From the NCBI RefSeq assembly GCF_019278465.1, contig NZ_CP058983.1, positions 1,239,501-1,303,500 of the forward strand: 64,000 bases of DNA, in the 5' to 3' direction. The stretch is from Tenacibaculum sp. AHE14PA. GTDB lineage: Bacteria; Bacteroidota; Bacteroidia; Flavobacteriales; Flavobacteriaceae. How positions within the stretch are numbered: position 1 is the stretch's first letter; every line of letters begins with the position of its first letter. The notes under the pieces are model-generated. The model did not search any database and had not been told where the DNA came from. It worked only from the letters and a program-made list of their open reading frames with translations. Position numbers and translations under genes: made by a program. Shown here piece by piece: positions 1 to 64,000 of this stretch.

Positions 1-215
1 AAAATGAAGAAGAGCAGGATAAAACCGTTTCTGTAAAACGTATGAAAGAAATGTATAATCAAATCTCTACTACTGACAAAAACAAATATCAAGTGGCAAT
101 TCCGGAAGCAAAAAATCATTCTATTGCTTCTAAATTTTTCACTGAAGAATATAAAACCGTAGAAAAAGAAATATATTATTTTGCTGATACAGTTTTAAAA
201 TTAAAAATAAAATGA
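1..215 (+). CDS. C-terminal end of an alpha/beta-hydrolase-like protein (partial)
   Basis: The frame is open from the window edge to a TGA at 213-215 (about 70 codons), so only the C-terminus is seen. The stretch IPEAKNHSIASKFF resembles the region of the catalytic His in serine-aminopeptidase/lysophospholipase type alpha/beta hydrolases (pattern aGNHxxaS), followed by a closing amphipathic helix. The stop overlaps the start of the next gene (ATGA, 212-215), indicating translational coupling. Family assignment rests on one short motif and is tentative; that it is a coding C-terminus is much surer. Confidence 0.55.
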   Translation, partial: NEEEQDKTVSVKRMKEMYNQISTTDKNKYQVAIPEAKNHSIASKFFTEEYKTVEKEIYYFADTVLKLKIK

Positions 216-1102
216 GTAAGATTCTTATCACTGGTGGAACAGGATTAGTTGGAAAACAACTTCAAAAAAAACTAGAAGAAAAAAACCATAGTGTTGTTGT
301 ACTTACCCGAAGTCCGACTTTAAAAAATGAATTTAAATGGGACATCTCTAAAGAATATATTGATGATAACGCTTTTAAAGACGTTACACATATTATTCAT
401 TTAGCAGGAGCTGGTATTGCTGATAAAAGATGGACCGCTAAACGCAAAAAAGAACTTATTAATAGCCGTGTACAATCTGCTAACTTGCTTTTTAAAAAAA
501 TAAAAGATTTAAAAATTGATTTAAAAGGTTTTATTTCTGCTTCAGGAATTGGTTATTATGGCGCTGTTACTTCTAACAAAATATTTACGGAAGACGATGC
601 TCCTGAGAATGATTTTATTTCTAAAGTTTGTGTCGAATGGGAAAATGCCGCTCATCAATTTAAACAACTAAACACTTCGGTTACTATTTTAAGAACTGGT
701 ATTGTACTTACAAAGTTAGGCGGTGCTTTACCCAAAATAAATACGCCTTTGTTTTTAGCTGCTTTAGGTACTGGCAAGCAATACATGCCTTGGATTCATA
801 TTGATGATTTATGTAACATGTATGTAAAATCGGTTGAAGATGTTCGTTTTACAGGAATATATAATGCTGCAGCTTCTGAACATGAAACGAATAAAAGTTT
901 TACTAAAAAATTATCAAAAACTATTGGTAAACCTATATTTCCTCTTAATGCTCCATCATTTGTTTTAAAAATAGTATTAGGGGAAATGTCTTCTATATTA
1001 TTAAAAGGCAGCAGAGTATCTTCTGTAAAAACATCTGCTATTTATTCTTTTATTTTTACTGATTTAAAATCAGCTTTAAAAAACATTTATCATAATGAAT
1101 GA
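212..1102 (+). CDS. TIGR01777-family NAD-dependent epimerase/dehydratase-like protein (YfcH/SulA type)
   Basis: A 296-residue extended short-chain dehydrogenase-like protein. The N-terminus MSKILITGGTGLVGK is a Rossmann glycine motif (GGTGLVG, residues 8-14), and SASGIGYYG near residue 110 matches the family's Ser/Tyr region. The last ~50 residues (from PLNAPSFVLKIVLGEMS) match the DUF1731 C-terminal domain typical of TIGR01777 proteins. The substrate is unknown for this family; a nucleotide-sugar substrate is not demonstrated. Translation is coupled to the upstream gene by an ATGA overlap, and the downstream acetyltransferase starts inside its last codons, so this is a small operon. Confidence 0.85.
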   Translation: MSKILITGGTGLVGKQLQKKLEEKNHSVVVLTRSPTLKNEFKWDISKEYIDDNAFKDVTHIIHLAGAGIADKRWTAKRKKELINSRVQSANLLFKKIKDLKIDLKGFISASGIGYYGAVTSNKIFTEDDAPENDFISKVCVEWENAAHQFKQLNTSVTILRTGIVLTKLGGALPKINTPLFLAALGTGKQYMPWIHIDDLCNMYVKSVEDVRFTGIYNAAASEHETNKSFTKKLSKTIGKPIFPLNAPSFVLKIVLGEMSSILLKGSRVSSVKTSAIYSFIFTDLKSALKNIYHNE

Positions 1103-1772
1103 TAAACTAAAAAATCCGGTTTGGTATTCTTTAAATGAAACTCATAAAAACATAGCTATTAAATATGATGGCGTACAATTTTACGATCCTGAAATTTGCC
1201 CTTTTGGGGCTTTTACCGATCACTTAAAAATAACTGCTGCTATAAATGAATATGCTAAACTTACAGAGAGTTTTTTCTTAGTTACAGAAAATGAAATTCC
1301 AATTCACGATACCAACTTCGTTACTTTAGATAGAAAAATAGAAGGCTGTCAAATGGTGTTGCAAGATTTAATTGAGATGGCAATTACGGAGAAAATTATA
1401 CCACTTACATCTAAACACATCAATGAAGTTTATGATTTAGTTTGGTTAGTTATGCCAGGCTACTTTAAAAAAAGAACTTTTGAAATGGGTAAGTACTTTG
1501 GTGTTTTTAAAGACAACAAACTCGTTTCAATAGCCGGACAAAGAATGCAAACCAACGATTTTATTGAAGTAAGCGCTGTAGTTACACATCCTGATTATAC
1601 TGGTAGAGGTTTTGCTAAACAACTAACTACTCATGTTACTAAAGAAATATTAAAAGCAAACAAACATCCTATTTTACATACCACAAAAGGAAACACCGCT
1701 ATAAGCCTATATGAAAAGTTAGGTTATAAATTAACTCGCGAAATGAATTGGTGGCTTTTTCATAAAAAATAA
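1095..1772 (+). CDS. GNAT family N-acetyltransferase
   Basis: A 225-residue protein whose C-terminal half carries the acetyl-CoA pyrophosphate-binding signature in AVVTHPDYTGRGFAKQL (around residues 160-175), followed by a helix and the KGNTAISLYEKLGY segment usual at the GNAT C-terminus. The N-terminal ~100 residues are not a recognisable domain; in related FR47-like acetyltransferases this part is a degenerate GNAT fold. The start at 1095 overlaps the preceding gene by 8 nt. A strong bidirectional hairpin lies immediately downstream. Substrate unknown. Confidence 0.85.
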   Translation: MNDKLKNPVWYSLNETHKNIAIKYDGVQFYDPEICPFGAFTDHLKITAAINEYAKLTESFFLVTENEIPIHDTNFVTLDRKIEGCQMVLQDLIEMAITEKIIPLTSKHINEVYDLVWLVMPGYFKKRTFEMGKYFGVFKDNKLVSIAGQRMQTNDFIEVSAVVTHPDYTGRGFAKQLTTHVTKEILKANKHPILHTTKGNTAISLYEKLGYKLTREMNWWLFHKK

Positions 1773-1801
1773 AAAGCTCAGACAGTACTGTCTGAGCTTT
1801 T
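1772..1801. terminator. Bidirectional rho-independent terminator
   Basis: A perfect 30-nt palindrome (AAAAGCTCAGACAG and its complement meeting at GTAC) with A/T runs on both sides, between two convergent genes. It can terminate both the acetyltransferase operon (+) and the DUF6263-like gene (-). Confidence 0.85.
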
Positions 1802-1819
1802 ATTAGAAGAAAATAGTAT

Positions 1820-2557
1820 TTACTTTTTAGTAATACTCATATTCATACTTGTTGTTAAATCCTGTCCTTGAACTTTCATTAACATTTCTATTTTAGATGT
1901 TAAAGCCACACCTGTTTTTTTATCAATATTCATGGTTCCTGTAATATTACCTGTTCCAACTCCTTCTACATTACCAGAAATATCTAACAGTACATTTTTA
2001 GCAGTAATTGAATTTACTTTATAAACGAAATTCAATTTCATTCCGTTTGCATCTTTATTCATAGACCAAGTATCACCAACTGAAACTTCTTTTTCAGGGT
2101 AAACTACATTACTAGATTGTTGTGTTAAATTATTTGCTCCAGGAACATTAGGTTCAATTTTTGTTTCGATAACCTTACCTAAGTTATCTCCTTTCGTTGT
2201 TATTAACACCTTCATCATTGGTGCCATTTGAGCCTTCATAACTTCATCTGTAGGACTTAATTCTTCCTCTTTTTTACTAGAGTCATATGACATAAATTGA
2301 CCTCCTTGTGCAACATTCATTACCATATTAGTAATTTTCATATCACTTTCGTAAGTGTTATCAGAAACTGCTTTAATTTCTTGATGCATTGTCATTTCTG
2401 TATTCATAGTCATTAAACCTGCACCCATTTTTTGAGCTATTTCCATTTTCATTTCATAAACATCGCCTTTTTCATAGTTTAAACGAAGTAATACTTTCTC
2501 TTGACCTACACTTACCATTGTTATACCTAATAACAATACAACTAATAAATTTTTCAT
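1820..2557 (-). CDS. Secreted DUF6263-like protein
   Basis: A 245-residue protein with a clear signal peptide (MKNLLVVLLLGITMVSVGQ). The mature part is beta-rich and methionine-rich, with alternating short strands (LRLNYEKGDVYEMKMEI; VGDTWSMNKDANGMKLNFVYKV; IDKKTGVALTSKIEM). This is the pattern I associate with the Bacteroidota family DUF6263, of unknown function. It has no recognisable catalytic residues. It is monocistronic: a terminator belonging to the next minus-strand gene lies just upstream of its start. Confidence 0.6.
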   Translation of the reverse strand: MKNLLVVLLLGITMVSVGQEKVLLRLNYEKGDVYEMKMEIAQKMGAGLMTMNTEMTMHQEIKAVSDNTYESDMKITNMVMNVAQGGQFMSYDSSKKEEELSPTDEVMKAQMAPMMKVLITTKGDNLGKVIETKIEPNVPGANNLTQQSSNVVYPEKEVSVGDTWSMNKDANGMKLNFVYKVNSITAKNVLLDISGNVEGVGTGNITGTMNIDKKTGVALTSKIEMLMKVQGQDLTTSMNMSITKK

Positions 2558-2610
2558 CTTTTAAATTTTATTTTTTAATTATTCTAATAGCGAATATACA
2601 CAAAAACAAA

Positions 2611-2639
2611 AAAGGCTTAGAAAAATTTCCTAAGCCTTT
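2611..2639 (-). terminator. Rho-independent terminator of the E2 gene
   Basis: Inverted repeat AAAGGCTTAG/CTAAGCCTTT with a 9-nt loop, followed on the minus strand by a long T run. It lies 23 bp beyond the stop of the acyltransferase gene. Confidence 0.8.
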
Positions 2640-2661
2640 GTTTACTATACTATGTTGTTAT

Positions 2662-3960
2662 TTAAAAATCTTGATTTACATCCCAAGATTCTAATATTTC
2701 TTTTAATGTTTTAATAAACATTCCACCTAAAGCTCCATTTACAACTCTATGATCGTAAGAATGAGCAACAATCATTCTTTGACGAATTCCTATAAAGTCA
2801 CCGTCTGGAGTTTCAATAACAGCTGGTTTCTTAACAATTGCTCCTAAGGCTAAAATAGCTACTTGCGGTTGATTTATAATTGGTGTTCCTGTAATACTTC
2901 CAAAACTACCTACATTTGTAACAGTGTAAGTACCTCCTTGAATATCGTCTGGCTTTAATTTATTTCCACGAGCACGACCTGCTAAATCATTTACTTGTTT
3001 AGTCATTCCTACTAAACTTAACTGATCTGCATTTTTAATTACCGGTACAATTAAATTACCATCAGGTAAAGCTGCTGCCATACCTAAATTAACATTTCCT
3101 CTTTTAATAATCTTATCGCCATCAACAGCAATATTAATCATCGGATGTTTTTTAATTGTTTGAGCAACGGCTTGCATAAAGATTGGCGTAAAGGTTAACT
3201 TCTCTCCTTCTCTTTGTTGATATGCGTTCTTTACTTTATTTCTCCAGGTAACAATATTGGTAACATCTATTTCTATAAACGACTGCACATGTGCAGATGT
3301 TTGAACAGAATCTACCATATGTTTGGCAACTAATTTACCCATACGTGTCATTTCGATAACCTCGTCTTGACCGCTTAAAGTAACTGGTGCTGCTTGCGCT
3401 TTTGCTTTAGGCTTTTCAGCTTTGGCAGGAGAAACAACATCTTTAGGTTGATTACCTCTATTTTCTAAATAAGATAAAATATCTGTTTTAGTAACTCTTC
3501 CTTCTTTTCCTGTTCCTTTTATAGTTTCTAATTCAGAGAAAGAAATCCCTTCTGTTTTTGCTATATTTTTTACTAAAGGAGAATAAAAACGATCACTAGA
3601 TAAAGTATCAATAGCTCCAGAAACTTCTTCCTTAGCATCTTCCACTGTTTTCTCAACTGCTACCACAGCTTCTTTTACTTCTGCTTTTTTTGGTGCATCG
3701 TTTGAAGGGGTATCACCACCTTCTGTTTCAATAATGGCAATAGTTTGCCCTACTTGAATAACATCATCCTTACCAAATAATATTTCTACTAAGGTTCCTT
3801 CAACTTCACTAGGTACCTCACTATCTACTTTGTCTGTAGCTACTTCAACAACAGTTTCATCAATCTCAATAGTCTCTCCAATTTCTTTAACCCAAGAAGT
3901 TATCGTTGCTTCTGCAACACTTTCACCCATTTTAGGTAACTTCAATTCGTATCTAGCCAT
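2662..3960 (-). CDS. 2-oxoacid dehydrogenase E2 component (lipoyl dihydrolipoamide acyltransferase)
   Basis: A 432-residue three-domain E2. Residues 1-80 form a biotinyl/lipoyl domain with lipoyl-lysine K44 in ATDKVDSEV. After an Ala/Lys/Glu linker comes a peripheral subunit-binding domain at about 125-165 (YSPLVKNIAKTEGISFSELE). The catalytic acyltransferase domain runs from about 205 to the end. The active-site region reads DHRVVNG (H404, N408), with Asn where the canonical motif is HxxxDG. The N-terminal domain and overall layout are most like branched-chain/2-oxoglutarate type E2 of Flavobacteria, but E1 and E3 genes are not nearby, so the substrate cannot be fixed. It is a single-gene transcript with its own terminator. 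Confidence 0.85.
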   Translation of the reverse strand: MARYELKLPKMGESVAEATITSWVKEIGETIEIDETVVEVATDKVDSEVPSEVEGTLVEILFGKDDVIQVGQTIAIIETEGGDTPSNDAPKKAEVKEAVVAVEKTVEDAKEEVSGAIDTLSSDRFYSPLVKNIAKTEGISFSELETIKGTGKEGRVTKTDILSYLENRGNQPKDVVSPAKAEKPKAKAQAAPVTLSGQDEVIEMTRMGKLVAKHMVDSVQTSAHVQSFIEIDVTNIVTWRNKVKNAYQQREGEKLTFTPIFMQAVAQTIKKHPMINIAVDGDKIIKRGNVNLGMAAALPDGNLIVPVIKNADQLSLVGMTKQVNDLAGRARGNKLKPDDIQGGTYTVTNVGSFGSITGTPIINQPQVAILALGAIVKKPAVIETPDGDFIGIRQRMIVAHSYDHRVVNGALGGMFIKTLKEILESWDVNQDF

Positions 3961-4283
3961 AGTATAAGTTTTTTAACGCTTGCGAAGTTACTAAAAAGCT
4001 AGCATTTTATTGAGTTTTTAGCATTAAAATATTTACAAAAAAAAACAATTACTTTAAACTATTCACAATAAAAAGTCGATTTAACAAAGTATTCCGTTTT
4101 TAAAAACAACAAGTCTCTTATATAATTATCGATTTGTTAATTAAAAATGGCTTATTTAAAATTAATAATACCTTTTACAATTAATTAATAAAAGAATAGA
4201 AATAGTATTAAATACTGTTTTAAGTACTAATTTATTACTTTTACTTGCTTCAATAATTTAATTATAAACAACAATATCTCTTT
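3961..4283. other. AT-rich intergenic region without recognisable gene
   Basis: A 323-bp divergent spacer, extremely AT-rich, with poly-A/T tracts and no ORF, hairpin terminator or tRNA-like fold that I can see. It must hold the promoters of the E2 gene (-) and the helicase gene (+). Confidence 0.6.
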
Positions 4284-6920
4284 TTGTCTGCATCAATTAA
4301 ACAACTTAGCTTTTTACATACTTGGCGTCCTTACCAAGATAAAATACTATCTAATTTTTCTAAGCATATAGAAGATAATCATTTTCATATTGTTGCTCCG
4401 CCTGGTTCTGGAAAAACTATTTTAGGTATTGAAATTTTAAAAAGAATAGGTAAAAAAACGATCGTATTAGCACCAACTTTAACAATTAGAAATCAATGGG
4501 AGAATAGATTGCAAGAGTTTTTTACGGAAGATTGTGATTTTAAAGAATTCTCTTTTGATATAAAAAAACCTGCTGATATTACCTTCTCAACTTACCAAGG
4601 TTTATATTCTTTTTACAAAACATTTGATAATAAAGAAGATTACTTTTTATTCTTCACCAAAAACAATATTGAGGTATTATTGCTAGACGAGGCACATCAT
4701 TTAAAAAGTGAATGGTGGAAATGTTTGTATGAATTAAAACAGCAACATTTACAAACAGTAATTGCGCTTACCGCAACGCCACCATACGATAGTGAGGTTT
4801 CTGAAATTCAAAAATATTTTAATTTATGTGGTGAAATTGACGATGAAATTCTGGTACCAGATTTAGTAAGAGAAAATAATTTATGTCCACATCAAGATAT
4901 CATTTACTTTTCTAAACCCGAAAGCAAAGAGATTAATACTATTGTTGATTTTAGGTTGAAAACAGCTCATTTTATTACTAATCTACTAAAAAATAAAGAG
5001 TTTATTAACTTTATAAAACAGCATCGGTTTTATACCAAAACCGAAGAAAACATAAACGAAATTTATAAGTTTTCTGCTTTTTTTTCTGCAATACTTATTT
5101 TTTTAAATGAAGCTGGCATTGTTATTTCAAGAGAGAAATTATCAATATTAGGTTTTGAAAAAAATGAGTTTGTTGAGTTCCCTAAAATAACACATAAATG
5201 GATTGAAATTCTATTTCAGCATATTCTTGTTATCGATAGAAACGAATTAATTGTGCATGAAACTTACATTAATTCTTTAGAGAAAAAACTAAGAAAACTA
5301 TCTCTATACAGTAATAAAAAAGTTAATTTAATTGGAAATACTTTTTTATATAAATCACTTAGCAATAGCCCTAGTAAATTAAAGAGTATCGTTGCTATTG
5401 TAAAACAGGAACAAATCAATTTAAAAGAGCAACTACGCTGTGTTGTATTATCTGATTATATCAGAAAAGAATATCTTGATATTACTGCTACCGAAGTGAA
5501 AAGTATTGAAAAATTAGGTGTCATACCAATTTTTCATCATATTAGAATAAGTACAAAAAATAAACAAAACTTAGCTGTATTGTCTGGTAGTTTGATAATT
5601 ATTCACTGTAGTTGTATTGCTAAATTAGATTTAATCGATTCGATAACAAACTACATACAAACTCCTTTAAACTCTGATACGGAGTTTGTAATTATACAAT
5701 CAAAATCATCTTCTAAAAACACGTTAGTAGCAACTATTACAAAATTATTTCAATTAGGTCATATTAAAATTTTAGTGGGAACTAAATCTTTATTAGGTGA
5801 GGGATGGGATGCACCCGCTATTAATAGTTTAATTTTAGCTTCTGTAGTAGGTTCTTTCGTTACTTCTAATCAAATGCGTGGTAGAGCTATCAGAATCGAT
5901 AATAACGAACCTAATAAAACCGGAATTATATGGCATTTGGCATGTATTGATACTTCTGATATTTATGGCGGAAAAGATTTAGAGATACTTAAAAAACGTT
6001 TTGATGCTTTTATAGGTATTTCAAACAATGATGAAAACATTATTTCTAACGGAATTGACCGTTTAAGTTTACCCAATGTTATTCTTGATGAAAACATAAA
6101 CATACTAAATGATAACGCTAAAACTATTTCTAAAAACAGGTCTTTAATATCAGAAAAATGGAAAAATACTGTCCGTTTTAAAAAAGAAGTTGCTCACGAA
6201 ATAAAGCTGTATCATAAAAAAGATCAATCTTTTTTAAAACAAAAAAAAACCTATTTAAACGATTTTGTTAAGTATTCAATTCTTGAACTTTTAATTAGTC
6301 TCGCATTATTTTTTCCTCAATTTATCTTCAAAAACTTTAATTTAATAGCGTATAAAGGTTTTTACTATTTTTTATATTCTTTACTAACTACCCTAGGTTT
6401 ATCGTTTGGTTATAAACTGTATAAAACCTTTAAAATGTATTTTCACTATGGCCTTGTTCATAAAAAAACACATAAAATGGCTTATGCTATTTTAAACTCT
6501 TTATATGAATTAGAAGAAATAACCACTCCAAAAAAAGAAATTAACATCGTTGTAGATTTACTCTCTATGGGCGATGTTACTTGTACTATTAATGGTGCTA
6601 ATAGATACGAAAGCAATTTATTTATTAAGACCTTAGAAGAGCTGTTACAACCTATTGACAATCCCAAATATTTAATAATTAAAACCAATTGGTTTCGTAA
6701 AAAATTAAACACTCAAAATTTTTATCCTGTTCCTGATATTTTAAGCAAAAGAAAAGAACAAGCGTTACTATTTCAAAAACATTGGAATCATCAACTTGGT
6801 AAGTCTAAACTTATTTACACTAGAAGTATTCGTGGACGAAAACATCTTTTAAGAGCAAGATTATTTCATGCTCATAACATACACAATGAAATTACAAGGA
6901 AAAATATAATTTGGAAATAA
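4284..6920 (+). CDS. Membrane-anchored SF2 DEAD/DEAH helicase (ResIII/UvrB-like)
   Basis: An 878-residue protein starting at TTG (4284); no in-frame ATG precedes the helicase core and a stop (TAA 4254-4256) lies just upstream. The N-terminal core has a Q-like WRPYQDKIL, Walker A APPGSGKT (about 38-45), DEAH box in LLLDEAHH (about 134) and motif III LTATPP. The C-terminal RecA lobe carries VGTKSLLGEGWDAP and motif VI QMRGRAIR (about 530). A predicted two-helix hydrophobic hairpin follows (about 667-690 and 696-718), then a ~150-residue C-terminal domain I do not recognise. The first half resembles type III/I restriction helicases, but there is no nuclease motif and no methyltransferase neighbour. 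Solitary gene; function unknown. Confidence 0.75.
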   Translation: MSASIKQLSFLHTWRPYQDKILSNFSKHIEDNHFHIVAPPGSGKTILGIEILKRIGKKTIVLAPTLTIRNQWENRLQEFFTEDCDFKEFSFDIKKPADITFSTYQGLYSFYKTFDNKEDYFLFFTKNNIEVLLLDEAHHLKSEWWKCLYELKQQHLQTVIALTATPPYDSEVSEIQKYFNLCGEIDDEILVPDLVRENNLCPHQDIIYFSKPESKEINTIVDFRLKTAHFITNLLKNKEFINFIKQHRFYTKTEENINEIYKFSAFFSAILIFLNEAGIVISREKLSILGFEKNEFVEFPKITHKWIEILFQHILVIDRNELIVHETYINSLEKKLRKLSLYSNKKVNLIGNTFLYKSLSNSPSKLKSIVAIVKQEQINLKEQLRCVVLSDYIRKEYLDITATEVKSIEKLGVIPIFHHIRISTKNKQNLAVLSGSLIIIHCSCIAKLDLIDSITNYIQTPLNSDTEFVIIQSKSSSKNTLVATITKLFQLGHIKILVGTKSLLGEGWDAPAINSLILASVVGSFVTSNQMRGRAIRIDNNEPNKTGIIWHLACIDTSDIYGGKDLEILKKRFDAFIGISNNDENIISNGIDRLSLPNVILDENINILNDNAKTISKNRSLISEKWKNTVRFKKEVAHEIKLYHKKDQSFLKQKKTYLNDFVKYSILELLISLALFFPQFIFKNFNLIAYKGFYYFLYSLLTTLGLSFGYKLYKTFKMYFHYGLVHKKTHKMAYAILNSLYELEEITTPKKEINIVVDLLSMGDVTCTINGANRYESNLFIKTLEELLQPIDNPKYLIIKTNWFRKKLNTQNFYPVPDILSKRKEQALLFQKHWNHQLGKSKLIYTRSIRGRKHLLRARLFHAHNIHNEITRKNIIWK

Positions 6921-6939
6921 CCTCTAAGCTTTAAGTTAT

Positions 6940-7842
6940 TTAAACCCAATTTTTAGGTTTTGCTAAAACTTCTAATAATTTAGCTTCTTCACTTCCTTTT
7001 TCTGGCTCTTGATTATAAACCCATTGCACTACAGGTGGTAAACTCATTAAAATACTCTCGATACGACCGTTTGTTTTTAATCCAAATAAAGTACCTCTAT
7101 CATGCACTAAATTAAATTCAACATAGCGCCCCCTTCTAACTTCTTGCCAATCTTTTTGTTCTTTATTATATGTTATATCTTTTCTTTTTTCAACAATAGG
7201 TACATAAGAGTTTAAGAAACTATTACCTACCTCTGTTACGAAGTTGTAACGATCTTGCATTGAGAACTCTTCCGTTTGCTTTAAATAATCAAAAAACAAA
7301 CCACCAATTCCACGAGCTTCATTTCTATGAGCATTCCAAAAATAATTATCACACGTTTCTTTAAACTTCGGATGAAACTCTTTGCTATGTTTATCACAAG
7401 CTTCTTTACAAACCGAATGAAAATGTATCGCATCTTCATCAAACAAATAATAAGGCGTTAAATCTTGTCCACCACCAAACCACTGTGTAACGATATTTCC
7501 ATCGCCATCGTACATTTCAAAATAACGCCAATTTGCGTGTACTGTTGGTACAAACGGATTTTTAGGGTGCAATACTAAACTTAAACCACAGGCAAAAAAA
7601 TCACCGCTCTCAACACCAAATTGTTTGCGTAAAGCTTCTGGTAACTCTCCAAAAACTTTAGAAATATTTACGCCTCCTTTTTCAAAAATGTTTCCATTTT
7701 CTATTACACGAGTTCTTCCTCCACCGCCTTCTGTACGTTTCCAGTTATCTTCTTTAAACTTTGCTCCTCCATCTACTGCTTCTAATTTAGCCGTAATTGT
7801 ATCTTGTAATTGTTGAATATATGCGTAAAACTGATCTTTCAT
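6940..7842 (-). CDS. hemF: Oxygen-dependent coproporphyrinogen III oxidase
   Basis: A 300-residue protein, the usual HemF length. It converts coproporphyrinogen III to protoporphyrinogen IX with O2. Family blocks are visible: the EKGGVNISKVFG segment, WFGGGQDLTPYYLFDEDA (about residues 120-137) with the conserved aspartates, HRNEARGIGGLFFD, and the C-terminal GLKTNGRIESILMSLPP. It is the last heme gene of the minus-strand cluster and follows an EI24-type membrane gene with 28 bp between them. Use of HemF suggests heme synthesis under oxic conditions. Confidence 0.97.
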   Translation of the reverse strand: MKDQFYAYIQQLQDTITAKLEAVDGGAKFKEDNWKRTEGGGGRTRVIENGNIFEKGGVNISKVFGELPEALRKQFGVESGDFFACGLSLVLHPKNPFVPTVHANWRYFEMYDGDGNIVTQWFGGGQDLTPYYLFDEDAIHFHSVCKEACDKHSKEFHPKFKETCDNYFWNAHRNEARGIGGLFFDYLKQTEEFSMQDRYNFVTEVGNSFLNSYVPIVEKRKDITYNKEQKDWQEVRRGRYVEFNLVHDRGTLFGLKTNGRIESILMSLPPVVQWVYNQEPEKGSEEAKLLEVLAKPKNWV

Positions 7843-7870
7843 TTGTTTAATTCTTGAGAAGCAAAAATAC

Positions 7871-8617
7871 TTATTCTATTGCTTTTTTTAGTTGAATATT
7901 CTTAATAGTTTCCGTTGTTGCTGCTGTTACCGATAATGGCAATACCAGTATAACTCCAATAACAGGTACTAATAAAAACAGCATAAATATAATTCCGTTT
8001 CCTATTGCTGTACCTTTATTTTTCTTTACAAAATTGATACTATCCTTATATTTAAAATGACGCTCTAAGGTATAATCCATATTACCAAAACCTGCATAAT
8101 ATGCTTGCATAATAAATAGCAAAATTGCAGAAAAGAAACCTATAACAGGTATAAAACTAACTAGCAAAATGGGAATCGTAAAAAACAGTTCTCTTAAAAG
8201 ATTTCTTAGGTTTATTCGAACACCTCTTATCAATTGTTCTTGAAAAGAAGTTTTTCTATGTTGATGCGATTCTCCTGTTAAATAATGTTCTATTTTTTCT
8301 GAAACCGGACTCATAAATGGTGCCGATAATGCCATTACAATATGTTTATATAAGAGTAAACCAATTACAACGATTAACAGTCCGCTAAAAAAAGTACTAA
8401 GCATTTCAAAGGCTTGCTTTCCAAACTCCCATTTCCAAATTCCGGCAACATAATAACCTATGTTATCTGATAAAGCATAGGCTGATAAACCAATTAAAAC
8501 AGCCGTTAAAACACTAATTAATATTGGAATTGTAAAATATTTCCACAATTTTAATTTTGATATTATTTGAAACGCACCAAAGTATGCTTGTATTCCTTTT
8601 AAAATACCCTTTATCAT
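7871..8617 (-). CDS. EI24/CysZ-like membrane protein
   Basis: A 248-residue protein with at least four long hydrophobic segments (ISVLTAVLIGLSAYALS; LLIVVIGLLLYKHIVMAL; a pair around residues 140-175; and VPVIGVILVLPLSVTAATT near the C-terminus). The layout and the phrase MSPVSEKIEHYLTG match the EI24 domain family (PF07264), which includes the sulfate transporter CysZ. No sulfate genes are nearby, so a transport role is not implied by context. It lies between hemF and the TlpA-like gene in the heme cluster. Confidence 0.75.
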   Translation of the reverse strand: MIKGILKGIQAYFGAFQIISKLKLWKYFTIPILISVLTAVLIGLSAYALSDNIGYYVAGIWKWEFGKQAFEMLSTFFSGLLIVVIGLLLYKHIVMALSAPFMSPVSEKIEHYLTGESHQHRKTSFQEQLIRGVRINLRNLLRELFFTIPILLVSFIPVIGFFSAILLFIMQAYYAGFGNMDYTLERHFKYKDSINFVKKNKGTAIGNGIIFMLFLLVPVIGVILVLPLSVTAATTETIKNIQLKKAIE

Positions 8618-8640
8618 TTTTATTTTTTTTTACTAAAGTA

Positions 8641-8672
8641 AAAAACCTCTTTCTGTTAGGAAAGAGGTTTTT
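8641..8672 (-). terminator. Rho-independent terminator downstream of the TlpA-like gene
   Basis: Perfect inverted repeat AAAAACCTCTTTC/GAAAGAGGTTTTT around a 6-nt loop with a T run on the minus strand. It separates the TlpA/hemE/hemL transcription unit from the EI24 and hemF genes. Confidence 0.8.
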
Positions 8673-8690
8673 TATAATTTATTGTAAATA

Positions 8691-9314
8691 TTATTCGATT
8701 ACCGGACTAATAAAGGCATCTAATTCTTTTTCGTTTATTGCATTTACTTCATCCCAACCCATTTCTTTTGTTGGTGATACTGCACCTCTCTTAAAGTTTA
8801 AAATTTTCTTACTACTCGTAATTAAATATGCAGATGGGTAATCTAATTTATGGATAAAACCAGCTGTTCTTATCGAAGATCTATTCCCATTTTTTTCTTT
8901 AGATGGCACTAAGAATATTCTTTTATCTAACTTCTTAGCCATTCTTTCTACACCAGCTTCTAAATCCCAAAATAACATTATAAATTTTACTTTACCGTCA
9001 TACTTTTCTACCATTTTATTTAATGCAGGAATTTCTCCCCAACACGGAGCGCACCAAGTGGCTGCGGCTAATAAAACAATAGGCGTATCTATTTTATCTG
9101 TACTAATAGTTTCTCCTGTTATTGATGTAAAATCATAATTAGAAATATATTTATCTTTTATGCAGTTATACACAATATCGTCTAACATAGCTGCATCATT
9201 GCTGGCTATTGAGATACAATCGTCTACAATATCTTTATAATATATTTTCTTTTGCGAAAAACTTTTCGTAACTAATAAAAGGGTTAATAACAGTAATAAT
9301 TTTCTCATTTTCAA
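8691..9314 (-). CDS. TlpA-family periplasmic thioredoxin-like protein
   Basis: A 207-residue exported protein: signal peptide MKMRKLLLLLTLLLVTKSFSQ, then a thioredoxin fold with active-site motif WCAPC (C88, C91). The preceding block VLLAAATW and the following helix EIPALNKMVEKYDGKVKFIMLFWD are typical of TlpA/ResA-type disulfide reductases. Its place between hemE and the EI24 gene is compatible with cytochrome c or heme-linked redox maturation, but that is inference from context. It is followed by a terminator. Confidence 0.85.
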   Translation of the reverse strand: MKMRKLLLLLTLLLVTKSFSQKKIYYKDIVDDCISIASNDAAMLDDIVYNCIKDKYISNYDFTSITGETISTDKIDTPIVLLAAATWCAPCWGEIPALNKMVEKYDGKVKFIMLFWDLEAGVERMAKKLDKRIFLVPSKEKNGNRSSIRTAGFIHKLDYPSAYLITSSKKILNFKRGAVSPTKEMGWDEVNAINEKELDAFISPVIE

Positions 9315-9334
9315 TATTTTAAGGGGATTAAGTC

Positions 9335-10360
9335 TTAAACCTTATACTCTTTTACCGCATCTACAAATGCTTTCGCATTGTCAAGCGGAATGTTAGGTAA
9401 AATTCCGTGCCCTAAGTTAACAATATATTTATCTTTACCAAACTCATTTATCATTTGGTGTACCATTTTTTTTATTTCAGCCGGTGGAGACAATAATCTA
9501 GAAGGGTCAAAATTACCTTGTAAGGTTATATTTCCTCCTGATAAATAACGTGCATTTCTTGCTGAACACGTCCAGTCTACACCTAAAGCAGAAGCTCCTG
9601 ATTTTGCCATTTTATCTAAAGCAAACCAACAACCTTTTCCGAAAGCGATTACTGGTGCTTCATCTTTTAATGCATCAATAATTTGTTGAATGTATTGCCA
9701 TGAAAATTCTTGATAATCTGTTGGAGATAACATTCCTCCCCAAGAATCAAAAACCTGAACAGCATTTACACCTGCTTCTACTTTTGCTTTTAAATAAGCA
9801 ATAGTGGTATCTGTTATCTTCTGAAGCAATTGGTGTGCCAAAACTGGTTTTGTAAAACAAAGTTCTTTTGCTTTGTCGAAATTTTTAGATCCCTGACCCT
9901 GTACCACATAACATAAAATTGTCCATGGAGACCCTGCAAAACCTATTAAAGGAACCTCATCATTCAACTTTTCTTTAGTTGCTTTTATAGCTTCCATTAC
10001 ATAACCTAATTCTTGATGAACATCAGGAACAACTACAGTATCTAATCCTTTTTGATCTCTAATTGGATTTGGCAAATAAGGTCCAAAATCAGGTTTCATT
10101 TGTACCTCTATATTCATTGCCTGTGGAATCACCAAAATATCTGAAAACAAAATAGCTGCGTCCATTCCGTATCTACGAATTGGCTGAACAGTGATTTCAG
10201 ATGCTAATTCTGGAGTTCTACAACGGGTAAAGAAATCGTATTTCTTTTTTATTACTTGAAATTCTGGCAAATATCTTCCTGCTTGACGCATCATCCATAC
10301 TGGCGGACGATCTACAGTTTCACCTTTTAATGCTCTTAAAAATAAGTCGTTTTTAATCAT
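9335..10360 (-). CDS. hemE: Uroporphyrinogen decarboxylase
   Basis: A 341-residue protein that decarboxylates the four acetate side chains of uroporphyrinogen III. It has the N-terminal signature [16 protein letters not shown] (about 18-33), the second signature GFAGSPWTI, catalytic Asp in the LFSDILVIP segment, and the C-terminal NLGHGILPN. Start is ATG 2 bp after the stop of the upstream PrcB-like gene, so the two are co-transcribed. Confidence 0.97.
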
Positions 10361-10361
10361 A

Positions 10362-10805
10362 CTATTTCGTTACAAAGACTATTTCTTTGCTTGTTTTATT
10401 AATTTTAACAATATGTATTGGTTGTGTAAGCGACATTGTTACCATATCTGTTGGCTTTGGTCCTTCAGACGAAATTGTAACTTGAAACTTACCTTCCTTT
10501 TTTATTATTTCTGATACCTCTATCGAAAATCCTCCTGTATTTCTCTTGCTATCGATAGCAACTAAAACTGTTTTTTTTGAAAAATCAATAGCATCTTTAA
10601 ATTGATTATCAACATTTGTTTTAGCTAAAAAATCTTGCCATTCTGCTGAAGAGTTAATTACAATATTTTGTTTTGCAAATCCTTCAGATCCATCACCTTT
10701 TAAACTGCCTTGATATATAGAAATTATTGCATCCGTTTCTTGGTTATTATTACTAGGACATGAACTCATTAAAAAACTAAAAAAAATGGTTAGAATAATT
10801 TTCAT
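10362..10805 (-). CDS. Small lipoprotein with PrcB C-terminal-like domain
   Basis: A 147-residue protein with a lipoprotein signal peptide ending at Cys16 (FFSFLMSSC). The C-terminal half reads [21 protein letters not shown] followed by [21 protein letters not shown], matching the PrcB C-terminal domain (PF14343) first named for a Treponema denticola protease-complex subunit. The role is unknown here. It lies between hemL and hemE, 2 bp and 12 bp from its neighbours, so it travels in the heme operon without an obvious enzymatic link. Confidence 0.75.
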
Positions 10806-10816
10806 AAATAGCTGTT

Positions 10817-12106
10817 TTACATTTTAGATACCGCTTCCATTCCTTTATCAATTGCCTTAGCAATCTTTTGAATATCTTTTTCTGTTAAAGCTGATGACAA
10901 AAACCATGCTTCGAATTGAGATGGAGGTAAGAAAACACCGTTATGCATCATTTCCCAAAAGAAAGTAGCAAACTTTTTAGTATCTGAAGTTTGTGCTTCT
11001 TCAAAATTAGTTACGGTAACATTCGTAAAAAATGGATTAATCATAGAACCAAATCTATTAACCGTAATTTCTACACCGTGTTTCTTCGCTTTTTCTAATA
11101 AGAATACTTCAATAATTTGAGCAATCTCGTTAAATTTCTCATACGGATTTTGTTTCTTTAACTCTGTTAAAGTAGCAATTCCTGCTGCCATAGCAATCGG
11201 ATTTCCACTTAAAGTTCCTGCTTGATACATCCCTCCTAAAGGTGCTACTTCTTGCATGATTTCATTTCGCGCTCCGTAAGCTCCCACCGGAAAACCACCA
11301 CCAACAACTTTACCTAAACATGTAATATCTGCTTCTACACCTAATAATTCTTGTGCGCCACCAAATTTAGAACGAAAACCTGTCATTACCTCATCAACAA
11401 TTAATAATGCTCCTTTAGACTCTAAATATGTTTTTAACTCTTTTAAGAAATCATTTTGTGGAATTACAACTCCCATATTACCAGCAATTGGCTCTAAAAT
11501 AACTCCGGCAATATCATCGTGTTCTTCAAAATGTGCTTTTACACTTTCTAAATCGTTATATTTTGCTATTAATGTATTTCTAACTGCCCCTTCAGGAACT
11601 CCTTTAGAGCCTGGTAAACTTAAGGTTGCTAAACCAGAACCTGCTGCTACTAATAAAGCATCTTGATGCCCATGATAACAACCTGCAAATTTTATAATTT
11701 TATCTTTTCCTGTAAATGCTCTTGCCAAACGGATTCCGCTTAAAACGGCTTCTGTTCCTGAATTAACAAAACGAACTTTATCCATTCCAGGAAAAGCATC
11801 ACAAACAATTTTTGCTAATTTAATTTCGTTTTCTGTTGATGCACCAAAAGTATAACCATTCTTTAAAGCTTTATCAATAGCTTTCTGAACTTTTTTATGA
11901 CGGTGACCTAAAATCATTGGTCCGTAAGACAATACTAAATCTACAAATGTATTACCATCAACATCTGTAATTTTACTTCCTTTTGCCTTTTTGATAAACA
12001 ACGGATTCCCTCCTACTGAAGAAAATGCTCTTACCGGAGAATTTACTGCTCCAACAAGGTGCTTTAATCCTTTTTTATATAATTTTTGTGATTTTTTAAA
12101 TTCCAT
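10817..12106 (-). CDS. hemL: Glutamate-1-semialdehyde 2,1-aminomutase
   Basis: A 429-residue class III PLP aminotransferase-fold enzyme making 5-aminolevulinate from glutamate-1-semialdehyde. The PLP lysine is K266 in CLGKVVGGGFPVGAYG, and the cofactor-binding aspartate lies in LLIVDEVMTGFR. The N-terminal GGVNSPVR-type block (VGAVNSPVRAFSSVGG) and the gating-loop segment FAGCYHGHQDALLVAAGSG are present. With hemA it shows that the cell uses the C5 (glutamyl-tRNA) route. Confidence 0.97.
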   Translation of the reverse strand: MEFKKSQKLYKKGLKHLVGAVNSPVRAFSSVGGNPLFIKKAKGSKITDVDGNTFVDLVLSYGPMILGHRHKKVQKAIDKALKNGYTFGASTENEIKLAKIVCDAFPGMDKVRFVNSGTEAVLSGIRLARAFTGKDKIIKFAGCYHGHQDALLVAAGSGLATLSLPGSKGVPEGAVRNTLIAKYNDLESVKAHFEEHDDIAGVILEPIAGNMGVVIPQNDFLKELKTYLESKGALLIVDEVMTGFRSKFGGAQELLGVEADITCLGKVVGGGFPVGAYGARNEIMQEVAPLGGMYQAGTLSGNPIAMAAGIATLTELKKQNPYEKFNEIAQIIEVFLLEKAKKHGVEITVNRFGSMINPFFTNVTVTNFEEAQTSDTKKFATFFWEMMHNGVFLPPSQFEAWFLSSALTEKDIQKIAKAIDKGMEAVSKM

Positions 12107-12122
12107 CTTTTAATATTTTCAA

Positions 12123-12237
12123 TGTCAGTTCGAGTATTTTTATGTAGCTTTTGCGAAATAAAAATGTATCGAGAACTTATTAATTAATCATCTCGATACA
12201 AATTTGTTTATGCTTCACAAATTCACTCGATGTGACA
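12123..12237. repeat. 115-bp MITE-like inverted repeat in the hemB-hemL gap
   Basis: Outer arms TGTCAGTTCGAGT (12123) and ACTCGATGTGACA (12225-12237) are near-complementary; inner arms TGTATCGAGA (12165) and TCTCGATACA (12191-12200) are perfectly complementary. The whole fills the hemB-hemL spacer. Shorter relatives occur at 13219-13330, 18841-18894 and 24098-24120. No transposase is associated. Confidence 0.7.
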
Positions 12238-12244
12238 GTACGTG

Positions 12245-13213
12245 TTACTTTTTTCTCAACAATACTCTTGCTGCTTCTTTTGCAAAATAGGTAATAATAA
12301 TATCAGCTCCTGCTCTTTTCATAGACAGTAAACTTTCCATCATTACTCTTTCACCATCAATCCAACCTTTTTCAGCTGCAGCTTTTACCATTGCATATTC
12401 TCCACTTACATTATAACATGCAATTGGTCGGTCGAAATTATTTTTTAAATCTCTAATAATATCTAAATACGATAATGCTGGTTTTACCATTAAAATATCT
12501 GCTCCTTCTTGATCATCAAAAGTAGCTTCACGCATTCCTTCATCTCTATTAGAAGGATCCATTTGATAGGTTCTTCTATCGCCAAAAGTAGGCGCAGAAT
12601 CTGCTGCATCTCTAAACGGCCCATAAAAAGCTGAAGCATATTTTACTGAGTACGCCATAATTGGCAAGTTTACAAAACCTGTATTATCTAATGATTGGCG
12701 AACCATATCTATCGTTCCGTCCATCATTCCTGACGGTGCAACCATATCTACTCCTGCTTTTGCATGAGAAATAACTTGTTTTGCTAAATTTACCAACGTT
12801 GCATCATTATCTACATCGTTGTCGTGAATAATTCCGCAATGACCATGTGAAGTATACTCGCAAAAACAAACATCTGTGATTACGTATAAATCTGGATAGT
12901 TCTTTTTAATAAAACGGATTGCTTGTTGCATAATTCCGTTATCGTTCCATGTTTCTGTTCCTTCATCATCTTTATCAGATGGAATTCCGAATAATAAAAC
13001 AGCGGGGATATTTAATGCTACAACCTCATCTAATTCTTTAGAAATTGTATCTAAAGAAAAACGTTTAATGCCAGGCATTGAAACTATTTCTTTTTCAATT
13101 CCCGTTCCTTCTTCTATAAATAAAGGATAAACAAAATCGTCTACAGATAGTTTTGTTTCCTTTACCAATCTTCTGATGCCTTCTGTTTTTCTTAACCTAC
13201 GTGTTCTAAACAT
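12245..13213 (-). CDS. hemB: Porphobilinogen synthase (delta-aminolevulinate dehydratase), zinc type
   Basis: A 322-residue enzyme condensing two 5-aminolevulinates. The two active-site lysines are K191 (in [17 protein letters not shown]) and K244 (in [10 protein letters not shown]). The metal site [13 protein letters not shown] has C116, C118 and C126, the three-cysteine arrangement of zinc-dependent enzymes rather than the Asp-rich magnesium type. [10 protein letters not shown] is also present. It lies between the hemC-hemD fusion and hemL, separated from each by ~120-bp dispersed repeats. Confidence 0.97.
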
Positions 13214-13218
13214 AATTT

Positions 13219-13330
13219 GTCACTTGTTAGGTCGAGCGCAGTCGAGACCTCATTATAAAACCCTCTCTTATGAGCCGCACTCATTACTTTCTGTAACATA
13301 CATTTTGCAGAAAGTAATGCTCGAGGTGAC
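13219..13330. repeat. MITE-like repeat in the hemC-hemB gap
   Basis: The ends GTCAC (13219) and GTGAC (13326-13330) are inverted. Inside is GGTCGAGCGCAGTCGAGACC, and an inner hairpin pairs CATTACTTTCTG with CAGAAAGTAATG. It occupies almost the whole spacer. The core matches the repeats at 18841 and 24098. Confidence 0.65.
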
Positions 13331-13335
13331 TTTTA

Positions 13336-14922
13336 TTATTTCTTAACAAAATGTAAGTTCACTAATTCTACCACACTTTCTACCGTTGGTAAATTAGCTA
13401 CTTGTACATCATCAAAATGTTTTCTTGCTTCTTTTGCGGTGCTTTCGCCAATACAAAAAGCTACTTTACCAGCAACGTTTTCTTGCATATAGCTTTCAAC
13501 CCCTGATGGACTGTAAAACAACACTCCGTTTACTTTCTCATCAACTTTAGACGGACTGTACATTGTTTTGTATGCCTCTACTTCGTTTACCGTAATTTCG
13601 TTTACTTTTAAAGCATTTGGTAAAGTATCTAAACGCAAATCACTACAAAAATAAGTTACTTCTTGTCCTTTTATTTCGTTAGCTAAATAAGCTGCTAACT
13701 TAACAGCATTTCTTTCAGATTTTACTACTTTTCCTATTTTTTGTTCGATTAACTTTTTGGTTCTTCGCCCAACACAGTAAATATTCTTGAATTTTAACTC
13801 ATCCGCAGTAAAAGAGTTTGCGATTGCCTCTACGCCGTTTTGACTCGTAATAATTACATTTTCAATCTCATTCTTAATTACCTTAGGTGCAATTCTGTTA
13901 AAACGAATTTTAATAAAATCACTATCTGTAATACTAACAGATGCTGGCAATAAGTCTTTTTGAATTTCTGATAGCTTCTTAGTTGAGTAGATAGAAAACT
14001 CTTTTTCTACCTCAACATCATCTGCCATTAATTCTTTTCCACCTCGATTAATTACATAATCGGCACAATCTTTTGCTAAAAAACGATGACGTCCTACTTT
14101 TGCATTTTTTGTTACTGATATTTTCTTTTTACCGTCCTTACTTAATAATAAACCTTTAAAGTTTATTTCTTCTGTCTTAGGATCAACATAAGCAATCGCT
14201 CCTATTGGTGCTGTACATCCGCCTTCTAATAAATTTAAGAATTCGCGTTCTATACCCACACAAACTTGCGATTCGTAATGGTTTAATTGCTCACAAGCAT
14301 CTCTAGAAAAATCATCATTTTCTAAAGCTGTAATCATAATAGCTCCTTGTGCTGGCGCAGGAATCATCCAAGAAAGATTAATTGCTCCTTCTGGTCTTTT
14401 TCCTAACCTCTCTAAACCGGCTGCTGCAAAAATTGCACCGTCCCATTCGTTATTTTCTAACTTTTCTAAACGCGTATTTACGTTTCCTCGTAAACCAACA
14501 ACTTCGTGTGTTGGGTAACGATTTAACCATTGTGCTTTTCTTCGTAAACTACCCGTTGCTATTACACCGTTAGGTTGCCCAAAAAACTCTTCGTTGTCTT
14601 TTAAAACTAAAATATCATTGTAATTGGCACGCTTTAAAACAGCTGCTTGAATAATTCCTTCAGGTAAAACTGTTGGAACATCTTTTAAAGAATGTACTGC
14701 AACATCAATATCGCCATTTAACATTGCGATATCTAAATTTTTAGTAAAAATTCCTGTGATTCCTAATTCATACAAAGGCTTGTCTAAAACAAGATCTCCA
14801 GCAGATTTAATCGGCACTATTTCACATTTATACTCTAATTCTTCTAGTTCTTTACGAACTTTGTTTGCTTGCCACATAGCCAATTGGCTATCACGTGTAC
14901 CTATTCTAATTGTCTTCTGCAT
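13336..14922 (-). CDS. hemC: Fused hydroxymethylbilane synthase / uroporphyrinogen-III synthase
   Basis: A 528-residue protein, far longer than HemC alone (~310). Residues 1 to about 300 are porphobilinogen deaminase: IRIGTRDSQLAMWQA at the N-terminus, AVHSLKDVPT, TGSLRRKAQWLNRYP, and the dipyrromethane cofactor cysteine C236 in LEGGCTAPIGA. From about residue 305 the sequence changes to a HemD-like two-lobed domain (NVIITSQNGVEAIANSF; VLFYSPSGVESYM; VAFCIGESTAKEAR). The fusion would channel hydroxymethylbilane directly to ring closure. The start overlaps the end of hemA by 17 nt, indicating coupled translation. Confidence 0.93.
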   Translation of the reverse strand: MQKTIRIGTRDSQLAMWQANKVRKELEELEYKCEIVPIKSAGDLVLDKPLYELGITGIFTKNLDIAMLNGDIDVAVHSLKDVPTVLPEGIIQAAVLKRANYNDILVLKDNEEFFGQPNGVIATGSLRRKAQWLNRYPTHEVVGLRGNVNTRLEKLENNEWDGAIFAAAGLERLGKRPEGAINLSWMIPAPAQGAIMITALENDDFSRDACEQLNHYESQVCVGIEREFLNLLEGGCTAPIGAIAYVDPKTEEINFKGLLLSKDGKKKISVTKNAKVGRHRFLAKDCADYVINRGGKELMADDVEVEKEFSIYSTKKLSEIQKDLLPASVSITDSDFIKIRFNRIAPKVIKNEIENVIITSQNGVEAIANSFTADELKFKNIYCVGRRTKKLIEQKIGKVVKSERNAVKLAAYLANEIKGQEVTYFCSDLRLDTLPNALKVNEITVNEVEAYKTMYSPSKVDEKVNGVLFYSPSGVESYMQENVAGKVAFCIGESTAKEARKHFDDVQVANLPTVESVVELVNLHFVKK

Positions 14923-16174
14923 GGATAGTTTCTAAATTTGCACCAAACACTTTAGCCATTACCTCTATACTATTGCTTACAGAGGTTTCTTCTGCTTTTA
15001 AGTGCTTTACAAATTGTGTAGTTATTTTTTGAATAAACCTAGAAGTAATTACTTCTGCCTGAGATTCATCAAAGTCTTTTATTTTTTTCTTATGAAAAGC
15101 TATTTCGTCTTGTTGAATTGTTTTTAACGATTCTTTTAACGCCGTAATAGCTGGTGTAAATTTTCTGTGATGTAGCCATTCACCAAATTCCTCTTTATGA
15201 GTTTCTATAATCGCTTCGGCTGTAGGTATTTCTTGCTGACGAATTGCTAATGTTTCATCTGTAATTTTAGATAACTCATCAACATTTATCAATGTAACGT
15301 TTTCTAATTCTGCTACTTCTTTCGAAACATTTGCTGGCATCGATAAATCTAAAATCAGCAATTCTTTGGTCGTTAAAATATGTTCTCTTTTGATGGTCGC
15401 TTCAGAAGCACCTGTAGAAACGATTAAAATATCTGTATTTGCTACTTCTTTCGTTAAATTGTTATATTTAACTTTTTTAATAGATGGATGTTCTTTTACA
15501 AACTCCTCCGCTTTTTCTTCGGTTCTGTTAATTAAGCTTACTGTTTTATTTTGAGTATATTCAGCTAAATTCTTGCAAGTATGTTTCCCCATTTTTCCCA
15601 ACCCGAAAACTAAAATATTTTTCGAATTGTAATTTGGTGAATTTTTAATAATGTATTGCACTGCGGCATAAGAAACCGATGTGGTTCCTGAACTTAACTT
15701 CGTTTCATTCTTTACACGCTTACTTGCCTGCATTACATGATTTAACAAACGCTCGAAATATGCGTTGGTAGTTCCTACCTCCTTTGCTAGTTTAAACGCT
15801 TGACGCAATTGACCTACAATTTCGTAATCCCCTAAAATTTGGCTATCCAAACCAGTACCCATCCTAAAAAGGTGCGTAATTGCTTCGTTGTTTTTATATA
15901 CGTTAGAAACTTCTGCAAACTCTTCAACAGCTCCGTTTGAATATTTACAAAGCATACTAATTAATTGAAAAGGGTGTTCTGCAAAACCAGTAATTTCAGT
16001 TCTATTACAGGTTGATAACACAAAAATACCATCAACACCACTCTGCTTTGCGTCTTCTAAAAGTTGTATTTGATTTTCCTTAGAAATACTAAACTTTCCT
16101 CTAATAGTAGCATCAGCCTTTTTGTAACTAACGCCTATGTTATATAAATTCTTATTATGTGTATCCGCTGTCAT
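14906..16174 (-). CDS. hemA: Glutamyl-tRNA reductase
   Basis: A 422-residue enzyme, the first and normally rate-limiting step of the C5 pathway. The catalytic cysteine is C56 in FVLSTCNRTEI. The substrate-site block GLDSQILGDYEIVGQLRQAF and the NADPH-binding motif VFGLGKMGKHTC follow, then the C-terminal dimerisation helices. It heads the minus-strand heme cluster and is divergent from an AraC-type regulator; the 209-bp gap between them holds a promoter box and a 19-bp palindrome that may control either or both. Confidence 0.96.
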   Translation of the reverse strand: MTADTHNKNLYNIGVSYKKADATIRGKFSISKENQIQLLEDAKQSGVDGIFVLSTCNRTEITGFAEHPFQLISMLCKYSNGAVEEFAEVSNVYKNNEAITHLFRMGTGLDSQILGDYEIVGQLRQAFKLAKEVGTTNAYFERLLNHVMQASKRVKNETKLSSGTTSVSYAAVQYIIKNSPNYNSKNILVFGLGKMGKHTCKNLAEYTQNKTVSLINRTEEKAEEFVKEHPSIKKVKYNNLTKEVANTDILIVSTGASEATIKREHILTTKELLILDLSMPANVSKEVAELENVTLINVDELSKITDETLAIRQQEIPTAEAIIETHKEEFGEWLHHRKFTPAITALKESLKTIQQDEIAFHKKKIKDFDESQAEVITSRFIQKITTQFVKHLKAEETSVSNSIEVMAKVFGANLETIHAEDN

Positions 16175-16300
16175 TCAGTCTTCTTCAATAAGGTGGGTCA
16201 AAAATATAAAGATTAAATATAAAAAAATGTCGCTGAAAGAACTTTTAATGTCGTTATCAGTTTTTTAAACTAAAAACATCTCTAAAACACAGATAAAGTG

Positions 16301-16308
16301 TATTTTTG
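16301..16308 (+). promoter_or_regulatory. Flavobacterial -7 box (TATTTTTG) upstream of the AraC-type regulator
   Basis: TATTTTTG fits the Bacteroidota -7 consensus TAnnTTTG and lies 76 bp before the regulator's ATG. A clear -33 TTTG/TTG is not visible, so this is a candidate. Confidence 0.45.
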
Positions 16309-16337
16309 CAATGAAATCAGCTATTGGTAGTGTTTCA

Positions 16338-16356
16338 ATTTAGAGTCATTCTAAAT
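16338..16356. promoter_or_regulatory. 19-bp palindromic operator in the hemA-araC intergenic region
   Basis: ATTTAGA-gtcat-TCTAAAT is a perfect 7-bp inverted repeat with a 5-bp spacer. It lies just downstream of the candidate promoter of the regulator, where a bound repressor could block transcription. Its length is like iron/metal (Fur- or DtxR-type) boxes. Which protein binds is not shown by the sequence. Confidence 0.45.
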
Positions 16357-16383
16357 AAATTGTTTTTAAATCTATTTTGATCT

Positions 16384-17271
16384 ATGTCAAAAAACATCGC
16401 AGAAAGTACGTTTAGAGAAGTATTGTTAGAAAAAGGTTTTTTTGTCTTAAAATTTCAAAATAATTCTAACAAAACAGAAGTTTATAAAAGAGATATCGAT
16501 AATTCTTATATACAGCTACATTATTGTGTAAAAGGAAATTGCAAGTTCCATTTTAATGAAAACAGCTACACCTTTAATGTATTAGATAAACACGCTATAT
16601 TTTTATACAATCCACAGCAAAACCTACCAATAAATTTAGAGATTTTACCAAAAACATCTTTGGTATCTGTTTTAATCACTATCGAAAAATTTCATGCACT
16701 ATTCTCTAAAGAAGCTAGCTATATTCCTTTTTTAAGTGATGACAACAAGAATAAAAAATATTACGATAATACAGCAATAAGCTCAAACACTTTAATGGCC
16801 TTGCAGCAAATTTTAACAGCCCAAAATCATAGCTCAATGAAAGACCTTTATATTAAAGGAAAAACATACGAGCTACTGAGTCTTCATTTTGATACTGGCG
16901 AAAATACAGAAAATGAATACTGTCCGTTTTTAGTTGATGATCGTGAAATATTAAAAATCAGGCAAGCTAAAGACATTATTATCTCAAGAATGAGCGAACC
17001 ACCAACCCTACAAGAATTAGCAAACGAAGTAGGTTTAAACTTAAAGAAGTTAAAAGAAGGTTTTAAACAAATATATGGCGATACTGTTTACAGCTTTTTG
17101 TTTGATTATAAAATGGAACATGCTCGTAAGCTTTTAGAAAGCAACCAATACAATGTAAATGAAGTTGGCTTACAAGTTGGCTACAGTACATCTAGTCATT
17201 TTATTGCAGCCTTTAAAAAGAAGTTTGGTACCACACCAAAACAATACGTAATGAGCTTACAAAATAACTAA
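16384..17271 (+). CDS. AraC-family transcriptional regulator
   Basis: A 295-residue protein. The C-terminal ~100 residues carry the double helix-turn-helix of AraC/XylS proteins: EPPTLQELANEVGLNLKKLK, then YSFLFDYKMEHARKLL, and the family signature VGYSTSSHFIAAFKKKFGTTPKQY. The N-terminal ~180 residues are beta-rich and not clearly related to a sugar-binding cupin. It is divergent from hemA and followed without gap by trmH and hemH, so regulation of heme or iron genes is a reasonable inference from position. Confidence 0.88.
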   Translation: MSKNIAESTFREVLLEKGFFVLKFQNNSNKTEVYKRDIDNSYIQLHYCVKGNCKFHFNENSYTFNVLDKHAIFLYNPQQNLPINLEILPKTSLVSVLITIEKFHALFSKEASYIPFLSDDNKNKKYYDNTAISSNTLMALQQILTAQNHSSMKDLYIKGKTYELLSLHFDTGENTENEYCPFLVDDREILKIRQAKDIIISRMSEPPTLQELANEVGLNLKKLKEGFKQIYGDTVYSFLFDYKMEHARKLLESNQYNVNEVGLQVGYSTSSHFIAAFKKKFGTTPKQYVMSLQNN

Positions 17272-17793
17272 ATGAAACAACTTACACATTACGACATCGA
17301 AAACAAGCAACAACAATACCCTATAACTATTGTTTGTGACGCTATAAGAACTCCCGAAAATATTGGTATGTGCTTTCGCATTTCTGAAAGTTTTGGTGTG
17401 CAAAAAATATTTTTACACGACAGTTCCCCTTCTATAAAGAACAGAAATGTATCTCGTACTGCTAGAAACACCATAAATCAGGTTGAACACGCTACTTACA
17501 GTAACTTCAACTTGTTGATAAATCAATTAAAAAAAGAAGGAAATACTATTATTGGTATTGAAATTACTGATAACAGTATAAATATTCAGGATTTTGATTT
17601 CACCTCAACAGAAAAAATAGTTTTACTTTTGGGTAGCGAAAGAAATGGAATTGAAAATACAGATTTGTTAGACGCAACTGTTGCAATACCAATGTACGGC
17701 CGCAATTCATCTATGAATGTAATACACAGTTTAAGTATTGCTTTATATGAAACAACAAACCAGTTAAACAATAACATCTTAATAGATAAATAG
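17272..17793 (+). CDS. TrmH-family (SpoU) RNA 2'-O-methyltransferase
   Basis: A 173-residue SPOUT methyltransferase with the three knot motifs: IVCDAIRTPENIGMCFRISE (motif 1), KIVLLLGSERNGIEN (motif 2) and NSSMNVIHSLSIALYE (motif 3). It lacks the N-terminal extension of RlmB and is TrmL/TrmH-sized. The target (tRNA or rRNA ribose) cannot be fixed. The ATG follows the regulator's stop codon directly, and hemH begins 2 bp after its own stop. Confidence 0.88.
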   Translation: MKQLTHYDIENKQQQYPITIVCDAIRTPENIGMCFRISESFGVQKIFLHDSSPSIKNRNVSRTARNTINQVEHATYSNFNLLINQLKKEGNTIIGIEITDNSINIQDFDFTSTEKIVLLLGSERNGIENTDLLDATVAIPMYGRNSSMNVIHSLSIALYETTNQLNNNILIDK

Positions 17794-17795
17794 AA

Positions 17796-18815
17796 ATGAA
17801 AGGAGCTTTATTAGTAAACCTAGGATCACCAGAGAGCACAGATCCTAAGGATGTTAAAAAATATTTAGGAGAGTTTTTAATGGATGAACGCGTTATTGAT
17901 GTTCCTTATTGGTTTCGTTCGTTTTTAGTAAAAGGAATTATTTTAAACACGAGGCCTAAAAAATCTGCCGCTGCTTATAAAAAAATATGGTGGAAAGAAG
18001 GTTCGCCTTTAATTGTTCTTTCTGAACGACTACAAAAAAAGGTGCAACAAAAAACGGAGCTTCCTGTTGCCTTAGCAATGCGTTATGGTACAATGACCAT
18101 AAAAAAAGGATTGCAAGAACTACACGATAAAGGCGTTACAGAAGTTATGTTAATTCCTTTATATCCGCAGTTTGCGATGGCAACTACCGAAACTATTGTG
18201 GTTTTAGCTGAAGAAATTCGCAAAGAGTTCTTTCCTGAAATGAAAATAACAGATGTTCCTGCGTTTTACAATAAACCTGAATATATTAAAGCTTTATCCA
18301 GCAGTATTAAGGATTATTTAGCTGATAAGGATTACGACCACTTATTATTCTCTTACCACGGAGTTCCAGAACGTCATATTCGCAAATCAGATGTAACACA
18401 ATCTCATTGTAATCCTGAACCCGGTAACTATAGTTGTTGCGAAAAAAAATCTAAAGCACATGAATTTTGCTACAGACACCAATGTTATCAAACCACAAAA
18501 AATGTTATTACTGAATTAGGTTTAGATGAAAATACGGTTTCTACCTCATTTCAATCTCGCTTAGGTGTTGATCCTTGGTTACAGCCTTACACCGACAGAA
18601 CAATTGTAAATAAAGCCGAAAAAGACGGAATTAAAAAATTAGCCATTGTTACTCCTGCTTTTGTTTCTGACTGCCTAGAAACATTAGAAGAAATTGCCAT
18701 GGAAGGAAAACATGAGTTTTTAGAAGCCGGTGGAGAAGAATTTTACACCGTACCTTGTATTAATGATAATGATGAGTGGACAGATGTTTTAGCTGGATGG
18801 ATTAATAAATTTTAA
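17796..18815 (+). CDS. hemH: Ferrochelatase
   Basis: A 339-residue enzyme inserting Fe2+ into protoporphyrin IX. It starts MKGALLVNLGSPESTDPKDVKKYL, typical of the family. The catalytic histidine lies in LLFSYHGVPERHI, and the conserved glutamate region in TPAFVSDCLETLEEIAMEG. A cysteine-rich stretch (NYSCCEKKSKAHEFCYRHQC) sits between these blocks. It is co-directional with the regulator and trmH, and hemJ follows after a short repeat. Confidence 0.97.
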   Translation: MKGALLVNLGSPESTDPKDVKKYLGEFLMDERVIDVPYWFRSFLVKGIILNTRPKKSAAAYKKIWWKEGSPLIVLSERLQKKVQQKTELPVALAMRYGTMTIKKGLQELHDKGVTEVMLIPLYPQFAMATTETIVVLAEEIRKEFFPEMKITDVPAFYNKPEYIKALSSSIKDYLADKDYDHLLFSYHGVPERHIRKSDVTQSHCNPEPGNYSCCEKKSKAHEFCYRHQCYQTTKNVITELGLDENTVSTSFQSRLGVDPWLQPYTDRTIVNKAEKDGIKKLAIVTPAFVSDCLETLEEIAMEGKHEFLEAGGEEFYTVPCINDNDEWTDVLAGWINKF

Positions 18816-18840
18816 CTCGTAGTTCATAAAAATATAAATT

Positions 18841-18894
18841 GTCTGGTCGAGCGCAGTCGAGACCTAAAAACTTCTCGAATGCACTCTTAGAGAC
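18841..18894. repeat. Short dispersed repeat between hemH and hemJ
   Basis: Contains GGTCGAGCGCAGTCGAGACC, shared exactly with 13230-13249, bounded by GTCT (18841) and AGAC (18891-18894). It fills most of the hemH-hemJ gap. Confidence 0.55.
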
Positions 18895-18908
18895 ATAAAC
18901 TTAAAAAA

Positions 18909-19499
18909 ATGGATTTTTTATACGTAAAAGCATTACATATTATTTTTGTAGTTACTTGGTTTGCTGGCTTATTTTATATAGGTCGCTTATTTATTTACCA
19001 TGTAGAAGCCGAAGAAAAAGACGAACCTGCTAAAACTATTTTGCAAACTCAGTACAAATTAATGACAAAACGCTTGTGGTATATCATTACATGGCCTTCT
19101 TTAGTTTTAGCTAGTTTTTTTGCTTTTTGGATGCTTTATAAAAACCCTGCTTATTTACAAATGCCTTGGATGCATGTAAAGCTAGCATTTGTTTTAGCGT
19201 TATATTTTTACCACGGATTTTGCCACAAAATATATAAAGAATTACAACGTGATAAAATTAACTATTCACCTACAAAACTGAGAATATTTAACGAAGCGCC
19301 AACCGTGATTTTATTTGCCGTAGTATTTTTAGTGGTGTTAAAAAGTGCTATTAATTGGATTTGGGGAGTTGTAGGTATTGTTCTTTTTGGGATTTTATTA
19401 ATGATTGGAATTCGTTTTTACAAAAAAGTAAGAGCAAAAAAATCTTGGGATAAATTCGAAAAAGAATTGATTGAAAAGGATGAAGAATTAGAGTTTTAA
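18909..19499 (+). CDS. hemJ: CopD/HemJ-type protoporphyrinogen IX oxidase
   Basis: A 196-residue membrane protein with four hydrophobic helices. The N-terminus carries the HemJ pattern KALHIIFVVTWFAGLFYIGR followed by LFIYHVEAEEK, including the conserved His in the first helix. The family oxidises protoporphyrinogen IX to protoporphyrin IX. No hemG or hemY is present in the cluster, so HemJ fills the only missing step. It is followed by a strong bidirectional terminator. Confidence 0.9.
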   Translation: MDFLYVKALHIIFVVTWFAGLFYIGRLFIYHVEAEEKDEPAKTILQTQYKLMTKRLWYIITWPSLVLASFFAFWMLYKNPAYLQMPWMHVKLAFVLALYFYHGFCHKIYKELQRDKINYSPTKLRIFNEAPTVILFAVVFLVVLKSAINWIWGVVGIVLFGILLMIGIRFYKKVRAKKSWDKFEKELIEKDEELEF

Positions 19500-19531
19500 A
19501 AAAAAGGTTGTCTAAAAAGACAACCTTTTTT
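19500..19531. terminator. Bidirectional terminator between hemJ and recR
   Basis: Inverted repeat AAAAAAGGTTGTCT/AGACAACCTTTTTT with a 4-nt AAAA loop between convergent genes. Confidence 0.85.
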
Positions 19532-20149
19532 TTATCCTTTTATAGATTGCTCAAAAGGAATACGATTTACAATACTTCTACCCAACGTAACTTCATCGGC
19601 ATACTCTAATTCATCTCCAACCGAAATTCCTCGTGCAATTGTAGAGGTTTGTATATTGCATTTTTCAATTTGCTTGTAAATATAAAAGTTCGTTGTATCA
19701 CCTTCCATAGTAGAGCTTAAAGCAAAAATTAATTCTTTAATCTCCCCATCTTTTACTTTATTAACTAAAGAATCTATCTGTAAGTTTTGTGGCCCAATTC
19801 CTTCTATAGGCGAAATTTTCCCGCCCAACACATGGTATACACCTCTAAACTGAGCAGTATTTTCAATCGCCATAACATCACGAATATCTTCAACAACACA
19901 AACTATTTCGGCATTTCTGTTCGGGTTATTACAAATTTCACACAAAACAGTATCAGAAATATTATGACATTTATTACATGATTTCACATCAGTTCGTAAA
20001 TCAGTTAAAGCCCCTGTTAAATACTTTGTATTCTCTGTAGGTTGTTTTAATAAATGCAATACCAAACGAAGTGCAGTTCGTTTACCAATACCTGGTAACC
20101 TACTCACTTCATCTACCGCCCTTTCTAATAATTTTGATGAAAAATCCAT
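19532..20149 (-). CDS. recR: Recombination protein RecR
   Basis: A 205-residue protein of the RecFOR pathway. After the N-terminal helix-hairpin-helix region ([23 protein letters not shown]) comes a four-cysteine zinc finger ([16 protein letters not shown]). A Toprim domain follows with [16 protein letters not shown] and [11 protein letters not shown]. Length and domain order are standard. It is divergent from pepD. Confidence 0.96.
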
Positions 20150-20206
20150 GCTGCAAATTTACAATTTTTCAAACACAGCACACTAACATATCTCACTTTA
20201 AAAAAG

Positions 20207-20214
20207 TATCTTTG
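20207..20214 (+). promoter_or_regulatory. Candidate -7 box (TATCTTTG) of pepD
   Basis: Matches TAnnTTTG exactly, 29 bp before the pepD ATG. No convincing -33 element was found. Confidence 0.45.
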
Positions 20215-20242
20215 CTCTTTAAATTTAAACAAACATTTTACA

Positions 20243-21706
20243 ATGAATTCAGATATAAAAAACTTAGAACCTAAAGCAATTTGGAAGAATTTTGCGCTTT
20301 TAAACGCAGTACCTCGTCCATCAAAAAAAGAAGAAAGAGTTATTCAATTTATGGTTGATTTTGGTAAAAGCCTTAATCTTGAGACGATGGTTGATAAGGT
20401 TGGTAACGTAATTATTCGCAAACCAGCTTCTTCTGGAATGGAAAATCGTAAAATGATTGTGATGCAAAGCCACCTAGATATGGTACATCAAAAAAATTCT
20501 GATACTGTTTTCGATTTTGATACAGAAGGAATTAAAATGTTTATTGATGGTGACTGGGTAAAGGCAGACGGAACTACCTTAGGTGCCGATAATGGTTTGG
20601 GAGTAGCGTCGATTATGGCTATTTTAGAATCTACTGATATTGCACACCCTGCCGTTGAAGCCTTGTTTACTATTGATGAAGAAACAGGTATGACTGGTGC
20701 AATGGGATTAGAAGGCGGAATTTTAGAAGGTGAGATTTTATTGAACCTAGACACAGAAGACGATGATGAAATTAGCATGGGTTGTGCTGGTGGTGTAGAC
20801 GTTACTGCTACTAGAACATACAATGAAGAAACTACTCCTGATAACACCACTGCTTTTGAGATCTCTATTACAGGTTTAAACGGAGGACATTCTGGAATGG
20901 ATATCCATAAAGGCTTAGGAAATGCTAATAAAATAATGAATCGTTTATTATTTGATGGTTTTACAAACTTCGGATTACGTGTTGCTGAAATAAATGGTGG
21001 TAGCTTGCGCAATGCAATACCTCGCGAAAGCTTTTCTACCGTAGTTATAGATACTGTTTCTAAAGAGCCATTTTTATTCGAAATTCAAGAATTAATTAAC
21101 AGTATTAAAGCTGAATTTTCTTTACTTGAACCAAATTTATCAATTGAATTAAAAACTATAGAAACTCCTAATAAAGTGATGGATTTAGGTGTTCAAGAAG
21201 GCTTGATAAAATCTATATACACTGCTTTGAACGGTGTGTATCGTATGAGTCCGGATATTGAAGGATTAGTTGAAACTTCTAACAATATCGCTAGAGTTAT
21301 AGTAAAAAAAGGAAAAATTAAAATAGGGTGTTTAACACGTTCTTCTTCTGATAGCAATAAATGGGACTTAGCAAATTCGTTACGTTCAGCTTTCGAATTA
21401 GCAGGTTTTGATGTTGAATTTTCTGGAAGCTACCCTGGTTGGTTACCGAATTTAGATTCTGAAATCTTAAAAATGGTTGCAAAACTATATGAAGATTTAC
21501 ATCATGAAAAACCAAATGTAGCTGCTTGTCATGCAGGTTTAGAATGCGGTCTTTTAGGTCAGAATTACCCTGAAATGGATATGGTTTCTTTTGGGCCAAA
21601 CATTAGAGGACCACACTCACCTGATGAACGCGCACAGATTTCATCTACTCAAAAATATTGGAAATTTTTATTAGAGGTTTTAAAGAATATTCCTAGTAAG
21701 AATTAA
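20243..21706 (+). CDS. pepD: Aminoacyl-histidine dipeptidase (M20/PepD)
   Basis: A 487-residue cytosolic metallopeptidase. Zinc-ligand blocks are visible in order: VMQSHLDMVHQKN, GTTLGADNGLGVA, LFTIDEETGMTGAMGLEGG, and a C-terminal PHSPDERAQ histidine. A dimerisation-type insert with GGHSGMDIHKGLGNANK lies in the middle. Length and motifs match PepD (carnosinase/Xaa-His dipeptidase). Single gene with its own terminator. Confidence 0.95.
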   Translation: MNSDIKNLEPKAIWKNFALLNAVPRPSKKEERVIQFMVDFGKSLNLETMVDKVGNVIIRKPASSGMENRKMIVMQSHLDMVHQKNSDTVFDFDTEGIKMFIDGDWVKADGTTLGADNGLGVASIMAILESTDIAHPAVEALFTIDEETGMTGAMGLEGGILEGEILLNLDTEDDDEISMGCAGGVDVTATRTYNEETTPDNTTAFEISITGLNGGHSGMDIHKGLGNANKIMNRLLFDGFTNFGLRVAEINGGSLRNAIPRESFSTVVIDTVSKEPFLFEIQELINSIKAEFSLLEPNLSIELKTIETPNKVMDLGVQEGLIKSIYTALNGVYRMSPDIEGLVETSNNIARVIVKKGKIKIGCLTRSSSDSNKWDLANSLRSAFELAGFDVEFSGSYPGWLPNLDSEILKMVAKLYEDLHHEKPNVAACHAGLECGLLGQNYPEMDMVSFGPNIRGPHSPDERAQISSTQKYWKFLLEVLKNIPSKN

Positions 21707-21729
21707 TAGTTATATTAAAATAAATACTA

Positions 21730-21755
21730 AAACCACAACTTACAAGTTGTGGTTT
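21730..21755 (+). terminator. Rho-independent terminator of pepD
   Basis: AAACCACAACTT/AAGTTGTGGTTT with a very tight loop, followed by TTTTG. Confidence 0.8.
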
Positions 21756-21773
21756 TTTGTTTACTTTTATCAA

Positions 21774-22361
21774 ATGAATTTTTTAGCACATTTATATTTA
21801 TCTGGGAATAATACAGACTTAATGATTGGTAATTTTATTGCTGATCATATTAAAGGAAATAAATTTTCACATTATAAAGAAGAAATAAGAAAAGGAATTC
21901 TTTTACATCGTCAAATAGATACTTTTACAGACGCCCACCATATTGTTAGAAAAAGTAAAAGACGATTACATGAACGTTATCGACATTATGACGGCGTAAT
22001 TATCGATATTTTTTTCGATCACTTTTTAGCTAAAAACTGGAGTACTTATTCTGAAATTCCTTTGGGTGTTTACGTAAAGTCTGTTTATAAACTTTTAGAA
22101 GATAATTTTGATATTCTTCCCGAAAAAACAAAAGAAATCCTTCCATATTTAACTAAGTATGATTGGTTATATAATTATCAATTTGCAAAAGGAATTCAAG
22201 AAGTTTTAAACGGTATGAACAAACGAACTAAAGGAATCTCTCAAATGAATTTAGCCTCTGAAGATTTATTAATCCACTATCAATTATTTGAAGAAGACTT
22301 TACCTTATTCTTTAAAGAATTACGAGAATATTGTAATTCAAAAATCAACCTTACAACTTAA
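21774..22361 (+). CDS. ACP phosphodiesterase-like protein (DUF479/AcpH family)
   Basis: A 195-residue protein starting MNFLAHLYLSGNN. I chose ATG 21774 over the in-frame start 27 bp upstream because the longer version would begin inside the pepD terminator. The family pattern is clear: HLYLSG, DLMIGNFIADHIKG, ILLHRQIDTFTDAH, and YDGVIIDIFFDHFLAKNW. E. coli AcpH removes the phosphopantetheine arm from acyl carrier protein, and metal-binding His/Asp residues are present. The gene is followed within 5 bp by ggt. Confidence 0.88.
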   Translation: MNFLAHLYLSGNNTDLMIGNFIADHIKGNKFSHYKEEIRKGILLHRQIDTFTDAHHIVRKSKRRLHERYRHYDGVIIDIFFDHFLAKNWSTYSEIPLGVYVKSVYKLLEDNFDILPEKTKEILPYLTKYDWLYNYQFAKGIQEVLNGMNKRTKGISQMNLASEDLLIHYQLFEEDFTLFFKELREYCNSKINLTT

Positions 22362-22365
22362 ATTC

Positions 22366-24057
22366 ATGAAAAATATATTCTTACTTATTTTCTTTTCAAT
22401 TATTCTAGCAAGTTGTAAAAAAGCGACTCCAAAAGAAAAAATCACAGGATTAATTACAACCAAAGCAATGGTGGTTTCTGCCAGAGAAGAAGCTTCTAAA
22501 ATAGGTGTTGACATTCTTAAAAAAGGCGGAAACGCTTTCGATGCAATGGCTGCTACAGAATTAGCATTAGCGGTAGCATATCCGTATGCTGGTAATATTG
22601 GCGGTGGCGGATTTATGGTATATCGTAAAAACACAGGAGAAATTGGCGCGTTAGATTATCGTGAAAAAGCACCACTCGCGGCGGCTAAAAACATGTTTTT
22701 AGACAGTCTTGGTAATGTTGTTAAAAACAAAAGCACACTTGGCGCAATGGCTGTTGGAATACCTGGTACAGTTGCCGGAGTTTTCGCTGCTCATAAAAAA
22801 TTTGGAACTTTACCTATTACGGATATTTTAGCACCGGTTATTGCTTTGGCTAAAAAAGGTGTTATCGTTACACAAAAACAAGAAAATCGCATAAAAAAAC
22901 ACCAACCATCATTTTTAAAAGCAAATAAAGACACGATTCTTTTTAATAAACATTGGAAAAAGAACGACACTATTAAATATCCTGCGCTAGCAGCAACTTT
23001 ACAACGTATTTTAGAAAACGGTAGGGATGAGTTTTACAAAGGTGAAACAGCTAAACGTTTGGTGAAATTTATGCAAGCTAATGGCGGAATTATGACTGGA
23101 GAAGATTTGGCGAAATACGAAGCTAAATGGCGAACTCCAGTTACCTTTAAATATGATGACTTGCGTGTAATTTCTATGTCGCCCCCATCTAGCGGCGGTG
23201 TTTGTTTAGCGCAAATAATGAATGCGATTGAACCTTATGAATTAGATAAATTTGGTCATAACACCACAAAAACGATTCAAGTTATTACAGAAGCAGAAAG
23301 ACGTGCTTATGCAGATAGGAGTTTCTTTTTAGGCGATCCTGATTTTGTAAATATTTTACTAGACACTTTAATCAGTAAAAGATATACCAAATACCGGATG
23401 AAGGATTTTTCTTTTGATAAAGCTACTTTATCCAAAGATGTTTCTCATGGTAACGTTGAAATGATTGAAAGCGACGAAACAACGCATTATTCTATTATTG
23501 ATAAATTCGGGAATGCAGTTTCCGTAACCACTACAATTAATGGCGCTTATGGCTCTAAATTATATTGTGCCGATTTAGGTTTCTTTTTAAATAATGAAAT
23601 GGATGATTTTAGTAGCAAGCCTGGTGAACCAAATATGTTTGGATTAATTGGCGCAAAAGCAAATGAAATTGCTCCAGAAAAACGTATGTTAAGCTCAATG
23701 ACACCAACTATTGTTGAAAAAAACGGAAAACTATGGATGGTTGTTGGTACGCCTGGCGGATCTACAATTATAACTTCGGTATTACAAACTATTTTAAATG
23801 TGCACGAATTTAAAATGGGTATGCAAGAAGCCGTTAATCAACCTCGATTTCATCATCAATGGTTTCCAGATGTTATTATGATGGAACCTAATAAATTCGA
23901 TGCTACTGTTAAACAAGATTTACAAGAATTAGGATATCTTTTAAATGAAAAAGACAGTCCTGTTATTGGTAAAGTAGCCGGTATTTTAGTATTACCTGAT
24001 GGGAATTTAGAAGGTGGTGCCGATCCTAGAGGTGATGATAAAGCTGATGGATTTTAA
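22366..24057 (+). CDS. ggt: Gamma-glutamyltransferase (lipoprotein)
   Basis: A 563-residue Ntn-hydrolase. ATG 22366 gives a lipoprotein signal (FFSIILASC), so I preferred it to a longer frame reaching into the upstream gene. Autoprocessing should occur before the first threonine of ETTHYSIIDKFGNAVSVTTT, the N-terminal nucleophile of the small subunit. The large-subunit blocks GGNAFDAMAATELALAV and GNIGGGGFMVYR, and the small-subunit glycine loop TPGGSTIITSV, are present. It cleaves gamma-glutamyl compounds such as glutathione, here probably tethered to an envelope membrane. Confidence 0.95.
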   Translation: MKNIFLLIFFSIILASCKKATPKEKITGLITTKAMVVSAREEASKIGVDILKKGGNAFDAMAATELALAVAYPYAGNIGGGGFMVYRKNTGEIGALDYREKAPLAAAKNMFLDSLGNVVKNKSTLGAMAVGIPGTVAGVFAAHKKFGTLPITDILAPVIALAKKGVIVTQKQENRIKKHQPSFLKANKDTILFNKHWKKNDTIKYPALAATLQRILENGRDEFYKGETAKRLVKFMQANGGIMTGEDLAKYEAKWRTPVTFKYDDLRVISMSPPSSGGVCLAQIMNAIEPYELDKFGHNTTKTIQVITEAERRAYADRSFFLGDPDFVNILLDTLISKRYTKYRMKDFSFDKATLSKDVSHGNVEMIESDETTHYSIIDKFGNAVSVTTTINGAYGSKLYCADLGFFLNNEMDDFSSKPGEPNMFGLIGAKANEIAPEKRMLSSMTPTIVEKNGKLWMVVGTPGGSTIITSVLQTILNVHEFKMGMQEAVNQPRFHHQWFPDVIMMEPNKFDATVKQDLQELGYLLNEKDSPVIGKVAGILVLPDGNLEGGADPRGDDKADGF

Positions 24058-24097
24058 TTAGTAGTTAGTAGTTAGTAAAAATGAAAAATTAATGAAT

Positions 24098-24120
24098 GTC
24101 ATTTCGAGCGCAGTCGAGAA
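24098..24120. repeat. Short dispersed repeat upstream of the VOC gene
   Basis: GTCATTTCGAGCGCAGTCGA plus GAA, the minimal form of the repeat also seen at 13230 and 18845. A small TAGT-rich tandem repeat precedes it at about 24060-24077. Confidence 0.55.
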
Positions 24121-24138
24121 ACATCAACTTTAAAACTA

Positions 24139-24561
24139 ATGCAAATACAACCATTTCATTTAGCAATTCCTGTTCAGAACCTAGAAAAAAGCAGAATTTT
24201 TTATAGAGATATTTTACAATGCGAAGAAGGTAGAAGTTCGGATCATTGGATAGATTTTAATTTCTTCGGACATCAATTAGTTATCCACCAAAAGGAAGGT
24301 TATCAACCAACAAATTCAATTACAAATCCTGTTGATGGGCACGATGTTCCTGTTCCGCATTTTGGTGTTGTTTTAAAATGGAATGATTGGATCGCACTTT
24401 CTGAAAGATTAAAAACGAATAACACTACATTTATTATAGCTCCTACTATTCGCTTTGAAGGATTGGTTGGAGAACAAGCAACGATGTTTTTTAATGATCC
24501 AGAAAATAATGCTTTAGAATTTAAAGCTTTTAAAGACATGTCGCAATTGTTTGCTAAATAA
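24139..24561 (+). CDS. VOC-family (glyoxalase-like) protein
   Basis: A 140-residue protein with one vicinal-oxygen-chelate fold: [21 protein letters not shown] at the N-terminus, central [11 protein letters not shown], and the closing [16 protein letters not shown] with the usual glutamate ligand. Metal-ligand candidates are H7, the central His and the final Glu. The substrate is not predictable. It is followed with no gap by the pseudouridine synthase gene. Confidence 0.88.
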
Positions 24562-25422
24562 ATGACCGTATCAGAAACACATAAGGTTCCGAAGTTAGAA
24601 AAATCGATTCGCTTACAAGAATACGGAGTTGGTATTTTTAAAACGATTCCGACTAAATCTGGTTTAAAAAAAGCACTTAAAAAAGAATTGATTTTAGTAG
24701 ATTGTAAAATTGCCACTACTGCCCTATTTATAAATGGTAATGAACTTATCGAATTATATAAAAAAGGAAACGATACTATGTTTAAACAATTTGAGTTTGA
24801 CTTAGATATTCTTTTTGAAGATGATTATTTAGCGGTAATTTATAAACCTTCGGGGATTTTAGTTAGCGGAAACTCATTTGCAACGATAGATAATGCTTTA
24901 CTGCAAAACATAACAAAGAGCACCCTTTTTGATGCTGTGCAACCAAGACCCGTACATCGATTAGATTACCCAACAAGCGGATTATTGTTAATCGGAAAAA
25001 CAAGCTCGAGTATTATTGCTTTGAATCAGTTATTTGAAAATAAGGAAATTCAAAAAACATATCATGCCATAAGCATTGGTAAGATGGAAGAAAAAGGAGA
25101 AATTAACTTCCCTGTTGATGCAAAAAACGCTTTTACTTCATATCAAGTTTTAAAAACCGTTATTTCTGAGCGTTTTAATATTTTAAACTTAGTTGAATTA
25201 ACACCAAAAACAGGCAGAAAACATCAATTAAGAAAACATTTATTAGCTATTAGTAATCCGATATTAGGTGACAAAGAACATTTTATAGACGGATTAATTT
25301 TAAACGGAAAAGGATTGTATTTACACGCATCTACTTTAAAATTTGAGCATCCGTTTACGAAAGAAATTATTAATGTAACAAAAGAGCTTCCGAAGAAATT
25401 CAAAAAAATATTTCCATCTTAA
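24562..25422 (+). CDS. RluA-family pseudouridine synthase
   Basis: A 286-residue protein. The catalytic aspartate lies in VHRLDYPTSGLLLIGKT, and flanking blocks FEDDYLAVIYKPSGILVSG and KTGRKHQLRKHL are those of RluA/TruC enzymes. A short N-terminal region (about 1-75) contains a divergent S4-like segment. The exact target uridine is not deducible. It lies next to trmD, so this is a small RNA-modification neighbourhood. Confidence 0.88.
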   Translation: MTVSETHKVPKLEKSIRLQEYGVGIFKTIPTKSGLKKALKKELILVDCKIATTALFINGNELIELYKKGNDTMFKQFEFDLDILFEDDYLAVIYKPSGILVSGNSFATIDNALLQNITKSTLFDAVQPRPVHRLDYPTSGLLLIGKTSSSIIALNQLFENKEIQKTYHAISIGKMEEKGEINFPVDAKNAFTSYQVLKTVISERFNILNLVELTPKTGRKHQLRKHLLAISNPILGDKEHFIDGLILNGKGLYLHASTLKFEHPFTKEIINVTKELPKKFKKIFPS

Positions 25423-25439
25423 GTATCCTTTAAAAAATA

Positions 25440-25447
25440 TATCTTTG
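25440..25447 (+). promoter_or_regulatory. Candidate -7 box (TATCTTTG) of trmD
   Basis: Exact TAnnTTTG, only 5 bp before the trmD ATG. Transcription from it would give a very short or leaderless mRNA. Confidence 0.4.
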
Positions 25448-25452
25448 CCGTT

Positions 25453-26130
25453 ATGCGAATAGATATTATTACCCTAGCACCAGATTTACTAAAAAGCCCG
25501 TTTGAACATTCTATGATGAAACGTGCCATTGATAAAGGTTTAGCTGAAATCCATTTTCACAATTTACGTGATTACGGAATCGGTTCTTACAAAAAACTAG
25601 ACGACACTCAATTTGGTGGTGGTGCTGGCATGGTTTTAATGATTGAACCAATTGATAATTGTATTTCTAAATTACAATCAGAAAGAACGTATGATGAGAT
25701 TATTTATATGACGCCTGATGCGAAAACATTAAATCAATCTATCGCAAACACACTTTCTTTAAAAGAAAACATTATCATTTTAACAGGTCATTATAAAGGA
25801 GTAGATCAACGTGTTAGAGACCGATTTATTACCAAAGAAATTTCTATTGGTGACTATGTTTTAACAGGTGGTGAATTGGCCGCAGCAATTTTATGTGATG
25901 CTGTTGTTCGTTTAATTCCGGGTGTTTTAGGTGATGAGCAATCTGCTTTAACCGATTCTTTTCAAGATGATTTATTATCTCCGCCAGTTTATACAAGACC
26001 TGCGGAATATGACGGAATGAAAGTTCCTGAAGTATTATTGTCGGGAAATTTCCCAAAAATTGATGAATGGAGAAATGAAAAAGCATATCAACATACTAAG
26101 AATATAAGACCCGATTTATTAGATGACTAA
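25453..26130 (+). CDS. trmD: tRNA (guanine37-N1)-methyltransferase
   Basis: A 225-residue SPOUT enzyme methylating G37 of tRNAs, which prevents +1 frameshifting. It starts [13 protein letters not shown]; AdoMet-knot motifs include [15 protein letters not shown] and [14 protein letters not shown]. The C-terminal substrate domain ends in PDLL. The downstream glycosyltransferase start overlaps its end by 8 nt, and rplS, its usual partner, follows two genes later. Confidence 0.96.
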
Positions 26131-26872
26131 TCAAAAACTACATCACGATTTAATTATTGTTATTCCTTGTTATAATGAGGAAAATCGATTACCTGTAAAT
26201 CAGTTTAAACAGTTTTTAGATACAACTTCTGATGTGCTGTTGTTTTTTGTAAACGATGGTTCTTCGGATAAGACGGATGACGTTATAGAAAGTTTAGCAA
26301 CTATTTATCCTAAAAATGTAAAATTACTTTCTTTAGATAAAAACGTAGGAAAAGCAGGAGCTGTTAAAGCTGGTTTTAATTTCTGTGAAGCCAATAATTC
26401 TTTTTTGAAAATTGCTTATTTAGATGCTGATTTAGCAACTACTTTAGAGGAATGCCATAGTATAAGTAAAGCAATAAACACAACAGTTCAGTTTGCCTTC
26501 GGATCTAGGATTTCAAAAATAGATACAAATATTCAACGTAAACAACATCGTTTTTTTATTGGCCGTTTTATAGCCACTTTAATATCTAAACAATTAGATT
26601 TAAAGGTTTATGATACGCAATGCGGATGTAAAATTTTCAACAAAGAAATCGCTTCTAAAATTTTTAAAGAAGATTTTATTTCAAAATGGCTGTTTGATGT
26701 AGAAATTTTTCATCGTTTAATTTTCATTTTCAAAAAAGAAAACATGAAAGATATCGCTAGAGAAATCCCTTTAAAATCTTGGATTGATGCTGACGATAGT
26801 CGGGTAAAAATGACTTATTTCTTTAAACTTTGGTTTGATTTACTTTCTATAAAAAAACGATACAAATCTTAA
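26123..26872 (+). CDS. Family 2 glycosyltransferase (dolichyl/undecaprenyl-phosphate glycosyltransferase-like)
   Basis: A 249-residue GT-A enzyme: [15 protein letters not shown] at the N-terminus, [12 protein letters not shown] for nucleotide binding, and a DAD metal motif in [24 protein letters not shown] resembles the conserved DTQCGFK block of dolichyl-phosphate beta-glucosyltransferase-type enzymes. It lacks the C-terminal membrane domain of ArnC. It overlaps trmD and is followed 4 bp later by a GT39-type membrane transferase, suggesting a pair that makes and uses a polyprenyl-phosphate sugar. Confidence 0.85.
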
Positions 26873-26876
26873 ATAA

Positions 26877-28286
26877 ATGCGTAAACTAATCAATAAGAAA
26901 AACTTTTTTTCAATAGCTGTTCTTCTCTTAATATTATGGAGAGGTTTTTTAAACGCTGTAGTTCCTTTGATGGACAAAACAGAAGCTCGGTATGCAGAGA
27001 TTGCCAGAATAATGGCAGAAACAAACGACTACATAACGCCACAAATAGATTACGGAGTTCCGTTTTGGGCAAAACCACCACTTTCTACTTGGTTATCGGC
27101 TTTAAGTTTTGATATTTTGGGAGTTTCGGAGTTTACCGCAAGATTACCTTACTTATTATTAAGTATTTTAATGATATTCTTGATTGGTAAATATGCTAAA
27201 AGAGAAAAACTTCCGTTTTTTTTACCAGGATTTATCGCGCTAACCATTCCAGAGTTTTTGATTCATGCCGGAGTTGTATCAACTGATACATCGTTAGCTT
27301 TTAGTGTTGCCTTAGTAATGCTTTCTTTTTGGGAAGCCATGCATCACCCAGAAAAACCTATTTGGAAATATTTAATTTTTGTTGGTTTCGGATTGGGATT
27401 ATTAGCTAAAGGACCTATTATTTTTATTTTAACCCTGCCTCCTATTTTTATGTGGACGCTAATTTCAAAATCGTTTAAAAAGGTATTTAAAACATTCCCT
27501 ATTCTTTTAGGAGTTTTAATAATAGGAATAATTGCAATTCCGTGGTATTATTTAGCTGAACAAAAGACACCAGGATTTATCGACTATTTTATCGTTGGTG
27601 AACACTTTAGTCGATTTTTTGATAGTAGTTGGTCTGGTGATAAATATGGATTTCCAAAACAACAACCTTTAGGAATGATTTGGATTTTTCTTTTATTATT
27701 TGCCCTACCATGGATTCAAGTAATCATTGGAAAATTATGGAAAAACAGAACATCGTTCTTTTCTAACAAATGGATATTATTTTTAAGTGCTTGGTTAGTA
27801 TGGACACCTTTATTCTTTACTGTCTCTAAAAGTTTAATTCACCCATATATATTACCTGTATTAATTCCGATTGCTCTTTTAGCTGTTCATTTTTGGAAAG
27901 ACATCAAACAAAAAACTACGATAATAACCATTAGTTTAATCGTACCAATTGCTACTATTTTCGTTTATGGATTTGGTTTGATGAATAACAATATGGAAAC
28001 CTATGCAAATTCTGATAAATATTTTATTCAGGATTCTTGCAAAAAAGGTATTCAGATTTATCATCACAAAACAAAAAGTTACTCTAGTCAGTTTTATTCT
28101 AAAGGAAAAGTAAAATCTATAAAATCAGAAGAACTTGAACGTGTTTTAAAAAGTGAAAATCCGTTTTATTTAATAATATCAAAAAAGAATTCTAAAAAAA
28201 CAACCATAGATAGCAACCTAAATTACAGTTTAATAGACAGTAATAAAAAGAAAAAACTCTATCTTTTTAGTCCAAAAAACAATTAA
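26877..28286 (+). CDS. ArnT/PMT-like family 39 membrane glycosyltransferase
   Basis: A 469-residue polytopic membrane protein with about ten hydrophobic helices. The first periplasmic loop holds MDKTEARYAEIARIM, like the acidic D/E..RYA motif of ArnT and protein O-mannosyltransferases, followed by FWAKPPLSTWLSAL. The last ~90 residues form a soluble lysine-rich domain. It probably moves a sugar from a polyprenyl-phosphate donor to lipid A or another envelope acceptor. The adjacent GT2 gene may supply the donor. Confidence 0.82.
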   Translation: MRKLINKKNFFSIAVLLLILWRGFLNAVVPLMDKTEARYAEIARIMAETNDYITPQIDYGVPFWAKPPLSTWLSALSFDILGVSEFTARLPYLLLSILMIFLIGKYAKREKLPFFLPGFIALTIPEFLIHAGVVSTDTSLAFSVALVMLSFWEAMHHPEKPIWKYLIFVGFGLGLLAKGPIIFILTLPPIFMWTLISKSFKKVFKTFPILLGVLIIGIIAIPWYYLAEQKTPGFIDYFIVGEHFSRFFDSSWSGDKYGFPKQQPLGMIWIFLLLFALPWIQVIIGKLWKNRTSFFSNKWILFLSAWLVWTPLFFTVSKSLIHPYILPVLIPIALLAVHFWKDIKQKTTIITISLIVPIATIFVYGFGLMNNNMETYANSDKYFIQDSCKKGIQIYHHKTKSYSSQFYSKGKVKSIKSEELERVLKSENPFYLIISKKNSKKTTIDSNLNYSLIDSNKKKKLYLFSPKNN

Positions 28287-28432
28287 TTATAAAATGGTTT
28301 TATAAAGTGATGAATATTATGAAACAAAAAGTGCATATTTTATAATATTTTGATTAATTTCGCAGCCATAAATTAACCTCTGACGAAAATATCGTGAACG
28401 TTGTTTTATAAAATCATATAAATATCATTACA

Positions 28433-28780
28433 ATGGATTTAGTAAAGTTTGTTCAAGACGAATTTGTAACAAGAAACGAATTACCACAATTCTCTGCAGG
28501 AGACACAATTACAGTGTTTTACGAAATTAGAGAAGGCGAAAAAGTACGTACACAGTTCTTTAGAGGAGTTGTTATACAAAAAAGAGGTGTTGGTGCTTCT
28601 GAAACTTTTACAATCAGAAAAATGTCTGGTACTGTAGGAGTTGAACGTATCTTCCCTGTAAACTTACCTGCTATTCAGAAAATTGAAGTAAACAAAAAAG
28701 GTGTTGTACGTAGAGCACGTATCTTTTACTTTAGAGGTCTTACTGGTAAGAAAGCAAGAATTAAAGAAAGAAGAGGTTAA
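28433..28780 (+). CDS. rplS: 50S ribosomal protein L19
   Basis: A 115-residue protein with the L19 blocks FSAGDTITVFYEIREGEK, FRGVVIQKRG, ETFTIRKMSGTVGVERIFP and the basic C-terminus RRARIFYFRGLTGKKARIKE. It lies downstream of trmD as in many bacteria, but with two glycosyltransferase genes in between. A 146-bp leader separates it from the upstream gene, and a strong terminator follows. Confidence 0.98.
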   Translation: MDLVKFVQDEFVTRNELPQFSAGDTITVFYEIREGEKVRTQFFRGVVIQKRGVGASETFTIRKMSGTVGVERIFPVNLPAIQKIEVNKKGVVRRARIFYFRGLTGKKARIKERRG

Positions 28781-28804
28781 GATTTACTTCTTAAATCGAC
28801 TTAT

Positions 28805-28837
28805 AAAAAAGCGTTGTGATTTTCACAACGCTTTTTT
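28805..28837 (+). terminator. Rho-independent terminator of rplS
   Basis: GCGTTGTGA/TCACAACGC with a 3-nt loop flanked by A6 and T7. Confidence 0.88.
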
Positions 28838-29142
28838 TATTCACAATTGTTAACAACCACAGTTTATATCGTGTTGATATCTAAATCGTTAAACGTTATT
28901 AAAACAAGAAATAATTATTTATATTTACAAAAGAGTTTATATAAATATCTTATTATTAGCTCATACTCTAATAAGTAACATTACTATAAACTCACAAAAA
29001 GAAATGTTCTTTTTGTATATTATTTTTAAACACTTTTAATTCGCTTATCTAATTTGAATATAATACAAGTTGTTTTATTATTTACAATTATTTATTAGAT
29101 ATAATTGATAACAAGTAAGAGAAGTTTAAATATAACCTTAAA
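28838..29142. other. AT-rich intergenic stretch between rplS and icd
   Basis: The rplS-icd gap is ~640 bp and has no ORF that looks real. This first half shows only AT-rich sequence. The second half contains a structured segment (29143-29291) and the icd promoter box. Confidence 0.5.
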
Positions 29143-29291
29143 GATATGTTTCAGTTAAAATAGGAAAGTAGTCTTTTCATAAAGAGAAGCATAGAACATT
29201 GTTCTATTTGATAAGGACAGTAACACATATCAATACGATTACTATTTTAAAAAAGCCATATTATTACAAGAAATTGTTTAATATGGCTTTT
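29143..29291 (+). ncRNA. Candidate structured RNA with terminator-like hairpin
   Basis: A long-range stem GATATGT (29143-29149) with ACATATC (29225-29231) encloses two adjacent hairpins: CTTTTC/GAGAAG (29173-29189) and ATAGAAC-att-GTTCTAT (29191-29207). Twenty bases later a 13-bp hairpin (AAAAGCCATATTA/TAATATGGCTTTT, 29251-29291) could end the transcript. It matches no RNA family I can name with confidence. Strand is assumed from the terminator-like hairpin, which is nearly symmetric, so the opposite strand is possible. Confidence 0.35.
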
Positions 29292-29396
29292 ACATTTAAT
29301 AAAAATAAGCTACCAAGCCTTCCATTATTTATCAAATTCATAATAAAACACCTTAATTAATAACGTTTTACCATGTAAAAACTCATCGGTAATTCT

Positions 29397-29404
29397 TAAA
29401 TTTG
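29397..29404 (+). promoter_or_regulatory. Candidate -7 box (TAAATTTG) of icd
   Basis: Exact TAnnTTTG followed by CAATA, 72 bp upstream of the icd ATG. No clear -33 TTTG at the proper spacing. Confidence 0.4.
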
Positions 29405-29472
29405 CAATACTTCAAAAATAAAATTAATGATTACTGTGTGTATTTTAAATAATACCACCTTAAAACAACTAA

Positions 29473-31701
<2,229 letters not shown>

Positions 31702-31721
31702 TTTTTAAAGTAATATATTAT

Positions 31722-31750
31722 AAAAGCAGGTGATAAATCACCTGCTTTTT
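31722..31750 (+). terminator. Rho-independent terminator of icd
   Basis: AAAAGCAGGTGA/TCACCTGCTTTT with a short loop and following T run. Confidence 0.85.
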
Positions 31751-31783
31751 TTGTGATACAAAATATAAAATTCATTAAATTTG
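31750..31783 (+). promoter_or_regulatory. Candidate murQ promoter (TTTG, 22 bp, TAAATTTG)
   Basis: TTTG at 31750-31753 and TAAATTTG at 31776-31783 fit the Bacteroidota -33/-7 pattern with a 22-bp spacer. The -33 overlaps the T run of the icd terminator, and the ATG follows the -7 box by 4 bp, implying a leaderless or near-leaderless mRNA. Confidence 0.5.
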
Positions 31784-31787
31784 ATTT

Positions 31788-32603
31788 ATGAGCTTTACTA
31801 AAACTACAGAACAATCTTCGAAATACAATCATTTAGAAAAAATGAGTATTTCTGAATTATTATCAAGCATAAATACCGAAGACAGAGCAGTTCCTTTAGC
31901 TGTTCAAAAGGCATTGCCTCAAATAGAAGAATTGACAAAACAAATTGTTATCAAATTAAAAGAAGACGGCAGATTGTTTTACATTGGCGCTGGTACAAGT
32001 GGTCGTTTGGGAATTTTAGATGCTAGCGAATGTCCTCCTACTTTTGGAGTTCCTCATGAATTGGTTATCGGGCTTATTGCTGGTGGAGATATTGCCATAA
32101 GAAAAGCTGTAGAAAATGCCGAAGACTCAACAAACCAAGGTTGGATAGATTTACAAGAACATAACATATCAAATAAAGATGTAGTTATTGGCATTGCTGC
32201 CTCAGGTACTACTCCGTATGTAATTACAGCTTTAGAAGAATGCAATAAAAACAACATTATTACAGGATGTATTACTTGCAACGAAGGCAGTCCGTTAGCT
32301 TTAACAGCACAATTTCCGGTAGAAGTTGTTGTTGGCCCGGAATTTGTAACCGGAAGCTCACGTATGAAAGCTGGTACTGCTCAAAAACTAGTATTAAACA
32401 TGTTATCTACCGCTACTATGATTCAACTAGGCAAGGTAAAAGGCAATAAAATGGTTGACATGCAGTTATCAAACAAAAAATTAATAGATAGAGGAGAAAA
32501 AATGCTAGTATCCGAATTAAATATCAGCCAAGAAACAGCTAGTAAACTATTAAAAAAATACGGAAACGTACGTACTGTAATTAAAAACTATCCGAATGAA
32601 TAA
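31788..32603 (+). CDS. murQ: N-acetylmuramic acid 6-phosphate etherase
   Basis: A 271-residue SIS-domain lyase cleaving the D-lactyl ether of MurNAc-6-phosphate during peptidoglycan recycling. It starts with TEQSSKYNHLEKMSISELL; the sugar-binding block GAGTSGRLGILDASECPPT and the family signature TGSSRMKAGTAQKLVLNML are present. The C-terminal helical tail is shorter than in E. coli MurQ. It overlaps the next small gene by 8 nt. Confidence 0.96.
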   Translation: MSFTKTTEQSSKYNHLEKMSISELLSSINTEDRAVPLAVQKALPQIEELTKQIVIKLKEDGRLFYIGAGTSGRLGILDASECPPTFGVPHELVIGLIAGGDIAIRKAVENAEDSTNQGWIDLQEHNISNKDVVIGIAASGTTPYVITALEECNKNNIITGCITCNEGSPLALTAQFPVEVVVGPEFVTGSSRMKAGTAQKLVLNMLSTATMIQLGKVKGNKMVDMQLSNKKLIDRGEKMLVSELNISQETASKLLKKYGNVRTVIKNYPNE

Positions 32604-32835
32604 GACAAAAACATTTGATACTGTTGTAAGAAAATTTGTTTTTCTATTAGGGCTATTAATACTGTCTCCTATTGTATTAAGTTTCGGTTTTAAAGCTTTT
32701 AGAATTTACACCGAAGCGCCTGAAACTTATATTGCTTATGTATTATTAACTTTAGGTACTTTTTTAATTTTATTTACTGTATACTTCGGATTTAAAACAA
32801 TAAAAGCGTTTTTAGACTATTTATTTCAAAAATAA
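32596..32835 (+). CDS. DUF6095-like small membrane protein
   Basis: A 79-residue protein with two hydrophobic helices (FVFLLGLLILSPIVLSFGF and YIAYVLLTLGTFLILFTVYF) and short charged ends. This fits the flavobacterial small family I know as DUF6095, commonly next to murQ. Function unknown. Its start overlaps murQ and its stop lies 1 bp before the ATP-grasp gene's TTG. Confidence 0.65.
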   Translation: MNKTKTFDTVVRKFVFLLGLLILSPIVLSFGFKAFRIYTEAPETYIAYVLLTLGTFLILFTVYFGFKTIKAFLDYLFQK

Positions 32836-32836
32836 C

Positions 32837-33892
32837 TTGAGAAAAAATACTACTATAGAGAGACTTACAAAATGGGAACACTGGCCAACGGCTATGTTTT
32901 ATGTTCCTAATTTACCGTATGCTTTTTATTTAGCTTTTAAAGCTAAACACCTTGCCTTTTTTAGTGCTGTAAATCCTGCCATAAAAAGCTCAGGAAATGG
33001 TACCGAGAGCAAGTACGAAACTACCATGTTGATTCCTGAAAGGTACAGACCTAAATCGATATTAGTAAAACCTAATAGCGAATTCAATACTGTTTTAATT
33101 AAAATAAAAGAGCAACAAATTCAATTCCCTTTAATAGCAAAACCAGACATTGGTTTTAGAGGTTTATTAGTAAAGAAAATATATTCTGAAGCTGAATTGA
33201 AAGAATACTTAAACAAGTATAAAATCAATATCATTATTCAAGAATTTCTTGATTTCGAAAATGAATGTGGTGTTTTTTATCACCGTAATCCGCAAAATAA
33301 TCAAGGCCATATTACTTCTTTAACTCTAAAGCGTTTTTTAGCGGTTACAGGCGATGGAAAATCATCATTAAAAGAACTAATTTTAAATGATGATAGAGCT
33401 AGGTTATATATAGAGTTATTCAGCGAAATTCATCAAGAAAAGCTAGCTGAAATTCCTAAAAAAGAAGAGGTAGTAAAACTAACTGCTATAGGAAACCACT
33501 CTAAAGGAACGCATTTTTTAAACGGAAATCACTTAATTAATGAGAAATTAATAAAAACTTTCGATAAACTAAGCATCGCTATTCCTGGTTGGTATTATGG
33601 CCGTATCGATTTAAAATACAACTCTTTTTCTGCTCTAGAAAATGGTGATGATTTTAAAATTATTGAAATAAACGGAATACTAGCAGAACCTACACATATT
33701 TACGATTCTGAAAATTACACCTATTTTAAAGCTCTTAAATGTATAAGAGATCATTGGAAAAGCATTTATGAAATAGCAACCGTAAATAATAAAAAATTTA
33801 ACACTCCTTATAAGAACTCTATACTTTTTACTTATGAAATGTTAGCACTTAAAAAATATATTTTAAAAATAAAAAACACCCAAAAACCCTAA
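32837..33892 (+). CDS. ATP-grasp domain protein (D-alanine ligase-like fold)
   Basis: A 351-residue protein starting at TTG (32837), the only start that leaves a normal 1-bp spacing to the previous gene; the first in-frame ATG would be about codon 19. ATP-grasp features are FPLIAKPDIGFRGLLVKKI (glycine-rich loop), IIQEFLDFENECGVFYHR, RFLAVTGDGKSSLKELI, and a C-terminal metal-binding FKIIEINGILAEPTHIYD with the E..N pair. The layout resembles carboxylate-amine ligases; the substrate is not known. Next to murQ a cell-wall role is possible but not shown. Confidence 0.75.
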   Translation: MRKNTTIERLTKWEHWPTAMFYVPNLPYAFYLAFKAKHLAFFSAVNPAIKSSGNGTESKYETTMLIPERYRPKSILVKPNSEFNTVLIKIKEQQIQFPLIAKPDIGFRGLLVKKIYSEAELKEYLNKYKINIIIQEFLDFENECGVFYHRNPQNNQGHITSLTLKRFLAVTGDGKSSLKELILNDDRARLYIELFSEIHQEKLAEIPKKEEVVKLTAIGNHSKGTHFLNGNHLINEKLIKTFDKLSIAIPGWYYGRIDLKYNSFSALENGDDFKIIEINGILAEPTHIYDSENYTYFKALKCIRDHWKSIYEIATVNNKKFNTPYKNSILFTYEMLALKKYILKIKNTQKP

Positions 33893-34008
33893 AAAAATAA
33901 CACAAAACACTACAAGACAACCTCTTATATTATTTTTTTTAAAAAAATAAAATTTTATTTTCTTCAAATTATCATTATTATTGTGTAGCTAACCACCTAA
34001 GTAATTAT

Positions 34009-34944
34009 ATGAAGACAAAACTATTTTTACTCTTTTTCCTTTTAATTAATATCACTATTTATGGCCAGGTAAAAGTAGGTGATAATCCATCTTTGATTGA
34101 CTCATATTCTATTTTAGAATTAGAAAGTACTAATAAAGCGTTAGTTATAAGTCGAATGTCAGAGGTACAAATGAATGCTATGTCTCCACTTAGAGGAGCA
34201 TTGGTATTTAATACCAATGCAAACTGCGTGTTTTTATTTGATGGATTAATTTGGAAAAATCTGTGTAACTCTAATATAAAAGTTACCACAAACACTACTC
34301 CACCAACAGACAATAACATTGGTGATTTTTGGATTAACGACTCAGAGAATAACTTAACAAGTATTTGGGACGGCTCAAATTGGATCTCGATAGACAACAA
34401 CCCTAGGAGAGGCTCGGGACCTCCGAATGCAGCATCAGCTGTAAACCCAATTGCTGGTGATGTATACGTAGATAATACTAAAGGTTATATATATGCCTTT
34501 GATGGTGCTAACTGGGTAAATTCATACTTCACACTAATGGCAAATAACGGATTATTTATAGATAGTAGCAATACTGTACAATTAGGTGGTGTACTAATTA
34601 AACCTACAACTATAGAAACCAATACTATAAACACCCTAGCCATAACAGGTTTAAAAGACGGAAACTTAAATGAAGATGAAGTAATTACAGTTAATCGAGC
34701 AAATGGTACTTTAAGAAAAGTGCCTTCTTCACGATTATTTAATGAAGAAGTTTCTGAAATTACTGCCTTTGATGGACAAGTACAGTTCAGCCCACCTTTA
34801 ACTATTGAAGATGCTAAAAAAGTGAATGTATACCGAAATGGTGTTCGTATTGACTTCACTGTCATAAATACAAATACCATACAAATTGAACCTGGGGCTA
34901 CTTGTTACCTAGGTGATCAAATAAGAATCATACAATATTATTAA
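34009..34944 (+). CDS. Secreted beta-rich surface protein, first of a four-gene cluster
   Basis: A 311-residue protein with signal peptide (MKTKLFLLFFLLINITIYGQ). The body holds copies of a short module: GDFWINDSENNLTSIWDGSNW and GDVYVDNTKGYIYAFDGANW, like motifs of phage tail-fibre and surface proteins. It ends in a domain VYRNGVRIDFTVI...GDQIRIIQYY that is shared with the next gene product. No enzyme motif is present. Inferred to be an extracellular fibre or adhesin component. Confidence 0.65.
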   Translation: MKTKLFLLFFLLINITIYGQVKVGDNPSLIDSYSILELESTNKALVISRMSEVQMNAMSPLRGALVFNTNANCVFLFDGLIWKNLCNSNIKVTTNTTPPTDNNIGDFWINDSENNLTSIWDGSNWISIDNNPRRGSGPPNAASAVNPIAGDVYVDNTKGYIYAFDGANWVNSYFTLMANNGLFIDSSNTVQLGGVLIKPTTIETNTINTLAITGLKDGNLNEDEVITVNRANGTLRKVPSSRLFNEEVSEITAFDGQVQFSPPLTIEDAKKVNVYRNGVRIDFTVINTNTIQIEPGATCYLGDQIRIIQYY

Positions 34945-34978
34945 CTAAACCAAATTATTAACTTTAAAATAATTAATT

Positions 34979-35683
34979 ATGACTAAAATTACAAACAATT
35001 TTAAATTAGCTCTAGCTGCAATCGCTTTTATAAGCTTTGGTGCAGTAAATGCACAAACTGCAGGAGGTGCAACTACTTCTCTTGGAAAAGGAAATGAAGC
35101 TATAGCTGATGCTCAAGGAGGGCATGTTAGAGTTATTGATAACAAAGGAACAAAAAAATTTCTTACTTCAAATAACGGTATTACAATGTTTACTGATAAC
35201 GCTCCAGATGGAGGTATTGTTACAACTTGGCAACTTGGAGGTACTTTAACTGAAAGTACTATTATTGATACTAATGGTCAGACATTTGCTATTACTGGTA
35301 CTGCTGATGCATCAGCTGACGCGGCTGCTACGGCATATGATGCAACTGGATATACCTTAGTTGTGAGAGACGAAGCTACAGGAGAAATGAAAAAACTACT
35401 GGTTACCGATCTTATTACCAGTGGTCAAACATATTTTACTGCTGCTAATAACCAACTTACATATGATGTTTCTGCAGTAACTGCCACACCAACAATGACT
35501 GGGGCTCAAATCCCTTTACCTGAATACAGTAAAGTGTGGGTTTATAGAAATGGGGCTAAATTAATTGCAGGTGTAGATTACACAGTAGCTGCTAGTACAG
35601 TTACACTTGACCCTACTGGTAGTGTAGGTGGTGCTTGGGCTGTATATGCAGGTGACATTATAGAAGTTCAATATTATAAATAA
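34979..35683 (+). CDS. Secreted surface protein sharing the C-terminal VYRNG/QYY domain
   Basis: A 234-residue protein with a signal peptide ending in FGAVNAQ. It contains HVRVIDNKGTKKFLTSNNG, a phrase echoed as VKVIDNKGT near the start of the third cluster protein. It closes with VWVYRNGAKLIAGVDYTV and GDIIEVQYYK, matching the C-terminus of the upstream protein. The composition is Ala/Thr/Gly-rich and acidic. No known function; probably a secreted structural protein. A terminator-like hairpin follows. Confidence 0.6.
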   Translation: MTKITNNFKLALAAIAFISFGAVNAQTAGGATTSLGKGNEAIADAQGGHVRVIDNKGTKKFLTSNNGITMFTDNAPDGGIVTTWQLGGTLTESTIIDTNGQTFAITGTADASADAAATAYDATGYTLVVRDEATGEMKKLLVTDLITSGQTYFTAANNQLTYDVSAVTATPTMTGAQIPLPEYSKVWVYRNGAKLIAGVDYTVAASTVTLDPTGSVGGAWAVYAGDIIEVQYYK

Positions 35684-35720
35684 TTAATTTTTTACCGAAA
35701 ATTATCTTAAAGTTAAATAA

Positions 35721-35755
35721 AGAAAAGTTGGTTATAAACACCAACCAACTTTTCT
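35721..35755 (+). terminator. Terminator-like hairpin after the second surface-protein gene
   Basis: AGAAAAGTTGGTT/AACCAACTTTTCT with a 9-nt loop. The T run is short, so it may attenuate rather than fully stop transcription into the next two genes. Confidence 0.6.
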
Positions 35756-35807
35756 ATTATAACTTCCTACCAATGAACTAATAATTATTTTAATATACAT
35801 CGTATAA

Positions 35808-37001
35808 ATGTCTCAAAATTTAAAACATATATTCTCATTTTTTATCTTATTATTCTGTTTTGTTTCTTCATCTTTCGCACAAGAAGTTAAGGTTATTGAC
35901 AATAAAGGAACCATCAGTAATATAAAGAATACACGTGTTTTTACGGGTACAAAACCGGCAGATACTGACGCGGTTACCGGTGATATATATTTTGATACAT
36001 ATCCCAACCCTACTTTAATAGAAATTTGGGATGGAGATAATACAGAATGGAGATCAATAACTATTGATAATACCCATACAGGTGCCACAGGTTCCGTTTT
36101 TTTTGCAAATACCGATGGCACACCAACTGAAAATAATTCTCAGTTTTTTTTTAACAATACTAATAATCGATTTGGAATCGGAACAAATACACCAACAAAT
36201 AAACTTCAAGTTTCAGGTGCAATTAGATCCGCTGGAATGTTAAACTCAGATGGTAATGTAGGAGAACCTGCTTATCGTTTTAATGACGACACTGACACAG
36301 GAATGTATAGCCCCTTTCAAGACGACATAAGTTTTGCTGTAGGCGGAATTGAAGCTATAAACATTGAAGAGACCTCTAACGTAACAAAAGTTACGATTAA
36401 AGAAAACTTAGAATTAGATGGTACTTTATTAGATATTAATAACAATGCAGGAACGGCTGGCCAAATACTATCATCAACAGCTACTGGTACTGATTGGATT
36501 GATAATACGAATACACCTAACACCGTAACAGAATCTACAAATGTAACCGCAAGAACACCTGCTACTTTTGCATTTCCTGTAGATTATACAGCTGTAGAGG
36601 CTGATGTTTTTATATATTCTGTTGCATCTGGTAACCATAAAGATATTTTTATATATAACGACGGCGCTTGGATCCAAATAACACCAATCAAAGCGGCTAA
36701 GACATTTTATTTACCACCGATTGAAATAAATATTCAACCACTTACATCAACTACTACTGTAAATATTTATTCAGAATATTTAGATCAATTTAGTACTCCA
36801 GAAGTAGTTAGTTCAGGAGCCCCCAGTCAGATCCACGCGTATAATAGCGATGAATTATATTATTATGTGACATCATATGATAATAGTGCAGGTCTTATCA
36901 GTTCAGTAACCATAGATACTAATGGGGTTATGACAATAAACTCTTCAATACCAATTATTTCAACATCAGTATTATTTAATATTGTTTTAGTTATTAAATG
37001 A
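35808..37001 (+). CDS. Secreted protein with tail-fibre-like repeat region
   Basis: A 397-residue protein with signal peptide (FFILLFCFVSSSFAQ). After VKVIDNKGTISNI it carries GDIYFDTYPNP and a WDG..EWRSI module like its neighbours. A segment typical of bacterial and phage tail-fibre-like surface proteins follows (NRFGIGTNTPTNKLQVSG, then YRFNDDTDTGMYSP). The C-terminal ~130 residues are beta-rich without a known match. It overlaps the next gene by 4 nt, so the two are coupled. Confidence 0.62.
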   Translation: MSQNLKHIFSFFILLFCFVSSSFAQEVKVIDNKGTISNIKNTRVFTGTKPADTDAVTGDIYFDTYPNPTLIEIWDGDNTEWRSITIDNTHTGATGSVFFANTDGTPTENNSQFFFNNTNNRFGIGTNTPTNKLQVSGAIRSAGMLNSDGNVGEPAYRFNDDTDTGMYSPFQDDISFAVGGIEAINIEETSNVTKVTIKENLELDGTLLDINNNAGTAGQILSSTATGTDWIDNTNTPNTVTESTNVTARTPATFAFPVDYTAVEADVFIYSVASGNHKDIFIYNDGAWIQITPIKAAKTFYLPPIEINIQPLTSTTTVNIYSEYLDQFSTPEVVSSGAPSQIHAYNSDELYYYVTSYDNSAGLISSVTIDTNGVMTINSSIPIISTSVLFNIVLVIK

Positions 37002-38161
37002 TAAAACAGAGAAAACATATCATACTCCTATTTTTAGTGAGCATAAGTATGCTATGCTCAGCTCAAGCTGCGTTTCAAAACTTTGGCGATATACAATTGC
37101 ATAACAATGCTAAAATAGGTTTTCATACCGATTTAATAAACAACGGAACTTTTAATAACAACAAAGGACTCACTGGTTTTTACAGTGATGACATTACTAG
37201 AGTTGTTACGGGAAATAACATGCCTGTTTTTTATGATGTTGATATAAATACCTATAATGATTTAGAGCTTCAAATTTCTATGGGAGTTACTAATGAATTA
37301 AGTTTTATAAACGGTAAAATATTAACGGATAAAAACGATTTATCTGTTTCTTTAAATTTTATAAACCACAATTTTTATGCTGGTGAAGATGATGATAGGT
37401 ATGTTGATGGCTATTCTCAAGTTGAAGGCTTAAATGAGTTTACATTTCCTATAGGAGATGATAATCGAATAAGGCCTATGATTTTACCAGAACAAAATCA
37501 GAATACTACATTTAAAGGAGCCTATTTTTATGAAGATCCTAACGCTCCCATAACATTTAGTACTTCTTTTTTAACAGATCAGAAGCAAGTATTCATTGAA
37601 AATATAAATACAAATGAATTTTGGGACCTAGACGGAGCTACTGAAACTACTATAACATTAACTTGGGATGTTTTTAGTAACATACCTGGCATGACAGAAA
37701 ACATCGAAAATTTACGTGTTGTTGGCTGGAGTAGTGTAATAAATAAATGGGTAGATCTTGGTCGTATCGCTGTATCAGGTAGTGTTACTAAAGGGCAGGT
37801 AACCTCTAATAATTTTATACCCGATAATTACGATGTAATTACAATAGGTTCTAACTTTTCTGATGGTAACCTAGACAATGTAAACATTATATTTACACCT
37901 AACGGAGATACCACAAACGAAACTTTAGTATTTGAAAGTTTAGATCAGTACAAGAAAAATACACTTGAAGTATACAATAGATGGGGTAATATTGTATACA
38001 AAAAAACGAATTACAAGAATAACTGGAACGGAAAGTCTTTTGGTAGAGCAACTATAAAAGCCAATAATGATTTACCAGTAGGTACTTATTTTTATCGTTT
38101 AAGGTTTGGTGATGATAGTCTATCTAAAATACAGAGAGGTTGGGTGTATATTCATAGGTAA
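36998..38161 (+). CDS. T9SS type B sorted surface protein (gliding motility-associated C-terminal domain)
   Basis: A 387-residue protein with signal peptide ending in LCSAQA. The last ~90 residues are the CHU_C / gliding-motility-associated type B sorting domain: IIFTPNGDTTNETLVFESL, YNRWGNIVYKK, WNGKS, LPVGTYFYRL and a C-terminal GWVYIHR. Such domains direct secretion through the type IX secretion system, usually with a PorP/SprF-like partner, which is not next to it here. The N-terminal part is predicted beta-rich. It is the only cluster member with a recognisable T9SS signal and may anchor or export the others. Confidence 0.82.
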   Translation: MIKQRKHIILLFLVSISMLCSAQAAFQNFGDIQLHNNAKIGFHTDLINNGTFNNNKGLTGFYSDDITRVVTGNNMPVFYDVDINTYNDLELQISMGVTNELSFINGKILTDKNDLSVSLNFINHNFYAGEDDDRYVDGYSQVEGLNEFTFPIGDDNRIRPMILPEQNQNTTFKGAYFYEDPNAPITFSTSFLTDQKQVFIENINTNEFWDLDGATETTITLTWDVFSNIPGMTENIENLRVVGWSSVINKWVDLGRIAVSGSVTKGQVTSNNFIPDNYDVITIGSNFSDGNLDNVNIIFTPNGDTTNETLVFESLDQYKKNTLEVYNRWGNIVYKKTNYKNNWNGKSFGRATIKANNDLPVGTYFYRLRFGDDSLSKIQRGWVYIHR

Positions 38162-38166
38162 AACTA

Positions 38167-38661
38167 TTACTCTATAAATGCTTTTTTTGGTGTTGTTGGA
38201 TTGTATCCAAAATCTGCATCAGGCAACTCTATTTCTAATTGACTTATTATAAAACCTATACTAGCAAAATGATGTACCGCGTGGGTATGTGCTTGTATTA
38301 ATGCACTTGCTAAAGTATAATTTGCCGTAATTTTACCTGTTCCTAAATCATCTGTAACAGCTATAATAATATCATAATCTGTAATTTCTAAAGTATGTAA
38401 TTGCCTAAGTACATCGTTAAAATATTCAATTCCGAATTTAGTTTGTTCTTCTGCTAACTGATTTCTTTCTCTATCTGAAAAATCAACAATATTATCTTCT
38501 AATCCGTTAAAAAGACAAGCAAAAACATCTAAAACGTGCCGCATATTAGCACCAATACTCGAATAGTATGGAGCAATTGATTTATTACTGTATTGCTCAT
38601 CAGAAATAGCATTTAATAATTTTATTCCTCTTTGCAGATTTTTATCAATAGCTTCAATCAT
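38167..38661 (-). CDS. DinB-superfamily protein
   Basis: A 164-residue four-helix protein. Three histidines that could bind a metal are placed as in DinB/YfiT proteins: one in SIGANMRHVLDVF and others in QAHTHAVHHFASIG. The function is usually unknown; some relatives are thiol-dependent transferases. It is convergent with the T9SS gene, with only 5 bp between stops. Confidence 0.78.
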   Translation of the reverse strand: MIEAIDKNLQRGIKLLNAISDEQYSNKSIAPYYSSIGANMRHVLDVFACLFNGLEDNIVDFSDRERNQLAEEQTKFGIEYFNDVLRQLHTLEITDYDIIIAVTDDLGTGKITANYTLASALIQAHTHAVHHFASIGFIISQLEIELPDADFGYNPTTPKKAFIE

Positions 38662-38899
38662 TTTTCACTAGGGGTTTAATAGTAATATCTATAAATATAG
38701 ACTTTTTTAAGTCTAAAATAAAGTATTTCACAACTATCACATAACACACTGAAAAACAACACCATACCGTTAAAAAAACAAATCCTAATACTTAATTACA
38801 AATAGGAAAATATATTTTTGGCACGTTCTTTGAAAAATATCAATCAAATGCGGAAGCCGAAAAGCAAATAGAGTAAGCGAAACCCTAAATTTATTAATT

Positions 38900-39598
38900 A
38901 TGAAAAAAGGGATACTTTTAATATTAGCAATTATGTCATTAGCATCAGTGAGTGCTGAAAACATAAATACATCAACAAATAAAGTTGAATCTGTAAATCG
39001 TTATAACGACGCAGTTACCTTTATCGAAAGAGATATACAGTTTCACGTATTTTTAAATGGAGATTTTGATTTTGACACACACTATAATAACACAAGATAT
39101 AATGGTGTACGTATAGAGCGAGATCGTAGCGGAAAAGTAAGAAGAGTTGGTAATGCTTTTATCAATTATGATTCTAGAGGAAATGTAAAACGAATTGGTA
39201 GTATTTATATTGATTATAGATATGGAAAACTATCAAAAGTTGGAAATTTAAATATTAAGTATGATCGTTGGAACAATCCTCGTTTTTATGGAAACGTAAG
39301 GTATAATAATCATTATAATGATGATGTATATTACAGCAACGGAGGTATAGATATTGATATTAACATTGGTAGCATATTTAATTATAACGATGCGTATTTT
39401 TACAAAAGAGACTTTAGAAAGAATTACAGAAAGTATAGAGAAGATAAAAAATTCTTTTATTACAGAGCCGTTCCTAATGCAAAAACCGGAAAAAGAGGTA
39501 AGCTTATAAAGAGGCGTAAAAATAAAAATTATTCAAAAAAATATCACAAAAAGAGAACAACTCCTGAGCAAAAAGGAAGGTCTAAAAGGAATAGATAA
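38900..39598 (+). CDS. Secreted basic protein of a flavobacterial family, unknown function
   Basis: A 232-residue protein with signal peptide (MKKGILLILAIMSLASVSA). The middle is a ladder of short strands with recurring pattern vRRVGNaFINYDsRGnVKRIGSI, rich in Tyr, Asn, Arg and Asp. The last ~60 residues are strongly basic. The upstream 238 bp hold a TATTTTTG-like -7 box near 38813. No catalytic motif is recognised. Similar proteins occur widely in Flavobacteriaceae as far as I recall, without assigned function. Confidence 0.65.
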   Translation: MKKGILLILAIMSLASVSAENINTSTNKVESVNRYNDAVTFIERDIQFHVFLNGDFDFDTHYNNTRYNGVRIERDRSGKVRRVGNAFINYDSRGNVKRIGSIYIDYRYGKLSKVGNLNIKYDRWNNPRFYGNVRYNNHYNDDVYYSNGGIDIDINIGSIFNYNDAYFYKRDFRKNYRKYREDKKFFYYRAVPNAKTGKRGKLIKRRKNKNYSKKYHKKRTTPEQKGRSKRNR

Positions 39599-39602
39599 AA
39601 AC

Positions 39603-39636
39603 AAAAAATCCTCATCAATTATGATGAGGATTTTTT
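39603..39636. terminator. Bidirectional terminator
   Basis: TCCTCATCA/TGATGAGGA with flanking A6 and T6 and a 4-nt loop, between convergent genes (39598 and rny). Confidence 0.88.
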
Positions 39637-39653
39637 AATAGTATTTATTGCCA

Positions 39654-41219
39654 TTATTTAGCAACATTAACAGCTCTTGTTTCACGAATCACAGTAACTT
39701 TTACTTGCCCTGGATACGTCATATCATTCTGTATTTTTTGTGAAATATTAAATGATAATTCAGCTGCTTTAGTATCATTTACCTTAGCACTTTCTACCAT
39801 TACTCTTAATTCACGACCTGCCTGTATAGCATATGCTTTTTGCACACCACTAAATCCGAAGGCGATATCTTCTAAATCTTTTAAACGTTGAATATAAGAA
39901 TCTAATACCTGACGACGTGCGCCTGGTCTTGCTCCTGAAATAGCATCACAAACCTGAACGATAGGTGATAATAAACTCTTCATTTCTATCTCGTCGTGGT
40001 GAGCTCCAATGGCATTACAAACATCTGGTTTTTCACCAAACTTCTCTGCCCATTGCATTCCTAATAAAGCATGCGGTAATTCACTTTCTGTTTCTGGCAC
40101 TTTACCAATATCATGTAATAAACCTGCACGTTTAGCTGCTTTAGCATTTAAGCCCATTTCTGATGCCATAATACCACAAAGATTTGCTACTTCACGCGAG
40201 TGTTGTAATAAATTCTGACCATAAGAAGAACGGTATTTCATACGTCCAACTATTTTTATTAATTCAGGATGTAAACCATGAATTCCTAAATCGATAACAG
40301 TACGTTTACCAACTTCTATAATTTCTTGACTAATTTGTTTTTCTGTTTTCTTAACAACCTCCTCAATTCTTGCTGGGTGAATTCTTCCGTCTGTTACTAA
40401 TTTATGCATTGATAAACGAGCAATTTCTCTACGAACAGGATCAAAACAAGATAAAATAATTGCTTCAGGTGTGTCATCTACAATAATTTCTACTCCGGTA
40501 GCGGCTTCTAAAGCACGAATATTACGTCCTTCACGACCAATAATTCTACCTTTAACATCGTCTGATTCTAAATTAAAAACAGATACACAGTTTTCTACAG
40601 CTTGCTCTACTCCTACTCTTTGTATTGTATTTAATACAATTTTACGAGCATCTTGTTGCGCTGTCATTTTAGCTTCTTCAACAGCGTTTTGTACAAACGA
40701 CATTGCATCTGCTTTTGCTTCATCTTTTAAAGATGAAACTAACTCTGTTTTCGCATCTTCTGCTGATAAGCCAGAAATTTGCTCTAACATATCTACCTGA
40801 CGTTTGTGTTGTTTCTCTAAATCAGATTCTTTTTTATCTAAAAAATCTAATTTATAATCAAAGTCTGCTTCTTTCTTCTCTACAGATTTGTTTAATTTTT
40901 TATTTTTATCTAATTCAGAAGAAACTTGACTTTCTTTATCTCTAATTCTCTTCTCAACATCAGACATCTTTTTTTCTCTAGAAAATATTACCTTTTCATG
41001 CTCTGATTTTAGCTCTATAAACTTTTCTTTGGCTTGTAATATTTTATCTTTTTTTATTGCATCAGCCTCTACTTTGGCCTCTTTTACAATATTTCTCGCT
41101 TGCTTTTTTGTTTCTTGTATTAATTTATTAGCGGCCGATTTTTCTAATACCTTAGCGATTACAAAACCTATTGCTATACCTATAATTCCTGCTAATACAG
41201 GAAATAATATTCCATCCAT
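39654..41219 (-). CDS. rny: Ribonuclease Y
   Basis: A 521-residue membrane-anchored endoribonuclease that starts mRNA decay. The N-terminal helix ([21 protein letters not shown]) is followed by ~150 residues of coiled coil ([21 protein letters not shown] onward). A KH domain follows ([15 protein letters not shown]), then an HD domain ([12 protein letters not shown], with AIGAHHDE). Length and layout are canonical. A ~165-nt 6S-like RNA and zapA lie upstream on the same strand. Confidence 0.97.
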
Positions 41220-41239
41220 AATTTTAATTTGATTGTATA

Positions 41240-41404
41240 AAAAAAGCCTACATTAATATGGGTTTTATAAACTCCGAAAAAACAGGTTTAGGACTAACTG
41301 GCTTATCAAGGATCCGATCTAAAATCGGCTTGCTTTACGAACCAAGACTCATCCTTTCTAAATAAATAGTGTTGAGTTTAACAAACAATGTACTAATGTA
41401 GGCA
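41240..41404 (-). ncRNA. ssrS: 6S-like RNA (ssrS type) between zapA and rny
   Basis: On the minus strand a closing stem pairs GCCTACATTA (41394-41403) with TAATGTAGGC (41246-41255), followed at once by a T7 run. Inside are a second stem (41374-41380 with 41268-41274), a large open region, then an apical arm made of AAGGAT/ATCCTT (41351-41356 with 41308-41313) and CCGAT/ATCGG. A rod with terminal loop, central bubble and closing stem is the 6S RNA plan, and the position beside zapA echoes the zapA-ssrS linkage of other bacteria. It may correspond to the 6S-Flavo family. 6S RNA sequesters RNA polymerase in stationary phase. Confidence 0.7.
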
Positions 41405-41432
41405 GTATATTAATAATGTATTTTAAAGAACG

Positions 41433-41720
41433 TTACAAATGCTTATCTAACAAGTTAGCTAAATCATTTATTTTATTTATTACTTCAGTATTTTCTTTAG
41501 TATTGGTTAAAGATACTATTTCTGATTTCGATGCAAATTGCAATGCGCACATTGCCAATACATCTTGTTTATCTGATACTGCATAACTTTGTTCAAACTT
41601 AGCAATTAAATCGTTAATGTTTTTTGCTGCACTACGCATCCCTTGTTCTTCATCTGTGTTTTCTACACTCAACGGGTACGTTCTTCCTGCAATTACTACA
41701 TTAACTTTAATCTTTGCCAT
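41433..41720 (-). CDS. zapA: Cell division protein ZapA
   Basis: A 95-residue FtsZ-ring stabiliser: KVNVVIAGRTYPLSVENTDEEQGMRSAAKNINDLI is the N-terminal ZapA globular domain, followed by a coiled-coil helix. It is paired with a small coiled-coil gene 12 bp upstream and the 6S-like RNA downstream. Confidence 0.92.
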   Translation of the reverse strand: MAKIKVNVVIAGRTYPLSVENTDEEQGMRSAAKNINDLIAKFEQSYAVSDKQDVLAMCALQFASKSEIVSLTNTKENTEVINKINDLANLLDKHL

Positions 41721-41732
41721 GTAAAGAACTTT

Positions 41733-42023
41733 TTATGAATTCAAAAGAGTAATGCATTTATCAATCTCTCGAACTAATGTATTTATTTTGAGTTTTGTTT
41801 CTCTTGTATTTTCGTTACTGCCTTCTATAGTTTTAGCAATTTTTAGCAATTTATATTCTTCTTGCTCTTTATTTAATTCTTGCTGTTTTTCTTGTAATAA
41901 AATTTGTAACTCTGCATTATTTTGAAGCAATACTTGGTTTTCTTCTTTTAAAAATTCATACCTCGAAAGTAGATTTTTTAACTTATCTTCCAGTAAATGA
42001 ATTGCTTCTAAAGGGTTACTCAT
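41733..42023 (-). CDS. Small coiled-coil protein upstream of zapA
   Basis: A 96-residue protein that is nearly all heptad repeat (LLEDKLKNLLSRYEFLKEEN, then a QNNAELQILLQEKQQEL segment). Its short gap to zapA and coiled-coil nature suggest a ZapB-like partner in Z-ring organisation. That is inference; sequence similarity to ZapB cannot be established by eye. Confidence 0.75.
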   Translation of the reverse strand: MSNPLEAIHLLEDKLKNLLSRYEFLKEENQVLLQNNAELQILLQEKQQELNKEQEEYKLLKIAKTIEGSNENTRETKLKINTLVREIDKCITLLNS

Positions 42024-42174
42024 TTATTTGTGAGAATAAAACTATACTTACAAAGTTATCAATATAGAACTTAAATAACAACTATTTTAATGTTTTTTTA
42101 ACAACACTACTGATTATAAGACATCTAAGTGTTTTAGCTTATTTTTAGTATTTTTGTTTTAAAACCGCTATATC

Positions 42175-43866
42175 TTGAAATTTTATTTTTCTATTATTTT
42201 TTTAGTATTCTATTATACAGTTAATGCACAAAAGCAATACCCTAAAAATTACTTTACTTCTCCTTTAAAAATACCGATTGTTTTATCAGGTACTTTTGGT
42301 GAATTAAGAAGTAACCACTTTCATTCGGGTATCGACATTAAAACTCAAGGTAAAGAAGGTTTACCAATTTACGCAGCCGCAAACGGATATGTTTCTCGCA
42401 TAAAAGTATCGCAATATGGTTTTGGTAAAGCAATATACCTTAAACACCCTAACGGATATACAACTGTATACGCGCACCTTAAAAATTTTAAACCTGTTAT
42501 TCAGAAATACGTTAAAGGAATTCAGTACAAGAAAAAGAGTTATCAAACGGGTAACTTATTTCCGAAGCAAGATCAATTTCCTGTTAGCAAAGGCCAAATT
42601 ATTGGTTATAGTGGTGACACTGGCGGCTCTGGCGGACCACATTTGCATTACGAAATTAGAGATACTAAAACAGAGCGTATTATAAACCCTTTACATTTCG
42701 GAATAACTGTAACTGATGATACGTCGCCTAGTATTAAAAAAATAATGGCTTATCCTTTAAACGAACAGTCACGAATTAATAATTCTAGCTTAAAATCGGT
42801 TTTATCATTTAAAAAAATCAGTGAAAATAATTTTATTAGCGAAAGTATTACTGCTAGCGGAATTATTGGTTTCGGAATTAGTGTTTTTGATAGATTAAAT
42901 GGCGCTTTAAACAAAAACGGAATTTACAGTTTAGAGATGAAAGTAAATGGTAGCAGAGTTTATTATCACGATGTTGAAACTTTTTCTTTTTCTGAAAGCA
43001 AATACATCAATTTATTAATTGATTATAAACACTACAAAACGTACAGAAGTAAAGTGCAAAAAACACATAAGGTAGATGCCAACAAATTAAGTTTATATGA
43101 AAACTTAATAAACAATGGTAAAATACTTGTTGAAAAAAACGCAAGCTATAATGTTGAAATTATTGCTAAAGATTTTAAAAACAATACTGCCTCTGTTAAA
43201 ATACCTGTAAGAGGTGTAGAAAGTAATTTAGTATATCAACAAAAAGACACTACAAATTATAAAATTGTTGCTAAAAACTTTCAAAAATTTACGCTTAACA
43301 ATGTAACCGTTGCTTTTCCTAAAAACACTTTTTACGAAGATTGTTTTATCGATTTTTCTTTTAAGGACGGTATTGCTAAAATTCATAACAAAACAAAACC
43401 AATAGACAAGCGCTACACATTAACTTTCGAAACCTCTTTTTTAAACGAGCAACAAAAACAGCAAGTATATATTGCCAATGTTACAAACACCAAATACCCC
43501 AGGTATGTTTCTACAAGAAAAAATATCAATAAAATATATACTACCACGAAAATTTTAGGAGATTACACATTGCTTTATGATACTGAAAAGCCCACCATTA
43601 AGTTGTACAATTTTAATGACAAACAGTGGATATCAAAAAACAAAACTTTAAAAGTAAAAATTAAAGACAGCGATTCTGGTATAAAAAATTACCGTGCAAC
43701 CATAGATGGTAGCTGGGTATTAATGGAATACAACCATAAAAAAGGAATTCTTACGTACGATTTTACAGATAAAAAGTTGGTTGGTAGCAAACATCTTTTT
43801 AAACTTGTAGTTTCTGACAATGTTGGAAATATAAAGACTGTTACCGCAACATTCTTCAAAAAATAA
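42175..43866 (+). CDS. Secreted M23 (LytM) family metallopeptidase
   Basis: A 563-residue protein starting at TTG (42175), giving a good signal peptide (MKFYFSIIFLVFYYTVNAQK). The LytM domain lies near the N-terminus: FHSGIDIKTQGKEGLPIYAA, YGKAIYL-type strand, and the HxH zinc motif in GGPHLHYEIRD. The long C-terminal part (about 190-563) is beta-rich, with an Ig-like segment near the end (KIKDSDSGIKNYRATIDGSW). It likely cleaves or binds peptidoglycan cross-links. The following TonB-receptor gene starts 12 bp later. Confidence 0.9.
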   Translation: MKFYFSIIFLVFYYTVNAQKQYPKNYFTSPLKIPIVLSGTFGELRSNHFHSGIDIKTQGKEGLPIYAAANGYVSRIKVSQYGFGKAIYLKHPNGYTTVYAHLKNFKPVIQKYVKGIQYKKKSYQTGNLFPKQDQFPVSKGQIIGYSGDTGGSGGPHLHYEIRDTKTERIINPLHFGITVTDDTSPSIKKIMAYPLNEQSRINNSSLKSVLSFKKISENNFISESITASGIIGFGISVFDRLNGALNKNGIYSLEMKVNGSRVYYHDVETFSFSESKYINLLIDYKHYKTYRSKVQKTHKVDANKLSLYENLINNGKILVEKNASYNVEIIAKDFKNNTASVKIPVRGVESNLVYQQKDTTNYKIVAKNFQKFTLNNVTVAFPKNTFYEDCFIDFSFKDGIAKIHNKTKPIDKRYTLTFETSFLNEQQKQQVYIANVTNTKYPRYVSTRKNINKIYTTTKILGDYTLLYDTEKPTIKLYNFNDKQWISKNKTLKVKIKDSDSGIKNYRATIDGSWVLMEYNHKKGILTYDFTDKKLVGSKHLFKLVVSDNVGNIKTVTATFFKK

Positions 43867-43878
43867 ACTATAAAACCC

Positions 43879-46323
43879 TTGAAAAAACTACTTTTTTTAC
43901 TGCTATTCCCTTCATTAATTTTTGCTCAAAAAACAGCAATTGTAAAAGGTACCATAACTAATAAATTTAACATTCCTATAGAAGGTGTGGCCATTACATA
44001 CCTATCTGGAGGAACTACAACCAACGCCAACGGAGATTATACTTTTACCATACCCATGCGTAAAACGGTTGCCGTAACATTTAGTCACGTTTCCTACAAA
44101 ACGATTACAAAAAAATTTACTTCGAGAGGTAAAAAAACATTTAACTTCTCTCCTTCTCTTACTTTTAAAACAGAACAATTAGAAGAGGTTAGTCTTAAAA
44201 ACCTAAAAAAGGAAGCACAAGGAATTACAAAAATCGACACAAAAAAAGTTAAGAAAATTTTAGGTGCCAACGCAGGTGTAGAAAATATTTTAATGACCCT
44301 GCCAGGTGTTAGCAATAATAACGAATTAAGTACTCAATATAATGTTCGTGGTGGTAATTTTGATGAAAACTTAGTATATGTAAACGGCATAGAAGTATAT
44401 CGTCCGTTTTTAATACGTTCGGGGCAACAAGAAGGCCTTAGCTTTATCAATCCGCAAATGGTGCAAAATATTAATTTTTCCGCAGGCGGATTTCAAGCAA
44501 AATACGGCGACAAACTTTCTTCTGTTTTAGACATCACGTATCGCAAACCAACGGAATTTGGTGCGCAACTAGATGTTAGTTTATTAGGCGGAAGTTTTAC
44601 GATAGAACATGCTTTTTTAAATAATAAGTTAAGTGCCATTGTTGGTGTTCGTTATCGCGATAACAGTTTGTTTGTTAACAGTAAGCAAGTAGATGTAAAT
44701 TTTAAACCAACTTTTACCGACGTACAATCTTTTTTAACCTACAAAGCAACCGATAAAGTTACTTTCAATTTTTTAAGTAACTTTTCTTTAAATAATTATA
44801 ATTACGAACCATTAACAAGAAAAACACGTTTTGGTACGTTGGTAAATCCGTTAGAATTAATTGTTTTTTATCAAGGGCAAGAAAAAGATCAATTTAAAAC
44901 ACTTTTTGGTGCTTTTTCTACCGATTATCAAGTAAATGATAACTTAAAAATTACAGGAACCATTTCTTCTTTTAATACGCAAGAAGAAGAATATTTTGAT
45001 ATTGCCGCTTCTTATAATTTAGGAGAAGTGGATAGTAATATTGGATCTGAAAATTTTGGAGAGGTCGCTTTTTCACAAGGAATCGGGTCGCAAATTAACC
45101 ATGCCCGCAACGATTTAGATGCCTTAATAAGTAATATTCAACTTAAAGCCACTTTAAAAGATGGTAAAAACGAATGGAAAACAGGCGTAAAATATCAAAC
45201 AGAAAATATAAAAGATCGCATACGTGAATGGGAAATGATAGATTCTTTAGGTTTCACCGTACGTCCGCCAAACCTTACTGGTAACAATCAACCTTACGAA
45301 CCTTTTGCAGGACCCATCGAACCATTTAATACTGTTAGAGCAAATAATGATGTAGATATTAATCGTGTTTCGGGTTTTTTACAATTCAGCAGAAAAAGTA
45401 ATTGGAAAAATCATCAAATATGGATGAATGTTGGTGTACGCGCTCATAATTGGAGTGTAAAAACCGCTAACGAAAGCGCTGAAAATCAAATTATATTTAG
45501 TCCAAGAGCTCAGTTTGCTATCAAACCAGATTGGGATAAAGATATGTTGTTTCGAATCTCTGGTGGTTGGTATTCTCAGCCTCCGTTTTATAAAGAGTTA
45601 AGAGGTTATGACGGTCAAATTAATCCGAAGGTAAAAGCCCAAAAATCAATTCATTTAGTTGCAGGTAATGAGTACAGTTTTACCATGTGGCAACGTCCTT
45701 TTAAACTAACAACCGAGTTGTATTATAAAGATTTATCTGATGTAAATTCGTATTCGGTAGACAATGTTCGTATTCGTTATAGAGCGGATAATGTAACTGA
45801 TGCTTATGCCTACGGATTAGATATTCGTTTAAACGGAGAATTTGTACCTGGTAACGATAGTTGGGTAAGTTTTGGTTACTTAAAAACCGAAGAAAACATC
45901 AACAATCAAGGATATATTGCAAGACCAACTGATCAGCGCTTAAAATTCGGTGTTTTATTTCAGGATTATGTGCCTAATATACCTGATTTAAAAGCCTATT
46001 TAAATATTGTTTATAATACAGGGCTTCCGGGTGGCGCTCCTGCTTATTCAGATGTATATCAATATCAAAATAGATTAAATGATTACAAACGTGCTGATGT
46101 AGGAATATCCTACGTATTTACAGACGCCAACAAAAAAAGACCGACTGGTTTTTTGCGTAATTTTAAAGAACTAACTGCTGGTTTAGAACTTTTTAATTTA
46201 TTTGATATCAGAAATTCGATAACCAATACCTGGGTTCGTGACGCCTACAGCAAACAACAATACGGAATTCCGAATTACATGACAGGTAGAGTTTTAAACT
46301 TAAAAATAGGAATGCAGTTTTAA
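43879..46323 (+). CDS. TonB-dependent outer-membrane receptor with carboxypeptidase-regulatory domain
   Basis: An 814-residue protein (TTG start 43879; signal peptide MKKLLFLLLFPSLIFAQ). Residues about 20-110 are a CarboxypepD_reg-like beta-sandwich (GTITNKFNIPIEGVAITYL). The plug domain follows (TLPGVSNNNELSTQYNVRGG, VYVNGIEVYRP), then a beta-barrel ending in a terminal aromatic strand (LNLKIGMQF). No SusD partner follows, so it is not a typical polysaccharide locus; the ligand is unknown. It is the last chromosomal gene before the cassette array. Confidence 0.92.
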   Translation: MKKLLFLLLFPSLIFAQKTAIVKGTITNKFNIPIEGVAITYLSGGTTTNANGDYTFTIPMRKTVAVTFSHVSYKTITKKFTSRGKKTFNFSPSLTFKTEQLEEVSLKNLKKEAQGITKIDTKKVKKILGANAGVENILMTLPGVSNNNELSTQYNVRGGNFDENLVYVNGIEVYRPFLIRSGQQEGLSFINPQMVQNINFSAGGFQAKYGDKLSSVLDITYRKPTEFGAQLDVSLLGGSFTIEHAFLNNKLSAIVGVRYRDNSLFVNSKQVDVNFKPTFTDVQSFLTYKATDKVTFNFLSNFSLNNYNYEPLTRKTRFGTLVNPLELIVFYQGQEKDQFKTLFGAFSTDYQVNDNLKITGTISSFNTQEEEYFDIAASYNLGEVDSNIGSENFGEVAFSQGIGSQINHARNDLDALISNIQLKATLKDGKNEWKTGVKYQTENIKDRIREWEMIDSLGFTVRPPNLTGNNQPYEPFAGPIEPFNTVRANNDVDINRVSGFLQFSRKSNWKNHQIWMNVGVRAHNWSVKTANESAENQIIFSPRAQFAIKPDWDKDMLFRISGGWYSQPPFYKELRGYDGQINPKVKAQKSIHLVAGNEYSFTMWQRPFKLTTELYYKDLSDVNSYSVDNVRIRYRADNVTDAYAYGLDIRLNGEFVPGNDSWVSFGYLKTEENINNQGYIARPTDQRLKFGVLFQDYVPNIPDLKAYLNIVYNTGLPGGAPAYSDVYQYQNRLNDYKRADVGISYVFTDANKKRPTGFLRNFKELTAGLELFNLFDIRNSITNTWVRDAYSKQQYGIPNYMTGRVLNLKIGMQF

Positions 46324-46410
46324 TATTCTTGAAACCATCCAACAAAAAAACAAACTACTGATTTAAAACAACTTAACTAAAATTAACTACATATATTATC
46401 AATCATTTTG

Positions 46411-46418
46411 TATATTTG
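46411..46418 (+). promoter_or_regulatory. Candidate -7 box (TATATTTG) of the recombinase gene
   Basis: Exact TAnnTTTG, 7 bp before the recombinase ATG (46426), implying a very short leader. No clear -33 element. Confidence 0.45.
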
Positions 46419-46425
46419 GTAGTAT

Positions 46426-47613
46426 ATGAAAACTGAATCAACACCAAAAAAAGTAATTTCTGTAAAAAAAACATTGCATAGAAAAAAAGTAGTTTTATTA
46501 CTAACTTTTAAATATGATGATGTTATAATTAACCATATTAGGAGTTTAAAAAAATTTACTTGGAGTAAAACTCTACAAGGATGGGTTAGCCCTTTTACTG
46601 ATAAAACATTTTCTGACATACAACATCTTTTAAGTGATATTGCTGATATTAAAGTAGATGAATCGGTTACTAAAAAACTATATCACAGAGGTGTAAAAAC
46701 CGAACGTAAACTTACAAGCGCGAACAAAGAAATTATTCGGAATTATGTGAAATATTTGCGAGGTAAACGTTACAGTGAAAGCACGGTGCTTACGTATTTT
46801 ACTTTTATTGCTGATTTTATTGATTTTAGTCAGCCTGCACCAATCGAATCACTCACCAATAAGAATGTTGAGCTATTTATTGAAGCCATTTTTATTACCA
46901 GGAACTACAGTATAAGCTCGCAGCGACAATTTATAAGTGCTTTAAAATTGTTTGTTGTTTATTATCCTAAATGTAATATTGAGTCACTTACTTTAGAAAG
47001 ACCTAAAACCTCGAGGAAATTACCTTCCGTTTTATCACAACAAGAAGTTGTAACCTTATTACAAGTTACCAAAAACTTAAAACACCGTGCTATTTTGGCA
47101 ATGTTATATTCTGCCGGATTACGAATTGGAGAATTAACCAAACTCGAGTTAAGACATATTGATGTTACTAGAAGACAATTATTTGTACAAAACGGAAAAG
47201 GAAGAAAAGACCGGTATGTAATTTTAGCAGACAGTTTTTTACCTTTATTACAAAACTATATTAGCACTTATGTGCCGAAACGTTTTTTTGTTGAAAGCCC
47301 AACCGGAACAAAATATTCTGAAAGTAGCATTCGAAAATTCTTGCACACCTCTACCCGACTTGCCAACATAAAAAAACATGTTACTCCGCATACATTAAGG
47401 CACAGTTATGCTACACATTTATTAGAAAACGGTATTGGTTTACGTCATATTCAGGAATTATTAGGCCATGCAAAGCCAGAAACGACGATGATTTATACAC
47501 ACGTAGCTAAAAAGGATTTATTAGAAATAAAGAGTCCGCTAGACACTATATTATTGAGCCTACAAAAAAACACTTCAGAATCAGATCAGTTTTTAAACTC
47601 TAGAAAGGTTTAA
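46426..47613 (+). CDS. Xer-like tyrosine recombinase, candidate cassette integrase
   Basis: A 395-residue site-specific recombinase. Catalytic residues are all present: R233 (SAGLRIGEL), K258 (GKGRKDR), H322 and R325 (PHTLRHSYATHL), H348 (LLGHAKPET) and Y357 (MIYTHV). A core-binding domain spans about 95-185. The first ~80 residues form an extra domain (FKYDDVIINHIRSL, then W..TLQGWVSPF) that looks HARP-like. The K258-H322 distance of 64 residues is like XerD (72) and leaves no room for the IntI-specific insert (about 106 in IntI1). The C-terminal EIKSPLD does resemble the RSPLD tail of integron integrases. It is co-oriented with the cassettes. Confidence 0.9.
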   Translation: MKTESTPKKVISVKKTLHRKKVVLLLTFKYDDVIINHIRSLKKFTWSKTLQGWVSPFTDKTFSDIQHLLSDIADIKVDESVTKKLYHRGVKTERKLTSANKEIIRNYVKYLRGKRYSESTVLTYFTFIADFIDFSQPAPIESLTNKNVELFIEAIFITRNYSISSQRQFISALKLFVVYYPKCNIESLTLERPKTSRKLPSVLSQQEVVTLLQVTKNLKHRAILAMLYSAGLRIGELTKLELRHIDVTRRQLFVQNGKGRKDRYVILADSFLPLLQNYISTYVPKRFFVESPTGTKYSESSIRKFLHTSTRLANIKKHVTPHTLRHSYATHLLENGIGLRHIQELLGHAKPETTMIYTHVAKKDLLEIKSPLDTILLSLQKNTSESDQFLNSRKV

Positions 47614-47779
47614 GAAAAATAATGCCAATTATTTTTATATATTAGTAGCTCTTAAAAAAACATTTTATTGCTATGAAATGCATTTTTTAAGAGCTGATAA
47701 ACAAGAACAAAAGTTCCTTTTATCGGGAACTATATATTAAAAAAGAGGAAGTTATTTCTCTATATAACGAGTTGGGCAC
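47614..47779 (+). other. Candidate attI region between recombinase and first cassette
   Basis: Non-coding. It contains a 13-bp inverted repeat AGCTCTTAAAAAA/TTTTTTAAGAGCT (47647-47659 and 47683-47695), a second one AGTTCC/GGAACT (47712-47731), and ends at the first junction GTTGGGCAC (47771-47779), preceded by ATAACga. The large hairpin could also be the recombinase terminator, though no T run follows. No TAnnTTTG promoter facing the cassettes is visible. Confidence 0.5.
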
Positions 47780-47791
47780 AATTAAAAAAAA

Positions 47792-48454
47792 GTGGAAGAA
47801 AAAGAAACATTTGATAGAATTCTTAATTTAATTAGTTCAGACGACTTTCCAAAAGTTATGTCGGAAATGAAAAAATTAGATTCTAAAGCCAAAGATAGAT
47901 TAAATCTATTTCTCGCTAATAGAACTTTACATACCGAATCAGCAAGATACAGAGGTCGTGTTGTAGAAATGAGCATTTATCTTGAATTAATTTTAGCAAA
48001 ATTATTATCTCAATATTTTGCAAAAGATGAAAAAAAAGAATTACTCAATTCAATGGTTTTTGATAGAATGGACTTACAAAGAAAACTGAACACTTTAAAA
48101 AACATTCTTAAAACCCAACAACCCAAAATATGGAAAACGGAACAATCAAATTTGAAAAAAATTGACAAGTTAATTTCATTCAGAAACAATATCGCTCATT
48201 CTGTATTAAATTCATCGCCCGAATATTCTGAGAAAATCAGAAAAAAAGTTAACCAAATGACAAAAGAAGGAAAGACTGCAAACCATCTTGACGAAATCGA
48301 ATTTGGCTTTTACGAAAATCATCAATGGATATTTAAAACAATAAAATATTCAGAGGTCGAGGAATATCATAAAGGAATTTATGACGGAATAAGTAACATT
48401 GAAAATATTGGAAAACAAATAATTCCGAATTTTGAATCAACAGCTGAAAATTAA
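47792..48454 (+). CDS. Cassette 1: HEPN-like protein with RNNIAH motif
   Basis: A 220-residue helical protein starting at GTG (47792), 21 bp inside the cassette; the next in-frame ATG is at codon 43 or so and would remove conserved-looking helices. The phrase LISFRNNIAHSVL contains R131-N-N-I-A-H136, the Rx4H signature of HEPN RNases with the usual polar residue after R. No adjacent MNT nucleotidyltransferase is present in the cassette. It is repeated identically as cassette 6. A ribonuclease toxin or abortive-infection effector is plausible but unproven; many RNNIAH proteins are uncharacterised. Confidence 0.6.
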   Translation: MEEKETFDRILNLISSDDFPKVMSEMKKLDSKAKDRLNLFLANRTLHTESARYRGRVVEMSIYLELILAKLLSQYFAKDEKKELLNSMVFDRMDLQRKLNTLKNILKTQQPKIWKTEQSNLKKIDKLISFRNNIAHSVLNSSPEYSEKIRKKVNQMTKEGKTANHLDEIEFGFYENHQWIFKTIKYSEVEEYHKGIYDGISNIENIGKQIIPNFESTAEN

Positions 48455-48460
48455 ATAACT

Positions 48461-48592
48461 GTGCCCAACACCGTGCATAATTCATTGCTTACAAAGTTTT
48501 TCCTACGGAAAAACCTCGCGGCCTTCAAAGGCTTGTAATTGTCTACTATTTATTCGCTAAATTCACGCAAACAAATCATGCACAAACACGTT
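48461..48592 (+). repeat. attC-like site 1 (end of cassette 1)
   Basis: It opens with GTGCCCAAC, complementary to the cassette start GTTGGGCAC. The outer stem GTGCATAATT pairs with AATCATGCAC near the 3' end, and an inner hairpin GTTTTTCC/GGAAAAAC is present. It ends at GTT 48590. Identical to site 6. Confidence 0.85.
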
Positions 48593-48629
48593 ATGTGCAA
48601 GCTGAAGAAAAATTCGAACTAACGACAAA

Positions 48630-49145
48630 ATGACTGAACAATCAATAATAAAACAGATTGGAAAACCTGCTGAAATCGATTTACGAAAACCGAAAGCGAT
48701 TGGAAGTACAGGATTTTATTTAAAGTCATTTAAAACTAAAAATCCCGAGAACGAATCTCTAAAATTGGAATCGAAATGCAACTTTGAAAAGCGAACTGGC
48801 GGAATTTTATTACGTGCGAATTATTCCAATAAATTAACGACCATTCCCATTACAAATGAAAATATAATCGAAATTACTCTAAAGCGTGGAAAAGAAAATA
48901 TTGACCCATTTTTTCTCTCGCCAATGTGGTTTTTTTTAAAACTCGGAGTTTCTAAATTATACGCTCGATATTTTAGATTTAGACTTCACGAATATTCAAT
49001 TGACCAAATGGAACTGAATATCAAAACGACTGATTATGAAATGGATTTCATTGCAAACGGATATTTATTTGAGCGACAGTTGAGTTTCTTTGAGAATTTG
49101 AATTACGGAATTAAATTAAAAACGGAAATAAAAGCCAGCACATAA
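48630..49145 (+). CDS. Cassette 2: hypothetical protein
   Basis: A 171-residue protein of unknown family, mixed alpha/beta, no signal peptide. A hydrophobic stretch at about 95-110 (PFFLSPMWFFLKLGVSKLYA) might be membrane-associated or buried. Its TAA stop (49143-49145) is formed by the attC core GCACATAAC, so the reading frame runs to the recombination core. It begins 39 bp after the cassette start. It is the only gene of the cassette. No function can be assigned. Confidence 0.6.
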   Translation: MTEQSIIKQIGKPAEIDLRKPKAIGSTGFYLKSFKTKNPENESLKLESKCNFEKRTGGILLRANYSNKLTTIPITNENIIEITLKRGKENIDPFFLSPMWFFLKLGVSKLYARYFRFRLHEYSIDQMELNIKTTDYEMDFIANGYLFERQLSFFENLNYGIKLKTEIKAST

Positions 49146-49269
49146 CACCGTGCATAATTCATTAAGGTGGAATTTCCTTGCGGAATTTCCTCGCACTTTT
49201 ATTATCTTTCGTTCAAATTCGGAAAAGTGCTGCGCTCTTTTCCTTAACGAAATCATGCACAAATACGTT
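49138..49269 (+). repeat. attC-like site 2 (end of cassette 2)
   Basis: It opens with GCACATAAC (complement of the cassette start GTTATGTGC). The outer stem GTGCATAATTC pairs with AATCATGCAC; the inner near-palindrome is GGAATTTCC-ttgc-GGAATTTCC. It ends at GTT 49267. Confidence 0.83.
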
Positions 49270-49294
49270 ACCTGCAAGCTAAAAAAACGACAAT

Positions 49295-50104
49295 ATGAAA
49301 ACATTCCTATTTGCGTGGAATCCGAAAAAATGGAATTGGACAACTCTTGAACAGAGCATTGACCAAATCGAACAAACAGGTCGAGCGACAGAAAAATGGA
49401 GTGTAATAAGTCATAAAAAAATCCAACCAGGAGACAGAGCATTCTTAATGAGACTTGGCGAAGAACCAAAAGGAATAATGGCTGCCGGTTTTGTTGCGAC
49501 ACCACCATTTTTATCAAAACATTGGAGCGGAGAAGATAAATTAGTGAATCGTGTAATGATTGACTTTGAAGTAATTTTAAATCCCGAAAAAGAACCGCTA
49601 TTGAGTCTTGATATCTTAAATCAAGGCAATTTGGCAAAAGTAAATTGGACACCGCAATCTTCAGGAATTGAGATTAATCCAGATGTAACGGACGAATTAG
49701 AAGCCGTATGGTTTGACTTTTTGACAACTCAAGAAATCAGACATAACCCTTTCAAAGAAACTGAAAAGGACGAACAGAAAGTTTACACAGAAGGAACACC
49801 AAATCAAGTTTTAGTAACTAAATATGAACGAAATCCATTCGCAAGAAAAACTTGTATTGAGCATTACGGACTTTCTTGTTCAGTTTGCGAATTTAACTTT
49901 GAAAAAGAATACGGAGAATTAGGTAAAGACTTTATTCACGTTCACCATTTAAGACAAGTCGCAGACATTGGAAAAGAATATAAAATCGACCCAATTAAGG
50001 ACTTGAGACCTGTTTGTCCGAACTGCCACGCAATGATTCATAAACGAAAAGAACCATACACGATTGACGAACTGAAAGAAAAAATGAAAAAAGCCAGCAG
50101 GTAA
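49295..50104 (+). CDS. Cassette 3: EVE-HNH endonuclease, likely modification-dependent restriction enzyme
   Basis: A 269-residue two-domain protein. The N-terminal ~145 residues read as an EVE/PUA-like modified-base reader (LFAWNPKKWNW; WSVISHKKIQPGDRAFLMR; GIMAAGFV). The C-terminal HNH nuclease has a zinc knuckle (C195/C198 in CSVCEF; C241/C244 in CPNCH) and catalytic H217-H218 in HVHHLRQ. EVE-HNH proteins are known type IV-like restriction enzymes that cut DNA carrying modified cytosines. The TAA stop lies inside the attC core GCAGGTAAC. An identical copy is cassette 11. Confidence 0.82.
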   Translation: MKTFLFAWNPKKWNWTTLEQSIDQIEQTGRATEKWSVISHKKIQPGDRAFLMRLGEEPKGIMAAGFVATPPFLSKHWSGEDKLVNRVMIDFEVILNPEKEPLLSLDILNQGNLAKVNWTPQSSGIEINPDVTDELEAVWFDFLTTQEIRHNPFKETEKDEQKVYTEGTPNQVLVTKYERNPFARKTCIEHYGLSCSVCEFNFEKEYGELGKDFIHVHHLRQVADIGKEYKIDPIKDLRPVCPNCHAMIHKRKEPYTIDELKEKMKKASR

Positions 50105-50225
50105 CAATGTATATAAAAAATAGGCGAAATAGTAGTGAAATCAAGGGTTTTAGCTTGTATCAAAGTTCAGGTTTAACTGAAAGTTTGGTGCTTCGAAATC
50201 GCCTACTTTTCATATACTAACCGTT
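50097..50225 (+). repeat. attC-like site 3 (end of cassette 3), second structural subtype
   Basis: It opens with GCAGGTAAC (complement of GTTACCTGC). The body differs from the other sites: TAGGCGA pairs with TCGCCTA, TATAT arms lie outside, and an inner TTCAG/CTGAA hairpin is present. It ends at GTT 50223. Identical to site 11. Confidence 0.82.
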
Positions 50226-50646
50226 AGCAAAAACTTTAGAAATCACTCAGGCGGAACTAATTTTGAGTTAAAAATCTTAAATTTATTATTCAATAATTTT
50301 CTTTTCATAACATTGGAAAAATAACAAACAAAAGTTAAGAGCAACTTTACGGAATTCTAAACATTAACAACAACAGAACTGAACGCAAAAAATCACTCTA
50401 GCGGAATTTAGCAACTTTGCGGAGTTGAAAACCTTTGCGGAATTGTTTACTCAAACTCTGAATTTTGAAAATATTGAAAAACTAAAATGGAATTATTAAT
50501 CGAAAAAAACGCATTTGCTAACAACTTGTATATAAAAATTGCTTTATTTTAGCTAAACTAAATAGGCTGTGCTTTTTTACTAAGTCCAATTTTCCTGCGG
50601 AAAATTCGCCGAGCTCTTAAAAAGCAACTTTCTATACAAAAAACCG
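50224..50646 (+). other. Cassette 4: 423 bp with no convincing ORF
   Basis: Start GTTAGCAAA (50223) is matched by TTTGCTAAC (50514). No plus-strand ORF with a plausible start is present. Short GCGGAA/GCGGAG motifs recur about four times. It may be a decayed gene, a regulatory or RNA cassette, or a promoter-bearing cassette. Confidence 0.7.
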
Positions 50647-50648
50647 TT
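50514..50648 (+). repeat. attC-like site 4 (end of cassette 4)
   Basis: It opens with TTTGCTAAC; the inner hairpin AATTTTCC-tgc-GGAAAATT is at 50588-50606; it ends at GTT 50646. The outer TTGTATA arm pairs with TATACAA upstream of the junction. Confidence 0.82.
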
Positions 50649-51142
50649 GGGTTTCATTAGCGGAAACCGTTAAAATTGAACATTTTTAGCTTTTAAAGTG
50701 AATTTTTACAATGTTGGAAAAATTTACAGAAAAGCTATTTTGGAATTTAATTACAACTCAAAAAAAGTAGCTTGAACAATTTAGTTTTTTAAGTCTATTT
50801 TTTACAAATAGAAAAATTCCCGTTTAGAATTGTTTCGTTAAATAAAAATCTAAAACTGGAGAGTTTTGAAATCAAATTACAAACTTTTAGAGTTTTGAGA
50901 AGTTTTGAAAATTGAGTTGAATACCTAAACGTGGAAATCAAAACAGCGGAATTAGAATCTTTGCGGAAATAATAACTGAAAATGAAAATAGAACGGAAAA
51001 ACCATAAAACGAAAACCCAACAAGGTGCATAATTCATTAAGGTGGAACTTCCTTGCGGAATTTCCTCGCACTTTTATTATCTTTCGTTCAAATTCGGAAA
51101 AGCGCTGCACTCTTTTCCTTAACAAAACCATGCACAAAGCCG
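50647..51142 (+). other. Cassette 5: 496 bp with no convincing ORF
   Basis: Start GTTGGGTTT (50646) is matched by AAACCCAAC (51013). No plus-strand ORF. A minus-strand open frame starts inside the attC site and was not accepted. GCGGAA motifs recur as in cassette 4, so the two may derive from a common ancestor. Confidence 0.7.
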
Positions 51143-51144
51143 TT
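51013..51144 (+). repeat. attC-like site 5 (end of cassette 5)
   Basis: It opens with AAACCCAAC; the body is nearly the same as site 2 (GGAACTTCC-ttgc-GGAATTTCC); the outer arm GTGCATAATTC faces CATGCAC; it ends at GTT 51142. Confidence 0.82.
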
Positions 51145-51162
51145 GGGCACAATTAAAAAAAA

Positions 51163-51825
51163 GTGGAAGAAAAAGAAACATTTGATAGAATTCTTAATTT
51201 AATTAGTTCAGACGACTTTCCAAAAGTTATGTCGGAAATGAAAAAATTAGATTCTAAAGCCAAAGATAGATTAAATCTATTTCTCGCTAATAGAACTTTA
51301 CATACCGAATCAGCAAGATACAGAGGTCGTGTTGTAGAAATGAGCATTTATCTTGAATTAATTTTAGCAAAATTATTATCTCAATATTTTGCAAAAGATG
51401 AAAAAAAAGAATTACTCAATTCAATGGTTTTTGATAGAATGGACTTACAAAGAAAACTGAACACTTTAAAAAACATTCTTAAAACCCAACAACCCAAAAT
51501 ATGGAAAACGGAACAATCAAATTTGAAAAAAATTGACAAGTTAATTTCATTCAGAAACAATATCGCTCATTCTGTATTAAATTCATCGCCCGAATATTCT
51601 GAGAAAATCAGAAAAAAAGTTAACCAAATGACAAAAGAAGGAAAGACTGCAAACCATCTTGACGAAATCGAATTTGGCTTTTACGAAAATCATCAATGGA
51701 TATTTAAAACAATAAAATATTCAGAGGTCGAGGAATATCATAAAGGAATTTATGACGGAATAAGTAACATTGAAAATATTGGAAAACAAATAATTCCGAA
51801 TTTTGAATCAACAGCTGAAAATTAA
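51163..51825 (+). CDS. Cassette 6: second, identical copy of the HEPN-like protein
   Basis: The predicted 220-residue product is identical to the one at 47792-48454, including RNNIAH at 131-136 and the GTG start. The entire 819-bp cassettes, including their attC-like sites, appear the same base for base by eye. Only the flanking cassettes differ, so the copy arose recently by cassette movement rather than by local tandem duplication. Confidence 0.62.
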   Translation: MEEKETFDRILNLISSDDFPKVMSEMKKLDSKAKDRLNLFLANRTLHTESARYRGRVVEMSIYLELILAKLLSQYFAKDEKKELLNSMVFDRMDLQRKLNTLKNILKTQQPKIWKTEQSNLKKIDKLISFRNNIAHSVLNSSPEYSEKIRKKVNQMTKEGKTANHLDEIEFGFYENHQWIFKTIKYSEVEEYHKGIYDGISNIENIGKQIIPNFESTAEN

Positions 51826-51831
51826 ATAACT

Positions 51832-51963
51832 GTGCCCAACACCGTGCATAATTCATTGCTTACAAAGTTTTTCCTACGGAAAAACCTCGCGGCCTTCAAA
51901 GGCTTGTAATTGTCTACTATTTATTCGCTAAATTCACGCAAACAAATCATGCACAAACACGTT
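51832..51963 (+). repeat. attC-like site 6 (end of cassette 6)
   Basis: Same sequence as site 1, but joined to a different next cassette (GTTAGCTAC at 51961). Confidence 0.85.
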
Positions 51964-51972
51964 AGCTACAAT

Positions 51973-52557
51973 ATGAACGAAAAAATGAATGATAGAAAAA
52001 ATATAATAATTTCTTTTAAATCAAATTATGGAGAAAGAAAAAAAGGAATTGAGAAGAGAATACAATATTTGAAAGGAATGAGTATTTTGAATTTAGTACT
52101 TACTCTTTTATGTGGTGGAATTCTAATTTCATCAATTATTTCTGAATTATTTGGTTACACTATATTTAGATGGGAAAAAACTGGACTTTTAGCTATCTTA
52201 AGTTTAAGTTTTGTATTAAATCTTCCAAATGAATTATATGAACTTAAACTATTAAATCATTTGAAAAAAATAAATTCTAAACCTGAATTTAATGGAATTG
52301 ATAAACTTAATAGTGAATTAAAAAAAATGATTGACAAACTTAATAATAGATTTAAAAATAATTGGAGCGTCATAGTATTAGCAATCTTGATTTTGATTAT
52401 GGGAATTTGGCAAATGGGTTTTGACAATAATAACCCATATTGGAATTATATGAAATTACCTATTTTAGTATTTTATGGAATAATTATTTTTCGTTTTATA
52501 ATTACGAATAGAAAACTGAATGAAAATATTGAAAAAACGGAAAAATACTGTAGCTAA
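51973..52557 (+). CDS. Cassette 7: multi-spanning membrane protein, unknown
   Basis: A 194-residue protein from ATG 51973, 12 bp into the cassette; an open frame extends upstream through the attC site but would need a start inside it, so I rejected that. Four hydrophobic segments are grouped in two pairs (ILNLVLTLLCGGILISSII and LLAILSLSFVL; then VIVLAILILIMGIW and LPILVFYGIIIFRFII), with a charged ~60-residue linker rich in Lys/Asn/Leu that could be coiled coil. The TAA stop is part of the core GTAGCTAAC. No family is recognised. Confidence 0.6.
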   Translation: MNEKMNDRKNIIISFKSNYGERKKGIEKRIQYLKGMSILNLVLTLLCGGILISSIISELFGYTIFRWEKTGLLAILSLSFVLNLPNELYELKLLNHLKKINSKPEFNGIDKLNSELKKMIDKLNNRFKNNWSVIVLAILILIMGIWQMGFDNNNPYWNYMKLPILVFYGIIIFRFIITNRKLNENIEKTEKYCS

Positions 52558-52679
52558 CACCGTATAAAATTAATTGCTGGTTTTAGCCTATTTACGAAAG
52601 TCCTCGCGGACTTTCTATCTGTGTTTTATTTGCTAACTTTAGTGCTTAAAACACGCAACTAATCTTATACAATCACGTT
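52550..52679 (+). repeat. attC-like site 7 (end of cassette 7)
   Basis: It opens with GTAGCTAAC; the inner hairpin GAAAGTCC-tcgc-GGACTTTC is perfect and covaries with the AATCC/GGATT version in sites 8-10; it ends at GTT 52677. Confidence 0.85.
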
Positions 52680-52709
52680 GTAAGTAATGCCGAAAAACCC
52701 AGAAACCAA

Positions 52710-53504
52710 GTGAATAAAACAATATTTGAAATTACCAAAATGGATTGTCCTTCAGAGGAAAATCTTATCCGAATGAAATTGGACGGAATTTCAAGCATTG
52801 CGAATTTGGACTTTGATATTCCGAATCGAAAATTGACCGTTTTTCACAGCGGAGAAATTGACCAAATCGAAAAGTCCGTTATCGAATTGAATTTAGGTGG
52901 AAAAAAAATCTCAACGGAACAAACCGACCAAACGGAATTTAAAGAAAACGAAAATCAGAAAAAACTACTTTGGTCTGTACTTGCCATAAATTTTGCTTTT
53001 TTCATTATTGAAATGACAACAGGAATTATCTCAAAATCTATGGGACTTGTTGCCGATAGTTTAGATATGCTTGCGGACAGTTTTGTGTACGGAATTAGTT
53101 TGTTTGCGGTTGGCGGAACAGTAATAAAGAAAAAACGGATTGCCAAACTTGCTGGATATTTTCAAATAATACTTGCGATTATTGGATTTGTAGAAGTCTT
53201 GAGAAGATTTTTCGGAAACGAGAAACTTCCCGATTTTTCAACAATGATTATAGTTTCGATTTTTGCACTTATTGCAAACGGAATTTGTCTTTATATTTTG
53301 CAAAAGTCAAAGAGCAAAGAAGAAGCACATATGAAAGCGAGTATGATTTTCACTTCGAATGACGTGATTATCAATTTGGGAGTAATTATTGCAGGAATTT
53401 TAGTGCATTATTTGAGTTCTAATAAACCTGATTTGATTATCGGAACAATTGTTTTTGCATTGGTAATTCAAGGAGCATTTCGGATTTTGAAATTAAGTAA
53501 GTGA
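52710..53504 (+). CDS. Cassette 8: cation diffusion facilitator transporter with N-terminal HMA-like domain
   Basis: A 264-residue protein from GTG 52710. Residues 1-70 look like a heavy-metal-associated-type fold (TIFEITKMDCPSEENLIRM) with a single cysteine instead of CxxC. The membrane part has about six helices; FFIIEMTTGIISKSMGLVADSLDMLADS is the CDF TM2 region with the D-x3-D pattern (split here as GLVADSLDMLADS). The usual long cytosolic C-terminal domain is missing. Likely exports a divalent metal; specificity unknown. It ends 14 bp before the attC core. Confidence 0.78.
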   Translation: MNKTIFEITKMDCPSEENLIRMKLDGISSIANLDFDIPNRKLTVFHSGEIDQIEKSVIELNLGGKKISTEQTDQTEFKENENQKKLLWSVLAINFAFFIIEMTTGIISKSMGLVADSLDMLADSFVYGISLFAVGGTVIKKKRIAKLAGYFQIILAIIGFVEVLRRFFGNEKLPDFSTMIIVSIFALIANGICLYILQKSKSKEEAHMKASMIFTSNDVIINLGVIIAGILVHYLSSNKPDLIIGTIVFALVIQGAFRILKLSK

Positions 53505-53518
53505 ACTAAAAAAGCACT

Positions 53519-53647
53519 ACTTACAACAACGTGTATAATTAATGGCTGGTTCTCGCCTACTTACGAAAATCCTCGCGGATTTTCTATTCGGTTTTTATTT
53601 GCTAAATTAGGTGCTTAAACACGCAACTAATCATACACAAAACCGTT
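53519..53647 (+). repeat. attC-like site 8 (end of cassette 8)
   Basis: It opens with ACTTACAAC; the outer stem GTGTATAATTA pairs with TAATCATACAC; the inner hairpin is GAAAATCC-tcgc-GGATTTTC; it ends at GTT 53645. Nearly identical to sites 9 and 10. Confidence 0.85.
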
Positions 53648-53697
53648 GTGCCCAATTAAAAAATCCGTTTCATAACATTATTCAGATTAAATGATTG

Positions 53698-53727
53698 TAT
53701 CTTTGATAGTATCAAATGATAGTATCA
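53698..53727 (+). promoter_or_regulatory. Cassette-borne promoter and tandem palindromic operators of the Fic gene
   Basis: The -7 box TATCTTTG (53698-53705) overlaps the palindrome TTTGATAGTATCAAA (53702-53716), directly followed by a second, TGATAGTATCA (53717-53727), just before the ATG at 53732. The layout suggests autoregulation, possibly by the winged-helix C-terminus of the Fic protein itself. Confidence 0.6.
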
Positions 53728-53731
53728 AAAA

Positions 53732-54685
53732 ATGAAACCACCTTACGAAATAACATCTTCTATTTTAAAATTAATAACTTCTATCTCAGAGAAAATAGGA
53801 GAAGTAAATGCTAATTTATTAAATAGACCTTCACCTAAATTGAGAAAACAGAATAGAATCAAAACTATTCATTCTTCGTTAAAAATAGAAGGAAACACAC
53901 TTACAGAGGAACAGATTACTGCACTTCTTGAAAACAAAAGAGTTATTGGACCTAAAAAAGATGTTATTGAAGTTTTAAATGCAATCAAAATCTATGAAAA
54001 TTTAGATGATTACAATCCTTCTAATGAAAAATCTTTTTTAAAAGCACACCAAAACTTAATGGAAGGTTTAATCGAAAATTCAGGGAAATATAGAACTCAG
54101 AGTGTCGGTATTGTAAAAGGCTCTAAAATTGAGCATTTAGCACCACCATTTGAAAATGTGCCATTCTTAATGAAAGACCTTTTTGAATATTTGAAAAATT
54201 CTGATGAAATTGAATTAATTAAAAGTTGTGTTTTTCATTACGAAATGGAATTTATACATCCATTTTTGGATGGAAATGGAAGAATGGGAAGATTATGGCA
54301 AACTTTAATTTTAATGGAAAAATATCCAATATTTGAGTTTTTACCTTTTGAAACATTAATCAGTAATGACCAGGAAAAATATTACAAAGCTTTAGCTGAA
54401 AGTGATAAATCTGGAAAGTCAACTAAGTTTATTGAATATATGCTTAACGTAATTGACATTTCAATAAGTCAATTATTAGATTTTAATAATCGAACTTTAA
54501 ATGAAAAAGATAGATTAGAATATTATGTTTCATTAAACAAAATTGAATTTACAAGAAAAGATTATATGGATGTTTTTAAAGACATTTCTTCAGCAACTGC
54601 AAGTAGAGATTTAAAAAAAGGAGTTGAATTAAATTTATTTGAAAAAATAGGAGAAAAAAATAAGACAATCTACCGTTTAAAATAA
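53732..54685 (+). CDS. Cassette 9: Fic-domain AMPylase-type protein
   Basis: A 317-residue protein. The Fic active site is intact: HPFLDGNGRMGR at 176-187 (H176 base, NGR loop). The N-terminal region has SSLKIEGN (about 47-54), matching the (S/T)xxxEG/N inhibitory helix of class II Fic proteins, so activity is probably self-restrained. The C-terminal ~70 residues (RKDYMDVFKDISSATASRDL) form a winged helix-turn-helix. Fic proteins transfer AMP or related groups to target hydroxyls. No separate antitoxin gene is present in the cassette. Confidence 0.88.
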   Translation: MKPPYEITSSILKLITSISEKIGEVNANLLNRPSPKLRKQNRIKTIHSSLKIEGNTLTEEQITALLENKRVIGPKKDVIEVLNAIKIYENLDDYNPSNEKSFLKAHQNLMEGLIENSGKYRTQSVGIVKGSKIEHLAPPFENVPFLMKDLFEYLKNSDEIELIKSCVFHYEMEFIHPFLDGNGRMGRLWQTLILMEKYPIFEFLPFETLISNDQEKYYKALAESDKSGKSTKFIEYMLNVIDISISQLLDFNNRTLNEKDRLEYYVSLNKIEFTRKDYMDVFKDISSATASRDLKKGVELNLFEKIGEKNKTIYRLK

Positions 54686-54687
54686 CT

Positions 54688-54816
54688 GGGCACAACACCG
54701 TATATAATTTATTACTAGTTCTAGCCTACTTACGAAAATCCTAGCGGATTTTCTATTCGGTTTTTATTTGTTAACTTAGTTGCTTAACCACGCAACAAAC
54801 CATATACAAACACGTT
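54688..54816 (+). repeat. attC-like site 9 (end of cassette 9)
   Basis: It opens with GGGCACAAC (complement of GTTGTGCCC); inner hairpin GAAAATCC-tagc-GGATTTTC; outer arm GTATATAATTT with CATATAC; ends at GTT 54814. Confidence 0.85.
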
Positions 54817-54847
54817 AGCCACAAGCTCTGAAAAGCCACCACACAGT

Positions 54848-54894
54848 CAAGCACATTTTATTTTGCTCGTGCCTCACAAAATAAAAAGAGCTTG
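54848..54894 (+). repeat. Left hairpin flanking the R-M operon
   Basis: TTTTATTTTG (54856-54865) pairs with CAAAATAAAA (54877-54886) around the 11-nt loop CTCGTGCCTCA; outer arms are CAAGC/GCTTG. The unit is flanked by CCACCAC (54836-54842 and 54902-54908). The loop is identical to that of the right hairpin while the stem differs by compensated changes. Confidence 0.6.
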
Positions 54895-54985
54895 CCTTTT
54901 CCCACCACCGCCCGAAAATATTTTGATTTAATACACAGTTTTTTGAGATATAAATGTAAATTAGTGGATTGAAAAAACATCTGAA

Positions 54986-55183
54986 ATGAACCGAATTAAG
55001 GAAGTGTTGGAACAGAAAGGAATAAAGCAGACTTGGTTGGCGGAAAAACTAGGCAAAAGCTACAATATGGTAAATGCTTATGCTCAAAACAGACAACAAC
55101 CGAGATTGGAAACCTTAATGGAAATTGCCAATATTTTAGATGTGGACGTGAAAGAATTAATAATATCAAATAAAGAAAAATAA
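54986..55183 (+). CDS. XRE-family helix-turn-helix regulator (putative R-M control protein)
   Basis: A 65-residue protein, almost entirely an XRE HTH: IKEVLEQKGIKQTWLAEKLGKSYNMVNAYAQ, then PRLETLMEIANILDVDVKEL. Small XRE proteins at the head of R-M operons are usually C proteins that delay restriction until DNA is methylated. The 5'-nucleotidase ATG follows its stop codon directly. The ~160-bp region before it has no clear TAnnTTTG box. Confidence 0.85.
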   Translation: MNRIKEVLEQKGIKQTWLAEKLGKSYNMVNAYAQNRQQPRLETLMEIANILDVDVKELIISNKEK

Positions 55184-56152
55184 ATGCCTGTAGACTTTTC
55201 AAAAATATTAGTAGTTGGTGTATCATCTAGGGCACTCTTCAATTTAGAAGAAGAAGAGCAGATTTTTAAGGATAAAAACATTCGTGGTTTTCGAGAATTT
55301 CAGTTAGCAAACGAAGACAAGTTACTTGAAAAAGGAACTGCATTTCCATTGGTTGAAGCTTTATTAAAACTTAACACACACGTAGACAAAAAAAGTCCAA
55401 TTGTCGAAGTTGTTGTAATGTCCAGAAATAGCCCAGAAACAGGCGTAAGAGTATTAAAAGCAATCGAACATTACAATCTACCAATAACAAGATGGGCATT
55501 TTCTGGTGGCGAACCACTCTCACCATTTATAGATGCTTTTGATATTGACTTATTTCTTTCGCGAGATGAAAGTGATGTTCAGAAAATAATTGATACTACA
55601 AATTGTGCTACAGCATTAATTTATGACCCACCAGAGAATTTTGAACCTGAAACAGACAGAGTGAAATTCGCTTTTGATGCTGATGCAGTTGTTTTTTCAG
55701 AGGAATCTGAAATAATTTATAAAACCAAAAACATAGAGGCTTTTCATAAACACGAAAAAGAAAATGAAGATGTTCCTTTAAATGATGGTCCGTTTGCTGT
55801 GCTTTTAAGAAAGTTGTCAGATATTCAAGATTTTCTTCCTATCGAAAAAGAGCTTTCACCATTGAGAATAGCCATAGTTACTGCTCGTAATGCACCAAGT
55901 CATATGCGAGTTATTAAAACTTTAAGAAAATGGAATGTCTATGTTGATGAAGCCTATTTTTTGGGTGGTTTACCTAAAGAAAAAGTTCTAGAAGCATTCG
56001 GAGCTCATATCTTTTTTGATGACCAACATACACATTTAAGTGATTCCAGTAAAAAAATTCCTTGTGGTAGGGTTTTGTATAAATCAAATTCCATTTTAAA
56101 GAATTACGAAAAAGAAATTATTGTAGAACCAAAAAAAGAAAAAGAAAACTAA
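55184..56152 (+). CDS. 5'-nucleotidase (PF06189-like) inside a type III R-M operon
   Basis: A 322-residue protein resembling the cytosolic 5'-nucleotidase 1 family: ILVVGVSSRALFNLEEEEQIF, then PLVEALLKLN, VEVVVMSRNSPETGVRVLKAI, TRWAFSGGEPLSPFIDAFDIDLFLS, and a duplicated-like C-terminal half (IAIVTARNAPSHMRVIKTL, then HIFFDDQHTHLSDSS). The family dephosphorylates nucleoside monophosphates by a HAD-like mechanism. It is translationally adjacent to the regulator (0 bp) and mod (1 bp), so it belongs to the operon. Nucleotide depletion as an anti-phage arm is conceivable but is inference. Confidence 0.75.
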   Translation: MPVDFSKILVVGVSSRALFNLEEEEQIFKDKNIRGFREFQLANEDKLLEKGTAFPLVEALLKLNTHVDKKSPIVEVVVMSRNSPETGVRVLKAIEHYNLPITRWAFSGGEPLSPFIDAFDIDLFLSRDESDVQKIIDTTNCATALIYDPPENFEPETDRVKFAFDADAVVFSEESEIIYKTKNIEAFHKHEKENEDVPLNDGPFAVLLRKLSDIQDFLPIEKELSPLRIAIVTARNAPSHMRVIKTLRKWNVYVDEAYFLGGLPKEKVLEAFGAHIFFDDQHTHLSDSSKKIPCGRVLYKSNSILKNYEKEIIVEPKKEKEN

Positions 56153-56153
56153 T

Positions 56154-57797
56154 ATGCCAACACTCAATTGGATAGGAAAAGACAAAGTTATAAGTCATCA
56201 TCAAGATGTACCTTATAGAGTTTTGGAACATAAATACGGTTTTACTGCTAAAAAAGAAGAACAAACCGAACCAACTCAAAGCGGAAACAAAATAATTCAC
56301 GGAGACAATTTAGAAGCTCTAAAAAGTCTACTGCCAGAGTACGAAGGAAAAGTAAAGTGTATCTACATTGACCCACCATATAACACTGGAAAAGAAGGTT
56401 GGGCATATAATGACAATGTAAATCATCCAAAAATATTAAAATGGCTAGGAGAAGTAGTTGGTAAAGAAGGAGATGATTTGAGTCGTCACGATAAGTGGCT
56501 GTGTATGATGTATCCCAGACTAAAACTACTTCACAAATTATTGGCTAAAGATGGAATTATATTCATATCAATAGATGATTACGAATATCATAATTTACTT
56601 TCTCTAACAAATGAAATATTTGGAATAAAAAATAAAATTGCAACATCTATTTGGGATTTAGGAACTGGAACTCAAGCAGGTCATTTTGTTAGGGCTCACG
56701 AATACGTTTTAGTCTATGCTAAAAACAAGGATTTAGTGCCAAATTTTAAAGGAGGAGAAGGAATAATTAAACATTCCGCACTTAAAAAAATTAGTTATAA
56801 GAATCCAGAAAGCGAATTTACATTTCCGGTTGGAACTAGATTTGATGCACCAGATAACACAATATTAGAAAAAAATTGGGGTGGTTCAGAAAAAACAACC
56901 TTGGTGTCAGGCACTATGAAATCTGTAAAAGGAAAATTATCTAAACCTGTTACTTTGAGTGCTGGTTGGGCGATGAAATCACAAATGCAGAGTTGGTTCT
57001 ATGAAGACCCAGAAAATACTTATGATACCAAAGGGCAAAAGCTTCAAGAATTTTACTTTAACAAAAGTGGAGTTCTAACTTATATCAAAGAAAAATCAGT
57101 AACCAACCCACCAACTGTTTTAAGAGGCATTGCAAATACTAAAACTGGTAGTAGTGAATTAACGAATATAATTGGACCAAATAAATTTGACTTTCCAAAA
57201 CCTTCAGCTTTAATAAAATTCTTATTAAAGCTAGTTACTGAAAAAAATGATATTATTCTTGATTCATTTGCTGGAACAGGAACTACTGGTCAGGCTACTT
57301 TGGAATTAAACAAAGAAGATAACTCTAACCGTAAATTCATCTTAATTGAACTTGAAGATTATGCAGAAGAAGTTACCGCAGAAAGGATAAAAAGAGTCTC
57401 TAAAGGTTTCAAAACAAAAACTGTAAATTTTGAAAAACTTGGGGGAGCATTTGACTTTTACGAATTAGGCTTACCTCTTTTCGATGATAACCAAAACCTT
57501 AACGAAAAAGTTGAAACAGAAAAAATACGTGAATACATCTGGTTTTCAGAAACGAGAACACCATTTAAAAAGACAAAAGAAAATAATTACTTTTTAGGTA
57601 AAAAAGACGAATCAGTTTATTACTTCATTTACGAAAAAGATAAACTTACAACTTTAGATTTTGATGCTTTAGAACTCGTAAAAACCAAAGGAGAACAATA
57701 TGTTATTTATGCAGATAATTGTTTACTACCTAAAGACTTTATGGCAAAAAACAACATCATTTTCAAAAAAATACCAAGAGACATTACAAGATTTTAG
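56154..57797 (+). CDS. mod: Type III restriction-modification methyltransferase subunit (Mod)
   Basis: A 547-residue adenine-N6 methyltransferase of beta class: catalytic motif IV DPPYNTG (73-79) precedes AdoMet motif I DSFAGTGTTGQ (about 371-380). The central ~200 residues between the motifs form the target-recognition domain. The C-terminal part has EYIWFSETRTPF, as in other type III Mod proteins. Together with Res it would modify one strand of an asymmetric site. It sits 3 bp before res. Confidence 0.93.
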   Translation: MPTLNWIGKDKVISHHQDVPYRVLEHKYGFTAKKEEQTEPTQSGNKIIHGDNLEALKSLLPEYEGKVKCIYIDPPYNTGKEGWAYNDNVNHPKILKWLGEVVGKEGDDLSRHDKWLCMMYPRLKLLHKLLAKDGIIFISIDDYEYHNLLSLTNEIFGIKNKIATSIWDLGTGTQAGHFVRAHEYVLVYAKNKDLVPNFKGGEGIIKHSALKKISYKNPESEFTFPVGTRFDAPDNTILEKNWGGSEKTTLVSGTMKSVKGKLSKPVTLSAGWAMKSQMQSWFYEDPENTYDTKGQKLQEFYFNKSGVLTYIKEKSVTNPPTVLRGIANTKTGSSELTNIIGPNKFDFPKPSALIKFLLKLVTEKNDIILDSFAGTGTTGQATLELNKEDNSNRKFILIELEDYAEEVTAERIKRVSKGFKTKTVNFEKLGGAFDFYELGLPLFDDNQNLNEKVETEKIREYIWFSETRTPFKKTKENNYFLGKKDESVYYFIYEKDKLTTLDFDALELVKTKGEQYVIYADNCLLPKDFMAKNNIIFKKIPRDITRF

Positions 57798-57800
57798 ATT

Positions 57801-60440
57801 ATGGAATTAAAAAGCTACCAACAAAAAGTAATAGAAAATCTTGAAGAATATTTACAATATGTTCAAGAGCATAAAAATGTATCTACTGCATTTAATCAAT
57901 ATTGGGAAGATAAAATTGGACGATATAATCCTTTGGATAATACAGGAATGCAACCTTATAAAAATAACATCCCAAATTCGGCACACGTTTGTATAAAAGT
58001 ACCAACTGCTGGTGGTAAAACCTTTATTGCTGTAAACGCTTTGCGTTCCATTTTTTCTGCTTATGATACAAGTAAAACAAAAGCAGTTATATGGTTAGTT
58101 CCTTGGAGTAATTTATTACAACAAACCGTAAATGCTTTATCAAATCCAGAGCATCCTTATCGCCAAAAACTAAACGCACTTTTTAACCACAAAGTTGAGA
58201 TTTACCAAAAAGAAGATTTACTACAAGGTTCAAATTTCAATCCAACTGTAGTAAAAGAACAGTTGAGCATCTTTGTTTTGAGTTTTGCCAGTTTAAGAGC
58301 AAGAAACAAAGAAGATAGAAAAGTATATCAAGAAAACGGACAATTGGAATCTTTTGTTCCACAATACGCAAATAGAAAACATCTTTTAGATGATGTTGAC
58401 GACACAGCATTAATTAATGTTATTAGAAGTTTACATCCTGTTTTGGTAGTTGACGAAAGTCATAATGCAGAAAGTGATTTGAGCGTAGATATGCTTAAAA
58501 ACTTAAATCCATCTTTCATTTTAGATTTAACAGCAACACCAAAAGACAATAGCAACATTGTAAGTCTTGTTCCTGCAATAGAGTTAAAAAAGGAACATAT
58601 GGTTAAACTTCCTGTTATCGTTTACAACAATCACGATAAAACAGAAGTCATTAACAATGCTTTGCATTTACAACGCAAATTGGAAAACTTGGCAATAAAG
58701 CAAGAAAAAGATGGTGGAAAATACATTCGACCAATCGTTTTATTTCAAGCACAACCAAAAACAAAAAACGACAATACAACTTTTGAGAAATTAAAAGAAC
58801 AATTATTGAGTTTGGGTATTCCCGAAAATCAAATAAAAATCAAAACAGCGAATATTGATGAACTTAAAAGCATTCCAGATTTACAAAGTAAAGATTGTGA
58901 AGTTCGTTACATAATTACAATAAATGCTTTAAAAGAAGGTTGGGATTGTCCTTTTGCATACATTTTAGCGTCTTTGGCTGACAAATCGAGTGCAGTAGAT
59001 GTTGAGCAAATTTTAGGTCGTGTACTTCGTCAACCTTACGTTCAAAAACATAAAGCTTTTCAGTTAAATCTTTCCTATGTATTAACAGCTTCGGCAAAAT
59101 TTAATGACACATTACAAAGCATTGTTGAAGGTTTAAAAGCATCTGGATTTAGTGGAAATGAACATAGAGTTTCTGATAAAATGACAGAAGAAGAAAAACA
59201 AACAGAAGTTGTAAATCCTGTTGATTCTTTTCTATTTCCAGAACAACAAAAAGAAACCGAAGAAGAAACAATTGATAAAGGACGTATTTCTTTTGACCCA
59301 AATGCAAAAGAAGAAGACATTGAAGATACTTCTGTAATTACAGAAATAGAAACAATGGCAGAAGAACAAAACAAGGAATTAGAACAGCAAATACAGGAAC
59401 AAGAAAAACAACCTGTTGACGAAAATATTTTTCAAGAAATGGGAGATAAAGTTAAACGTTATCGAGTAAAAGAAGCGAATAAAGAAATTATTGATAAAAT
59501 CGATTTTCCTCAATTTTTTCTAAAAGTAGCAGCAAGTGACATTTTTGGAACAGACCAAGAATTATTAAACCGAGAATCTTTATTAAAAGATTTCAAACTT
59601 TCTGATGAAGATATAAAAATTGACTTTGACAAAATCTCATCTGATTTATACAAAGTAGATTTAACAGAAACTGTAAAAGATAATTATACACCAGATTGGG
59701 TAAAAATTGAAGAAAGTCAAGTAAAAGACCCAATTGCAGAATACATTTTGGCAAAACCAAAAGATGCCCAAATAAGCGATATAACGCATCAAATAATGCA
59801 GATTATTGGAAATATGTATCCAATTCCAGACCAAGAAATAAAAGTTTATGTTGGTAGAATATTAAACGGAATGAACGCAGAACAAATGCGTGACATTTTA
59901 GTTAGAAAATGGAGTTATACCGACAAAATAAAGGCACATATTAGAAAGTTATCAGATGCTTATGCAGAAACTAGATTTATGGATTTAATTAAATCAAAGC
60001 GAATAACTGCAAAAGAAAACTGGAAATTAGCAAAGGAAATTGTTCCTGGAAATGTTGGTTCTTCAATCGGAAATTCATTGTATGAAAAAGAAGGAACAAT
60101 GAACAACTTTGAGGAAAGAGTAATAATGGAAATCGGAACTTCTTCTAATATTGAGTTTTGGCATAGAAATTTAGAAAGAGGGAAAGGATTTTACATCAAC
60201 GGATTTAAAGCCAATCATTATCCTGACTTTATTTTGAGAACTAAATCTGGAAAAACAATTTTAATAGAAACGAAAGGAGACCATTTAGATGGTTCAGACA
60301 GCGAAGGTAAATGCAGACTCGGAAACGAATGGGAAAAACAAGCTGGACACGACTTTTCTTATTTTATGATTTTTGACAAAAAGGAAGTTGATGGAGCATT
60401 TACATTGGACAAAGCAAAGGAATTGATAAGCGGAATGTAA
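57801..60440 (+). CDS. res: Type III restriction endonuclease/helicase subunit (Res)
   Basis: An 879-residue SF2 translocase-nuclease. Walker A is PTAGGKTF (about 69-76), the DEAD-like box is VVDESHNAE (about 216), motif III is LTATPKD, and motif VI is GRVLRQPY (about 406). The last ~80 residues hold the nuclease: NHYPDF (about 806) then ETKGDH (about 822), a PD-(D/E)XK arrangement. An acidic glutamate-rich linker lies at about 470-550. All motifs appear intact, so the enzyme is probably functional. It needs Mod for site recognition. Confidence 0.93.
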   Translation: MELKSYQQKVIENLEEYLQYVQEHKNVSTAFNQYWEDKIGRYNPLDNTGMQPYKNNIPNSAHVCIKVPTAGGKTFIAVNALRSIFSAYDTSKTKAVIWLVPWSNLLQQTVNALSNPEHPYRQKLNALFNHKVEIYQKEDLLQGSNFNPTVVKEQLSIFVLSFASLRARNKEDRKVYQENGQLESFVPQYANRKHLLDDVDDTALINVIRSLHPVLVVDESHNAESDLSVDMLKNLNPSFILDLTATPKDNSNIVSLVPAIELKKEHMVKLPVIVYNNHDKTEVINNALHLQRKLENLAIKQEKDGGKYIRPIVLFQAQPKTKNDNTTFEKLKEQLLSLGIPENQIKIKTANIDELKSIPDLQSKDCEVRYIITINALKEGWDCPFAYILASLADKSSAVDVEQILGRVLRQPYVQKHKAFQLNLSYVLTASAKFNDTLQSIVEGLKASGFSGNEHRVSDKMTEEEKQTEVVNPVDSFLFPEQQKETEEETIDKGRISFDPNAKEEDIEDTSVITEIETMAEEQNKELEQQIQEQEKQPVDENIFQEMGDKVKRYRVKEANKEIIDKIDFPQFFLKVAASDIFGTDQELLNRESLLKDFKLSDEDIKIDFDKISSDLYKVDLTETVKDNYTPDWVKIEESQVKDPIAEYILAKPKDAQISDITHQIMQIIGNMYPIPDQEIKVYVGRILNGMNAEQMRDILVRKWSYTDKIKAHIRKLSDAYAETRFMDLIKSKRITAKENWKLAKEIVPGNVGSSIGNSLYEKEGTMNNFEERVIMEIGTSSNIEFWHRNLERGKGFYINGFKANHYPDFILRTKSGKTILIETKGDHLDGSDSEGKCRLGNEWEKQAGHDFSYFMIFDKKEVDGAFTLDKAKELISGM

Positions 60441-60455
60441 AAGCCAACGCTAGTG

Positions 60456-60503
60456 CAAGCACATTTAAAGTTTGCTCGTGCCTCACAAATTTAAAAGAGC
60501 TTT
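60456..60503 (+). repeat. Right hairpin flanking the R-M operon
   Basis: TTTAAA-g-TTTG pairs with CAAA-TTTAAA around the loop CTCGTGCCTCA (60475-60485), the same loop as in the left hairpin. An 11-bp direct repeat GCCAACGCTAG flanks it (60443-60453 and 60507-60517). Confidence 0.6.
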
Positions 60504-60538
60504 CACGCCAACGCTAGCAAGTTTACGGAATAAAGCCA

Positions 60539-60667
60539 GTGGCTAACAACGTGTATAATTAATGGCTGGTTCTCGCCTACTTACGAAAATCCTTGCGGAT
60601 TTTCTATTTGGTTTGTATTTGCTAAATTAGTTGCTGAAACACGCCACTAATCATACACAAACACGTT
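60539..60667 (+). repeat. attC-like site 10 (end of the R-M cassette)
   Basis: It opens with GTGGCTAAC; the body is nearly the same as site 8, with GAAAATCC-ttgc-GGATTTTC; it ends at GTT 60665. Confidence 0.85.
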
Positions 60668-60692
60668 ACCTGCAAGCTAAAAAAACGACAAT

Positions 60693-61502
60693 ATGAAAAC
60701 ATTCCTATTTGCGTGGAATCCGAAAAAATGGAATTGGACAACTCTTGAACAGAGCATTGACCAAATCGAACAAACAGGTCGAGCGACAGAAAAATGGAGT
60801 GTAATAAGTCATAAAAAAATCCAACCAGGAGACAGAGCATTCTTAATGAGACTTGGCGAAGAACCAAAAGGAATAATGGCTGCCGGTTTTGTTGCGACAC
60901 CACCATTTTTATCAAAACATTGGAGCGGAGAAGATAAATTAGTGAATCGTGTAATGATTGACTTTGAAGTAATTTTAAATCCCGAAAAAGAACCGCTATT
61001 GAGTCTTGATATCTTAAATCAAGGCAATTTGGCAAAAGTAAATTGGACACCGCAATCTTCAGGAATTGAGATTAATCCAGATGTAACGGACGAATTAGAA
61101 GCCGTATGGTTTGACTTTTTGACAACTCAAGAAATCAGACATAACCCTTTCAAAGAAACTGAAAAGGACGAACAGAAAGTTTACACAGAAGGAACACCAA
61201 ATCAAGTTTTAGTAACTAAATATGAACGAAATCCATTCGCAAGAAAAACTTGTATTGAGCATTACGGACTTTCTTGTTCAGTTTGCGAATTTAACTTTGA
61301 AAAAGAATACGGAGAATTAGGTAAAGACTTTATTCACGTTCACCATTTAAGACAAGTCGCAGACATTGGAAAAGAATATAAAATCGACCCAATTAAGGAC
61401 TTGAGACCTGTTTGTCCGAACTGCCACGCAATGATTCATAAACGAAAAGAACCATACACGATTGACGAACTGAAAGAAAAAATGAAAAAAGCCAGCAGGT
61501 AA
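60693..61502 (+). CDS. Cassette 11: second, identical copy of the EVE-HNH endonuclease
   Basis: The 269-residue product is identical to that of 49295-50104, with the same EVE reader, zinc knuckle and HNH residues. The 956-bp cassettes also appear identical, including the unusual attC subtype. The copy lies about 11 kb from the first and has different neighbours on both sides. Confidence 0.82.
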   Translation: MKTFLFAWNPKKWNWTTLEQSIDQIEQTGRATEKWSVISHKKIQPGDRAFLMRLGEEPKGIMAAGFVATPPFLSKHWSGEDKLVNRVMIDFEVILNPEKEPLLSLDILNQGNLAKVNWTPQSSGIEINPDVTDELEAVWFDFLTTQEIRHNPFKETEKDEQKVYTEGTPNQVLVTKYERNPFARKTCIEHYGLSCSVCEFNFEKEYGELGKDFIHVHHLRQVADIGKEYKIDPIKDLRPVCPNCHAMIHKRKEPYTIDELKEKMKKASR

Positions 61503-61623
61503 CAATGTATATAAAAAATAGGCGAAATAGTAGTGAAATCAAGGGTTTTAGCTTGTATCAAAGTTCAGGTTTAACTGAAAGTTTGGTGCTTCGAAATCGC
61601 CTACTTTTCATATACTAACCGTT
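61495..61623 (+). repeat. attC-like site 11 (end of cassette 11)
   Basis: Same as site 3 (GCAGGTAAC, TAGGCGA/TCGCCTA stem) but joined to a different cassette, GTTGTAAGC at 61621. Confidence 0.82.
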
Positions 61624-61632
61624 GTAAGCAAT

Positions 61633-62049
61633 ATGAGCAAAACGATAATCATAATTGGAATAATCATTTTTCTCTTCGTGATTTTCGGATTTATTCAAAA
61701 TAAGAGGAATGAAAAAAGATTGCGGAAATTAAACGAAAGCAGACCGAAACTTACACGAACGGAATACATAAGCCGACTTGTGAAAAACGGATTTGACAAG
61801 CAACTGGTTGAAATAGTTCACGACGAAATTCGAGAATTTATTCAAATGAATGATTTCTCTATTTACCCAGAAGATGATATTCACAAAATATACGGAATTG
61901 AGGATTTAGATGATATTGAACTGATTGACACAATTTGTGAAAAACTAAATTTGAGAAAAGCGGAACAGAAAGACTGTGACGAACTGAATAAAAAAATGAA
62001 AATATTCAACGCGGAATATATTCTAACTTTGATTAAAAATTTAACGTAA
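61633..62049 (+). CDS. Cassette 12: small membrane-anchored protein, unknown
   Basis: A 138-residue protein with one N-terminal hydrophobic helix (TIIIIGIIIFLFVIFGFI) and a charged cytosolic-type domain of helices (YISRLVKNGFDKQLVEIVHDEI, then PEDDIHKIYGIEDLDDIELI). The C-terminal ~90 residues faintly recall acidic acyl-carrier-like or immunity-type folds, but I cannot assign a family. It starts 11 bp into the cassette. Confidence 0.6.
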   Translation: MSKTIIIIGIIIFLFVIFGFIQNKRNEKRLRKLNESRPKLTRTEYISRLVKNGFDKQLVEIVHDEIREFIQMNDFSIYPEDDIHKIYGIEDLDDIELIDTICEKLNLRKAEQKDCDELNKKMKIFNAEYILTLIKNLT

Positions 62050-62058
62050 TAAAATACT

Positions 62059-62091
62059 GCTTACAACACCGTGTTGTGTAGATAACACTCT
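62059..62091 (+). repeat. Truncated attC-like site 12 at the right end of the array
   Basis: GCTTACAAC (62059-62067) complements the cassette start GTTGTAAGC and is followed by ACCGTG as in full sites. The sequence then diverges (TTGTGTAGATAACACTC) and the hairpin body and closing GTT are missing. Confidence 0.7.
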
Positions 62092-62204
62092 ATGTACCTT
62101 TATTTTAATAGTAATAAAAAGATTTATTAAAAAAGGGTACAACATAGGTACAACTTTTAAACTATAAAATTGAGAAGTAAAAACAATGACCTAAAAGCAT
62201 AAAA
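62092..62204. other. Right junction region of the array
   Basis: AT-rich. It contains GGTACAAC twice in direct orientation (62136-62143, 62147-62154), and TGTACCT (62093) inverted relative to AGGTACA (62146). No gene. It may be a border or attachment site of a neighbouring element; nothing decisive is visible. Confidence 0.4.
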
Positions 62205-62233
62205 AAACCGTTACAAACACATTGTAACGGTTT
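62205..62233 (-). terminator. Rho-independent terminator of the DUF6266-like gene
   Basis: AAACCGTTACAA/TTGTAACGGTTT with a 5-nt loop and a T run on the minus strand, 31 bp beyond the stop codon. Confidence 0.85.
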
Positions 62234-62263
62234 CTTATTGTATGTACTTATGCTTAAAAGTTA

Positions 62264-62905
62264 TTAAGCTGCCGTACCAGAGCCTAAATACACACTATTC
62301 GATACTTGCTTTCCGTCGTCTGAAACGAAAGCCATAAACATTTCAACTGCATCACCTGCATAAGTAGCTGGAATATTTACTACTTCTGAACCTATAATTC
62401 TTCTTGTTCCCTCTAAAATATACATCGATTCTTTTTTACTTGGATTGTAAACTAAAACCATTGATTTATCAACTGTACTTGCATTACCTTCTGCTGAATT
62501 ATCATCCCATGCAAAAGATACTTGACCTGGTACTGATAAATCAACTGATGGATTTAATGGAATGGATAATGAACCTCTACTTAATAATGCGTTAGCATAA
62601 TCTATTACAAAATCTGGTGCAACACCCCCTACTCCGTTATTTAACACATAAGACATCGCAGCATTAAATTCTGTTTTCTTTGTTGCAAACGCTTTATAAC
62701 CAACTTTTAAAAATGCTTTATTTGGCTGTAAATATTCCAACGTAGCACTAAACTTATTACGTTGATTCACTTGCCCCTCTGTACGAGGATTTGCCACGCT
62801 TGATGGCTTAATTCTGATGTAGTCAATACCTTTCCAACTACCACCAATTACGTTACCTACCTTTCCTGATAAGCCTCCTAAAATTCCTTGGGATATTTTC
62901 CCCAT
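62264..62905 (-). CDS. DUF6266-like protein
   Basis: A 213-residue protein beginning MGKISQGILGGLSGKVGNVIG, a glycine-rich start that, with WKGIDYIRIKPSSVANPRT, matches what I know as the DUF6266 family of Bacteroidota. The rest is beta-rich with VDLSVPGQVSFAWDD and ends SNSVYLGSG. No signal peptide. Function unknown; family members are often found in accessory DNA. It has its own terminator. Confidence 0.75.
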   Translation of the reverse strand: MGKISQGILGGLSGKVGNVIGGSWKGIDYIRIKPSSVANPRTEGQVNQRNKFSATLEYLQPNKAFLKVGYKAFATKKTEFNAAMSYVLNNGVGGVAPDFVIDYANALLSRGSLSIPLNPSVDLSVPGQVSFAWDDNSAEGNASTVDKSMVLVYNPSKKESMYILEGTRRIIGSEVVNIPATYAGDAVEMFMAFVSDDGKQVSNSVYLGSGTAA

Positions 62906-63027
62906 AACTATATAAATTTAAAATTAATACTCTCTCGGATTTGGTACGGGCTTGATATTGCTTTTAAACTTTGTTTACCTCTATAATATAACGAAAATTA
63001 TGCCACCTTGTACTTACTTTTAATCGT

Positions 63028-63483
63028 TTAGATGCCTTTGCATTTTGCTTCATTGGTTTGCTTTAACTCGATGCAATTACGTATGTAGGCAACCTTTAAA
63101 ACTGCCATTTTATCAATGACATTTTGTAACTCTTTTTCTTTTTTACTGATTACCTCAACAATCTTGATATGCTTTTGCAGCTTATTAGTAGTACTCATGA
63201 CTGAGTTAAAACCTTTTTTAAGCGTGTTTCTACAATCATCTATTGTAATAAACGGAATAACACTCCCTTTTAAATAATAAGCGTAAAAACCACCTATTTG
63301 CAACATCATAGATAAGTGAAACAATGTGTTTTTTACTTCTTCGGTTGCAGTAGTGACTACAAAACAATTAGGACAAGATTTTAAGAGCGGTTTTCCGCTG
63401 TTTAGACCTTTATTTAGGATGAAAAAATGAGGGTTTGAGTAGGTTTTTCCGATGCGGTGTGTTTTCAGTTCAAAAGTTGACAT
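63028..63483 (-). CDS. Hypothetical protein (possibly DUF6943)
   Basis: A 151-residue protein: FELKTHRIGKTYSNPHFFILNKG, KSCPNCFVV, YYLKGSVIPFITIDDCR, then a helical lysine-rich C-terminus. This pattern recalls a small Bacteroidota family (I believe DUF6943) seen together with DUF6266 proteins. No catalytic motif. A hairpin-forming stretch CAATTTAAAATT/AATTTTGAAATTG lies just before the start (63491-63529). Confidence 0.6.
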   Translation of the reverse strand: MSTFELKTHRIGKTYSNPHFFILNKGLNSGKPLLKSCPNCFVVTTATEEVKNTLFHLSMMLQIGGFYAYYLKGSVIPFITIDDCRNTLKKGFNSVMSTTNKLQKHIKIVEVISKKEKELQNVIDKMAVLKVAYIRNCIELKQTNEAKCKGI

Positions 63484-64000
63484 AGCTATCCAATTTAAAA
63501 TTCGCTTCGCGCTATTAATTTTGAAATTGAAAAAAAAGATGTGCTACCGAAAAGTGCCTTGGGTAAGGCTGTCAAGGTTTTTGGGTAAAAGTTTTTAGGA
63601 TTGACTGTTTACTTTTAAAGAAGAATATTGTGAAAAAAGTTTTATCCAAAACCCATAGGGCTTGACCTTTATAGCCTTAAAGCGTTGGCTAAAGCTAGGC
63701 ACTTATATTTGCTGCCTTTTTTATTCTTTTTTGTTGCAAATACAGTTGTTACCTTTTTTATTTTTTAATGAAGTGAAACAAACAAAGACTTGAGATAAGG
63801 AATACTTGACTTAACGATGGTTTTGTGCAGCTTGAATGAGCTAAGAAATAAAAACAATAGTAAAATACGTAGTGCGCTGGCAGTAGCGGAAATATGTGTG
63901 TGCTTATTTATTAATTGCTACCACTGTTTTAACTTGATTATCGTTTTAATTTAAAGTTGTGTTTTTTTGCTTATATGTTAGTGTAAATAAGCATACTCTT
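63484..64000. other. Non-coding stretch to the window end
   Basis: 517 bp without a convincing ORF on either strand, tRNA or terminator. It holds the leader hairpin described for the preceding gene and several AT-rich tracts. The promoter of the 63483 minus-strand gene must lie here, but no unambiguous box was identified. Confidence 0.5.

Follow-up and report, generated by a model that had tools for sequence, protein, structure and literature searches.

Sequence evidence for a cassette array of integron design beside a tyrosine recombinase gene in Tenacibaculum sp. AHE14PA

Introduction

Among the closest described systems to the locus reported here are the integrons, whose integrases (IntI) are described as being defined by an additional IntI-specific domain near patch III (PMC9668308); at the Vibrio VCR site, strand choice is described as set by an extrahelical base (PMC2727003). 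For Bacteroidetes, the IntegronFinder 2.0 survey lists one complete integron, that of Salinibacter ruber, besides those of Chlorobi and Ignavibacteriae (PMC9024848), and a Tenacibaculum genome paper that used IntegronFinder reports integrons to be absent from its genome, which lies outside our search (PMC10013915). The rAID (recombinase-associated acquired interbacterial defence) clusters of gut Bacteroidales are defined by a tyrosine recombinase gene and, after it, a series of short genes in one orientation, between which conserved motifs recur; how they arise is described as unsettled, and the word integron is absent from the main text of that report (PMC12247911). A site from the Polaribacter phage P12002L is recombined by IntI1 as the bottom strand, the top strand giving no recombinants, and in their account of this CALIN the authors draw no link to a superintegron of the host (PMC9892861). 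The best matches listed in the literature, with few subscription papers and preprints among them, contained no description of the present system in Flavobacteriaceae.

Our study concerns a stretch of 64,000 nucleotides (the window) of contig NZ_CP058983.1 of Tenacibaculum sp. AHE14PA, in which an integron-like cassette array had been predicted from the letters alone.

Results

The locus begins with a plus-strand ORF for a tyrosine recombinase of 395 aa (46426..47613), followed by a putative attI core, ATATAAC-GA-GTT (47762..47773, plus strand), which abuts the start of cassette 1. The original prediction had set the array at 46426 to 62091; its twelve cassettes stand, but 46426-47613 is the recombinase gene and the array runs well past the window. 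All twelve cassettes lie on the plus strand, each starting with the G of a GTT, and each R'' box forms the first bases of its attC (from 48461 in cassette 1 to 62059 in cassette 12).

Cassette 1 (47771..48589, 819 bp; attC 48461-48598), with an ORF of 220 aa that gives weak CARF-HEPN-type matches, is identical to cassette 6 (51142..51960, 819 bp; attC 51832-51969). Cassette 2 (48590..49266, 677 bp; attC 49138-49275; ORF of 171 aa) has an identical copy at G000:C1:1340566, and cassette 4 (50223..50645, 423 bp; attC 50514-50654) has one at G000:C1:1344726. Neither cassette 4 nor cassette 5 (50646..51141, 496 bp; attC 51013-51150) has a plus-strand ORF of at least 70 aa; copies of cassette 5 occur in its own array (97%) and, at full length, in the relative G092 (93%). 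Cassette 3 (49267..50222, 956 bp; attC 50097-50231) carries an HNH-domain ORF with a sub-threshold EVE match and is identical to cassette 11 (60665..61620, 956 bp; attC 61495-61629). Cassette 7 (51961..52676, 716 bp; attC 52550-52685) encodes a predicted protein with no assigned function, cassette 8 (52677..53644, 968 bp; attC 53519-53653) a member of the cation-efflux (CDF) family, and cassette 9 (53645..54813, 1169 bp; attC 54688-54822), near-full copies of which are found in the arrays of three other genomes, a Fic-domain protein. Cassette 10 (54814..60664, 5851 bp; attC 60539-60673) holds a 5'-nucleotidase-family protein (PDC-S08), a type III methyltransferase and a type III restriction subunit. 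Cassette 12 is seen up to its R'' box (61621..62067; box at 62059-62067), its attC being interrupted just beyond by an inserted element of ~15.5 kb, the left part of which fills 62068..64000 (no strand assigned) and which has the 12-nt core ACAACACCGTGT on both sides. The element extends to about 1317068 of G000:C1, where the array resumes, and a tyrosine recombinase match lies near its far end (1315714-1316175). An Rfam search of 46000-62500 returned no matches over the cut-offs.

In each of the twelve window cassettes the starting GTT and the next 6 nt are the exact complement of the R'' box at the cassette's own far end, as originally noted. Complementarity between start and own R'' spans 9-10 nt in 12/12 cassettes, against 3-6 nt in 126 and 8 nt in 2 of 128 mismatched pairs (duplicated cassettes excluded). 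When sites of the own array and of 20 loci of relatives were located independently of the 9-mer rule, at least 9 complementary nt were present in 159 of 200 neighbouring pairs, compared with 3 of 200 when the same start was set against a wrong R''. The script that linked sites by their 9-mers also produced false links: outside the array, the window gave four extra chains, and the own array gave two, all such links being dropped ahead of the cassette comparison; a repeat search by plain identity missed most sites. The eleven intact window sites measure 135-141 nt, the twelfth being cut by the inserted element, and dyad sites across the whole array have the same length, with some near 200 nt. 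The claim of a relaxed R box is kept in part: the box is not wholly relaxed, because a purine directly follows GTT in 206 of the 213 linked sites. A transposon with unrelated ends was considered and dismissed, since the ends vary among the units yet pair with each other inside any one of them.

The sites display the hallmarks of an integron attC, namely AAC...GTT boxes, a stable bottom-strand hairpin and an R'' box complementary to the cassette start. Among 60 sites, 14 of the 19 stem pairs changed on both sides, a level that none of 500 shuffles and none of 6 slides attained. For the stem counts, 15 of the 213 linked sites were dropped for other spacing or length; in the remaining 198 the bottom strand was the more stable in 191, compared with 44 of 197 neighbouring control stretches. 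Across the 16 stem positions, A.C mismatches on the top strand, which read as G.T on the bottom one, number 466, and the opposite kind 6; up to three conserved G.T wobbles keep the bottom-strand stem whole. A one-sided bulge is predicted in 50/198 sites here versus 40/40 in IntI arrays of the same phylum, and G.T wobbles average 3.03 per site here versus 0.33 there, the IntI set consisting of 40 chained array sites from 5 of 10 fetched loci. Of the IntI loci, L177, L178, L181 and L182 gave no chained sites, and L183 held R1-like sites (see below) instead. In these stems, strand identity is marked by bottom-strand G.T wobbles and not by extrahelical bases.

The own array comprises 59 sites across 78 kb, with about 60 co-oriented cassettes, and a second locus holds 4 more sites. 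Seven pairs of 100% identical cassettes are placed apart within it, their identity reaching 0-2 nt to the left and 3-8 nt to the right of the G|TT edges; the exception is a two-cassette block (21-22/43-44), in which identity runs through exactly one more cassette. In G092, the nearest relative, 3.2 kb including the integrase are 92.7% identical, ending at window position 47782. The first G|TT is the limit of this synteny, and 1 of the 15 linked G092 cassettes matches an own cassette nearly full-length. Within the own array, and in the comparison of relatives advocated in the original prediction, cassettes are seen duplicated and exchanged with their edges at G|TT. Furthermore, ATATAAC-NN-GTT follows the integrase in 15/15 comparable loci (21 examined, 6 not comparable), and we infer that cassettes are inserted at this attI-like site. 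Because of the twelve matching 9-mers, the 59 sites, the duplicates that end at G|TT and the break in G092 synteny, the locus is, on its sequence, an integron-type cassette array that departs from the known integrons in some respects.

A covariance model of the sites (R1) matches 94/97 genus-level, 133/149 family-level and 65/218 phylum-level genomes, so that such a search, also proposed at the outset, finds these sites across Bacteroidota; the nearest named relatives are Flavobacteriaceae. Some genomes have sites with no close integrase. Plasmid loci L163 and L165 hold two and five R1 sites and L167 one weak site (E 0.052); the R1 search of plasmid loci L164 and L166 found none. R1 sites are co-directional with the integrase in 33 of the 37 named loci having such sites, and in the window, too, the recombinase gene points in the direction of the array. 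Paenibacillaceae arrays likewise obey the start/end rule, as do, with A|TTA, 8/8 cassettes of a Bacteroidales array that fits the rAID definition, the nine cuts in the latter having been picked by eye from the CC|ATTA-type motif and not by complementarity; one cut has CC|AATA in place of this motif, and its unit closes with an atypical site. The R1 model found no site in this rAID array, the recombinase of which has a motif spacing of 59, as in the window, and a 92-residue N-terminal extension.

The window recombinase matches Phage_integrase (131.6 bits) and Phage_int_SAM_4 (54.6 bits) in Pfam. It scores 195.1 bits with TIGR02249 (integron integrase), under the cut-off of 265, and does not reach those of XerC (184.1 vs 335.15) or XerD (177.9 vs 329.6). 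A beta-rich N-terminal domain (~9-77) precedes a SAM-like domain from ~100 and a catalytic domain to ~373; the structure model has a mean pLDDT of 82.7. Weak fold evidence likens the extra N-terminal domain to XPB/HARP or eIF1-type folds, with CASTOR1 and eIF1 matching it as well as XPB does. The KDR-to-LRH motif spacing is 58-59 residues in 50/50 non-IntI rows (L033 being labelled array-associated without inspection of its flanks, and L083 and L100 resting on a single R1 site) versus 100 in 20/20 IntI rows, and the protein is without the roughly 41-residue IntI insert. Two quick trees gather the IntI rows into a group (SH-aLRT 100) that excludes the window recombinase; the trees give no firm deep order of IntI, this family and Xer, and a deep tree does not reject a grouping of IntI with this clade. 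The own genome has matches to four further tyrosine recombinases. True IntI genes are present in 46/148 phylum-level genomes, and the 46 include no member of the window's family, at least 15 genomes of which were covered.

Discussion

We propose, with a probability of about 0.88, that the locus is a superintegron-type array in which a non-IntI tyrosine recombinase cuts and joins cassettes at G|TT via the folded bottom strands of the sites between them. The integron reading of the original prediction has come through the checks by covariance model and by exchange at G|TT, to which the conserved attI-like site is added. Recombination itself is what we infer from these patterns. In the proposed mechanism the recombinase would recognise the bottom-strand hairpin of the sites, which the N-terminal domain is predicted, on weak fold evidence, to bind. 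Cassettes would be excised as circles whose joined ends form one site, and the circles would be inserted at attI. The array may thereby act as a store of accessory genes, with restriction-modification, nuclease, Fic and metal-efflux functions, and the system probably takes up and rearranges genes in the manner of integrons.

An ordinary IntI integron, merely overlooked in Bacteroidota, would also present attC-like sites, an attI-like site and cassettes that behave as these do; true IntI genes do occur at the phylum level and the deep tree is compatible with a union of IntI and this clade. We nevertheless consider such an integron very improbable, as the recombinase scores 195.1 bits with TIGR02249 against a cut-off of 265, has the short motif spacing in place of the 100 residues of the IntI rows and lies outside the IntI group in both quick trees; the IntI genomes include none of the at least 15 covered from its family, and the IntI arrays of the phylum have a one-sided bulge at every site and few G.T wobbles, against bulges in 50/198 sites and many wobbles here. 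It is likewise very improbable that the adjacent recombinase is otherwise employed and that another enzyme, XerC/D or a phage integrase, moves the cassettes in trans. The four further tyrosine recombinases of the genome and the sites without a close integrase elsewhere would suit that arrangement, but the attI-like sequence follows the integrase in every compared locus, and array content changes exactly there.

The least credible account sees the sites as repeats scattered between genes, for instance mobile intergenic repeats or terminators, without recombinase exchange, the genes between them being duplicated by homologous recombination. The sites are alike, homologous recombination between them is possible, and the one two-cassette block was duplicated together. 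However, homologous exchange would not give breakpoints at G|TT or a start/end 9-mer proper to each cassette, and it leaves the stem covariation and the strand-specific wobbles unexplained; moreover, Rfam holds no match over its cut-offs, and the array begins beside the recombinase in many species.

Whether this array belongs to a second, larger integron world beside IntI, taking in Flavobacteriaceae, other Bacteroidota, Paenibacillaceae and the gut rAID arrays, with Xer-like recombinases lacking the insert, a G.T wobble strand code and a HARP/XPB-like hairpin reader, is a proposition to which we give even odds. Should the recombinase act in the way we suggest, a gene-capture system that is very common in Flavobacteriaceae and their relatives has gone unnoticed. 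There would then be a second solution to the hairpin strand code, and the gain of immunity genes by gut rAID arrays could be tested as recombination at A|TTA.

With the IntI integrons (class 1, the Vibrio superintegron, and those of IntI genomes in other classes of the same phylum) the window system shares an array of co-oriented cassettes with hairpin sites, a G|TT cut, an attI-like site and AAC/GTT within the R''/R' boxes; it differs in the absence of the IntI insert, the extra N-terminal domain and an integrase co-directional with the array, and its strand is marked by G.T wobbles and not by an extrahelical base of the kind that governs strand choice at the Vibrio VCR site. Xer recombinases act on one dif site per chromosome, in contrast to the dozens of sites here, which sets the array apart from XerC, XerD and XerA. 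The P12002L CALIN differs from the window array in having no integrase; R1 finds six sites in the P12002L methyltransferase cluster, among which the published tested site may lie. The rAID clusters resemble the window in having a tyrosine recombinase, array genes of one orientation and motifs conserved between them. The one compared here is distinguished by a predicted A|TTA cut that lies 38-65 nt from R'', by immunity genes and by a Bacteroidales host, while the window cassettes carry HNH, CDF, Fic and type III restriction-modification genes, and several without a match, rather than orphan immunity genes.

Results

The window holds twelve co-oriented cassette units (47771-62067), each of which starts with GTT and six further nucleotides whose reverse complement forms the R'' box of the dyad site (attC) at its far end. 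The original prediction had taken this 9-mer complementarity to be present in every unit, and it is borne out in all twelve over 9-10 nt, while mismatched start/R'' pairs of the same cassettes are complementary over 3-6 nt in 126 of 128 cases and over 8 nt in 2. The eleven intact attC sites measure 135-141 nt. Sites were also located without recourse to the rule, in the array itself and at 20 relatives' loci; of 200 neighbouring pairs, 159 shared at least 9 complementary nt, whereas the control gave 3 of 200. HNH, CDF, Fic and type III restriction-modification proteins are among the cassette products, the others being unknowns; in cassettes 4 and 5 the sense strand has no ORF that reaches 70 aa. 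By analogy, such an array would most naturally be read as keeping accessory and defence genes in store.

A covariance model (R1), trained on 60 bottom-strand sites from 17 loci, three of the sites being the window's own, recovers all 11 intact attC sites (E <= 4.4e-13) and detects 63 sites on the whole 2.82-Mb contig (E <= 2.1e-4), 59 of which make up the main array (contig positions 1287961 to 1365329). A second small group of 4 sites lies far from the integrase (874643-881551). Beyond cassette 12, the gap corresponds to an element of roughly 15.5 kb that has inserted there and runs from window position 62068 to the window's end at 64000 and on to about 1317068 of the contig. The element has split the attC of cassette 12, whose conserved 12-nt core ACAACACCGTGT now stands at both edges, as if integron sites were its target; a further tyrosine recombinase lies close to its far end.

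Evidence of cassette movement comes from the array itself, where seven pairs of cassettes at separate places are 100% identical. Their identity ends 0-2 nt to the left and 3-8 nt to the right of the G|TT edges; in the two-cassette block 21-22/43-44 it continues through exactly one neighbouring cassette. Outside this block the 120-nt flanks are 53-80% alike (random stretches: mean 60%, maximum 66%), the higher values belonging to upstream flanks, which are other attC sites. Comparison of relatives likewise revealed the cassette change at G|TT that had been anticipated: in one relative (G092), 3.2 kb including the integrase are 92.7% identical, the match ends at window position 47782, just beyond the first G|TT, and only 1 of its 15 linked cassettes has a near full-length copy in our array. 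Near-full copies of five of our cassettes (c08, c09, c24, c29 and c42; 79-94%) occur among 19 loci of other relatives. We examined 21 loci for a putative insertion site (attI); in all 15 whose first cassette could be placed, ATATAAC-NN-GTT lies downstream of the integrase, and in 14 of these it coincides with where the first linked cassette begins, while L044 has it some 100 nt ahead of the first cassette as picked by script. In seven of the 15, TATATTTG, which we take to be the -7 box of a Bacteroidota promoter, ends 14 nt ahead of this GTT. On the strength of the duplicate cassettes, the synteny break and the attI-like site, the integron-type reading originally proposed stands: with a probability of roughly 0.88, the array undergoes cassette exchange run by the adjacent recombinase (46426..47613, plus strand), which by the criteria tested lies outside the IntI family.

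The genus is inferred from the nearest named proteins, which belong to Tenacibaculum: T. retecalamus (96%, with 72% of the query covered), T. aestuariivivum (75%) and T. salmonis (74%). The search of Bacteroidota genomes with a covariance model, suggested at the outset, found sites in 94 of 97 genus-level genomes (69/69 of the good ones) and 65 of 218 phylum-level genomes at E <= 1e-4, and in 133 of 149 family-level genomes at E <= 1e-3. The integrase is matched in 60 of the 97 genus-level genomes (E <= 1e-60), so that some arrays may be without an integrase. Many of the distant genus-level matches (about 36-46% identical) contain one stop codon, reflecting either a match that overruns the natural stop or decayed copies. 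At named loci with an integrase relative, at least one R1 site is present in 37 of 80, the array being co-directional with the integrase in 33 and on the opposite strand in 4. Short integrases (272-277 aa) without the N-terminal domain form a clade (six rows, SH-aLRT 99) in which the array lies upstream of the integrase on the other strand. On a mobilizable Flagellimonas plasmid (NZ_CP092416.1, 10810-13724 of locus L163), a short integrase has two R1 sites upstream, with erm(F) and a gene of the dihydrofolate reductase family close by, and this looks like a small mobile form of the system. Downstream of an integrase relative on a Chryseobacterium plasmid from rainbow trout (NZ_CP041688.1, 14397-22125 of locus L165), R1 has five matches (E <= 0.0022). 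Four Paenibacillaceae loci (L121, L126, L129 and L130) have integrase relatives with arrays downstream that follow the same G|TT rule; R1 misses their sites, which are 99-168 nt long. To our knowledge, integrons are hardly known in Bacillota.

Discussion

The sites carry a putative strand code in their 16-bp stem. In 198 unique sites (from 213 linked sites, 15 of other spacing or length being dropped), top-strand A.C mismatches, which are G.T wobbles on the bottom strand, occur at position 6 in 169, position 7 in 96 and position 11 in 170 (counting from 0); across all 16 positions, 466 cells are of this kind and 6 are of the opposite kind. In 191 of 198 sites the bottom strand has the higher stability, compared with 44 of 197 neighbouring control stretches. 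Among 60 sites, 14 of 19 stem pairs have changes on both sides, a level that neither the 500 shuffles nor the 6 slides ever reached.

Arrays of IntI integrases in the window's phylum, represented by 40 sites at 5 of the 10 loci fetched, behave differently. A one-sided bulge is present in 40/40 of their sites and in 50/198 of the window type, G.T pairs number 0.33 and 3.03 per site, respectively, and the bottom arms are the better in 15/40 as opposed to 197/198. For the Vibrio VCR site, a section of PMC2727003 attributes strand choice to an extrahelical G. R1 has no match at E <= 0.1 in nine of the ten IntI loci; the tenth (L183, 2835-5510) has a true IntI and, no more than about 7 kb from it, four R1-like sites; the two kinds of system may draw on a common pool of cassettes. 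IntI exceeds its cut-off in 46 of 148 phylum-level genomes and in none of the at least 15 genomes examined from the window's family. In the methyltransferase cluster of Polaribacter phage P12002L, R1 finds six sites (E <= 0.022). At a site of this phage, in the experiments described in part of PMC9892861, IntI1 recombined the bottom strand and the top strand gave no recombinants; the six may include this site.

A further parallel is offered by the recombinase-associated acquired interbacterial defence (rAID) clusters of gut Bacteroidales. On the minus strand of a Parabacteroides distasonis plasmid (NZ_OY725747.1, 3857-10978 of locus L186), a related recombinase precedes co-oriented genes whose annotations read T6SS immunity (Tdi1), SMI1/KNR4 and hypothetical proteins, an arrangement that matches the rAID definition as worded in a portion of PMC12247911. 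In this one array, with units taken as the intervals between nine motif-defined cuts, unit start and far end are complementary over 8-11 nt in 8/8 units, against 2-7 nt in 56 mismatched pairs; judged by sequence, these genes would be cassette-like units with a cut at A|TTA. The same source, in the portion cited, describes the biogenesis of rAID clusters as an area of active research; the word "integron" is absent from its main text. By the criteria tested, the system of the window is outside the IntI family, and its working very probably resembles that of an integron.
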